DNA of 38,808 nt from Pseudomonadota bacterium (GTDB taxonomy: Bacteria; Pseudomonadota; Gammaproteobacteria; Xanthomonadales; Xanthomonadaceae): the NCBI GenBank assembly GCA_020161335.1, contig JAIUOJ010000001.1:1-38808 (forward strand). Reading direction: 5' to 3'. Shown in pieces: positions 1 to 38,808 of this stretch (position 1 is the stretch's first letter; every line of letters begins with the position of its first letter). The translations under genes and the position numbers were made by a program. The notes below the pieces were generated by a model. It saw only the letters and a program-made list of their open reading frames with translations. It made no database searches and was not told the origin of the DNA.

Positions 1-1280
1 CGCGCCCACGGCAGGCGCGCGCGCGCCGTGTGCAGGGCCATCGCGATGGTCGAGGCCGAGCCAAGCAGCGACAGCACCACGGTCGCGGCGATCGCGCCGG
101 CCAGGCCCGCCCACCAGGTGGCGAGGAACACGCCGAGCAGGCGCAGCGCGGTGAACGCGATGGTCAGCCACATCAGCGCGGTCTGGCGGTCGGCGCTGAG
201 CAGGTAGGCGGTCGCGCCCTGGCCGACCACGCTCGCCGAGCGGGCCACCAGCAGCGCCGCCAGCACCGGTCCGGCCGCGGCATAGGCACTGCCGTAGAGC
301 AACCGCACCAGCGGGTCGGCGCACACCAGGCCGAACGCGACCAGCGGCAGCGCCAGCACCAGCAGCCACGCGGTCATGCCGGTGAAGCGCGCCTCGGCCT
401 CGCCCTCGCCGCGACCGCGCGCGTGCGCCATCACCGGCAGCAGCTGCGCGCTGAGGATCCCCGGCACCAGCAGCGCCGCGCCGCTGGCGAGCGCGCTGGC
501 GACCTTGAACAGTCCGGCGTCGTGGGCGCTCGCGAACAGCGTCAGCGGCAGCAGCTCCAGCTCCCCGGCGCCGACCGTGGCCAGCACGCTGGTGAACGAG
601 GCCACGCGCAGGTGGTGGCGCAGCCGCGCCTGCAGGTCCGCGGGCAGCGGCGCGCGCGGCGTGGTGCGCAAGGCGTCGCAGCGCGCCACCCGCCACTGCG
701 ACAGCGCCCAGAACACCAGGCTCGACAGCGCGTACACCACCACGAAGGCGTCCAGCGAGGCCGCGCCCCGCCAGGCCAGCACCACCATCGCCAGGTTCAG
801 CACCGCGCCGACCACCGCGACCACCGCGACCGAGGCGAAGGCCTGGCCGCCCTTGAGCAGGGCGACGTTGAGCATGTACGGCGCGCGCAGCGCCAGCGCG
901 CCCAGCATCAGCAGCAGCACCCACGCCGGCACGCCGGGTGCCAGCCGCTCGCGCGCGAACGCGAACACGGCGAGCACCAGCGCCAGCACCGCCAGCAGCA
1001 CCCCGTGCTGCAGGCGGCGCAGGTGGCGGATCAGGGTGGCCGCGACCTCGGGCTGGCCGGCGCCGCGCAACTCCGCCACGAACTTGATCGCGGCCAGGGC
1101 GATGCCGGCGTTGGCCAGCGCGATCGCGGTCGCCGCGATCCACACCAGCAGGCCGTACACGCCCATCTCGGCCGGCTGCAGCGCACGCGCGATGACGATC
1201 GACGCCACCAGGCCGAGCAGGTACTCGACGTACACCGCCAGCGAGGCGTACGCGGTATCGAGCAGCCGGATCCTGTGCAT
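1..1280 (-). CDS. Polysaccharide/oligosaccharide flippase (Wzx/MATE-like), 3' end missing
   Basis: The minus-strand frame is open from an ATG at 1280 to the left edge (about 426 residues), so the C-terminus lies outside the window. The translation begins MHRIRLLDTAYASLAVYVEY and continues with many hydrophobic helices separated by short Arg-rich loops. This is typical of the polysaccharide-biosynthesis branch of the MOP exporter superfamily (Wzx-type lipid-linked oligosaccharide flippases). An AG-rich stretch sits directly before the ATG and could serve as the ribosome binding site. It lies downstream of the APC permease on the same strand with a gap of about 87 bp. By family, such proteins move undecaprenyl-linked sugars across the inner membrane. 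The substrate cannot be read from this sequence, and no glycosyltransferase genes are visible to fix a pathway. The family call rests on topology and overall appearance, not on a diagnostic motif. Confidence 0.7.
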   Translation of the reverse strand, partial: MHRIRLLDTAYASLAVYVEYLLGLVASIVIARALQPAEMGVYGLLVWIAATAIALANAGIALAAIKFVAELRGAGQPEVAATLIRHLRRLQHGVLLAVLALVLAVFAFARERLAPGVPAWVLLLMLGALALRAPYMLNVALLKGGQAFASVAVVAVVGAVLNLAMVVLAWRGAASLDAFVVVYALSSLVFWALSQWRVARCDALRTTPRAPLPADLQARLRHHLRVASFTSVLATVGAGELELLPLTLFASAHDAGLFKVASALASGAALLVPGILSAQLLPVMAHARGRGEGEAEARFTGMTAWLLVLALPLVAFGLVCADPLVRLLYGSAYAAAGPVLAALLVARSASVVGQGATAYLLSADRQTALMWLTIAFTALRLLGVFLATWWAGLAGAIAATVVLSLLGSASTIAMALHTARARLPWA

Positions 1281-1367
1281 TCCCCCTCGATCCTCCGCCG
1301 CGCCGCCGATCGTGGGCGGGCCCGTGAGCAAGAACGTCGCGCGTGCCCGGAACCGGGCAGCGCCGGC

Positions 1368-2813
1368 TCAGGCCGCCGGTTCGCCGCGCTTGCCGAGCAC
1401 GCTGTTGCCGCGCGCGTAGACGAAGTAGGCGATGAAGCCGACCACGTTCCACAGCACGAACCAGATCTGCGTCTTCGACGGCAGGCTGAAGAACAGGTAC
1501 AGGCAGCCGAGGATCGCCAGCGGCCCGACCACCCAGGCCAGTGGCGTGCGGAACACGCGCGGCCGGTCCGGTTCGCGCACGCGCAGCACCAGCAGGCACA
1601 CCGCCACCGCGGTGAACGCGGCCAGCGTGCCGGCGTTGGCCAGCGCCGCGATCTCGTCCAGCCGCGCCACGCCCGCCAGCGCCGCCACCAGGATCGCGGT
1701 GAACACGGTGATCGCCACCGGGGTGCCGCGCTTCTCGCTGACCTTGGACAGGCCGCGCGGCAGCAGGCCGTCGCGCGACATCACGAAGAAGATGCGGCTC
1801 TGGCCGTAGAAGAACGCCAGCAGCACGGTCGGCAGGGCAACCACCGCGGCGATGCCGATCGCGGCCGAGGCCCAGCCGTGGCCGAGTTCGCGCAGGATCA
1901 GCGCCAGCGGTTCGGCGCTGCGCCCGAACACGGTGTAGCTCATCGCCCCGGTCGCGGTCAGCGCGATCACCATGTAGATCAGGGTGCAGCCGATCATCGA
2001 GCCGATGATGCCGATCGACAGGTCGCGCTTGGGGTTCCTGGTTTCCTCGGCCGCCGTGGAGATCGCGTCGAAGCCGTAGAAGGCGAAGAAGATGATCGCC
2101 GCCGCCGCCATCACGCCGTGCTTCACGCCGTTGGCGTCGACGTTCTCGAAGAAGCCGTAGGGCATGAACGGCTGCAGGTTGGCGCCGTCGAAGTGCGGCA
2201 CGGCCAGCGCCACGAACAGCGCCAGCGCCGCGATCTTGACCACCACCAGCACGGCGTTGACCACCGCGCTCTCGCGGGTCCCGGCGATCAGCATGCCGGC
2301 GACGGCGAAGGTGATCAGGATCGCCGGCAGGTTGATGATGCCGCCGGCGTGCGGGCCGGCGGCGAGCGCCGCGGGCAGGCGCAGGTCGAGGCCGTGCTGC
2401 AGGAACAGCCAGTCGAGGAAGCCGACGAAGTAGCCCGACCAGCCCACCGCCACCGCGCTCACCACCACCGAGTACTCCAGGATCAGGCTCCAGCCGACGA
2501 TCCACGCCAGCACCTCGCCCAGCACCACGTAGCTGTAGGTGTAGGCGCTGCCCGCGGCCGGCATCATCGTCGCCATCTCGGCATAGGCCAGCGCCGCGCA
2601 CGCGCAGACCACGCCCGCGACCAGGAACGACAGCAGCACCGCCGGTCCGGCGAGGTTGGCGCCCACGCCGATCAGGGTGTAGATGCCGGTGCCGACGATG
2701 GCACCGATGCCCAGCGCGACCAGGTGCGGCCACGACAGCGTCGGTACCAGGCGGCGGCCTTCCTCGTGCTCGGTGACGCGGTCGAGCGATTTGCGGCGGA
2801 ACAGGCCCTGCAT
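1368..2813 (-). CDS. APC-superfamily amino acid permease (cationic amino acid transporter type)
   Basis: This 481-residue inner-membrane transporter has about 12 hydrophobic helices. The first helix carries the glycine-rich APC motif GIGAIVGTGIYTLIG, and the segment FFAFYGFDAISTAAEETRNP matches the conserved helix 6 to loop region of the CAT family (TC 2.A.3.3). By family, these carriers import amino acids, often cationic ones, by proton symport or facilitated exchange. The exact substrate is not visible. I chose the ATG at 2813 (MQGLFRRKSLDRV) because it gives the usual short charged cytoplasmic N-terminus and is preceded by GGGAAA. A further 18 upstream codons are Arg/His-rich and look untranslated. 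Unlike eukaryotic CATs it ends shortly after the last helix. It is unrelated in position to the second APC permease at 31946. Confidence 0.9.
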   Translation of the reverse strand: MQGLFRRKSLDRVTEHEEGRRLVPTLSWPHLVALGIGAIVGTGIYTLIGVGANLAGPAVLLSFLVAGVVCACAALAYAEMATMMPAAGSAYTYSYVVLGEVLAWIVGWSLILEYSVVVSAVAVGWSGYFVGFLDWLFLQHGLDLRLPAALAAGPHAGGIINLPAILITFAVAGMLIAGTRESAVVNAVLVVVKIAALALFVALAVPHFDGANLQPFMPYGFFENVDANGVKHGVMAAAAIIFFAFYGFDAISTAAEETRNPKRDLSIGIIGSMIGCTLIYMVIALTATGAMSYTVFGRSAEPLALILRELGHGWASAAIGIAAVVALPTVLLAFFYGQSRIFFVMSRDGLLPRGLSKVSEKRGTPVAITVFTAILVAALAGVARLDEIAALANAGTLAAFTAVAVCLLVLRVREPDRPRVFRTPLAWVVGPLAILGCLYLFFSLPSKTQIWFVLWNVVGFIAYFVYARGNSVLGKRGEPAA

Positions 2814-2977
2814 GCGGTTTCCCCTGCCGTGACGGTCGCGCGAGTGTGACCGAATGCGGTGCAGCAAAGCTATGGCTGCGCGGCAATCCCGGGGCGTCGT
2901 GAAGCGAACGCAATGGCGCGCGCGGAAGGCCGGCCCGGCGATGATTCTTCCGGGGCCGCCATTGGTGGATCAGCGAT

Positions 2978-3427
2978 TCAGGCGAACCCGATCCATTGCC
3001 GCAACACGGCCTGCAAGGCCGGCATCCTGGCGCGCACGTCGCCGGCATCGGTGAACACGACCTGCGCCCGGTCCTTGCCCAGCCACGTCAGCAGGCCGTC
3101 GGGATCGTCGATCGCCAGCCCGCCAGCGGGCAAGGCGCGCGCCTTCGCGCCGAGGTGCAGGATCAGGCCGATCCCGGGCTTCGTGCGCAGGTGCACGGTG
3201 GCGAAGTACTCGCGGGTGCGGAAGCTGGGCGCGTTCCACTTCACGCCTTCGGCGATGGCCGGATCGACCGCGAGGATGGCCTTGCGCAACGCCTCGATGC
3301 CGGCCTTGTGCGGATGCGCCAACGTGGCCATGAGCGCATCGACCGCGGCCGTCGTGTCCGAAGTGGTGGCGTGGCGTGTCGTCGCGGCTTTCGCGACGCG
3401 CGGCACGGTGGTGGTCTTCGTCGCCAT
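2978..3427 (-). CDS. DUF1801-domain protein
   Basis: This small cytoplasmic protein of 149 residues starts MATKTTTVPRVAKAA. After a Thr/Ala-rich leader of about 28 residues it has the DUF1801 (YdhG-like) fold pattern: an LRKAIL helix, EGVKWNAPSFRTREYFATVHL, and LHLGAKARA. Similar proteins are often called iron-chaperone or frataxin-like by fold, but no function is established and I assign none. Its start lies 4 bp after the stop of the YCII-family gene, so the two are probably co-transcribed and translationally coupled. The pairing of YCII and DUF1801 small proteins recurs in soil bacteria. Frames on the opposite strand here are shadows. Confidence 0.8.
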   Translation of the reverse strand: MATKTTTVPRVAKAATTRHATTSDTTAAVDALMATLAHPHKAGIEALRKAILAVDPAIAEGVKWNAPSFRTREYFATVHLRTKPGIGLILHLGAKARALPAGGLAIDDPDGLLTWLGKDRAQVVFTDAGDVRARMPALQAVLRQWIGFA

Positions 3428-3431
3428 GGCG

Positions 3432-3836
3432 TCAGTCCGGGGTCTCGTTGCCGCGGCGCCAGGCGCTCGCGCGCTCGAATTCCAGCGGCCGCACCTCGTA
3501 GAACAGGCCGTGCGCCAGGGTCGGGCTGGTCGACAGCAGGGCGCCGGCCGCGGCCAGCGAGTCGGCGAGCACGAACCAGTAGCCGCCGACCAGCTCCTTG
3601 CTCTCGCCGTACGGCCCATCCATCAGCACCGCCTTGCGCGACACGGTGGCCCCGGCGCGCGCGAGGCGTTCGCCGGTCTTCATGCGGCCGGCGGCGATGT
3701 GCGCCTCCAGCCACGGATAGAAGGCGTCGATCGCGGACTGGATCGCCTCGGGCGTGGCATCGGCGTCCCACTGGCCGCGCGACAGCACCAGGTACTCGCC
3801 GCTGTCAGCGGGTGGATCTTCGTGCGACGGGGTCAT
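3432..3836 (-). CDS. YCII-related (YciI/DGPF) domain protein
   Basis: This 134-residue cytoplasmic protein starts MTPSHEDPPADSGEYLVL. The core is a YCII-type ferredoxin-like domain containing the characteristic MDGPYGESKELVGGYWFV segment (the DGPF-type motif with flanking Gly residues) and a C-terminal VRPLEFE strand. DGPF proteins are frequently encoded near extracytoplasmic sigma factors and have no firmly known reaction; no such sigma factor is visible here. A longer frame extends upstream, but the N-terminal extension is Arg-rich and would overlap the prlC coding region, so the ATG at 3836 is preferred. Divergent from prlC, with 133 bp between the two starts that must hold both promoters. 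Confidence 0.82.
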   Translation of the reverse strand: MTPSHEDPPADSGEYLVLSRGQWDADATPEAIQSAIDAFYPWLEAHIAAGRMKTGERLARAGATVSRKAVLMDGPYGESKELVGGYWFVLADSLAAAGALLSTSPTLAHGLFYEVRPLEFERASAWRRGNETPD

Positions 3837-3969
3837 GGCGCGGGGCTCCGGGGAGGGGTCGGCAGCGCGGAGTGCACCACGTCGCGGCGCGCGCCGCCAC
3901 CTGCTCACGGGGCGCGCGCGCCGGGGCAGGCACAATGGGCGGCCCCTGCCTCGGCCCTTCCTCGACGCC

Positions 3970-6021
3970 ATGACCAACCCGCTGCTCGATTTTTCCGGCC
4001 TGCCACGCTTCGATGCGATCCGTCCCGAACACGTCGCGCCGGCGATCGACCAGCTGATCGCCGAGGCCGAGGCCGCGGTGCGCGCGGCCGAGACGGTGGC
4101 GCCGGTGAGCTGGGAGCGCTTCGTGGTGCCGCTGGACGACGCCACCGAACGCCTGGCGCGCGCCTGGGGCCAGGTGGTGCACCTCGAAGGCGTGGCCAAC
4201 ACGCCGGCACTGCGCGAGGCCTACAACGCCCAGCTGCCGAAGGTGACCCGCTTCTGGAGCACGCTCGGCCAGAACCTCGCGCTGTTCGCGCAGTACCGCG
4301 CGCTGGCCGAATCGCCGGCGTTCGCCGGCGATCGCGACACGCGGCGCAAGGTGGTCGAGAACGCGCTGCGCGACTTCCGCCTCGGCGGCGCGGAACTGCC
4401 GGACGCGCAGAAGGCGCGTTACGGCGAGATCCGCGAGGAACTGTCGGCGCTGTCGGCGACGTTCTCGCAGCACGTGCTCGACGCCACCGATGCCTATGCG
4501 CTGCACATCGAGGACGAAGCCCGCCTGGCCGGCATCCCCGCCGACGTGGTCGCCGCCTGCCGCGCCGCGGCGGAAAAGGCGGGCAAGCCCGGCTGGCTGC
4601 TCGGCCTGCACATGCCCGTGTACCTGCCGGTGCAGGCCTACGCCGACGACCGCGACCTGCGCGCGACGCTGTACCGCGCCAACGCAGTGCGCGCGTCCGA
4701 ACTGGGCGACGACCCGGCGCTCGACAACGGCCCGCTGATCGCGCGCATCCTCGCCCTGCGCGCCGAACTCGCCGCCCTGCTCGGCTTCCCCGGCTACGCC
4801 GCCTACTCGCTGGCGACCAAGATGGCGGACACGCCCGACGAGGTGCTGCGCTTCCTGCGCGACCTCGCCGCGCGCGCGCAACCGCACGCCCGGCGCGATC
4901 GCATCGAGCTGGAAACCTTTGCGAGGGAACAGCTCGGCCTCGACACGCTCGAAGCCTGGGACCTCGGCTACGCCAGCGAGCGGCTCAAGCAGGCGCGCTA
5001 CAGCTTCTCGGCGCAGGAAGTGAAGCAGTACTTCACCGAGCCGGCGGTGCTGTCGGGCCTGTTCTCGGTGATCCACGACCTGTACGGATTGCGCGTGGAG
5101 CCGGACAGCGCGCCGGTGTGGCACCCCGACGTGCGCTTCTTCCGGCTCGTCGACGGCGACGGCACGCTCGTCGGCCAGTTCTACCTCGACCTGTACGCGC
5201 GTGAGGGCAAGCGCGGCGGGGCGTGGATGGACGACGCGCGCAACCGCCGCGAGACCGCCGCCGGCACGCAGACGCCACTGGTGTACCTGGTCTGCAACTT
5301 CGGCCGGGGCGACGGCGGCCGGCCGGCGACCTTCAGCCATGGCGACGTGACCACGCTGTTCCACGAGATGGGCCATGGCTTGCACCAGCTGCTGACGCGT
5401 GTGGGCGAGCTGGGCGTGGCCGGCATCAACGGCGTGGAATGGGACGCGGTGGAGCTGCCCAGCCAGTTCATGGAGAACTTCTGCTGGGAATGGGACCGCG
5501 TGCAGGCGATGACCGCGCACGTGGACAGCGGCGAACCGCTGCCGCGCGCGCTGTTCGAGCGCATGGTCGCGGCGAAGCACTTCCAGAGCGGCATGTTCAC
5601 CGTGCGCCAGCTCGAATTCGCGCTGTTCGACATGGCGCTGCACGACGGCTTCGACCCGGCGCAGGACGACGTGCAGCAGCTGCTCGACCGCGTGCGGGCC
5701 GAGGTCGCGGTCAACCTGCCGCCGCCGTGGAACAGGTTCCAGCACCAGTTCAGCCACATCTTCGCCGGCGGCTACGCGGCCGGGTACTACAGCTACAAGT
5801 GGGCCGAGGTGCTCAGCGCCGACGCCTACGCCGCGTTCGAGGAAGCGCCGGGACGCATCGCCGAGACCGGCGCGCGCTTCCGCGACGAAGTGCTGGCGCG
5901 CGGCGGCAGCCGCCCCGCGGCGGAGAACTTCCACGCATTCCGCGGCCGCGCCCCGCGCATCGACGCCCTGCTGCGGCACGCGGGCATGGCCGATGCCACG
6001 CAGGCCACCGCCGCCGGTTGA
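3970..6021 (+). CDS. prlC: Oligopeptidase A (M3 family zinc metallopeptidase)
   Basis: This 683-residue cytoplasmic zinc oligopeptidase of family M3A has the usual length for PrlC/OpdA. The start MTNPLLDFSGLPRFDAIRP is the classic N-terminus, with no signal peptide. The zinc site is HEMGH at residues 465-469 in the context LFHEMGHGLHQ, followed by the family segment EWDAVELPSQFMENFCWE that contributes the downstream Glu ligand. By family it degrades short peptides in the cytosol, including cleaved signal peptides. That would also suit peptide feeding by the locus further right, but the gene is a housekeeping one and does not carry the regulon palindrome. A CACAAT hexamer lies about 34 bp before the ATG. 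Confidence 0.96.
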   Translation: MTNPLLDFSGLPRFDAIRPEHVAPAIDQLIAEAEAAVRAAETVAPVSWERFVVPLDDATERLARAWGQVVHLEGVANTPALREAYNAQLPKVTRFWSTLGQNLALFAQYRALAESPAFAGDRDTRRKVVENALRDFRLGGAELPDAQKARYGEIREELSALSATFSQHVLDATDAYALHIEDEARLAGIPADVVAACRAAAEKAGKPGWLLGLHMPVYLPVQAYADDRDLRATLYRANAVRASELGDDPALDNGPLIARILALRAELAALLGFPGYAAYSLATKMADTPDEVLRFLRDLAARAQPHARRDRIELETFAREQLGLDTLEAWDLGYASERLKQARYSFSAQEVKQYFTEPAVLSGLFSVIHDLYGLRVEPDSAPVWHPDVRFFRLVDGDGTLVGQFYLDLYAREGKRGGAWMDDARNRRETAAGTQTPLVYLVCNFGRGDGGRPATFSHGDVTTLFHEMGHGLHQLLTRVGELGVAGINGVEWDAVELPSQFMENFCWEWDRVQAMTAHVDSGEPLPRALFERMVAAKHFQSGMFTVRQLEFALFDMALHDGFDPAQDDVQQLLDRVRAEVAVNLPPPWNRFQHQFSHIFAGGYAAGYYSYKWAEVLSADAYAAFEEAPGRIAETGARFRDEVLARGGSRPAAENFHAFRGRAPRIDALLRHAGMADATQATAAG

Positions 6022-6115
6022 GCGCGGGCGAAGGTGGTCGCGCCGCGGCCTGCGTTCACTGGGCGTTCAATCCCGCGTGCGGTTTGCGCGGTTTCTCACG
6101 GATTGCTTGCAAGAA

Positions 6116-6154
6116 TCTAATTGCAGGTTAACTTCGGGCTAATCGAGCCTTAAT
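6116..6154 (+). promoter_or_regulatory. Four YTAAY hexamers at exact 11-bp spacing (probable OmpR-family response regulator site)
   Basis: The hexamers TCTAAT (6116), GTTAAC (6127), GCTAAT (6138) and CTTAAT (6149) start exactly 11 bp apart, with five-base spacers, inside an AT-rich island in otherwise very GC-rich DNA. Tandem half-sites with an 11-bp period on one face of the helix are the known binding mode of OmpR/PhoB-type regulators, and PmrA/QseB sites use CTTAA-like half-sites. A QseB-like regulator is encoded at 10508 downstream in the same direction. The last repeat ends only 14 bp before the possible ATG at 6169, so the promoter must overlap the repeats, and any 5' leader would be very short. 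Confidence 0.55.
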
Positions 6155-6168
6155 CGATCGATTCCAGC

Positions 6169-6846
6169 ATGCCCGCCATGCACCGGATCGATTCCCAGCC
6201 CCTCCTCGCGCCGTTCCCCGGGCGCTTCGCCAGCGTGCGACTGGTCGAACCGGGCGACGCCGAACGCGCCGACGTCGAGCGCTTCATCGCCGACATCTAC
6301 CTCGAGCGCTATGGCGCGCGCCTGCGCAGCTTCCTGCCGCACCTGCTGGCCTACCGCGACTGCGCGGGCGCGCTGGTCGCGGCGGTGGGCCTGCGCTGCG
6401 GCAGCGAGGGCCGGCTGTTCGTCGAGCAGTACCTGGACGTGCCGGTCGAGCAGGCGATGGCCGCGCGCCGGATCGCGCAGGTCGAGCGCCGCGCGCTGGT
6501 CGAGGTCGGCAACTTCGCCGCGACCACGCCGGGGATCGCGCGCGAGATGATCCTGCAGCTCACCTGCACCCTGCATGCGGCGGGCGTGGCCTGGGTGCTG
6601 TTCGTGGCCACGCGCCAGCTGCGCAACGCCTTCCTGCGCCTGCACCTGTCGCCGCTGGAGCTGGCCGACGCGCGTGCCGATGCGCTCGACGCCGGCGACG
6701 ACGACTGGGGCGACTACTACGCCGCGCATCCGCGGCTGGCCTGCGGCAACGTCGCCGAGGGCTTCTCCCTGCTGCGCGGGGGCGCCGTCGCCAGCGAACC
6801 GGTCGCCGGGGCGCTGCCGGCGCTGTGCATGGCGGGCGCGCAGTGA
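6169..6846 (+). CDS. Thermostable-hemolysin family protein (GNAT-like)
   Basis: This 225-residue protein belongs, by overall pattern, to the thermostable hemolysin (delta-VPH) family. Recognisable stretches are FIADIYLERYGARL near the N-terminus, then LRCGSEGRLFVEQYLD, and RALVEVGNFAATTPGIARE in the middle, where members show a GNAT/autoinducer-synthase-like acyltransferase fold. There is no signal peptide, so a true secreted hemolysin role is doubtful. The start may be ATG 6169 or ATG 6178; neither has a clear ribosome binding site. It is the first gene of a tight unit: its TGA overlaps the GTG of the AMP-ligase gene. With an activating ligase, a di-iron oxygenase-like enzyme and a reductase following, an acyl-transfer role in a small biosynthetic pathway is a reasonable inference, but the substrate is unknown. 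Confidence 0.75.
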   Translation: MPAMHRIDSQPLLAPFPGRFASVRLVEPGDAERADVERFIADIYLERYGARLRSFLPHLLAYRDCAGALVAAVGLRCGSEGRLFVEQYLDVPVEQAMAARRIAQVERRALVEVGNFAATTPGIAREMILQLTCTLHAAGVAWVLFVATRQLRNAFLRLHLSPLELADARADALDAGDDDWGDYYAAHPRLACGNVAEGFSLLRGGAVASEPVAGALPALCMAGAQ

Positions 6847-8336
6847 CCGCGGCCGCGCGGCGCCAGCCGTCGTCGCAGGCCGTGCGCCTGCTGACCGCGC
6901 AGGGCGCGCTGGACGACCACGCCCTCGCGGCACGCGTCGACCGCCTCGCCGAGTGGCTGCTGCGCGCGCGCATCGCGCGCGTGGCCAGCCGCCTCGACAA
7001 CGGCGTGGGCTGGTGCGTGCTCGATCTCGCCGTGCGCCAGGTCGAGGGCGTGCACGTGCCGCTGCCGACCTTCTTCTCCGAGGCGCAGGTGCGGCATGCG
7101 CTGGCCAGCAGCGGCGCGCAGTGCATCCTCACCGCGGCCGACGACGCCATGCCGCCGGGCGCGGAAGCGCTGGTCGGCTTCGTCGACGGCGACGGCCTGG
7201 CCTGCTGGCGCGTCGCCGCGCCGCGCGGTGAACCGCCGGCGCTGCCCGCGGGCACGGCCTGCATCACCTACACCTCCGGCACCACCGGCCGGCCCAAGGG
7301 CGTGTGCCTGGACGCGGCCACGCTGTCGACGGTGGCGTCGTCGCTGGTCGCCGCGTCGGCGGCCCTCTCGCCGCGCCGCCACCTGTGCCTGATGCCGCTG
7401 TCCACGCTGCTGGAGAACGTGGCCGGGCTGTACGCCACGCTGCAGGCGGACGCGCAGATCGCGCTGCCGTCGCTGGCCGAGGTCGGCTACACCGGCGCGA
7501 CCGGCCTCGACGTGCCCACCCTGCTGCGCTGCCTGCATCGCTACCAGCCCGAGAGCGTGATCCTGGTGCCGCAACTGCTGCTGGCGCTGGTGATGGCGGC
7601 CGAACAGGGCGCGCCGCTGCCGGCGTCGCTGCGCTACCTCGCGGTCGGCGGTGGGCGCGTCGGCCCCGGCCTGCTCGCGCGCGCCCGCGCGCTGCGCCTG
7701 CCGGTGTACGAAGGCTACGGCCTGACCGAATGCGGATCGGTGGTCTGCCTCAACCGTCCCGATGCGCTGCGCGACGGTAGCGTCGGCCCGGCGCTCGCGC
7801 ATGCGCGGGTGTCGGTGGAGGACGGCGAGCTGGTGGTCGACGGCGCGCGTGCGCTGGGCTACCTCGGCGGCGACGCGCTGCCGCCGGGCCCGATCCGCAC
7901 CGGCGACCTCGGCCACATCGACGGCGACGGCTTCGTCCACGTCACCGGCCGGCGCAAGCATGTCTTCATCACCGCGTTCGGCCGCAACGTCTCGCCCGAG
8001 TGGGTGGAAAGCGAACTGCTGGCGCATCCGGCCATCGCCCAGGCCGTGGTCTGGGGCGAAGCGCAGGCCGACAACGCCGCCGTGCTCGTCCCGCGCCAGG
8101 CCGACCTCGACGACGCGCGCCTGGCGCGCGCGCTGGCGGAGGTCAACGCCGGCCTGCCCGACTACGCCCGCGTCGCGCGCTTCGTGCGCGCCGCCCTGCC
8201 GTTCCGCGCCGTCGACGGCCTGCTGACGGCCAACGGCCGGCCGCGCCGCGACGCCATCCTCGCCCGCTACCAGGCCGAGGTCGACGCCTGCTACCGGCAA
8301 CCCCCCAACGTCCCCACGACCGGAGTGTCCCCGTGA
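6843..8336 (+). CDS. AMP-binding (ANL superfamily) ligase
   Basis: This 497-residue adenylate-forming enzyme starts at a GTG that overlaps the preceding TGA (GTGA), which implies translational coupling. Visible core motifs are the phosphate loop YTSGTTGRPKG, the adenine-binding YEGYGLTECGS, the ribose-binding RTGDLG, and the hinge GRRKHVFITAFGRNVSPEWVE typical of long-chain acyl-activating members. The C-terminal A10 motif reads TANGRPRR, so the usual catalytic lysine position is occupied by arginine. By family such enzymes form acyl-AMP and then usually a thioester. A fatty or other carboxylic acid substrate is likely but unproven. The protein is slightly shorter than most acyl-CoA ligases, with a compressed N-terminal region before the phosphate loop. 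Confidence 0.88.
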   Translation: MTAAARRQPSSQAVRLLTAQGALDDHALAARVDRLAEWLLRARIARVASRLDNGVGWCVLDLAVRQVEGVHVPLPTFFSEAQVRHALASSGAQCILTAADDAMPPGAEALVGFVDGDGLACWRVAAPRGEPPALPAGTACITYTSGTTGRPKGVCLDAATLSTVASSLVAASAALSPRRHLCLMPLSTLLENVAGLYATLQADAQIALPSLAEVGYTGATGLDVPTLLRCLHRYQPESVILVPQLLLALVMAAEQGAPLPASLRYLAVGGGRVGPGLLARARALRLPVYEGYGLTECGSVVCLNRPDALRDGSVGPALAHARVSVEDGELVVDGARALGYLGGDALPPGPIRTGDLGHIDGDGFVHVTGRRKHVFITAFGRNVSPEWVESELLAHPAIAQAVVWGEAQADNAAVLVPRQADLDDARLARALAEVNAGLPDYARVARFVRAALPFRAVDGLLTANGRPRRDAILARYQAEVDACYRQPPNVPTTGVSP

Positions 8337-9007
8337 GTTTCCACCAGGCGTTGCTGGCGCAGACCAGCACCGAGCGCAACGCGCTCGTGTCCATCCCGAT
8401 CATCCAGTCGGCGCTGGCCGGGCGCATCGAGCGCGACGACTACGTCGCCTTCCTGCAGCAGGCCTACCACCACGTGCGCCACACCGTGCCGCTGCTGATG
8501 GCCTGCGGCGCACGCCTGCCGGCGCGGCTGGAATGGCTGCGCGCGGCGATCGGCGAATACATCGAGGAAGAGATGGGCCACCAGGAGTGGGTGCTCGACG
8601 ACATCGCGGCCTGCGGCGTCGATCGCGCGCAGGCGGCGGCGTCCTCGCCGTCGCTGGCGACCGAGCTGATGGTCAGCTACGCCTACGACACCATCCAGCG
8701 CGGCAACCCGGTCGGCTTCTTCGGCATGGTGCTGGTGCTCGAGGGCACCAGCGTGGCCCTGGCCACGCGCGCGGCGACCACGATCGAATCCGCGCTCGGC
8801 CTGCCGCGCAACGCCTTCAGCTACCTGCTGTCGCACGGCGATCTCGACGTCGGCCACGTCGGCTTCTTCGAGGGCCTGATGGACCAGCTCGACGATCCTG
8901 GCGACCGCGCCGCGGTGGTCCACGCCGCGCGCCGCTTCTACGTGCTGTACGGCGACATCTTCCGCACGCTGCGCCCCGGCGGCGCGCGCCTGGCCGAGGC
9001 CGCGTGA
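8333..9007 (+). CDS. Haem-oxygenase-like di-iron oxidase/oxygenase (iron-containing redox enzyme)
   Basis: This all-helical 224-residue protein starts at the GTG overlapping the ligase stop (GTGA), preceded by CGGAG. It has the spacing of haem-oxygenase-like di-iron proteins such as UndA: a Y-x-x-H-H segment (QQAYHHVRHT, His46/47/50), then Glu80-x-x-His83 in EEEMGHQEW, Glu137 in VLEGTS, and Asp172-x-x-His175 in GDLDVGHVGF. These supply enough carboxylate and imidazole ligands for two metals. Known members cleave or hydroxylate fatty acids or amino acids using O2. The partner ligase suggests an acyl substrate, possibly held as a thioester or amide. TenA-type thiaminase is less likely because the catalytic cysteine pattern is not seen and the neighbours are not thiamine genes. 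The stop overlaps the next ATG (TGATG). Confidence 0.78.
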   Translation: MSFHQALLAQTSTERNALVSIPIIQSALAGRIERDDYVAFLQQAYHHVRHTVPLLMACGARLPARLEWLRAAIGEYIEEEMGHQEWVLDDIAACGVDRAQAAASSPSLATELMVSYAYDTIQRGNPVGFFGMVLVLEGTSVALATRAATTIESALGLPRNAFSYLLSHGDLDVGHVGFFEGLMDQLDDPGDRAAVVHAARRFYVLYGDIFRTLRPGGARLAEAA

Positions 9008-9846
9008 TGGACCTGTGCGGACGCAGCGTGGTCCTCACCGGCGCCACCGGCGGCATCGGCGAACCGCTGTGCGCGGCCCTGGTCGAGGCCGGCGCGCGGG
9101 TGCTGGCGGTCGGGCGCGATGCCGCGCGGCTGGACGCACTGGCGGCGCGGATGCCGCGCGACGCGGTGCGGTGCGTGGTTGCCGATCTCGCCAGCGACGA
9201 CGGCCGCCAGCGCCTGCTGCAGGCGGCGCGCACGGGATCGCCGGCGCCGTCGGTGCTGGTGCTGGCGCATGCGCAGGGCGGGTTCGGCCTGTTCGAGGAC
9301 CAGGACCCGCAGGCCATGGCGCGGCTGGTCGACACCAACCTGGTCGCGCCGCTGCTGCTCATCCGCGCGCTGCTGCCGCTGCTGCAGGCGCACGACCAGG
9401 TCGCGGTGGCGGTGGTCGGTTCCACCTTCGGCAGCCTGGCCTTCCCCGGCTTCGCCGCGTACAGCGCCAGCAAGTTCGGCCTGCGCGGGCTGGTCGAGGC
9501 GCTGGCCCGCGAGTACGCCGACACGCCGCTGCGTTTCCAGTACCTCGCCCCGCGCGCGACGCGCACCGCGTTCAACACGCCCGCGGTCGACGCGCTCAAC
9601 GCCGAACTGAAGGTGGCCAGCGATGCGCCGGCCGATGTTGCGCGCGCGCTGGTGGCCGCGATCGAACGCGGCCAGGCCCGCCTGCAACTGGGCTGGCCGG
9701 AAAAACTGTTCGCCCGACTCAACGGCGTGCTGCCGGGCCTGGTCGACCGCAGCCTGCGCGCGCAGCTGCCCGCCGTCCGCCGCCACGCCCGATCCCCGCA
9801 ACCCGACTCCCGGGAGGAGACCCGCCATGCAACCCCGCTTCGGTAG
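9007..9846 (+). CDS. Short-chain dehydrogenase/reductase
   Basis: This 279-residue classical SDR has a Rossmann nucleotide loop TGATGGIG near residues 13-20, a catalytic Ser in VGSTFGS and the YSASK catalytic pair (Tyr-x-x-x-Lys), in the expected order. A C-terminal hydrophobic and basic tail (KLFARLNGVLPGLVDRSLR) may touch the membrane, as in SDRs that act on lipid-like substrates. The ATG overlaps the stop of the di-iron enzyme gene. It probably reduces or oxidises the product of the preceding steps with NAD(P)H. The substrate cannot be deduced. The 3' end overlaps the start of the following exported protein by about 20 bp. Confidence 0.9.
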   Translation: MDLCGRSVVLTGATGGIGEPLCAALVEAGARVLAVGRDAARLDALAARMPRDAVRCVVADLASDDGRQRLLQAARTGSPAPSVLVLAHAQGGFGLFEDQDPQAMARLVDTNLVAPLLLIRALLPLLQAHDQVAVAVVGSTFGSLAFPGFAAYSASKFGLRGLVEALAREYADTPLRFQYLAPRATRTAFNTPAVDALNAELKVASDAPADVARALVAAIERGQARLQLGWPEKLFARLNGVLPGLVDRSLRAQLPAVRRHARSPQPDSREETRHATPLR

Positions 9847-10483
9847 ACCCCTGATCGGCCTGCTGCTGGCCGTGGCCGCGCTCGCCGGCCCCGCGTTCGC
9901 CGCCGATCCCGCCACCGTCGTGCAGGTGCGCGACCGCTGGGCGCAGATCAACTACCAGACCCCCAAGCCACAGCGCGAGGCCGCGTTCGAGGCGCTGTCG
10001 CAGCAGGCCGGCCAGGTGCGCGAAGCGCATCCACGCGACGCCGACGCGCTGATCTGGGAAGGCATCGTGCTGTCGAGCCTCGCCGGCGAGAAGGGCGGCA
10101 TGGGCGCGCTGGGCCTGGTCAAGCGCGCGAAGGCCGATTTCGAGGCCGCGCTGCGGCTGGATCCGAATGCGCTCGACGGCGCCGCGTACACCAGCCTCGG
10201 CGCGCTGTACTACCAGGTGCCGGGCTGGCCGCTGGGCTTCGGCAACGACGACACCGCGCGCACGATGCTGCGCCGTGGACTGGCGATCGATCCCGATGGC
10301 ATCGACGCCAACTACTTCTACGGCGACTTCCTGCGCGACCAGAAGGACTGGGCCGGTGCGCGCACCGCGTTCCAGAAGGCGCTGGCCGCGCCGGCGCGGC
10401 CGGGGCGCGAGGTGGCCGATGCCGGCCGCCGCCAGGAAGCGGAGACGCACCTGAAGGAAGTCGCGGCGCATCTTGCGCACTGA
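9827..10483 (+). CDS. Exported TPR-like protein of unknown function
   Basis: This 218-residue protein begins MQPRFGRPLIGLLLAVAALA with a clear Sec signal ending at AFAAD, so the mature form is periplasmic. The body shows TPR-like helical pairs: ADALIWEGIVLSS, AKADFEAALRLDPNALDG, ARTMLRRGLAIDPDGIDANYFYG and ARTAFQKALAAP. A strong GGGAGGAG ribosome binding site lies 7-13 bases before the ATG, inside the 3' end of the SDR gene. TPR proteins of this size usually act as scaffolds, for example for envelope complexes. It is probably co-transcribed with the upstream enzyme genes. I recognise no specific family and give no enzymatic role. Confidence 0.75.
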   Translation: MQPRFGRPLIGLLLAVAALAGPAFAADPATVVQVRDRWAQINYQTPKPQREAAFEALSQQAGQVREAHPRDADALIWEGIVLSSLAGEKGGMGALGLVKRAKADFEAALRLDPNALDGAAYTSLGALYYQVPGWPLGFGNDDTARTMLRRGLAIDPDGIDANYFYGDFLRDQKDWAGARTAFQKALAAPARPGREVADAGRRQEAETHLKEVAAHLAH

Positions 10484-10507
10484 GGCAGGGGCCACCAGAC
10501 TGGCGCG

Positions 10508-11182
10508 ATGCGCGTGCTGCTGGTGGAAGACGATGTTTCGCTGGGCGAAGGCGTCTGCACCGCGTTGCGGCGCGGCGCCTTCGCCGTCGACTGGGTGCAG
10601 GACGGTGCCAGCGGCCTGGCCGCGGCGCGCGACGGCGGCTTCGACCTGGTCGTGCTCGACCTCGGCCTGCCGCACATGGACGGGATCGAGGCCATCCGCC
10701 GCATCCGCGCCGCCGGCAACGCCGTGCCGATCCTGGTGCTGAGCGCGCGCGAACGTCCCGCCGACCGCACGCTGGGGCTGGACGTGGGCGCCGACGACTA
10801 CCTCGGCAAGCCCTTCGACACCGCCGAGCTGCTGGCGCGCGTGCGCGCGCTGATCCGGCGCAGCAGCGGGCGTGCGCAGCCCACGCTCGAAGCCGGGCCG
10901 CTGCGGCTCGACCCGGCCGCCCTCACCGCGACCTGGCACGGCCGCGGCCTCGACCTGACCCGGCGCGAGTTCGCGCTGCTGCGCGTGCTGATGGAGCAGC
11001 GCGGGCGGCCGATGGCGCGCGACGCCATCCAGCAGCACCTGTACGGCTGGAACGAGGACGTCGCCAGCAACGCGGTGGACGTGCACGTGCACCAGCTGCG
11101 GCGCAAGCTCGAACCCGGCGCGATCCGCACCGTGCGCGGCATCGGCTACGCGCTGGGCGACTTCGGCCTGCCCGCGCCGTGA
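10508..11182 (+). CDS. OmpR-family response regulator (QseB/PmrA-like)
   Basis: This 224-residue regulator consists of a receiver domain and a winged-helix DNA-binding domain. MRVLLVEDDVSLGEG supplies the acidic pocket, Asp51 in VVLDLGLPHMDG is the phosphoacceptor, LSAR carries the conserved Ser/Thr-type switch position, and GKPF carries the conserved Lys. The C-terminal half includes LTRREFALLRVLME and SNAVDVHVHQLRRKL, typical of the QseB/PmrA/TctD subgroup. Its stop overlaps the start of the histidine kinase gene (GTGA), so the two are a cognate pair. The 11-bp phased YTAAY repeats at 6116-6154 are a natural candidate site for this protein, which would then control its own operon. I leave the symbol blank because QseB and PmrA cannot be separated by eye. 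Confidence 0.93.
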   Translation: MRVLLVEDDVSLGEGVCTALRRGAFAVDWVQDGASGLAAARDGGFDLVVLDLGLPHMDGIEAIRRIRAAGNAVPILVLSARERPADRTLGLDVGADDYLGKPFDTAELLARVRALIRRSSGRAQPTLEAGPLRLDPAALTATWHGRGLDLTRREFALLRVLMEQRGRPMARDAIQQHLYGWNEDVASNAVDVHVHQLRRKLEPGAIRTVRGIGYALGDFGLPAP

Positions 11183-12573
11183 ATTCGATCCGCGGCTCGC
11201 TGCTGCGCCTGCTGGTCGGCCTGCTGGTCGTGCTGATGGCGATCGCCGGCTGGTTCAGCTACCGCGCCGGCCTGCAGGAGGCCGGCGAGATGTTCGACGC
11301 ACGCCTGGTGCAGTCCACGCGCGTGCTGGTGGGCCTGGTCGACGAACCGCTGGGCGAACTGAGCACGGCCTATCCCGGCGAACCGATCGTGCTGCGCGGC
11401 TGGCACGGGCAGGCGCATGGCGTCGGCGAGGCGCTGGCGTTCGACGACGGCCACGCCTACGAGAACAAGCTGGCGTTCCAGGTGTGGGACGCGCAGGGCC
11501 GCCTGCTGCTGCGCTCCGACAGCGCACCGACCACGCCGCTCGCGCCGCGCGAGCCGGGCTACGCCAACGTCGAGCGCGATGGCGGCCAGTGGCGCGCGTT
11601 CACGCTGCGCTCGCCGCGCGGACGCTGGTTCCAGTCGGCGGAACTGTCCGACATCCGCCAGGAGCTGGCGGAGGACATCGCCGGCGGCACCCTGCTGCCG
11701 TTGCTGCTGGCGTTGCCGCTGATGGTGCTGGCGATCTGGTGGAGCGTCGACCGCGCCACCCGCGCGCTGCGCCGGCTGTCGCTGGAGATCGGCGAGCGCG
11801 ATCCCGAACGCATGGCGCCGCTGGATCCGGCGACGGCGCCGCGCGAGGCGCGCGGCCTGGTCGACGCGATCAACGGGCTGCTGGGCCGGCTCGACGTCGC
11901 GCTCACCCGCGAGCGGCGCTTCGTCGCGGACGCCGCGCACGAGCTGCGCACCCCGATCAGTGCGCTCAAGGTGCACGCGGGCAACGTGCGCGACGCCGGC
12001 GACGCGGACGAGCGCATCGAATCGCAGCGCCAGCTCGCCGACAGCATCGGCCGCGTCGAACGGCTGGCGGCGCAGCTGCTGTCGCTGAGCCGTGCCGAGA
12101 ACGCCGGAGGCCCGGTCGCGCGCGCGCGGCTCAGCCTCGATGCGCTGGTGCGGACCGAACTGGAGGACCTGCGCCCGCTGGCCGAGCGCAAGCGGCAGGC
12201 GCTGTCGCTGGGGCTGGACGACGCGCAGGTGCGCGGCGACGAGGTCGCGCTGGGCCTGCTGGTGCGCAACCTGGTCGAGAACGCCGTGCGCTACACGCCC
12301 GAAGGCGGGCGCATCGACGTGCGCACCGCGCACGCCGGTGGCGTCGCCACGATCACGGTCGAGGACAGCGGACCCGGCATCCCCGAGGCGGACCGCGACC
12401 GCGTGTTCGACCGCTTCTACCGCATCCTCGGCAGCGGCCACGACGGCAGCGGCCTGGGCCTGGCGATCGTGCGCGAAGTCGCCGCGACCCACGGCGGCGT
12501 GGTCACCCTGGCGGCTTCGCCGCGGCTCGGCGGCCTCTCGATCCGTGTCGACCTGCCGGCCGCGGAGGCCTGA
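11179..12573 (+). CDS. Sensor histidine kinase (QseC-like)
   Basis: This 464-residue inner-membrane kinase starts at a GTG overlapping the regulator's TGA. Layout: TM1 near residues 8-26, a periplasmic sensor domain of about 150 residues, TM2 near 172-190, a HAMP-like linker, and a HisKA box with the phosphorylated His254 in AAHELRTPISALKVH. The ATPase domain has the N box NLVENAVRYTPEGG, the G1 box DSGPGIP and the G2 box GSGLGLAI. The order and spacing match the QseC/PmrB type (2CSK_N sensor). The signal sensed is unknown. The gene ends 9 bp before the convergent AraC gene, leaving no room for a separate terminator. Confidence 0.93.
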   Translation: MNSIRGSLLRLLVGLLVVLMAIAGWFSYRAGLQEAGEMFDARLVQSTRVLVGLVDEPLGELSTAYPGEPIVLRGWHGQAHGVGEALAFDDGHAYENKLAFQVWDAQGRLLLRSDSAPTTPLAPREPGYANVERDGGQWRAFTLRSPRGRWFQSAELSDIRQELAEDIAGGTLLPLLLALPLMVLAIWWSVDRATRALRRLSLEIGERDPERMAPLDPATAPREARGLVDAINGLLGRLDVALTRERRFVADAAHELRTPISALKVHAGNVRDAGDADERIESQRQLADSIGRVERLAAQLLSLSRAENAGGPVARARLSLDALVRTELEDLRPLAERKRQALSLGLDDAQVRGDEVALGLLVRNLVENAVRYTPEGGRIDVRTAHAGGVATITVEDSGPGIPEADRDRVFDRFYRILGSGHDGSGLGLAIVREVAATHGGVVTLAASPRLGGLSIRVDLPAAEA

Positions 12574-12582
12574 AGCGCGCGC

Positions 12583-13314
12583 TCAGTGGCTGCGCATGAG
12601 CAGCGCGCGGTATTCCTTCGGCGGCATTCCCACCACCATCTTGAACTGGCGCGAGAACGCACTCTGGTCGGAGAAGCCGCAGGACTGGCCGATGTCGGCG
12701 ATGCTGGCCCCGGTGCGCAGCAGGCGCATCGCTTCCTCGATCCGCAGCTTGGTCAGCAGTTGTTGCGGCGTGAGCTGGAACACGCGCTTGAACTGGCGCT
12801 CAAGCTGGGCCACGGACACCCCGGCGATCTCGGCCAGCGCCTGCACCCGCAACGGCGCGCCGTAGTTCGCGCGCATGTGCTTGAGCGCCGATTCCACCCG
12901 GTTGAACGAGGAATGCTGCCTGTCGGGCAGGCCGAGGTCGCGCGAAATGCCGATCACGCCGGCCACGCGGCCACCGTCGTACAGCGGCCGCTTGAAGGTC
13001 AGGCACCAGCCGGCGGCGCGGTTGGGATACAGGTGCAGTTCCAGCTGGTCCTCGATCACCTCGCCCTGCAGCGCGCGCTGGTCCTGGAGCAGGTAGGTCT
13101 CGCCCAGCCGCGACGGGAACACCTGCAGCGACGTGCGCCCGACCAGGTCCCCGCGCTGCTTCAGGCCCAGCCGCTGGAGCAGCGTCGCGTTGACGTGGGT
13201 ATAGCGGCATTCGCGGTCCTTGATGAAGAAGACCACGTTGGGCAGGGCGTCGAACAGGTTCTGCAGTTCGTCCGGGGGTAGCTGGATGGCGATGGCGGCG
13301 GCTCCTGAGGGCAC
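12583..13314 (-). CDS. PAS-AraC family transcriptional regulator
   Basis: This regulator of about 243 residues has an N-terminal PAS domain (LFDALPNVVFFIKDRECRYT, continuing to VAGVIGISRDL near residue 125) and a C-terminal AraC domain with two helix-turn-helix units (VQALAEIAGVSVAQLERQFKR and GASIADIGQSCGFSDQSAFSRQFK). The PAS part should sense a small ligand. The start is uncertain: I used the GTG at 13314, but a CAGGAG motif just downstream could serve a later non-ATG start. It lies 96 bp after the DUF885 gene on the same strand and may be the last gene of the sulfatase operon. AraC-type control of hydroxyproline genes is known in Pseudomonas. Because this is the only one-component regulator in the right half, it is the best candidate for reading the ATGCGGATTTCCGCAT sites (inference). 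Confidence 0.88.
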   Translation of the reverse strand: MPSGAAAIAIQLPPDELQNLFDALPNVVFFIKDRECRYTHVNATLLQRLGLKQRGDLVGRTSLQVFPSRLGETYLLQDQRALQGEVIEDQLELHLYPNRAAGWCLTFKRPLYDGGRVAGVIGISRDLGLPDRQHSSFNRVESALKHMRANYGAPLRVQALAEIAGVSVAQLERQFKRVFQLTPQQLLTKLRIEEAMRLLRTGASIADIGQSCGFSDQSAFSRQFKMVVGMPPKEYRALLMRSH

Positions 13315-13410
13315 GGGTGGGCAAGTGGGATCATGCGCCCATCGCGTCCCCGCGCCGGCGCCGGACGCAGCCCGCCGCCGCCTCGCTGCATCCGGGCGGC
13401 GCGCGCGGGC

Positions 13411-15168
13411 TCAACGTGCCGGCGCGACGCGCTGGTCCTCGATGAAACGCTTCATGGACTCTTCGAGAACCGGCAGCGGAACCGGACCGATCGCCAGCAA
13501 GGCATCGTGGAAGGCGCGCTGGTCGAAGCGTGGGCCCAGCGCCGCCTCGGCCTCGGCGCGGTGCCGCCGGATCTGCAGTTCGCCCAGCTTGTAGGCGGCC
13601 GCCTGCCCGGGCTGGCCGATGTAGCGGTCGACCTCGGTCACGATCTCGTGCTCGGCCAGCGCGGTGTTGTCGCGCAGGTAGGCGATGGCGCGCTCGCGGC
13701 TCCAGCCGAAGGCGTGGATGCCGGTGTCGATCACCAGCCGCGCCGCGCGCCAGGCCTCGTAGGTCAGGCGTCCGAAATCCTCGTAGGGGGTCTGGTAGAT
13801 CCCCATCTGCACCCCCAGCCATTCCGTGTACAGGCCCCAGCCTTCGATGTAGCCGGAGAACTTCGCCTGCTGCCGGAACGGCGGTCTTGCCGGCGCCTCC
13901 AGCGCCAGCGCGAACTGGAAGCTGTGGCCGGGCGTGCATTCGTGCAGGGCCAGCGCCGGCAACGTGTACAGCGGTCGCGCCGGCAGGTTGTAGGTGTTGA
14001 ACATGCAGTTCTGCAGGCCGCCACGGCCGCCGGTGTTGGTCGCCGCGATCTCCGCCGGGATCGCGACCAGGCCGTGGCGGTAGCGCGGCAGGGTGCCGAT
14101 CACGTGGCGCAGCTGCCCGTTCGCGCGCATCACCACCAGCGAGGCCCGGCCGAGCAGTTCGTCCGGCGTGGTGGCGTAGAACTGCGGGTCGGTGCGCAGG
14201 AACTCGAGGAACTGGGCGAAGCTGCCGCGGAAGCCGACCTGGCGGATGATCGCGTCCATCTCGCCGCGGATGCGCGCCATCTCGTCCAGCCCGACCTGGT
14301 GGATCTGCGCCGGGGTCATGTCCAGGGTGGTGAACTTGCGCAGCATCGCCTGGTAGTAGGCCGCGCCGTCGGGCAGCTCCGAGGCGCCGAGCGTCGTGCG
14401 CGCGCGCGGGACGTATTCCTCGCGGAGGAAGGCCAGCAGCGTGCGGTAGGCCGGTACGGCGGCGTCGCCGATCGCGGCCATCGCCTCGGCGCGCAGCTGG
14501 CGTTGCTCGGCCTCCGGGATCTGCGCCGGCATGCGCCGGAACGGCGCGTACAGCGGATTGTCCTCGCCGGCGACGGTGAACGGCACGACCGTGGCGTCGC
14601 GCCCGTCCAGCACCACCTTCGGCAGCGAGAAGCCGCGGTCCAGCCCCGCGCGCATGTTGGCGATCTGTTCGTCGAAATAGCGCGGCACGTCGCGCATGCG
14701 CGCGATCTGGCGGCGATAGCCCGCGGCATCGGTGATCCCGGCACGCGGGACGATGCTCGCCCAGAAGAAGTTGTTGGCGGTGAACGGCGCCTCGTAGGTG
14801 CGGAAGCGGATGTCGTTGGCCTGCGCCTCGACCAGGGTGCGGAAGATGCGTGCGTTGATGCGTTCCTCGGCGGACAGCGCGGCGACGTCGATGGCGTCGA
14901 GCCGTTCCAGCACCGTCGTCCAGTACGCCAGCCGGCGCTGCTGGGTGGCCGCGTCCACGCGCGGCAACCGGTCCGGCTGGACGTCGGCGTTCGGGTCCTC
15001 GTCGTCCGCCTGCTCGCGGCGCCAGGCCCATTCGGCGTCGTAGATCGCGCGCAGCGCGGCATCCGCGGCATTGTCGTCCGCGGCGGCGGCCGGCCCGGCG
15101 GCGAGGCCGGCCAGCAGCAGCGCGCAGGCGAGGGCGATGCGGGGGCGTCGGCGCGGGACATCGGTCAT
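13411..15168 (-). CDS. Exported DUF885 family metallopeptidase
   Basis: This 585-residue protein has a Sec signal (MTDVPRRRPRIALACALLLA, ending at GPAAAAD) and belongs to the DUF885 family, thought to be zinc carboxypeptidase-like and distantly related to M3/M32 peptidases. The metal motif HECTPGH (the family's HExxPGH) lies in TLPALALHECTPGHSFQF, followed by FSGYIEGWGLYTEWLGVQMG, which holds the third acidic ligand region. The ATG at 15168 has a good AGGAG seven bases upstream; a longer frame starts at 15198 but would bury the signal peptide. It follows the formylglycine-generating enzyme gene by 57 bp in the sulfatase operon. In context, it probably trims peptides in the periplasm, but no substrate is established. 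Confidence 0.88.
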   Translation of the reverse strand: MTDVPRRRPRIALACALLLAGLAAGPAAAADDNAADAALRAIYDAEWAWRREQADDEDPNADVQPDRLPRVDAATQQRRLAYWTTVLERLDAIDVAALSAEERINARIFRTLVEAQANDIRFRTYEAPFTANNFFWASIVPRAGITDAAGYRRQIARMRDVPRYFDEQIANMRAGLDRGFSLPKVVLDGRDATVVPFTVAGEDNPLYAPFRRMPAQIPEAEQRQLRAEAMAAIGDAAVPAYRTLLAFLREEYVPRARTTLGASELPDGAAYYQAMLRKFTTLDMTPAQIHQVGLDEMARIRGEMDAIIRQVGFRGSFAQFLEFLRTDPQFYATTPDELLGRASLVVMRANGQLRHVIGTLPRYRHGLVAIPAEIAATNTGGRGGLQNCMFNTYNLPARPLYTLPALALHECTPGHSFQFALALEAPARPPFRQQAKFSGYIEGWGLYTEWLGVQMGIYQTPYEDFGRLTYEAWRAARLVIDTGIHAFGWSRERAIAYLRDNTALAEHEIVTEVDRYIGQPGQAAAYKLGELQIRRHRAEAEAALGPRFDQRAFHDALLAIGPVPLPVLEESMKRFIEDQRVAPAR

Positions 15169-15225
15169 GCGGGCACTCCTGTCGATGGCGTGGGCCATGC
15201 GCGTCGCGGACGCGTTCCTGCCGGG

Positions 15226-16260
15226 TCAGCCGCCCGCGGGCGGCGGCCGGTCGAACGCAAGGCGCAGGCCGATGTGGCTGGTGCCGAGGCCGACGTCCTG
15301 CCCGGCGCGGGCGGTCACGCGGTAGCGGCGGCAGTAGTCGGGCGAACACAGGTACGAGCCGCCCTTGATGATCGCGACCGGGCCGTCGCCTTCGGGCGCG
15401 CGCGCGTCGGGGTTGCCGGGTGCGATCTGCGCCTGGCTGGCGTAACGGTCGCCGGTCCACTCCCAGGCGTTGCCGATCATGTCGTGCAGGCCGTAGGCGT
15501 TCGCGGCGAAGCAGCCGGCGGGCGCAAGCCCGACGTAGCCGTCGTCGCCGCTGTTGAACTCGGGGAAGGCGCCCTGCCAGGTGTTGGCGTTACCGGGCTG
15601 GCGCATCGACGGCGGCTGCCCGCCGCGCGCGGCGAATTCCCACTCGGCCTCGGTGGGGAGGCGACCCCCACGCCACTGCGCGTAGCGCTGCGCGTCCTCG
15701 AAGGCGACGTGCACCACCGGATCGGCCGGCTGCGCGTCCGGGCCATCGGGGCCCTGCGGCTTGCGCCAGTAGGCGCCCGGCACGTAGGACCACCAGTCCA
15801 GCGCGGCCGGGCCATCGGCGCGTGGCGGCGTGAACACCGCCGACCCGGGCTGCAGCATCTCCGGCGGCGCGCCCGGGTAGGCGGCCGGGTCCACCGGGCG
15901 CTCGGCGACGGTGACGTAGCCGGTGGCGGCGACGAACTGCGCGAACTGCGCATTGGTGACTTCATGGCGTTCCAGCCAGAACCCGGCCACATCGGTCGCG
16001 CGGACCGGCGCCTCTTCGGGATAGGCCTGGTCCGAGCCCATGTCGAAATGTCCGCCCGGGATCCAGACGGTGCCGCCATCGGGGACGATGCAGCGCGCCG
16101 CATGCGCGTTCGCCGGTGCCGCCGCGACCGCATCGGCCGCGGGTGTGGCCGCGGGCGCCGGCTCCTGCCCGCAGGCGGTCAGCAGCAGGCTCGCGGCGAG
16201 CAGCGCGCGGTCCCGGTGGCGACCGGGACGCATGCGCGGCGTGGCGGCGGGCGCGGGCAT
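15226..16260 (-). CDS. Formylglycine-generating enzyme family protein, predicted lipoprotein
   Basis: This protein of about 344 residues starts at an ATG that overlaps the sulfatase stop (TGATG); a second ATG at 16233 is also possible. Near the N-terminus, LLAASLLLTACGQ is a lipobox, so it is predicted to be lipid-anchored on the periplasmic side. The rest is a SUMF1/FGE domain: IPGGHFDMGSD, WLERHEVTNAQFAQFV, RLPTEAEWEFAARGG and NAWEWTGD. Near the end, KGGSYLCSPDYCRRYR keeps both cysteines in the C-x4-C spacing used by copper-dependent aerobic FGE. It should oxidise the active-site Cys of the neighbouring sulfatase to formylglycine. Anchoring outside the cytoplasm is noteworthy, because maturation would then occur during or after export. 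Confidence 0.9.
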   Translation of the reverse strand: MPAPAATPRMRPGRHRDRALLAASLLLTACGQEPAPAATPAADAVAAAPANAHAARCIVPDGGTVWIPGGHFDMGSDQAYPEEAPVRATDVAGFWLERHEVTNAQFAQFVAATGYVTVAERPVDPAAYPGAPPEMLQPGSAVFTPPRADGPAALDWWSYVPGAYWRKPQGPDGPDAQPADPVVHVAFEDAQRYAQWRGGRLPTEAEWEFAARGGQPPSMRQPGNANTWQGAFPEFNSGDDGYVGLAPAGCFAANAYGLHDMIGNAWEWTGDRYASQAQIAPGNPDARAPEGDGPVAIIKGGSYLCSPDYCRRYRVTARAGQDVGLGTSHIGLRLAFDRPPPAGG

Positions 16261-17873
16261 CAGGGGGCGGGCTTCTCGCGCGGCGTCCTCGCCTTGTAGG
16301 CGCGGTACTCCTCGACGGAGGCGAACGGTGGGATGTGGTGCGGCATCAGCTTCACCAGTGGGCCGAGCGGCGCCGCGTCGGTCGGGATCATCGCCGCCAG
16401 CCGCGCCTTGTCGGCAGCCGCGCGCGGATCGTCGGCGCGGTTGTGCCATTCCAGCGGATCGGTGGCGAGGTCGTAGAACTCCTCGGAGCCATCGATGTAG
16501 CGGATGTAGTGCAGGCTGCCGCTGCGGATCGAGAACTCGTTGTAGTCGTAGGTCGAGATCGCGGGGTAATCCCACTTCGCCATCGGATCGGCGAGCAGCG
16601 GCACCAGGCTGTGGCCATCCATGCCCGGCTTGGCCGGCAGGCCGGCGAGCTGGGTGAGGGTGGGGAAGAGGTCCATCAGCGAGGTCAGGCTGTCCACGCG
16701 CCCGCCGCGCACCGAGCCCGCGGGCAGGGTGGCGGACGCGCCGGGCGGGACGTCGACCATCATCACCGTGCGCAGGATGTTCTCCCACAGCGCGAACTTT
16801 CGCCAATGCTGCTTCTGGCCGAAGCCCCAGCCGTGGTCGGAGAACAGCACGATGATGGTGTTGCCGGCGTGCGGGCTGGCATCGATCGCGTCGATCATCT
16901 GCCCGAACAGGTCATCCGCATAGGCGATCGAGGCGAGGTAGGCCTGCACCACCTGGCGTTCGTTGTGCGATTCGGTGACGTGCTTGTGGTAGTTGCCGCC
17001 GCGGTGCGCCAGTTCCCAGCCGCGCTCGGGGATGTCGTCGAGGTCGTTCTCCAGCGTTGGCGGCAGCTGCACCGTCTCCAGCGGGAACATGTCGAAATAC
17101 TTGCGCGGCACGTACCACGGGTTGTGCGGCCGGTACACGCCCAGCGCGAGCAGGAAGGGCTGGCCGGTGGGCAGCGCATCGAGCTTGTCGATTGCCCAGC
17201 GCAGCGAGGTGTAGTCGCCGGTCTCCTCGGTCGGCACGTCCATCGGGCCCCAGTCGAACGCGGTATACATGTTCTCGAACATGGGCATGTTGATCGGCGT
17301 GGCCGGGTCGTCGGACATCGACGCGGTGACCGAACCGTCCTGCTTCGGTTGCTGGTACTTGGGCATCTGCTGCGTGAGCGAGGGGTAGAACTCGTGCCAG
17401 GAGCGCGGGTCGGGCTGGTTGTTGTGGAAGATCTTGCCGGCGCCACCGGTCCAGTAGCCGGCCTTGCGGAAGTATTCGGGCAACATCACCTCGTCGGGCA
17501 GCACCTGGCGCCAGCTCTGGTAGTTGGAATACATGCCGGTGCGGTACGGCGCGCGCCCCGAGAGCAACGCGGTGCGCGAGGGGTTGCACGAAGGCGACGC
17601 GGTGTAGGTGCGGGCGAAGTTGACCGCGCGCTGCGCGAAACGGTCGATGTTGGGCGTGCGCGCCTGCGGGTGGCCGCGCAGGGGTCCGATCCAGTCGTTG
17701 AGGTCGTCGAGCGAGATCAGCACGATGTTCGGACGTGCCGCGGCCGCCGGGCTTGCGGCTACCGGGCCCGCGGCCGTGTCGATCGTCGCCTGCGACCAGG
17801 CCGCGGGCATCACCAGCAGCGCGCAGGCGGCGATCGCGGGCAGCAGGCGCCTGGGGAACAAGGGGGCTCGCAT
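16260..17873 (-). CDS. Periplasmic type I sulfatase (iduronate-2-sulfatase-like)
   Basis: This 537-residue alkaline-phosphatase-fold sulfatase has a signal peptide (MRAPLFPRRLLPAIAACALL, ending near AWSQA). The first metal site is ISLDDLNDW. The signature is Cys96-Asn-Pro-Ser-Arg100 (SPSCNPSRTALLSG), a cysteine-type site that needs conversion to formylglycine. LFSDHGWGFGQKQHW supplies the later metal-binding Asp/His. The overall arrangement resembles iduronate-2-sulfatase-like S1 members, with GAGKIFH and YRPHNPWYVP segments. The start at 17873 is preceded by GAGGAG. It is first in a minus-strand operon with FGE, DUF885 and perhaps the AraC gene, and is divergent from the TonB receptor. The substrate is unknown: sulfated glycans of extracellular matrix or sulfated peptides would fit a hydroxyproline-peptide locus. 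Confidence 0.92.
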   Translation of the reverse strand: MRAPLFPRRLLPAIAACALLVMPAAWSQATIDTAAGPVAASPAAAARPNIVLISLDDLNDWIGPLRGHPQARTPNIDRFAQRAVNFARTYTASPSCNPSRTALLSGRAPYRTGMYSNYQSWRQVLPDEVMLPEYFRKAGYWTGGAGKIFHNNQPDPRSWHEFYPSLTQQMPKYQQPKQDGSVTASMSDDPATPINMPMFENMYTAFDWGPMDVPTEETGDYTSLRWAIDKLDALPTGQPFLLALGVYRPHNPWYVPRKYFDMFPLETVQLPPTLENDLDDIPERGWELAHRGGNYHKHVTESHNERQVVQAYLASIAYADDLFGQMIDAIDASPHAGNTIIVLFSDHGWGFGQKQHWRKFALWENILRTVMMVDVPPGASATLPAGSVRGGRVDSLTSLMDLFPTLTQLAGLPAKPGMDGHSLVPLLADPMAKWDYPAISTYDYNEFSIRSGSLHYIRYIDGSEEFYDLATDPLEWHNRADDPRAAADKARLAAMIPTDAAPLGPLVKLMPHHIPPFASVEEYRAYKARTPREKPAP

Positions 17874-18034
17874 GGACGTCTCCTCTGCACGTGTCCGGGG
17901 CCGACGGCCGCATGCCGGGCGCGCCACGAATGGCGTCGCGAGACACGCACCGGGCGGCACCGGTGATGGGTCGCCAGTGTCCGGAGTATCGGCGGCCCTT
18001 CCCGGCGCGGTCTAGCACGCGATGCGCCCGGTCG

Positions 18035-18050
18035 ATGCGGAAATCGGCAC
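18035..18050 (-). promoter_or_regulatory. Regulon palindrome, degenerate copy facing the sulfatase operon
   Basis: Read on the minus strand, the site is GTGCCGATTTCCGCAT, which differs from the consensus (A/G)TGCGGATTTCCGCAT only by G to C in the left arm. Its TT spacer is oriented toward the minus-strand sulfatase gene, whose ATG is about 160 bp away. It is the only copy on this strand, and it sits in the divergent control region with a perfect copy for the receptor gene. Confidence 0.55.
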
Positions 18051-18152
18051 AAGGCGCGAGGCGGCCGATCCGCTGGCAGCGCTGTCGTCCGCGCCCGTGG
18101 CGCGCATCCGGCGCCGGCGAACTGGAACGGAGCGCGCAGGAATTCTTCCATT

Positions 18153-18168
18153 GTGCGGATTTCCGCAC
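18153..18168 (+). promoter_or_regulatory. Regulon palindrome upstream of the TonB receptor
   Basis: The sequence GTGCGGATTTCCGCAC is a perfect inverted repeat with 7-bp arms and a TT spacer. It lies 141 bp before the receptor ATG. The core TGCGGATTTCCGCA is identical to the copies at 24505 and 35382. Such 7-bp arms are typical of a dimeric repressor or activator site. Confidence 0.75.
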
Positions 18169-18309
18169 CCATTTCCGGAATTGGACACAAGACGCATGGT
18201 CATCCGCTTGCCGACACTGCAAGGGCAACGGGAGGGGTGTCCTGTGGCCGGAGTTCGCGGCGGCGGGACAGACGGACTCCGCATCACAATACGAACGGGG
18301 GCAAAGCTC

Positions 18310-21300
18310 ATGCAAACCTACAGGACCAACCGACTGCACGGCGCCATCTTGCTGGCACTGGGCGCGGGCACGTGCCTGGCCGCATTGCCGGCGTCCGCCA
18401 TCGCGCAGGACGGGCAGGCGACGGCCACGACGACGAACAAGCAACCGACCGACCTCGACGGCGTGCGCGTGACCGGCTCGCGGCTGCGCCAGGTCGACGT
18501 CGAGACCGCGCAGCCGATCACCCTGATCGACCGCGCGCAGATCGAGAAACAGGGCTTCCAGACGGTCGGCGACATCCTCCAGAACGACCCGGCCATGGGC
18601 ACCCCGCCCAATACCCGCGCCACCGCCAATGCCGGTGGCACCGGTGACGTCGGCGGCAACTACGCCAGCCTCCGCCGGCTCGGCCCGCAGCGCAGCCTGG
18701 TGCTGGTCAACGGCCAGCGCATGGGCACCTCCGTGCAGGGCTTCGCCGACCTGTCGCTGATCCCGGCCGCGGCCGTCGAGCGCATCGAGATCCTCAAGGA
18801 CGGCGCGTCCTCGATCTACGGTTCCGATGCGATCGCCGGCGTCATCAACATCATCACCCGCACCGATTTCGACGGTGCCATCGTCGATACCTACCTCGGC
18901 CAGTACGGCCAGGGCGACGGCACGATCAAGAAGGGCAGCTTCGTGTTCGGCCATACCGGCGAGCGCTACGCGCTGACGGTCGGCGCCGAGGCCTCCAACG
19001 AGGACGCGGTGCTGGCGTCGGACCGCGAGTTCAGCGCCTACCCGCGTTCGTACCTGCACCCGACCGACAACTGGGCGGCGAACATCGGCGGCTTCACCAC
19101 CACCGCGACCAACCGCGTGCCCGGCCTTCCCAACGGCACGCGCGTGGTGCTGCGGCCCGGCGGCAACCCGCGCAACATCAACGACTACATCCGCCAGGAC
19201 ATGAACACCGGGAGCTGCCTGCCCAGCGCCGGTGCCACCATCGACGGCTGCGTGCCGGGCTCGACCCTGCACAAGATCAACGGCCGCGACGGCTTCACCT
19301 TGCGCATGCCGATGGCGACGCGTTCGGTGTTCGCGGACTTCAAGTTCGACCTGACCGACAGCATCGCCTGGCGCACCAACCTGCTCTACAGCACGCGCAA
19401 CGGCGTGGCCACGCTCGGCGGCACGCCCGGCCCGCCGACCAACTGGGAGCCCACGCGCCCGGGCATGTCGGCCAACAGCTACTTCAATCCCACCGGCGCC
19501 ACGCTGACCACCTGGACGCGGCAGACCTCCGAGATCCCGCGGCAGTGGGACCGGACCCTGACGACGCGGCGCCTGTCGTCGATCGTCAGCGGCACCGCCA
19601 GCTGGGGCTCCCGCCACGTCGACTGGGACGTGGGCGCGCTGTACACGCGCAGCGAGAACGAGCAGATCGGCTACGGCCACCTCAACACCATCAACCTGCA
19701 GCGCGCGGTCGGCCCGTCCTTCCTCAACGGCCAGGGCCAGGTGCAATGCGGCACGGCTGCGGCACCGATCGCGTTCAGCGAGTGCGTGCCGTTCAATCCG
19801 TTCCTGCCGATGGGGGTGGAAGGCCCCGGCGGCCTGACCAACAACCGCGAGCTGCAGGACTACCTGTTCCAGCCGTTCACCAACAGCGGCCGGACCGAGA
19901 CCAAGGATTTCGTGGCCAACGTCGCCACCACGCTGTTCAGCCTGCCCGGCGGCGAGATCGGCATCGCCGCGGGCGTGGAACGCCGCGTCGAGACCGGTGA
20001 CTTCATCCCGGCGCTGGTGTCCACCCTGGGCCAGGTGTCGGCGCTCTCCGCCGGCCCGACGCGCGGCAGCTACAGCCTCAACGAAGCGTATGTCGAGATG
20101 GAGCTGCCGATCCTGTCCGGCCTGCCGTTCGCCAAGGAACTGAGCTTCAGCCTCGCCACGCGCTTCTCCGACTACAACACCTTCGGCGAAACCACCAACA
20201 GCAAGTTCGGCCTGCGCTGGCGGCCCAACGACACGCTGCTGGTGCGCGCCACGGTGGCGGACGGGTTCCGGGCGCCGACCATCGCCGACCTGCATGGCGG
20301 CGGTTCGACCACCTTCCCGCAGTACAGCGATCCCTGCGACACCGTGTTCGGCAGCGCCGCGACCAACGCCACCACCCGGGCCAACTGCGCCCGCGACCTC
20401 GGCGCGCTGGCGCCCACCTTCCGCCAGCTGGGCGCCAACCTGCAGCCGGTCGGACAGGCCACGGCGGCGACCGGGGTCCCGTTCCTGGGGACGTCCAATC
20501 CCGACCTGCTGCCGGAGACGGCGAAGTCGCAGACCATCGGCGTGGTCTGGAGCCCGAAGTTCATCGAGGGCTTCAGCGTCACCGTCGACTGGTGGAAGAT
20601 CCGGATCGAGAACACGATCGTCGACGACAGCCCGAACAACATCCTCAACGACTGCTACGTGCTCGGCATCACCAGCCGCTGCCAGCCCACCGCCGGCACC
20701 TCGTTCACCCGCGACCCGGCGCGCGGCTACATCTCGCAGCTCACCTTCTCCAGCACCAACGCCGGCTTCCGCAAGGTGGAGGGCTATGACGTCAACCTGC
20801 GCTATCGCCTGCCGGCGACGCGCATCGGCAACTTCGTGGCCTCGCTCAACACCGCCTACCTGGCCAAGAACTACAACCTGTCCAGCAACACCCCCCGGCG
20901 GGCGCTGTCCAACGTCGGCGAGGACGCCAACTTCCGCGTGCGTGCCCTCGCCAACCTCAACTGGGAGTACGGCAACTTCGGTGCCAGCTGGAGCACGCGC
21001 TACTACTCCGGCCTGTCCGAGCCGTGCACCTACTTCATCACCACGATCATGGAGCCGCACCTGGAGTGCAACGACATCGGCTACCGCCCGACCGGCAACC
21101 TGCCGGGCCAGGGCGTGGAGTCGGCGTTGTCGCGGCTCAACCACACCGGGTCGAATGCGTTCCACGATGTGCAGGTACGCTGGAAGACGTCGTGGGATGC
21201 AAGCATCGCGCTGGGCGCCAACAACGTGTTCGCGCACTACGGGCCGGTGATGTACAGCGCGCCGGGATCGACCTTCGCCTACTATGGCGGCTTCGACATC

Positions 21301-21339
21301 GGCCGTTTCATCTACATGAAGTACACGCAGAAGTTCTGA
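18310..21339 (+). CDS. TonB-dependent outer-membrane receptor
   Basis: This 1009-residue receptor has a signal peptide (MQTYRTNRLHGAILLALGAG, cleavage near AIAQD). A short N-terminal segment with LDGVRVTGSRL, a possible TonB-box region, precedes the plug domain (GDILQNDPAMG, RSLVLVNGQRM, ILKDGASSIYGSDAIAGVINI). A long beta-barrel follows and ends in the aromatic terminus KYTQKF, as expected for outer-membrane insertion by the Bam complex. No N-terminal signalling extension for a FecR-type anti-sigma factor is seen. The gene is followed 12 bp later by the racemase gene and then the S9 peptidase gene, so it probably takes up peptides or peptide-derived ligands rather than iron. The ligand is inferred only from context. 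The regulon palindrome lies upstream. Confidence 0.95.
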   Translation: MQTYRTNRLHGAILLALGAGTCLAALPASAIAQDGQATATTTNKQPTDLDGVRVTGSRLRQVDVETAQPITLIDRAQIEKQGFQTVGDILQNDPAMGTPPNTRATANAGGTGDVGGNYASLRRLGPQRSLVLVNGQRMGTSVQGFADLSLIPAAAVERIEILKDGASSIYGSDAIAGVINIITRTDFDGAIVDTYLGQYGQGDGTIKKGSFVFGHTGERYALTVGAEASNEDAVLASDREFSAYPRSYLHPTDNWAANIGGFTTTATNRVPGLPNGTRVVLRPGGNPRNINDYIRQDMNTGSCLPSAGATIDGCVPGSTLHKINGRDGFTLRMPMATRSVFADFKFDLTDSIAWRTNLLYSTRNGVATLGGTPGPPTNWEPTRPGMSANSYFNPTGATLTTWTRQTSEIPRQWDRTLTTRRLSSIVSGTASWGSRHVDWDVGALYTRSENEQIGYGHLNTINLQRAVGPSFLNGQGQVQCGTAAAPIAFSECVPFNPFLPMGVEGPGGLTNNRELQDYLFQPFTNSGRTETKDFVANVATTLFSLPGGEIGIAAGVERRVETGDFIPALVSTLGQVSALSAGPTRGSYSLNEAYVEMELPILSGLPFAKELSFSLATRFSDYNTFGETTNSKFGLRWRPNDTLLVRATVADGFRAPTIADLHGGGSTTFPQYSDPCDTVFGSAATNATTRANCARDLGALAPTFRQLGANLQPVGQATAATGVPFLGTSNPDLLPETAKSQTIGVVWSPKFIEGFSVTVDWWKIRIENTIVDDSPNNILNDCYVLGITSRCQPTAGTSFTRDPARGYISQLTFSSTNAGFRKVEGYDVNLRYRLPATRIGNFVASLNTAYLAKNYNLSSNTPRRALSNVGEDANFRVRALANLNWEYGNFGASWSTRYYSGLSEPCTYFITTIMEPHLECNDIGYRPTGNLPGQGVESALSRLNHTGSNAFHDVQVRWKTSWDASIALGANNVFAHYGPVMYSAPGSTFAYYGGFDIGRFIYMKYTQKF

Positions 21340-21351
21340 GGGGACCGACGG

Positions 21352-22074
21352 ATGAGAAGCGTCGGCTTGATCGGCGGGTTGTCGTGGCATGCCAGCGCGG
21401 AGTACTACCGCCACATCAACCAGGCGGTGAACGCGCACTTCGGCAACAACACCAACCCGCCGATCCTGCTCGACACCCTCGACCAGCACGACATCCACCG
21501 CCTGCAGGCCGCAGGCAGGTGGGACCAGATCGAACGGATCCTGCTGCGTTCCGCGCGCCGCCTGCAGGCGGCCGGCGTCGAGGCGGTGGCGTTCTGCGCG
21601 AACACGCCGCACAAGGTGTATCCCGGCGTCGCCGCCGGGCTGCGCGTGCCGGTGCTGCACATCGCCGATGCCACCGGCGAGGCGATCCGCGCCGCCGCCG
21701 TCGGCAACGTCGGACTGTTGGGGACGCGCTACGTGATGGAGGATGGCTACATCGCCAAGTGGCTGTCCGCGCATTACGGCATCGACACCCTGGTGCCGCC
21801 GGCCGCGGCGCGTGAACGGATCCACGCGATCATCCAGCGGGAGCTGGCGCTTGGCCGGCTCGGCGACGACAGCCGCGCCTTCCTGCTGGCGCAGATGGAC
21901 ACGCTGCGTGCCGCGGGCGCCGGCGGCATCATCCTCGGCTGCACCGAGCTGCCCCTGGTCTTCGCAGCCGGCGACTTCGCGCTGCCGCTGTTCGACACCA
22001 CCCGGCTGCACGCCGACAAGGTGGTCGACTTCATCCTGTCACCGGAGGCCACGCGCCATGCACGAAGTTCGTAA
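21352..22074 (+). CDS. Aspartate/glutamate racemase family protein
   Basis: This 240-residue cytoplasmic enzyme belongs to the PLP-independent Asp/Glu racemase superfamily. The two catalytic cysteines are in place: Cys82 in FCANTPHK and Cys197 in ILGCTELPLV, with the N-terminal VGLIGGLSW substrate-binding loop. It should interconvert L and D forms of an amino acid by two-base proton transfer. The family includes aspartate, glutamate and broad-specificity racemases, so the substrate is open. It is placed between the TonB receptor (12 bp gap) and the S9 peptidase (17 bp overlap), within the proposed peptide-utilisation operon. A role in handling D-residues from peptides or supplying D-amino acids is possible but unproven. 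Confidence 0.88.
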   Translation: MRSVGLIGGLSWHASAEYYRHINQAVNAHFGNNTNPPILLDTLDQHDIHRLQAAGRWDQIERILLRSARRLQAAGVEAVAFCANTPHKVYPGVAAGLRVPVLHIADATGEAIRAAAVGNVGLLGTRYVMEDGYIAKWLSAHYGIDTLVPPAAARERIHAIIQRELALGRLGDDSRAFLLAQMDTLRAAGAGGIILGCTELPLVFAAGDFALPLFDTTRLHADKVVDFILSPEATRHARSS

Positions 22075-24400
22075 GTCTGCTCGTCGTCGCGGGTCGATCG
22101 TCGCGGCGTACGCCGTGGGCCTGGGTTTGCTGTTCGGGCTTGCGATGGGCGGCGCGGCCGCACGGGACGACGCGCGCACTGCCGAGCTGGACGCCGCGTT
22201 CGCGCGCTACTTCGCGCCGGAGGCGCATGGCCTGGTCGTCGACCTCGACCTGCAGGCCTCGTTCGCAGGCGATGGCGGCGAGGTGGCCTATCGCACGGGA
22301 CCGCTCGAGCACGGCGAGTTCCGGCTCGCCGACCCGGTGCAGGGCGCCACGCGCCTGCTGGTCGACGAGGCCACGCTGCGGGCCGCGCTCTCCGCGGCGG
22401 GGGCGCCTGCCGGTGCGCCGCGACTGGTGCGCTACCTGCCGGCCCGGCAACGGCTGGTGCTGGCGGTCGGCGACGGCGGCCGTGCGCCCGATCCCTTCTC
22501 CGGCGCGGCGCTCGGGGACTCGCGCCAGTGGGCCTACGACCTCGCCACGGGCCAGGCGTCGGTGCAGCCACGGGAAGCGCCGCCACGGGAACTGGTCTCG
22601 CCCGATGGCCGTTCGCGCCTGTTCGTGCGCGACTACAACCTGTGGCTGCGCGACGAAGCCGGCGAAACGGCACTCACCAAGGACGGCAACTACGACCGCC
22701 GCTATGCCACCAACTACCCGCGTTTCAGCCAGCAGGCCGAAGCCGGCAGCGACCTGCCGCCGATGCGGATCGAGGCCGAGTGGTCGCCCGACAGCCGCCA
22801 CGTGCTGACCTACCGCCTCGACCGCAACGGCGCCAGGATCCACGAGGGCGTGCAGACGCAACCGCCCGGCGGCGGCCCGGCGCGCACGTTCAACTACGTG
22901 TATCCCAATGCCGGCGAGGCGCAGGTACCGCTGCTGCAGCCGATCCTGGTCGATGCATCGACGCGCACCGTGCGCGACCTCGACGTGCCGGTGCTGCAGA
23001 TGGTGTTCCCGGTGCCGCCGAAACTGTCGTGGAACAACGGCCGGATCTTCTACGAATGGGCCTCGCGCGGGCAGGGCGAGAACACGCTGTTCGAGGTCGA
23101 TCCCGCCACCGGGCGCGGGCAGGTCCGCGTCCGCGAGGCGCTCGAACCCAACGTCACCGCCGCATCCACCGTGATCCGGCCGCAGCCGGAGCTGGGCGGT
23201 ACCGTGCTGGTGTCCGAGCGCAGCGGCTGGGCGCAGCTGTACCTGGTGCCCGATGGCAGCGATCCTGCCGGCGGCAGGCGCCTGACCGAAGGCGATTGGG
23301 AAATCAGCGCGCTGCTCCACGCGTCGCCCGACGGCATCCTGGTGACGGGCAAGGGCCGCGAGCCCGGCGAGAACCCATACTACGACCACCTGTACAGGGT
23401 GGGCCTCGACGGCAGCCTGCTCCGGCTGACGCCGGAGCCGCTGAACCACGAGGTGGAGGTGTCGAAGGACGGGCAGTGGTTCCTCGACCGGATGTCGAGC
23501 CCCTCGCAGCCGCCGCTGACGGTGCTGCGCAGCACGCGCGACGGCCGCACCGCGCTGGAGCTGGGGCGTGCCGATCCCTCGGCGCTGCTGGCCGACGGCT
23601 TCCGCGTGCCGGAAGTGTTCCAGGGCCTGGCGACGGACGGAAAGACGCCGCTGTACGCTACCATCTTCCGCCCGCGCAACTTCGACCCGACGCACCGCTA
23701 TCCGGTGATCGAGCACATCTACACCGGGCCGACGCGGCACCGCTTCCGCGGCGACTACGCCGCCAACATCGCCGGGATGCAGAGCGCGCTCACCCAGCTC
23801 GGCGCGATCGTGGTGACGATCGACGCGCCGGGCACCCTCGGCCGCGGCCGTGCGTTCCGCATGCAGGCCTTCCGCAACCTGCACGCGGTGGGCGTCGACG
23901 ACCACGTGGGCATGCTGCGGCAGATGCAGGCGCGCTATCCGTCCATGGACATCGACCGTGGCGTCGGCGCGATCGGCGGGTCCTCCGGCGGCTACGACAC
24001 CTTCCGCTTCATGGTGCGGCGTCCCGACATCTACGTGGCCGGCGTGTCGCAGTCGGGCAACCATCAGCTGCGCATGGTCAAGGCCTGGTGGCCGGAGATG
24101 CAGATGGGCCTGCCCGATGAATCGGTATGGGCGGCGAACTCGAACGCCACCTATGCCGATCGCCTGCAGGGCAAGCTGCTGCTGGTGCATGGCGACCTCG
24201 ACGACAACGTGCCGATCGGAACCACGCTCACCCTGGCGGCGGCGCTGGACAAGGCCGGCAAGCCCTATGAACTGCTGGTCCTGCCGAACGTGGGCCACTC
24301 GGTGCGCACGCCGGAGTTCCATCGCGCGGTGCGCCGCTTCTTCCTTGCCGAACTGATCACGCGCGAAGTCCCGCGCGCGACCGCGCCGGACGCCCCGTAG
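22058..24400 (+). CDS. Exported S9 family peptidase (dipeptidyl-peptidase IV-like)
   Basis: This 780-residue serine peptidase has a basic N-terminus and a hydrophobic segment (residues about 12-36), consistent with a signal peptide or anchor. A beta-propeller region (about residues 40-510) precedes an alpha/beta-hydrolase domain with nucleophile Ser643 in GGSSGGYD, Asp715 in HGDLDDNVP and His747 in NVGHSVR. This matches DPP-IV-type enzymes, which remove X-Pro or X-Ala dipeptides from N-termini. Substrates with proline or hydroxyproline in the second position would suit collagen-like peptides. The ATG at 22058, with a GGAGG upstream, overlaps the racemase gene end by 17 bp. The gene ends the receptor operon. 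A GC-rich stem-loop follows. Confidence 0.93.
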   Translation: MHEVRKSARRRGSIVAAYAVGLGLLFGLAMGGAAARDDARTAELDAAFARYFAPEAHGLVVDLDLQASFAGDGGEVAYRTGPLEHGEFRLADPVQGATRLLVDEATLRAALSAAGAPAGAPRLVRYLPARQRLVLAVGDGGRAPDPFSGAALGDSRQWAYDLATGQASVQPREAPPRELVSPDGRSRLFVRDYNLWLRDEAGETALTKDGNYDRRYATNYPRFSQQAEAGSDLPPMRIEAEWSPDSRHVLTYRLDRNGARIHEGVQTQPPGGGPARTFNYVYPNAGEAQVPLLQPILVDASTRTVRDLDVPVLQMVFPVPPKLSWNNGRIFYEWASRGQGENTLFEVDPATGRGQVRVREALEPNVTAASTVIRPQPELGGTVLVSERSGWAQLYLVPDGSDPAGGRRLTEGDWEISALLHASPDGILVTGKGREPGENPYYDHLYRVGLDGSLLRLTPEPLNHEVEVSKDGQWFLDRMSSPSQPPLTVLRSTRDGRTALELGRADPSALLADGFRVPEVFQGLATDGKTPLYATIFRPRNFDPTHRYPVIEHIYTGPTRHRFRGDYAANIAGMQSALTQLGAIVVTIDAPGTLGRGRAFRMQAFRNLHAVGVDDHVGMLRQMQARYPSMDIDRGVGAIGGSSGGYDTFRFMVRRPDIYVAGVSQSGNHQLRMVKAWWPEMQMGLPDESVWAANSNATYADRLQGKLLLVHGDLDDNVPIGTTLTLAAALDKAGKPYELLVLPNVGHSVRTPEFHRAVRRFFLAELITREVPRATAPDAP

Positions 24401-24430
24401 ACGCCCGCGGCGACAGGGCCCGGGCGCTTG

Positions 24431-24476
24431 CCGCGGGCCTGCCGACGCGGCTTGCGGCCGGCGGCCCGCGGGCCGC
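24431..24476 (+). terminator. GC-rich inverted repeat after the S9 peptidase gene (possible terminator)
   Basis: The arms CCGCGGGCC (24431-24439) and GGCCCGCGG (24463-24471) are perfectly complementary, and 24461-24476 is itself a 16-bp palindrome, GCGGCCCGCGGGCCGC. This could end transcription or stabilise the 3' end of the receptor operon. There is no T-run, so an intrinsic terminator is not certain. Confidence 0.35.
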
Positions 24477-24504
24477 GACACGGCGCCGTACGGTCGCCGT
24501 CTTT

Positions 24505-24520
24505 ATGCGGATTTCCGCAT
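24505..24520 (+). promoter_or_regulatory. Regulon palindrome upstream of the hydroxyproline operon
   Basis: The sequence ATGCGGATTTCCGCAT is a perfect 7-bp-arm inverted repeat with a TT spacer, 55 bp before the epimerase ATG. It is identical to the copy at 35382, and it points in the transcription direction. It lies in a short AT-rich patch at the end of an otherwise GC-rich gap. Confidence 0.78.
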
Positions 24521-24575
24521 CGATCCCACCGATGGCGTGCTAGTCCGCGGCGAAGGCCGGCAACCACAATGGGCC

Positions 24576-25517
24576 ATGCAGACAGTCATGGTCATCGATT
24601 CGCACACGGCCGGAGAGCCTACCCGCGTGGTGCTGTCGGGCTTCCCGGACCTCGGCACGGACAGCCTTGCGGAACGTCGCGCGCGCTTCCGGAAATACTT
24701 CGACCGGTGGCGCAGCGCGATCGCCTGCGAGCCGCGCGGCTCCGACACCGTCGTCGGCGCGCTGCTGCAGGCGCCGGTCGATCCGCGCTGCTGCGCCGGG
24801 GTGATCTTCTTCAACAACGTCGGCTACCTCGGCATGTGCGGTCACGGCACGATCGGCCTCACCCGCACCCTGTGGCACCTCGGGCGGATCGCGCCGGGCG
24901 CGCACCTCATCGAGACCCCGGTCGGCGTGGTCGGCGTGGAGCTGCACGACGACGGCCGCGTGTCGGTGGACAACGTGGAGAGCTATCGCGCGGCCGCCGC
25001 CGTCGCGGTCGACGTGCCCGGCCACGGCCGCGTGGTCGGCGACATCGCCTGGGGCGGCAACTGGTTCTTCATCACCGGGCACTCGCCGGCGCCGCTCGAC
25101 CTGGCGCACGAACCCGAGCTCAGCGCATTCACGCTGGCGGTGCAGCGGGCGATCGACGCGGCGGGGATCCGCGGCGACGACGACGGCATCATCGACCACA
25201 TCGAGGTCAGCGGCTACGCGCCCGACGGTTCGGGCGCGCGCAACTTCGTGATGTGCCCCGGCGGCGCCTACGACCGCTCTCCCTGCGGCACCGGCACCAG
25301 CGCCAAGCTGGCCTGCCTGCACGCCGACGGCCAGCTGCGCGAGGGCCAGTCCTGGCTGCAGCAGGGCATTCTCGGCAGCACGTTCGAAGGCGTGTTCCGC
25401 ATCGGTGAGCGCGGCGTGCTGCCGCGCATCACCGGGCGCGCCTGGGTCACCGGCAGCGCCGAGATCCTGATCGAACACGACGACCCGTTCGCCTGGGGCA
25501 TCCGCAAGGAGGCCTAG
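24576..25517 (+). CDS. lhpA: 4-hydroxyproline 2-epimerase (proline racemase family)
   Basis: This 313-residue cytoplasmic enzyme converts trans-4-hydroxy-L-proline to cis-4-hydroxy-D-proline, the first step of the bacterial hydroxyproline pathway. It is a proline-racemase fold with both catalytic cysteines: Cys88 in GMCGHGTIG and Cys237 in SPCGTGTSAK. The Cys/Cys pair fits an epimerase rather than the 3-hydroxyproline dehydratase, which has Thr in the first position. The N-terminus MQTVMVIDSHTAGEPTRVV is characteristic, so I chose the ATG at 24576 over an earlier GTG at 24537. A CACAAT hexamer ends five bases before the ATG, so the transcript could be leaderless. The five downstream genes of the same pathway, closely packed, make the assignment firm. 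Confidence 0.94.
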   Translation: MQTVMVIDSHTAGEPTRVVLSGFPDLGTDSLAERRARFRKYFDRWRSAIACEPRGSDTVVGALLQAPVDPRCCAGVIFFNNVGYLGMCGHGTIGLTRTLWHLGRIAPGAHLIETPVGVVGVELHDDGRVSVDNVESYRAAAAVAVDVPGHGRVVGDIAWGGNWFFITGHSPAPLDLAHEPELSAFTLAVQRAIDAAGIRGDDDGIIDHIEVSGYAPDGSGARNFVMCPGGAYDRSPCGTGTSAKLACLHADGQLREGQSWLQQGILGSTFEGVFRIGERGVLPRITGRAWVTGSAEILIEHDDPFAWGIRKEA

Positions 25518-25518
25518 G

Positions 25519-26619
25519 GTGCGCAGCTACGACCTCATCGTCGTCGGCGCCGGCATCATCGGCGCGCATTGCGCCGACCTGGCGGTCGCCAGCGGGCGCA
25601 AGGTGGCGATCGTCGAGGCCGGCGTGGTCGGCGGCGGCGCGACGGCGGCAGCGATGGGGCACCTGGTGGCGATGGACGAGGATCCCGCCGAGCTGGCATT
25701 GAGCCGCTACTCGCTGCGGCTGTGGGATGGCTACGAAGACCTGCCGCAGGCCGAGTTCCGGCGTTGCGGCACGCTGTGGGTGGCGGCCAGCGAAGCCGAG
25801 TACGACGCGATCCCAGCGCGGATCGCGCGCCTGGGCCAGGTCGGCGTGCGCGCCGAGCGCGTCGATCCGGCCGCGCTGCGCGAACTCGAACCGACGCTGG
25901 CCCACGACCTGTGCGGCGGCATGCGCGTGCGCGACGAAGCCGTGGTCTATCCGCCGCGCATCGCCGGCTGGCTGGTCGAACGCTGCGTCGCCGCCGGCGC
26001 GCGGCTCTATGCGGGCCGCCAGGCGCTGCGCCTGCATCCGGATGGCGTGCAGCTCGACCGCGGCACGCGCCTGCACGGTCCGGTGCTGCTCGCCACCGGC
26101 GGCGCGACCAGCGCCCTGGTGCCGGAGCTGCGCATGCACCAGCGTCGTGGCCACCTCGTGGTCACCGACCGCCATCCCGGCATGCTGCACCACCAGGTGC
26201 TGGAGCTGGGCTACGCCGACAGCGCGCACGGCGATGCCGAGACCAGCGTGGCGTTCAACGTGCAGCCGCGGCCGACCGGACAGCTGCTGGTGGGCTCGTC
26301 GCGCGAGCGCGGTGCGACCGGACGCGAGATCAATCCGGTGGTCCTGCGGCGCATGCTGCAGCGTGCGTTCCGCTTCCTGCCGGCCCTGCGCCAGCTGCAG
26401 GCGATCCGTGCCTGGACCGGGCAACGCCCGAGTACGCCCGATGGCCGTCCGTACATCGGCGCCGTCCCGGGCCGCCGCGACGTGTGGGTTGCCGCCGGCC
26501 ATGAAGGGCTCGGCGTCACCACCGCGACCGGCACCGCGCGCCTGTTGTTCGACCTGATCGACGGCCATCGCCCGGCGCTGGATCCGGCCGCGTACGACCC
26601 GGCGCGGAGCGTGGCGTGA
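25519..26619 (+). CDS. lhpB: D-hydroxyproline dehydrogenase, FAD-binding catalytic (beta) subunit
   Basis: This 366-residue DAO-family flavoprotein starts at GTG 25519, with AAGGAGG about 7 bp upstream, 1 bp after the epimerase stop. The Rossmann motif is VVGAGIIGAHCADLA, and a conserved C-terminal GHEGLGVTTATGTARLL completes the FAD site. By homology to the Pseudomonas three-subunit enzyme, it oxidises cis-4-hydroxy-D-proline to 1-pyrroline-4-hydroxy-2-carboxylate. It is followed by a small 2Fe-2S subunit gene and an FAD/NAD-type subunit gene, the order expected for the heteromeric enzyme. Electrons presumably go to a respiratory acceptor. The distinction from other amino-acid oxidases rests mainly on this gene context. 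Confidence 0.9.
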   Translation: MRSYDLIVVGAGIIGAHCADLAVASGRKVAIVEAGVVGGGATAAAMGHLVAMDEDPAELALSRYSLRLWDGYEDLPQAEFRRCGTLWVAASEAEYDAIPARIARLGQVGVRAERVDPAALRELEPTLAHDLCGGMRVRDEAVVYPPRIAGWLVERCVAAGARLYAGRQALRLHPDGVQLDRGTRLHGPVLLATGGATSALVPELRMHQRRGHLVVTDRHPGMLHHQVLELGYADSAHGDAETSVAFNVQPRPTGQLLVGSSRERGATGREINPVVLRRMLQRAFRFLPALRQLQAIRAWTGQRPSTPDGRPYIGAVPGRRDVWVAAGHEGLGVTTATGTARLLFDLIDGHRPALDPAAYDPARSVA

Positions 26620-26879
26620 CCGCGAGCGCCGTCGCGCCGGCCAACGTGTGCCTCGTCATCGACGGGGTCGAGGTCACGGTCGCCCGTGGCACCAGCGTGG
26701 CGGCGGCGATCGCGCACGCGGGCGCGGGCGGACGCCGGTCGGTCCTGGGCCAGCCGCGCGCGCCGCTGTGCGGCATGGGCATCTGCTTCGAATGCCGGGC
26801 GACCATCGACGGCCACGCCCAGCGGCGCACCTGCCTGGTGCCGGCCGCCAACGGCATGGTGGTGGTGACCGATGGCTGA
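26616..26879 (+). CDS. D-hydroxyproline dehydrogenase, 2Fe-2S (gamma) subunit
   Basis: This small protein of 87 residues starts at a GTG that overlaps the beta-subunit stop (GTGA). It is a ferredoxin-like domain with CGMGICFEC plus a downstream Cys in RRTCLVP, the ligands of a 2Fe-2S cluster in the HcnA/SoxA-like (Fer2_4) family. It should carry electrons between the two flavoprotein subunits. It overlaps the alpha-subunit gene by 8 bp. Confidence 0.9.
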   Translation: MTASAVAPANVCLVIDGVEVTVARGTSVAAAIAHAGAGGRRSVLGQPRAPLCGMGICFECRATIDGHAQRRTCLVPAANGMVVVTDG

Positions 26880-28182
26880 GCGGCGCCTCGATTGCGACGT
26901 CGCGGTGGTCGGCGCCGGCCCCGCGGGCCTGTCCGCCGCGCGTGCCGCCGCCTCCGCCGGCGCGCGCGTGGTGCTGCTCGATCCGCAGCCCAGGCCCGGC
27001 GGCCAGGTCTGGCGCAACGACGTCATGCACGGCATGCCGGCGCGCTCCCTGGCCCTGCAGGCAGCGCTGCGCGCCTCGCCGGACACCACGCTGCTGATGC
27101 GTTCCGAAGCGGTCGCGGCGATGAAGGGCACGCTGTTCGTGCATGTCGACGGTGACGCGGTGGAACTGCACCACGCCGCGCTGGTGCTGGCCACGGGCGC
27201 GCGCGAGTTGCTGCTGCCGTTTCCCGGCTGGACGCTGCCGGGCGTCACCGGCGCGGGCGGCGCGCAGGCGCTGGCCAAGCAGGGCTGGCCACTGCGCGGC
27301 AAGCGCGTGTTGCTGGCGGGCACGGGGCCGCTGCTGCTCGCCGCCGGCAACACCCTGCGTGCGCACGGCGCGCAGGTGCTGGCGATCCTTGAACAGGCGC
27401 CGCTGGCCGAGGTGGCCGCGTTCGCCGCCGGGCTCTGGCGCTGGCCAGGCAAGGCGCGCCAGGCGGCGGCGATCCGCGCCGCGCTGTGGCGCACGCCCTA
27501 CCGCTGCAACAGCCATGTGCTGCGCGCGTTCGGCGAGGACCGGCTGCGTGCGGTGCAGGTCAGCCTCGATGGCGCCATCGAGACCGTCGAATGCGACCAG
27601 CTTGCCTGCGGCTTCGGGCTGGTGCCCAACGTCGAGCTCGCGCAGTCGCTGGGCTGCGAACTGGCCTACGACGGCGCGCATCCCCGGGTCATGGTCGACG
27701 ACTGGCAGCGCAGCTCCGTCGAGGGCGTGCTGGCCGCGGGCGAAGCCTGTGGCATCGGCGGCCTCGACTGCGCCGAGGTCGAAGGCGCGATCGCCGGCCA
27801 TGTCGCCGTCGCCGCGCTCGACGCCGCGCGCGCACTGTGGCCGCGCAGGCGCCGTGCACGCCGCTTCGCCGCTGATCTGCAGCGCCGGTTCGCGCTGGGC
27901 GACCACGTGCGCGCGCTGGCCGACGACGACACCATCCTGTGCCGTTGCGAGGACGTGCCGCTGTCGGCGATCCCCGAACACATGCAGGGGCGCGAGGCCA
28001 AGCTGGCCACGCGCTGCGGCATGGGCGCCTGCCAGGGCCGCGTCTGCGGCACCGCGCTGGCGGAGCTGCGTCGCGTCCGCCGCGGTGGCCTGCGCCCACC
28101 GGTTTTTCCCGTGTCGCTGGAGGTGCTGGCCGGCTTTGGCCAGGACGATCCGGCGAACCCATCCCCAGGAGTCGCGAAATGA
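26872..28182 (+). CDS. D-hydroxyproline dehydrogenase, FAD/NAD-type (alpha) subunit
   Basis: This 436-residue subunit has two dinucleotide-binding regions (VVGAGPAGLSAARAA near the N-terminus and VLLAGTGPLLLAAGN in the middle) and a C-terminal BFD-like domain with four cysteines (CRCEDV, then CGMGACQGRVCG) that can hold a 2Fe-2S cluster. This is the architecture of the HcnB/SoxA-like subunits in heteromeric D-hydroxyproline dehydrogenases of pseudomonads. It overlaps the small ferredoxin subunit gene by 8 bp, and its stop overlaps the deaminase ATG (ATGA). Its role is transfer of reducing equivalents from the catalytic subunit to the respiratory chain, inferred from homologous complexes. Confidence 0.9.
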   Translation: MAERRLDCDVAVVGAGPAGLSAARAAASAGARVVLLDPQPRPGGQVWRNDVMHGMPARSLALQAALRASPDTTLLMRSEAVAAMKGTLFVHVDGDAVELHHAALVLATGARELLLPFPGWTLPGVTGAGGAQALAKQGWPLRGKRVLLAGTGPLLLAAGNTLRAHGAQVLAILEQAPLAEVAAFAAGLWRWPGKARQAAAIRAALWRTPYRCNSHVLRAFGEDRLRAVQVSLDGAIETVECDQLACGFGLVPNVELAQSLGCELAYDGAHPRVMVDDWQRSSVEGVLAAGEACGIGGLDCAEVEGAIAGHVAVAALDAARALWPRRRRARRFAADLQRRFALGDHVRALADDDTILCRCEDVPLSAIPEHMQGREAKLATRCGMGACQGRVCGTALAELRRVRRGGLRPPVFPVSLEVLAGFGQDDPANPSPGVAK

Positions 28183-29081
28183 GCAAGACCATGTGGCAGG
28201 GTGTCATTCCTGCACTGACCACCCCTTTCACCGCCGACGGCGAGGTCGACCACGACTTCCTCGCGCGGCATGCGCGCTGGCAGGTGGAGGCCGGCTGCAT
28301 CGGCGTGGTCCCACTCGGATCGTTGGGGGAAAGCGCGACCCTGTCGTTCGAGGAAAAGGTGGCGATCGTGCGCACCCTGGTGCGCGCGCTCGGCGACACC
28401 GCCCCGGTGATCCCGGGCATCGCCGCACTGTCCACGGACGAAGCCGTGCGCCTGGCGAAGGCAGTCGAAGCCGAGGGCGCGCGCGGGCTGATGGTGTTGC
28501 CGGCGTATGCCTATTCCACCGACTGGCGTGAAATGGGCGCGCACCTGCGCGCGGTGATCGGCGCCACCGGGCTGCCGGTCCTGCTCTACAACAACCCGAT
28601 CGCCTACAAGACCGACTTCAGCGCCGCGCAGATCGCCGAACTCGCGCGCGAGTTCCCCCAGGTCGAGGCGGTCAAGGAATCCTCCGGCGACCTGCGCCGG
28701 TTCGCCGAGATCCAGGAACTCTCCGGCGACCGGCTGGTGCTGCTGACCGGCATCGACGACGCGATCGTCGAGGGCATCGCGATGGGGGCCACCGGCTGGA
28801 TCGCCGGCCAGGTCAACGCTTTCCCGCACGAATCGGTGGCGCTGTTCGAGCGTGCGCGCGCCGGCGGCTATCCGGCGGTGAAGGCGCTCTACGACTGGTT
28901 CCTGCCGCTGCTGCGCCTGGACACGCTGCCCAAGTTCGTACAGCTGATCAAGCTCACCCAGCAGTGCGTGGGCTGGGGCGACGAGCGCGTGCGTGCGCCG
29001 CGGCTCGTGCTGGAAGGCAGTGAACGCGCCGCTGCGCTGGCCGTGATCGACCGCGGGATCCGGACCCGCCCCGCGCTGTGA
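28179..29081 (+). CDS. lhpC: 1-pyrroline-4-hydroxy-2-carboxylate deaminase (DapA/NAL family)
   Basis: This 300-residue class I aldolase-fold enzyme has Schiff-base Lys166 in VEAVKESSGD and the conserved Tyr137 in LLYNNP. The N-terminal GVIPALTTPF is the family's usual start. In the hydroxyproline pathway, the enzyme deaminates and dehydrates pyrroline-4-hydroxy-2-carboxylate to 2,5-dioxopentanoate and ammonia. A true dihydrodipicolinate synthase is unlikely given this context. The ATG overlaps the preceding stop and has AGGAG eight bases upstream; its own stop overlaps the GTG of the dehydrogenase gene. Confidence 0.92.
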   Translation: MSKTMWQGVIPALTTPFTADGEVDHDFLARHARWQVEAGCIGVVPLGSLGESATLSFEEKVAIVRTLVRALGDTAPVIPGIAALSTDEAVRLAKAVEAEGARGLMVLPAYAYSTDWREMGAHLRAVIGATGLPVLLYNNPIAYKTDFSAAQIAELAREFPQVEAVKESSGDLRRFAEIQELSGDRLVLLTGIDDAIVEGIAMGATGWIAGQVNAFPHESVALFERARAGGYPAVKALYDWFLPLLRLDTLPKFVQLIKLTQQCVGWGDERVRAPRLVLEGSERAAALAVIDRGIRTRPAL

Positions 29082-30679
29082 GCCGGTCCGTGCTCGAACC
29101 GGTGCTGGTGGCGGGCGGCTGGCGCGACGCGGTCGAGCCGGTCGGCGAGCTGCGCGCGCACGATCCGTCCACCGGCGAGGCGATCGGCCCCGCGTATCCG
29201 GTCAGCGGCGGGCGCGAGGTCGAGGATGCCGTGGCCGCGGCCGTGGCGGTCGCGGAGGCGCTCGCCGCCACCGACCCGCGTCGCATCGCCGCATTCCTCG
29301 ACGCCTATGCCGAAGGCATCGAGGCGCAGGCGGATCGCCTCGCCGCGCTGGCGCACCTGGAAACCGGCCTGGCGCTGGCGCCGCGGCTGCGCGACGTCGA
29401 ATTGCCGCGCACCACCGGCCAGCTGAGGCAGGCCGCGCGCGCGGTGCGCGAACACAGCTGGACGCAGCCGGTGATCGATACCGCCAGCGGCCTGCGCGCC
29501 ATGTTCGGTCCGCTCGGCAAGCCGGTCGTGGTGTTCGGCCCGAACAATTTCCCGTTCGCGTTCAACGCCGTCGCCGGGAGCGATTTCGCATCGGCGATCG
29601 CCGCGCGCAACCCGGTGATCGCCAAGGTGCATCCGCTGCATCCGGGCACCAGTCTGGCGCTGGCGCGGATTGCGCATGAAAGCCTGCTGTCGGTCGGGCT
29701 GCCGGCCGCCACGGTGCAGATGCTGTATCGCACCGAGCACGACGCCGCGTCGCTGCTGGTGGGACAGGCGTGCATCGGCGGGGTCGGGTTCACCGGCGGA
29801 CGGGCGGGAGGGCTTGCCCTGAAGGCGCAGGCCGATGCCGCCGGCGTGCCATTCTACGGCGAGATGTCCAGCATCAATCCGGTGTTCCTGCTCGAAGGCG
29901 CGCTGTCCGCGCGCGGTGACGCGCTGGCGCTGGAGTTCTTCAATTCCTGCACCCTGGGCAGCGGCCAGTTCTGCACCAACCCCGGCCTGGTGGTGGTGCC
30001 GTCGACCGACGCGGGCGATGCCTTCGTCGCGGCGGCGGCGGCCCATTTCGACGCCGCACCGGCGCAGGTGCTGTTTTCAGAGGACGGTCGTCGCCACCTG
30101 GTGGCGGCGATCGATACCCTGCGCGTCGCCGGTGCGCAGCGGCTCGCCGGCGGCGACATCCCCGCGCGCGCCGGCTACCGGATCCAGCCGATGCTGCTGC
30201 AGGTCGAGGGCGCCAGCTTCCTCGCCGACGCCACGGCACTGCAGACCGAAGCGTTCGGACCGGTCAGCCTGCTGGTCCGCAGTACCGGCGCGGAGCAGTC
30301 GCTGGCGATCGCGCGGGCGTTCGAGGGCAGCCTGACCGCCACCGTGTACCGCGCCGCGGACGGCAGCGACGACGAGGTCGCGGCGGCGTTGCTTCCGCCG
30401 CTGCGGATGCGCGCGGGGCGCATCGTGTTCGACCGCATGCCGACCGGCGTGGCGGTGAGCCCGGCGATGAACCATGGCGGCCCGTATCCGGCCACCAGCC
30501 ATCCGGGCTTCAGTTCGGTCGGCATGCCGGGCACGATCCGCCGCTTCGCCGCGCTGCACAGCTACGACAACGTGCCGCAGGCGCTGCTGCCGCCGGCGCT
30601 GCGCGACGCCAATCCCGATGGCATCTGGCGCCAGGTGGACGGACGCTGGCAGGCCGGCGACGTCGGGGCGGGCGCGTGA
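29078..30679 (+). CDS. Alpha-ketoglutarate semialdehyde (2,5-dioxovalerate) dehydrogenase
   Basis: This 533-residue aldehyde dehydrogenase starts at a GTG overlapping the deaminase stop (GTGA). Catalytic residues are Cys299 in GSGQFCTNP and Glu262 in FYGEMSSINP; VFGPNNFPFAFN and GFTGGRAGG form the NAD(P)-binding and substrate-channel region. The length and the FYGEMSS pattern match the NADP-preferring KGSADH group found in hydroxyproline and sugar-acid pathways. It finishes the route by oxidising 2,5-dioxopentanoate to 2-oxoglutarate, which enters the TCA cycle. Coenzyme choice cannot be judged from sequence alone. Confidence 0.93.
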   Translation: MSRSVLEPVLVAGGWRDAVEPVGELRAHDPSTGEAIGPAYPVSGGREVEDAVAAAVAVAEALAATDPRRIAAFLDAYAEGIEAQADRLAALAHLETGLALAPRLRDVELPRTTGQLRQAARAVREHSWTQPVIDTASGLRAMFGPLGKPVVVFGPNNFPFAFNAVAGSDFASAIAARNPVIAKVHPLHPGTSLALARIAHESLLSVGLPAATVQMLYRTEHDAASLLVGQACIGGVGFTGGRAGGLALKAQADAAGVPFYGEMSSINPVFLLEGALSARGDALALEFFNSCTLGSGQFCTNPGLVVVPSTDAGDAFVAAAAAHFDAAPAQVLFSEDGRRHLVAAIDTLRVAGAQRLAGGDIPARAGYRIQPMLLQVEGASFLADATALQTEAFGPVSLLVRSTGAEQSLAIARAFEGSLTATVYRAADGSDDEVAAALLPPLRMRAGRIVFDRMPTGVAVSPAMNHGGPYPATSHPGFSSVGMPGTIRRFAALHSYDNVPQALLPPALRDANPDGIWRQVDGRWQAGDVGAGA

Positions 30680-31881
30680 GCGACCAACAGATTGGCCACC
30701 TCGACCTGGTGTCGGCGCGCGCGCGGCTGGCGCCGTGGCCGACGCCCGCGCCACCGATCACGCCAGCCGAACATGATGCGCGCCTCGAGCGGGCGCGCGG
30801 ATGGATGCGCGTGCAGGGCGTGGACGCGCTGCTGTTGACGGCCGGCCCGTCGCTGCGCTACTTCGCCGGCATCCCGTGGCGCGCGACCGAGCGCCTGGTG
30901 GCGATGCTGCTGACGCTCGACGGCGATCCGCTGCTGGTGTGCCCGGCGTTCGAGGAAGGCTCGCTCGACGCGGTGCTCGCGATCACGGCCGGCAAGCGCC
31001 TGTGGCAGGAGCACGAGGACCCGCATGCGCGCGTGGCGCAGGCGATGGCCGAGCGCGGCGCGCGCACGCTGGCGCTCGATCCCGGCGCTGCGTTCGCGGT
31101 GCACGTCGGCCTGCGTGCGCACCTGGACGCGACCGCCATCGTCGATGCCGGCGCGATTATCGACGGCTGTCGCATGTGCAAGTCGCCGGCGGAGCTGGCG
31201 CTGATGCAGCAGGCCTGCGACATGACCCTGTCGGTGCTGCGCCTGGCCGCCGGCATCATCCGCGAAGGCATCGGCAGCGACGAGCTGGTGCGCTTCATCG
31301 ACCTGGCGCACCGTGCGCTCGGCGCCGACAACGGTTCGACCTTCTGCATCGTGCAGTTCGGCGCGACCACCGCCTTCCCGCACGGCCTGCCCGGCGTGCA
31401 ACGCCTGCGCGAAGGCGAGCTGGTGCTGATCGATACCGGCTGCAGCGTGCAGGGCTACAACTCGGACATCACCCGCACCTTCATCTTCGGCGTGCCCGAC
31501 AACCAGCAGCGGCGCATCTGGGCGCTGGAACGCGAGGCGCAGGCCGCGGCCTTCGCGCGGGTCCGCCCCGGGGTGCCGTGCGAGGACATCGACGCCGCCG
31601 CGCGGCGCGTGCTGGAAGCGGCGGGACTGGGCCGCGACTACCGGTTGCCGGGATTGCCGCACCGCACCGGCCACGGCTGCGGCCTGGCGATCCACGAGGC
31701 GCCCTACCTGGTGCGCGGCAACCGGCTGCCGCTGCAGCCGGGGATGTGCGCCAGCAACGAACCGATGATCGTCCTGCCCGGCGCATTCGGCGTGCGCCTG
31801 GAGGACCATTTCCACGTCACCGAGGACGGCGCGCGCTGGTTCACGCCGCCGTCTCCGGCCATCGACCGACCGTTTGCATGA
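30676..31881 (+). CDS. M24 family metallopeptidase (Xaa-Pro dipeptidase/aminopeptidase type)
   Basis: This 401-residue pita-bread-fold peptidase has no signal peptide. Its GTG overlaps the dehydrogenase stop. An N-terminal creatinase-like domain is followed by the catalytic domain. The metal ligands appear in order: LIDTGCSVQGYNSDITRTF (two Asp), HRTGHGCGLAIHE (His), ASNEPMI (Glu) and VRLEDHFHV (Glu). Proline peptidases of this class release the residue before proline, or split X-Pro dipeptides. Being the last enzyme in the hydroxyproline operon, it probably frees hydroxyproline and proline from imported di- or tripeptides. Creatinase-like roles are possible in the family but less likely here. 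Confidence 0.92.
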   Translation: MSDQQIGHLDLVSARARLAPWPTPAPPITPAEHDARLERARGWMRVQGVDALLLTAGPSLRYFAGIPWRATERLVAMLLTLDGDPLLVCPAFEEGSLDAVLAITAGKRLWQEHEDPHARVAQAMAERGARTLALDPGAAFAVHVGLRAHLDATAIVDAGAIIDGCRMCKSPAELALMQQACDMTLSVLRLAAGIIREGIGSDELVRFIDLAHRALGADNGSTFCIVQFGATTAFPHGLPGVQRLREGELVLIDTGCSVQGYNSDITRTFIFGVPDNQQRRIWALEREAQAAAFARVRPGVPCEDIDAAARRVLEAAGLGRDYRLPGLPHRTGHGCGLAIHEAPYLVRGNRLPLQPGMCASNEPMIVLPGAFGVRLEDHFHVTEDGARWFTPPSPAIDRPFA

Positions 31882-31945
31882 CCCGATCCGCCGCCGTCCC
31901 GGTCGTGCGCACGCCCGACCCGTCCGTACCGATGCAAGGTGACCC

Positions 31946-33514
31946 ATGGCCGCACAAGGCAAGTTCCGCAAGACGCTCACGCTGACCGACCTGACCTTCA
32001 TCGGGCTGGGGTCGATCTTCGGCTCCGGCTGGCTGTTCGCGGCCAGCCATGTGGCGTCGATGGCCGGGCCGGCGGGGATCCTGTCGTGGGTGTTCGGTGG
32101 CGTCGCGGTGTTCCTGCTGGGGCTGGTGTACTGCGAGCTTGGAGCGGCCTTGCCGCGTGCCGGTGGCGTGGTGCGCTATCCGGAGTACTCGCACGGCCCG
32201 CTGCTGGGCTCGTTGATGGGCTTCATCACCCTGATCGCGTTCTCGAGCCTGATCGCGATCGAGGCCGTGGCCAGCCGGCAATACGCGGCGGCGTGGTTCC
32301 CGTCGCTGACCCAGGCCGGCAGCACCAGCCCCACGCTGCTCGGGTGGGCGGTGCAGTTCGGGCTGCTGGTGCTGTTCTTCCTGCTCAACTACTTCAGCGT
32401 GAAGAGCTTCGCGATCTCCAACAACATCGTCAGCGTGTTCAAGTTCATGGTGCCGGTGCTGGTGATCGTGCTGCTGCTGGCGCACTTCGACGGCGACAAC
32501 CTGCGCGTGCAGGGCTTCGCGCCCTACGGCGTCGCCGGCGTGCAGGCGGCGATCTCGACCGGCGGCATCATCTTCGCCTACCTCGGCCTGACCCCGATCG
32601 TGTCGGTCGCCAGCGAGGTGCGCGATCCGCAGCGCACGATCCCGTTCGCGCTGATCCTGTCGATCCTGCTGTCGACCGCGATCTACGTGCTGCTGCAGGT
32701 GTCCTTCCTCGGCAGCATCCCGACCGCGCAGGTCGCGACCGGCTGGGCCGGCATCGACACGCTGTACTCGCTGCCGTACCGCGACATCGCCCTGGTGCTC
32801 GGCCTGGGCTGGCTGGCGTGGCTGGTGGTGGCCGACGCCGTGGTTTCGCCCAGCGGCACCGGCAACATCTACATGAGCGCGACGCCGCGGGTGATCTACG
32901 GCTGGGCGCGCAGCATCGGCATCAAGTCGTTGACCAGGGTCGATGCAAAGTCGGGCATTCCGCGCCCGGCGCTGTGGCTCAGCTTCGCGCTGTCGGTGTT
33001 CTGGACGCTGCCGTTCCCGTCGTGGGAGAAGCTGATCGGCGTGGTCTCGGCGGCGCTCATGCTCAGCTACGCCGCGGCGCCCGTGACCGTGGCCGCGCTG
33101 CGACGCAGTGCACCGGGGCTGGCAAGGCCGTTCCGGGTGCGCGCGCTGGCGTTGCTCGGTCCATTGTCGTTCATCGTCGCCGCGCTGATCGTGTACTGGT
33201 CGCGCTGGGAAACGCTGTCGTGGCTGCTCGGCCTCCAGGTGCTGATGTTCGCCGGCTACGTGCTGTACCGGCTGCCGTCGCAGGCCGGGCGCGCGAAGCT
33301 GCTGCGGCAGGTGCAGTGCGCGCAGTGGTTGATCGTGTTCTACGTGCTGGTGATGGTGGTGTCGTACCTCGGCACCTTCGGCGGCATCGGCGCCATCCCG
33401 CACCCCTGGGACACGCTGCTGGTGGGCGTGGTGTCCTTCGGCGTGTACCTGTGGGCCGCGCGTTCGGGCCTGCGCAGCGACGAACTGGCGCTGGAAGACG
33501 ACGACGGCGCGTAG
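31946..33514 (+). CDS. APC-superfamily amino acid permease, candidate hydroxyproline/proline transporter
   Basis: This 522-residue transporter has about 12-14 hydrophobic helices. The first helix carries the APC glycine motif FIGLGSIFGSGWLFAA, followed by GGVVRYPEY and the helix 6 region AYLGLTPIVSVASEVRDPQRTIP. It starts 64 bp after the M24 gene, with AAGGT before the ATG, and no palindrome lies between them, so it is probably read from the hydroxyproline operon promoter. Uptake of free hydroxyproline, proline or another amino acid is the likely role. It could also export a surplus amino acid. It is distinct from the CAT-type permease at 1368. Confidence 0.9.
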   Translation: MAAQGKFRKTLTLTDLTFIGLGSIFGSGWLFAASHVASMAGPAGILSWVFGGVAVFLLGLVYCELGAALPRAGGVVRYPEYSHGPLLGSLMGFITLIAFSSLIAIEAVASRQYAAAWFPSLTQAGSTSPTLLGWAVQFGLLVLFFLLNYFSVKSFAISNNIVSVFKFMVPVLVIVLLLAHFDGDNLRVQGFAPYGVAGVQAAISTGGIIFAYLGLTPIVSVASEVRDPQRTIPFALILSILLSTAIYVLLQVSFLGSIPTAQVATGWAGIDTLYSLPYRDIALVLGLGWLAWLVVADAVVSPSGTGNIYMSATPRVIYGWARSIGIKSLTRVDAKSGIPRPALWLSFALSVFWTLPFPSWEKLIGVVSAALMLSYAAAPVTVAALRRSAPGLARPFRVRALALLGPLSFIVAALIVYWSRWETLSWLLGLQVLMFAGYVLYRLPSQAGRAKLLRQVQCAQWLIVFYVLVMVVSYLGTFGGIGAIPHPWDTLLVGVVSFGVYLWAARSGLRSDELALEDDDGA

Positions 33515-33529
33515 GCCTGGGTCGCGCCG

Positions 33530-33552
33530 CCGGCGCGTGTCCCGCGCGCCGG
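33530..33552 (+). terminator. Stem-loop after the permease gene (possible terminator)
   Basis: The arms CCGGCGCG (33530-33537) and CGCGCCGG (33545-33552) are perfectly complementary with a 7-base loop. The position, 15 bp after the permease stop and before a 170-bp gap, suits an end to the hydroxyproline operon. No T-run follows, so the call is tentative. Confidence 0.4.
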
Positions 33553-33724
33553 ACTGTGCGCGATTGCGCGTCCGCGGGCGCGAACCGATGCAAGACGCGC
33601 CCTGCGTCCCGGCACACACTGGCTCCGCGACGCGCGCCTGCAGCGCGTCCGATGACCTGGCCCGCGTGCCGCACGGCGCCATTGCCGCGACCGACATTCC
33701 GATCCAACCAAGAAGGGGGGAGAC

Positions 33725-34564
33725 ATGACGACACACTTGCAAGGGCAGCCCCGCAGGCGCGCCAACGCCATCGACGGCTCGATGCTGGCGCGCGTCGCGG
33801 CGGCGCTCGCCATCGGGCTCGGCCTGTGCGTGGCCAGCCAGCGCGCGTCCGCCCAGGTCGAGCAATGGGCGCCTGGCGTCGCGGTCAACCTGTCGCACGG
33901 CATCCTCGGGACCGACACCGGCGTGGCGCCGAGTTCGGTGGGCTACCAGGGTCGCAAGGAGCGCAAGGTCTACGATCGACGCGTGTCCAAGAACATCACC
34001 ATCAATGCCTACGTGTTCAAGGTCACCTGGCCCAATGGCGCGACTGCCGAAGGCATCCTGAATCCCGAGTTCGGCTCCAGCGCCAACGCGCGCCAGGCGC
34101 TGGACCAGTTCCTGCCGGCGGTGGGCCGCTTGCCGTTCTGCCTGCGCAGCAAGGTCGACGAACTGGTCATCCACAAAGGTGACGAGGCCTATGGCGGCGG
34201 TGGCAACGGGTTGCTGCTCTACGCCGGCCGCGCGCGCTACGGGGAGCCGGAGTACGACGAGATCGTGGTGCACGAGGCCGCGCACAACCTGGGCCAGCAG
34301 ATCCAGGACAGCCAGGCGTGGAAGAACGCCCAGTCCGCCGACAAGGCGCAGGACGGCAGTGGCCGGCAGGGATACATCTCGGTGTACGCGCGGGACAATC
34401 CTTCGCGCGAGGACGTGTCCGAATCGTTCCTGGCCTGGCTGCTGCTGCGCAAGCGCAACGACCGGCTCTCCGCCGGTGAACGCGCCTACATCGAAGGCAC
34501 GATCCCCAACCGCCTGCAGTACTTCGATGCCATGGCCTGCAACACGCACCCGGTCGGGCTGTAG
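33725..34564 (+). CDS. Exported putative HExxH metalloprotease of unknown family
   Basis: This 279-residue protein has a signal peptide whose hydrophobic part is at residues about 20-38, with cleavage near ASAQ. Residues 183-187 are HEAAH in EIVVHEAAHNLG, a zincin motif, and Glu233 in EDVSESFLAW is well placed as a third metal ligand, as in gluzincins. Two cysteines (residues 139 and 272) in the mature part could form a disulfide. GGGGGG ends four bases before the ATG and could serve as the ribosome binding site. I recognise no named family. It is upstream of an unknown membrane-anchored protein and between the hydroxyproline operon and the aminopeptidase. Proteolysis of extracellular or periplasmic protein to feed the locus is an appealing inference, not shown. 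Confidence 0.75.
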   Translation: MTTHLQGQPRRRANAIDGSMLARVAAALAIGLGLCVASQRASAQVEQWAPGVAVNLSHGILGTDTGVAPSSVGYQGRKERKVYDRRVSKNITINAYVFKVTWPNGATAEGILNPEFGSSANARQALDQFLPAVGRLPFCLRSKVDELVIHKGDEAYGGGGNGLLLYAGRARYGEPEYDEIVVHEAAHNLGQQIQDSQAWKNAQSADKAQDGSGRQGYISVYARDNPSREDVSESFLAWLLLRKRNDRLSAGERAYIEGTIPNRLQYFDAMACNTHPVGL

Positions 34565-34579
34565 CGCCTTGCCGCGCCG

Positions 34580-35341
34580 ATGGACGTCCGTCGACGCGGC
34601 CGCAGGCTGCGCATGATCCGACGCCCTCGCCGGGTTGCGCCCGCGGCCGCCACACGGGCGCGTACCCGGATGCTCGCCATGGGCGTCGCGGGCGTGCTGG
34701 GGCTGTTTGCATTCGACACGGCAGGCCCTGGCGGGCGCGGCTCGGGTGGACCCGACGCACAGGCGTCGCCGCGACCGGCCCGGGTCGACCCACCGGTGCC
34801 GGCAAGCGTGACGCAGGATCGCGGGCCCGCGACGGCGCCCGCGTCGGTCGACGTGGTCACCTCCCCGATGCCGCCGCCGATGGATCTTCAAGCGGGCCCG
34901 TGGGCGGGCGAGGGCCTGTGCCTGACGGGCGTGGTGATCGCCCCCGGCCTGCGGCTGGCGCTGTTGCGTCCGCGCGCGGGTGGGGCGTCGCTGCACGTGC
35001 GGCTGGAGGACTCGCCGGCCGCCCTGGCAGGCTGGCGCCTGGCGGACGTGCAGCCCGACAGCGTCCGCTTCGAAGGGCCGGACGGGAGCCGCACCCTGCG
35101 CCTGCAGGCGACCGAGACCCACGGCGCGATGGCCACGGCGACGCCCGTCGTGCGATCGGTGGACATGGAGCCGAGGGTCGCACCGGAGACCGCGCCCGTG
35201 GCGGACTCCGCGGACGCACAGCTGTCGCGCCTGCGCCGGCGGATCGCAGCCTCAAGCGAGGACGTGCGCCACCTGCTCACCGCCGAGGAATGGATCCGGG
35301 CCAGCGATCCGGATCGCGTGTCGACGCGGCTCGCCCACTGA
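34580..35341 (+). CDS. Membrane-anchored hypothetical protein with GspC-like periplasmic region
   Basis: This protein of about 253 residues starts at ATG 34580, 15 bp after the zincin gene; a start at a later Met (residue 12 or 31) is possible. There is an Arg-rich N-terminus, one hydrophobic segment (residues about 31-47), a Pro/Ala-rich linker, then a folded stretch (about 110-175) with LTGVVIAPGLRLALLRP, AGWRLADVQPDSVRFEGPDG and RTLRLQ. This resembles, weakly, the periplasmic homology region of type II secretion GspC or GspN proteins. The C-terminus (SRLRRRIAASSEDVRHLLTAEEW) is a predicted helix. No other secretion genes are in the window. It may belong with the preceding exported metalloprotease. 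The function is unknown. Confidence 0.55.
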   Translation: MDVRRRGRRLRMIRRPRRVAPAAATRARTRMLAMGVAGVLGLFAFDTAGPGGRGSGGPDAQASPRPARVDPPVPASVTQDRGPATAPASVDVVTSPMPPPMDLQAGPWAGEGLCLTGVVIAPGLRLALLRPRAGGASLHVRLEDSPAALAGWRLADVQPDSVRFEGPDGSRTLRLQATETHGAMATATPVVRSVDMEPRVAPETAPVADSADAQLSRLRRRIAASSEDVRHLLTAEEWIRASDPDRVSTRLAH

Positions 35342-35381
35342 GGGCGCGGGGCCTCGCCGCGCGCTGGACACTCCCCGCGTC

Positions 35382-35397
35382 ATGCGGATTTCCGCAT
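35382..35397 (+). promoter_or_regulatory. Regulon palindrome upstream of the aminopeptidase-POT operon
   Basis: The sequence ATGCGGATTTCCGCAT is a perfect inverted repeat identical to the copy at 24505, and it lies 88 bp before the aminopeptidase start. It is followed after 10 bp by CACAAT (35408-35413). The orientation of the TT spacer again matches the downstream plus-strand genes. Confidence 0.78.
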
Positions 35398-35485
35398 ACA
35401 AAGCGCCCACAATCGCCTAGCAGGCCCGTTCGCCCTCGCGGTACGGTCGACCCACGGGCCGGGTCGCGCCCGTCCCGCCCGTCAG

Positions 35486-37042
35486 ATGGTGAACCCGATG
35501 TCGAGACGCTTGCCGCTCCGCCTGCTGCTGCTGTTGTTGTGGATGTCGATGCCGCTGGCCCAGGCCCAGGCCGCATGGCGCATATCGTTCGAGGACCCTG
35601 CCGTGCCCGACACCGGGGTCGTCGCGATCGCGGTCGCTGAAGGCTTGCCGGCGGACGGCGCATTCGCGGCCATCGACGCACGCAGCGGCGGTGCGTTGCG
35701 CCGGCTTGCGCAGGCCGAAGGCTTCCGCGGGCGCAAGGACAGCGTGCTCGACCTGCGCGGATTCGGGGGCTACGACCGTCTGCTCGTGGTGGGACTGGGC
35801 GAGGCGCCGCCGACGCGGCTGGCGCTGCAGGAAGTCGGCGGCAGCGTCGCGCAGGCCTTCGGCAAGTCGCGCGCGGCACGCGTCGAGCTGGTGTGGGACG
35901 GACGCGAACCGGACGCGGCCTCGCAGCTCGCGTTCGGCGCGGCGCTGGGCCAGTACCGCTTCGACGCGTATCGCACATCCGATGAAGAGGGCGCACCGGC
36001 CGGCGACCGCACGCTGGTGATCCGCAGTCATGCCGGGGGCGCCGCCGCGGACGACTACGTCACGCAGTGGCAGCCCGTGGCCGCGGCTGTGGCGTTCGCG
36101 CGTGACCTGGTGAACGAACCGGCCAACGCGCTTACGCCCGAAGCCTTCGTGTCGCGCGTGCAGGCGCGGGCCCAGGGGCTGCCGCTGCGGATCGAAGTGC
36201 TGGACGTACCCGCGATGCAGCGCCTGGGCATGGACAGCCTGCTCGCGGTCGGGCAGGGCAGCGTGCATCCTCCGCGCCTGCTGCTGCTCAGCTACCAGGG
36301 CGGCGAGGCCGGGCAGGCACCCTTGGCCTTCGTCGGCAAGGGCATCACCTTCGACAGCGGCGGCATCTCGATCAAGGCCTCGGCCGACATGTGGCGGATG
36401 AAGAGCGACATGGCCGGCGCGGCGTCATCCGTCGCTGCCGTGCTGGCACTCGCCGGGCGCAAGGCGAAGGTCAACGCGGTCGCGGTGGCGGCGCTGGCCG
36501 AGAACCTGCCCTCGGGCAGCGCGATCCGGCCCGGCGACGTGGTCAGGACGGCCGCGGGCAAGACCTACGAGATCATCAGCACCGACGCGGAGGGCCGCAT
36601 GGTGCTGGTGGATGCGCTGTGGTACGTGCAGCGTCAGTACCGACCGTCGCTGGTGATCGACCTGGCCACGCTGACCGGTACGATCGTCACCGCGCTGGGC
36701 GGCGACTACGCCGGACTGTTCTCGCGCGACGATGCGCTCGCCGCGCAGCTGCTGGCCGCGGGCGAGGCCAGTGGCGAGCTCCTGTGGCGCATGCCGCTGC
36801 GGGAAGACTATGCCAAGCGCATGAAGTCGCCGATCGCCGACATGCGCAATACCGGCGGCACGCCGGCGTCCGGCACGGCGGCATGGTTCATCGCGCAATG
36901 GGTGCCGAAGCCCTTGCCGTGGGCGCACATCGACATGGCCGGTTCGGCCCTGTCCGAGGGCGCCCGGCCCACCGGACCCGAAGGCGCCACCGGCTACGGC
37001 GTGCGCCTGCTCGACCGCTTCGTGCGCGATCGCCACGAATGA
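35486..37042 (+). CDS. Exported M17 leucyl aminopeptidase
   Basis: This 518-residue M17 aminopeptidase has an N-terminal signal peptide (MSRRLPLRLLLLLLWMSMPL, cleaved near AQAQA). The start may be ATG 35486 or ATG 35498; no strong ribosome binding site separates them. The catalytic domain is complete: FVGKGITFDSGGISIK, RMKSDMAGAA and STDAEGRMVLVDAL. The last is the family's NTDAEGR signature with Ser in place of Asn. Most M17 enzymes are cytoplasmic hexamers, so a secreted form is unusual. It would remove N-terminal residues from peptides in the periplasm, supplying the POT transporter encoded 64 bp downstream. The regulon palindrome is upstream. Confidence 0.92.
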   Translation: MVNPMSRRLPLRLLLLLLWMSMPLAQAQAAWRISFEDPAVPDTGVVAIAVAEGLPADGAFAAIDARSGGALRRLAQAEGFRGRKDSVLDLRGFGGYDRLLVVGLGEAPPTRLALQEVGGSVAQAFGKSRAARVELVWDGREPDAASQLAFGAALGQYRFDAYRTSDEEGAPAGDRTLVIRSHAGGAAADDYVTQWQPVAAAVAFARDLVNEPANALTPEAFVSRVQARAQGLPLRIEVLDVPAMQRLGMDSLLAVGQGSVHPPRLLLLSYQGGEAGQAPLAFVGKGITFDSGGISIKASADMWRMKSDMAGAASSVAAVLALAGRKAKVNAVAVAALAENLPSGSAIRPGDVVRTAAGKTYEIISTDAEGRMVLVDALWYVQRQYRPSLVIDLATLTGTIVTALGGDYAGLFSRDDALAAQLLAAGEASGELLWRMPLREDYAKRMKSPIADMRNTGGTPASGTAAWFIAQWVPKPLPWAHIDMAGSALSEGARPTGPEGATGYGVRLLDRFVRDRHE

Positions 37043-37106
37043 GGCGTCGCGTCGTGGCCGCCGCGCCGACGCCTGCCGCCGCGGGCGCCATCGGAGCAAT
37101 CCGCGC

Positions 37107-38741
37107 ATGAACACGGCGATGCCCGCGTCGACGCCGGCATCCGGCAGGATGCCGAGGCAGATCGCCTACATCGCCGGCAACGAGGTATGCGAGCGCTTCA
37201 GCTTCTACGGGATGCGCAACATCCTGGTGCCGTTCCTGATCAGTTCGATCCTGCTGCAGTACCTGCCGCAGGGCAGCGAGCGCGAGGCGATGGCGAAGGA
37301 CGTGTTCCACACCTTCGTGATCGGCGTGTACTTCTTCCCGCTGCTCGGCGGCTGGCTGTCGGACCGCTATTTCGGCAAGTACAACACCGTCCTGTGGTTC
37401 TCGCTGGTGTACTGCGCCGGTCATGCCTGCCTGGCGATGTTCGAGAACAACGCGACCGGGTTCTACACCGGCCTGTTCCTGATCGCGCTGGGTTCGGGCG
37501 GGATCAAGCCGCTGGTGGTCTCGTTCTGCGGCGACCAGTTCGACCAGAGCAACAAGGACAAGGCCAAGGTCGTCTTCGACGCGTTCTACTGGATCATCAA
37601 CTTCGGTTCGTTCTTCGCCTCGCTGTTCGCGCCGCTGCTGCTGATGCACTACGGGCCGGCGGTGGCGTTCGGCGTGCCCGGCGTGCTGATGTTCATCGCC
37701 ACCGTGATCTTCTGGATGGGCCGCAGGCAGTACGTGAACGTGCCGCCCTCGGGCGACGATCCGGATTCGTTCCTCAACGTGGTGCGCACCGCGCTGCGCG
37801 AGCGGCGGGCGGGGCAGGGCAATCCGGGCACGGTGCTGGCCCGCGGTGCCATCGTGGTCGCGGCCGTGTTCCTCGTGTTCGGCGTGCTGTCGCTCTTGCG
37901 GATGGCGCCGGCGTGGTGGCCGCAAACCCTCGGCTTCGTGATCATGGCCTGTTCTGCGCTGGGCGTGCTGATCGCGGTCGGTGGCTGGGGCGCCTCCCTG
38001 CAGCTCGAGCGTGCGCGAGGGCGCCATCCGGACGCGGCGGTCGACGGCGTGCGCGCGGTGCTGCGCCTGCTGATCGTGTTCGCGCTGGTGACGCCATTCT
38101 TCTCGCTGTTCGACCAGAAGTCATCGACCTGGATCCTGCAGGGCAACGCGATGGCGATCCCGCACGAGGCCTGGTGGTGGCCGAGCTGGCTGATCCAGGC
38201 ACCGGCGCAGATGCAGGCGTTGAACTCGCTGCTGGTGATGCTGCTGATCCCGTTCAACAGCTTCGTGCTGTTCCCGCTGCTGCGGCGCATGGGCGTGCGC
38301 GTCACCGCGCTGCGGCGGATGGGCTGGGGCATCTTCTTCGCGGGACTGTCGTGGGTCGTCGTGGGGATCTTCCAGCTGTGGATCGACGCCGGCACGCGCG
38401 TGTCGCTGGCCTGGCAGCTGCTGCCGTACGTGTTGATTTCGTTCGGCGAGGTGCTGGTGGCCGCCACCGCGCTGGAATTCGCCTATAGCCAGGCGCCGCG
38501 CGCGATGAAGGGCGTGATCATGGCGTTCTGGTACCTCACCATCACTTTCGGCAGCCTGTGGGTGCTGCTGACCAATGCCGGCGTGCGCAATGATGCTTCG
38601 CGGGAGATGATCGCCGGTTCAGGTCTGAGCGAGCCTGTGTTCCTGATGTTCTTCTTCGCCGGCTTCGCGTTCGTCGCGGCGCTGGCGTTCGCCGCCTACG
38701 CACGGCGCTACCCGATGCAGGACCACTACCTGTCGTCCTGA
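37107..38741 (+). CDS. POT/PTR2 family proton-dependent oligopeptide transporter
   Basis: This 544-residue inner-membrane carrier has about 14 helices. The first helix holds the proton-coupling motif in NEVCERFSFYGMR (the ExxERF motif). The PTR2 signature region FDAFYWIINFGSFFASL and GSGGIKPLVVSFCGDQF are present. By family it imports di- and tripeptides with protons. The gene follows the exported aminopeptidase gene by 64 bp without a separate palindrome, so the two are likely one operon: periplasmic trimming followed by import. Together with the M24 peptidase it would link peptide uptake to hydroxyproline breakdown. The stop is TGA at 38739-38741. Confidence 0.94.
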   Translation: MNTAMPASTPASGRMPRQIAYIAGNEVCERFSFYGMRNILVPFLISSILLQYLPQGSEREAMAKDVFHTFVIGVYFFPLLGGWLSDRYFGKYNTVLWFSLVYCAGHACLAMFENNATGFYTGLFLIALGSGGIKPLVVSFCGDQFDQSNKDKAKVVFDAFYWIINFGSFFASLFAPLLLMHYGPAVAFGVPGVLMFIATVIFWMGRRQYVNVPPSGDDPDSFLNVVRTALRERRAGQGNPGTVLARGAIVVAAVFLVFGVLSLLRMAPAWWPQTLGFVIMACSALGVLIAVGGWGASLQLERARGRHPDAAVDGVRAVLRLLIVFALVTPFFSLFDQKSSTWILQGNAMAIPHEAWWWPSWLIQAPAQMQALNSLLVMLLIPFNSFVLFPLLRRMGVRVTALRRMGWGIFFAGLSWVVVGIFQLWIDAGTRVSLAWQLLPYVLISFGEVLVAATALEFAYSQAPRAMKGVIMAFWYLTITFGSLWVLLTNAGVRNDASREMIAGSGLSEPVFLMFFFAGFAFVAALAFAAYARRYPMQDHYLSS

Positions 38742-38780
38742 GCGTCCGGCCGTGCGCCCGGCCAGCGTTGCGTGCGTCGG

Positions 38781-38808
38781 TCAGCGTCGCCAGGGCGCCT
38801 CGGATTCC
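38781..38808 (-). other. Possible C-terminal end of a convergent minus-strand gene
   Basis: A TGA at 38783-38781 on the minus strand closes a frame that reads ESEAPWRR back toward the right edge, a plausible protein C-terminus. Only eight codons are visible, so this is a guess. The rest of the last 67 bases holds nothing I can name. Confidence 0.2.

Follow-up and report, generated by a model that had tools for sequence, protein, structure and literature searches.

A bipartite promoter element ahead of hydroxyproline, uptake and peptide-use genes in Luteimonas, and an LhpR-type PAS-AraC protein as its probable regulator

Four copies of one short sequence stand ahead of four transcription units in a 38,808-nt stretch of a Luteimonas genome (the window), raising the question of what reads them and whether the units behind them form one regulon. 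A scan of the window located perfect copies of TGCGGATTTCCGCA at 18154-18167, 24506-24519 and 35383-35396, all on the plus strand, and TGCCGATTTCCGCA, a single-mismatch copy, at 18036-18049 on the minus strand. All four have a gene downstream in the same direction and a TT spacer when read toward that gene. The first-pass annotation, which had reported these copies with their orientation and spacer and considered four chance occurrences very unlikely, was borne out: at up to one mismatch the window holds four matches against a mean of 0.01 in 100 dinucleotide shuffles, and 0/100 shuffles reached four. At up to three mismatches the count is ordinary (8 matches vs 5.24 expected, equalled in 25/100 shuffles). 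Exactly 20 nt past each 14-mer lies a further box absent from that annotation, CTAG at three sites and CAAG at the TonB receptor site. The candidate sites and genes are as follows:

12586..13314, minus strand: PAS-AraC regulator (PAS_4 and HTH_18) of the LhpR type, proposed ligand of the operators
13414..15198, minus strand: DUF885 gene, between the regulator and sulfatase genes
15229..16131, minus strand: FGE-sulfatase (sulfatase-modifying factor 1-like) domain protein
16263..17870, minus strand: sulfatase
18012..18049, minus strand: predicted operator TGCCGATTTCCGCA (18036-18049) with CTAG at 18012-18015, ahead of the sulfatase operon
18154..18191, plus strand: predicted operator (18154-18167) with CAAG at 18188-18191, ahead of the TonB receptor operon
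18283..21336, plus strand: TonB-dependent receptor
21352..22071, plus strand: Asp/Glu racemase family protein
22046..24397, plus strand: S9 / dipeptidyl peptidase IV family protease
24506..24543, plus strand: predicted operator TGCGGATTTCCGCA (24506-24519) with CTAG at 24540-24543, ahead of the hydroxyproline operon
24573..25514, plus strand: 4-hydroxyproline epimerase (Pro_racemase, Pfam)
25519..26616, plus strand: FAD oxidoreductase (DAO, domain match), from pathway knowledge presumably a D-hydroxyproline dehydrogenase subunit
26616..26869, plus strand: 2Fe-2S subunit (Fer2_4)
26872..28179, plus strand: Pyr_redox_2 FAD subunit
28173..29078, plus strand: DHDPS family protein (domain match), which on the same grounds we take to be pyrroline-4-hydroxy-2-carboxylate deaminase
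29078..30676, plus strand: aldehyde dehydrogenase (domain match), likewise presumed to be alpha-ketoglutaric semialdehyde dehydrogenase
30676..31878, plus strand: M24 peptidase with creatinase/prolidase N-terminal domain
31946..33511, plus strand: amino acid permease (APC)
33557..33594, plus strand: weak fifth candidate, TGCGCGATTGCGCG with CAAG at 20 nt, ahead of a putative secreted metallopeptidase-like gene
33725..34561, plus strand: putative secreted protein with a HEAAH motif (by eye), 3' of the weak fifth site
35383..35420, plus strand: predicted operator (35383-35396) with CTAG at 35417-35420, ahead of the M17 aminopeptidase and POT transporter
35486..37039, plus strand: M17 aminopeptidase family protein
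37107..38738, plus strand: POT oligopeptide transporter

The best NCBIfam models for the epimerase are those of 4-hydroxyproline epimerase (3e-119), at 398 bits, below the curated cut-offs of 442-450. The regulator, encoded about 11 kb from the epimerase, combines an N-terminal PAS domain (PF08448, 5.7e-19) with a C-terminal AraC-type helix-turn-helix domain (PF12833, 1.3e-26).

Sequence comparison resolved the conserved unit as a bipartite element, ATTR-TGCnGAnTTCCGCA-T, with a CTAG or CAAG box exactly 20 nt downstream (ATTR-TGCnGAnTTCCGCA-T-N19-CWAG). We examined 120 upstream regions of epimerase genes, all from loci that had been retrieved for containing the regulator or the site. Of these, 119 carried TGC-N6-C-N2-CA followed, at exactly 20 nt, by C[TA]A[GT]; the alternative spacings tried yielded 0 or 1 match, and ten shuffled sets yielded none. 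The CTAG lies about 30 nt from the epimerase start, and CWAG is a poor fit to the sigma-70 -10 consensus. The left arm of the sulfatase-operon site, TGCCGA, is also the one that occurs most often in nature, at 41 of 88 distinct sites of epimerase promoters. An epimerase was also present in 48 of the 60 regulator loci fetched, 47 of these being divergent pairs; the remaining 12 (paralogues, or loci cut by a contig end) held none. Among 29 loci of AraC paralogues lacking an epimerase, the 27 with 400 bp upstream had no site in that stretch by the pattern applied, and one paralogue locus (G029:C18) has a CAAG-type site on its other side, ahead of a TonB receptor.

We then searched the whole Luteimonas genome (3.56 Mb, 252 contigs). 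Exact TGCGGATTTCCGCA occurs three times, always in the window; of eight single-mismatch copies one is in the window and the other seven are all inside ORFs as called by a crude ORF caller. The full element gave four matches at 0-1 mismatch, which are the window sites, none at two and 42 at three, the last being background (reversed control, 60 at up to three). The genome-wide scatter that the first-pass annotation had named as evidence against a regulon is thus absent for the full element. A GH127 search of this genome returned no match. Neither did one for collagenase M9; its control was also blank, hence that search carries no weight.

Across 395 family genomes the exact element was found in 93, against 2 for the reversed control. 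A homologue of the regulator is present in 156, including all 93 with the element, and the exact element occurs in 0 of the 239 genomes without a PAS-AraC homologue (Fisher p 1.6e-48, a value that overstates independence because presence follows clades). A point against the regulator assignment is that the exact form is missing from the other 63 regulator-bearing genomes, which presumably have paralogues or variants. A CAAGA variant was found in 47 of the 395 (reversed control 0), all with the regulator, standing before TonB receptors, a secreted protein of unknown family, or GH127. In 17 longer regions behind this variant, TonB receptors were present in 15 and GH127 arabinofuranosidases in 12; receptors behind TonB-type sites are only about 30-40% alike. 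The secreted family, of 785 residues, matched nothing in PDB, Pfam or NCBIfam at the cut-offs applied, and its AlphaFold2 model (mean pLDDT 57) was too poor for use.

When the site and not the regulator served as query, 7 of 25 exact 14-mer copies outside the Luteimonas genome proved to lie in the gap between AraC and epimerase genes. Counting bare 14-mers was rejected as a measure, since it misleads: 13 of the 25 copies are isolated, all 13 without CWA[GT] at 20 nt and 12 of them inside called ORFs. In ten more distant loci, from Burkholderiales and Deinococcus, a looser form of the element peaked at spacing 20 (11 matches in 7/10 loci), against 0-3 matches for any other spacing between 14 and 26; the other three loci had no looser-form match at spacing 20. 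Class-wide, the epimerase was found in 5 of 274 genomes at 1e-60 and the regulator in 4 of 274 at 1e-40. Two epimerase loci outside the family with no regulator at 1e-40 had no site, which is too few to count.

The element, its fixed spacing, its position before epimerase and TonB-receptor/glycosidase genes and its joint occurrence with the gene for the regulator emerge directly from these comparisons. From this association we infer that the four window sites are probably operators of the LhpR-type PAS-AraC activator (12586-13314, minus strand) and constitute one regulon. Most likely, a single sensor protein switches on the breakdown of hydroxyproline along with an importer in the outer membrane, peptidases and further scavenging genes. 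The PAS domain would sense hydroxyproline or a near metabolite, and the AraC domain, through its two helix-turn-helix units, would read the ATTRTGC and TTCCGCA boxes, about one helical turn apart and adjoining the -35 position. Once bound, the activator may recruit RNA polymerase to a poor -10, the CWAG at its fixed 20-nt distance, in the manner of class II activation. The M17-POT peptide-use unit and the sulfatase-FGE-DUF885 run would be further targets in this lineage; the latter closes with the regulator's own gene, which makes positive autoregulation plausible. We had also sought covariation between left-arm variants and regulator residues, which was no higher for the DNA-binding domain than for PAS (mean normalised MI 0.227 vs 0.250). 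Both recognition helices of the AraC domain are nearly invariant in that set, and the covariation was dropped as uninformative.

A different arrangement of the same protein is conceivable though rather unlikely: a PAS-linked dimer with one subunit on the 14-mer and the second downstream, so that CWAG would be a regulator contact, not a -10. In its favour, CAAGAC/CTAGNC-like boxes keep the exact 20-nt spacing in Gammaproteobacteria, Betaproteobacteria and Deinococcus and are poor as -10 sequences. Against it, a separate -10 would hardly fit between CTAG and the epimerase start, and CWAG is unlike either 14-mer box.

We judge it improbable that the sites are true dyad operators for a head-to-head dimer of a single-HTH regulator, such as a GntR/HypR-type repressor, with the AraC gene a mere neighbour. 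The core TGCnGAnnTCnGCA does have dyad symmetry, with perfect copies in the window and, as TGCCGAAATCGGCA at two oppositely directed sites, in Caballeronia, and a GntR-type HypR governs hydroxyproline genes in other Proteobacteria, according to PMC5343134. The natural sites argue otherwise, as a perfect 6+6 palindrome is seen at only 16 of the 88 distinct sites of epimerase promoters; the left arm varies where the right is near-invariant, bases change at left positions 4 and 5 while their dyad partners hardly do, and the ATT flank occurs on the left side only. The site-only search and the absence of the exact element from genomes without the AraC homologue also speak against such operators. 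A strict palindrome was accordingly rejected as the conserved unit, and with it the 16-bp palindrome of the first-pass annotation; even in the perfect copies the symmetric core is 14 bp, with a flanking pair that is A-T at two sites and G-C at the third. The annotation's single dimeric regulator over all units survives as a real regulon with the AraC protein as the right candidate, whereas the scarcity of palindromes and the variable left arm undercut the dimer. That the repeats arose by chance, or represent a dispersed repeat or RNA element, can practically be dismissed: the ordinary window count at three mismatches and the isolated 14-mers elsewhere would suit chance, but the shuffles, the lack of the downstream box at those isolated copies and the location of most of them within ORFs, and the own-genome, family and epimerase-region counts contradict it, and an Rfam search of the window gave no match at the gathering threshold.

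Returning to the LhpR-type activator, its closest known counterpart is LhpR (PA1261) of Pseudomonas aeruginosa, which likewise joins PAS to an AraC-type HTH. The window protein is 48.4% identical, over 91% of its length (E 3e-62), to the AraC protein encoded beside the P. aeruginosa lhp cluster, whose gene neighbours are racemase, DHDPS, ALDH and lhpD; gene order and the literature, and not a name in the record, suggest that this is PA1261. LhpR is described as an AraC-family activator of lhp genes that responds to L-Hyp (PMC6608401). The P. aeruginosa lhp record has a single operator-like match, upstream of lhpD and 20 nt before CAAG, and no bipartite match before the ABC-transporter operon. 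The operator and targets seen in Xanthomonadaceae (TonB receptors, GH127, sulfatase, M17-POT) may set the present system apart from the LhpR regulon. The HypR regulons of Sinorhizobium, Shewanella and Streptomyces share the pathway and, in several Alteromonadales, also a putative TonB-dependent transporter (PMC5343134); HypR belongs to another regulator family (GntR) as those papers describe it, a non-orthologous solution. HrpX controls xehypBA2-AA in Xanthomonas euvesicatoria through a PIP box (TTCGC-N15-TTCGC) unlike the operator here; glycosidases of hydroxyproline-rich glycoproteins, including a GH127 enzyme, are likewise the subject of that work (PMC6085000). Our literature search, the original LhpR study aside, found no description of this operator or regulon, so that 'undescribed-looking', the first-pass wording, suits these and not the regulator type, known from P. 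aeruginosa.

More tentatively, and with some doubt, one grammar (ATTR-TGCnGA-n2-TCnGCA-N20-CWAG) might be read by LhpR-type PAS-AraC proteins from Deinococcus to Xanthomonadaceae, with CWAG a regulator-specific box and no ordinary -10. In plant-associated Xanthomonadaceae it could switch a whole hydroxyproline-glycoprotein regulon (receptor, arabinofuranosidase, peptidases, permease, catabolism); this Luteimonas would lack the arabinosidase arm and would have recruited a sulfatase and peptide arm, as if for sulfated/animal-type hydroxyproline polymers. For each genome of Xanthomonas, Stenotrophomonas, Lysobacter, Luteimonas and Rhodanobacteraceae, the element rule predicts which genes might be hydroxyproline-responsive, and it connects the catabolism of amino acids with uptake receptors and with glycosidases of cell-wall glycoproteins. 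It could suggest substrates for unannotated members such as the 785-residue secreted family behind many CAAG-type sites, and it could offer a testable reason for the behaviour of xehypBA1 (GH127) of X. euvesicatoria, reported as upregulated in infected plants without a PIP box (authors' data not shown; PMC6085000).

Conservation ahead of orthologous genes, proposed in the first-pass annotation as a test, held for the hydroxyproline promoter and the TonB-receptor type and was not found for the other two units. For the sulfatase, a search of 51 other genomes of the genus returned no relative at E <= 1e-100, and none of 29 M17 loci from other members of the genus had a site, so these two sites look lineage-specific. 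The M17-POT site also has the lowest matrix score of the four (18.9, under the training minimum of 30.4). The fifth candidate, at 33557, which the first-pass annotation had likewise passed over, precedes a gene whose Peptidase_Mx1 match reaches only E 0.22. It scored 12.2 on the same matrix; the next window score was -15.0, and the best of 30 Markov windows (one strand) reached 1.8.

The bipartite element in the window is a real, well-conserved operator of LhpR type which serves a regulon with lineage-specific targets and is predicted to be bound by the PAS-AraC regulator encoded there. The first-pass annotation had located three perfect copies and one single-mismatch copy of the 14-mer and judged them improbable by chance. 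Both points held, with four matches at up to one mismatch where shuffled sequences averaged 0.01 and none of 100 reached four; at up to three mismatches the window count was unremarkable against shuffles.

18036-18049, minus strand, single-mismatch copy, sulfatase run
18154-18167, perfect copy, TonB receptor
24506-24519, perfect copy, hydroxyproline operon
35383-35396, perfect copy, M17 aminopeptidase-POT unit
12586-13314, minus strand, PAS-AraC regulator
24573-25514, 4-hydroxyproline epimerase

At all four copies a second box, overlooked previously, stands exactly 20 nt after GCA toward the gene; it reads CAAG before the TonB receptor and CTAG at the other three sites. We searched the genome holding the window (3.56 Mb, 252 contigs, 95% complete) and found three exact 14-mers, every one within the window. 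Of eight single-mismatch copies, one was in the window; the other seven all lay inside ORFs called by a simple ORF caller. The pattern TGCnnAnTTCCGCA-N20-CTAG matched the four window sites at 0 or 1 mismatch, nothing at 2 and 42 places at 3 (reversed control, 60 places in total at up to 3). The full element at up to two mismatches was thus confined to the four window sites, so the regulon of this genome appears to be a single locus with four strong sites. A score matrix trained on relatives' epimerase promoters, window excluded, ranked the same sites on top (45.7, 43.7, 39.7, 18.9), the lowest being that before M17, under the minimum training score of 30.4. It also returned a fifth, weaker candidate at 33557-33594 (12.2, CAAG at 20 nt); the next-best window score was -15.0 and the top of 30 Markov windows (one strand) was 1.8. 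The gene behind this weak site (33725-34561) encodes a putative secreted protein with an HEAAH motif and no significant Pfam match.

We examined the shape of the element in 120 regions upstream of epimerase genes, one from the window and 119 from other loci (some being one genome in two records); the regulator gene is present at every one of these loci. With no preference given to the downstream box, the best 14-mer agreed with TGCGGATTTCCGCA in 10 to 14 of its 14 positions. In 119 of the 120 regions C[TA]A[GT] followed at exactly 20 nt, bearing out conservation upstream of orthologous hydroxyproline operons. The strict pattern occurred 119 times at spacing 20, at most once at any of ten alternative spacings and never in ten shuffled sets. 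The 88 distinct 26-mers gave the profile ATTR-TGC-n-G-A-w-TTCCGCA-T, with TGC, C10, C13 and A14 invariant. The right arm was TCCGCA in 82 and the left arm TGCCGA in 41 and TGCGGA in 13. The motif had been described as a 16-bp palindrome; a perfect 6+6 repeat was present in just 16 of the 88, and the ATT flank is one-sided. A dyad-like core is present, but a strict palindrome is not kept by selection.

In the AraC-family mode of binding, one subunit has two helix-turn-helix units. Here, two boxes lie about 11 bp apart and end close to -35 as counted from CWAG; they would be read by the two units of one AraC-type subunit at a class II promoter. Box spacing and position fit such a mode, by analogy.

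The element was observed together with the regulator gene across genomes. The exact 14-mer occurred in 20 of 149 family genomes (reversed control, 0). Outside the window's own genome there were 25 such copies: seven between the PAS-AraC and epimerase genes; five preceding a TonB receptor, GH127 or secreted unknown-family protein gene, with CAAG at 20 nt; and 13 isolated copies, 12 of them in called ORFs and one between genes, all without CWA[GT] at 20 nt. Two of the five promoter copies (L071, L076) were also called intra-ORF because the caller had extended the ORFs upstream past their true starts. Of 395 genomes, 93 had the exact bipartite element (2 for the reversed control) and 156 a PAS-AraC homologue (E <= 1e-40); all 93 fell among these 156 and none among the other 239, although the co-occurrence p-value is indicative only because clades are not independent.

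Named relatives of the regulator comprised at least 80 loci; among those listed are Xanthomonas, Stenotrophomonas, Lysobacter, Pseudoxanthomonas, Dyella, Rhodanobacter and one Roseateles, the last with the same element before the epimerase and CTAG at 20 nt. Thirty plasmid records carried a homologue at 1e-20, including Paraburkholderia, Caballeronia, Burkholderia, Pseudomonas and Deinococcus. In ten Burkholderiales and Deinococcus loci, taken from 20 records listed, a looser element gave 11 matches at spacing 20, in seven loci, and 0-3 at every other spacing from 14 to 26; L373 and L375 had no match and L377 one, at spacing 19 only. The Pseudomonas aeruginosa lhp cluster (L372), counted apart, has one operator-like match (10844-10857) upstream of lhpD, with CAAG at 20 nt, and none before the ABC-transporter operon. 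LhpR, an AraC-family protein, is reported to activate the lhp genes there on binding L-Hyp (PMC6608401), and a PAS domain is reported in LhpR, PA1261 (PMC8694187). Hydroxyproline or a near metabolite is the predicted effector of the window regulator. In other Proteobacteria, HypR regulons of GntR type have been described (PMC5343134, PMC3223726); in the text of PMC5343134, "xanthomonad" is absent and "Xanthomonas" appears once. Literature searches, their scope not extending to RegPrecise, found no description of this operator.

At the core of the regulon stands the hydroxyproline operon, which encodes the epimerase, a three-part D-hydroxyproline dehydrogenase, a deaminase of the DHDPS family, an aldehyde dehydrogenase and an M24 peptidase; we presume these enzyme roles from family membership and what is known of the pathway. 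In NCBIfam the epimerase matched 4-hydroxyproline epimerase models best, scoring under their cut-offs. A second promoter class, element-N20-CAAGA, was matched 50 times, in 47 of the 395 genomes (control matches, 0), and all 47 have the regulator. In 30 fetched loci the gene behind this site encoded a secreted unknown-family protein (22), a TonB receptor (5, including the window) or GH127 (2), with one contig end; of 17 longer regions, 12 held GH127 homologues and 15 held TonB receptors. One GH127 gene is:

L065:6855-9278, GH127 beta-L-arabinofuranosidase (Pfam E 4.5e-124)

GH127 was not found in the window genome by a search that detected it in three control genomes. The secreted protein directly behind the site in those 22 loci, often with TonB receptor and GH127 next, has about 785 residues and, by eye, a twin-arginine start (L076:7379-9733; homologues in L349-L351, L353-L360 and others); L076:7379-9733 matched nothing in Pfam, NCBIfam or the PDB. 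Xanthomonas enzymes for arabinosylated hydroxyproline have been reported, one operon being under HrpX, as has a GH127 gene without a PIP box upregulated in infected plants (PMC6085000). Lysobacter-group genomes carry further exact elements before DUF885 (one genome) and a ~485-residue gene (three genomes; an amino-acid permease in the one scanned), and a site precedes DUF885 in three Dyella and Rhodanobacter loci.

In the window the regulator and epimerase genes do not form a divergent pair. The regulator gene closes the minus-strand run sulfatase-FGE-DUF885, some 100 bp past DUF885; this run starts downstream of the 18036 site, which makes autoregulation from that site plausible. Conservation across the four promoters held for the hydroxyproline and TonB-receptor types and was not found for the other two: no relative of the sulfatase reached E <= 1e-100 among 51 other genomes of the genus, and no looser-pattern site was present at 29 M17 loci from other genomes of the genus. 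A second M17 copy in the window's genome (contig C73, 9483-11006; 71% identical) likewise lacked a strict-pattern site nearby. On this evidence both targets look like recent recruitments, with site structure, not conservation, in their favor.

In Xanthomonas genomes there is a second PAS-AraC that shares about 55-58% identity with the one in the window, with no epimerase in the locus and no site in the 400 bp upstream (L153, L161, L162, L325, L327, L328, L330-L336, L339). A further paralogue (62%; L364, contig C18 of genome G029), also at a locus without epimerase, has a site of CAAG type and a TonB receptor beside it, an arrangement which suggests a satellite regulon.
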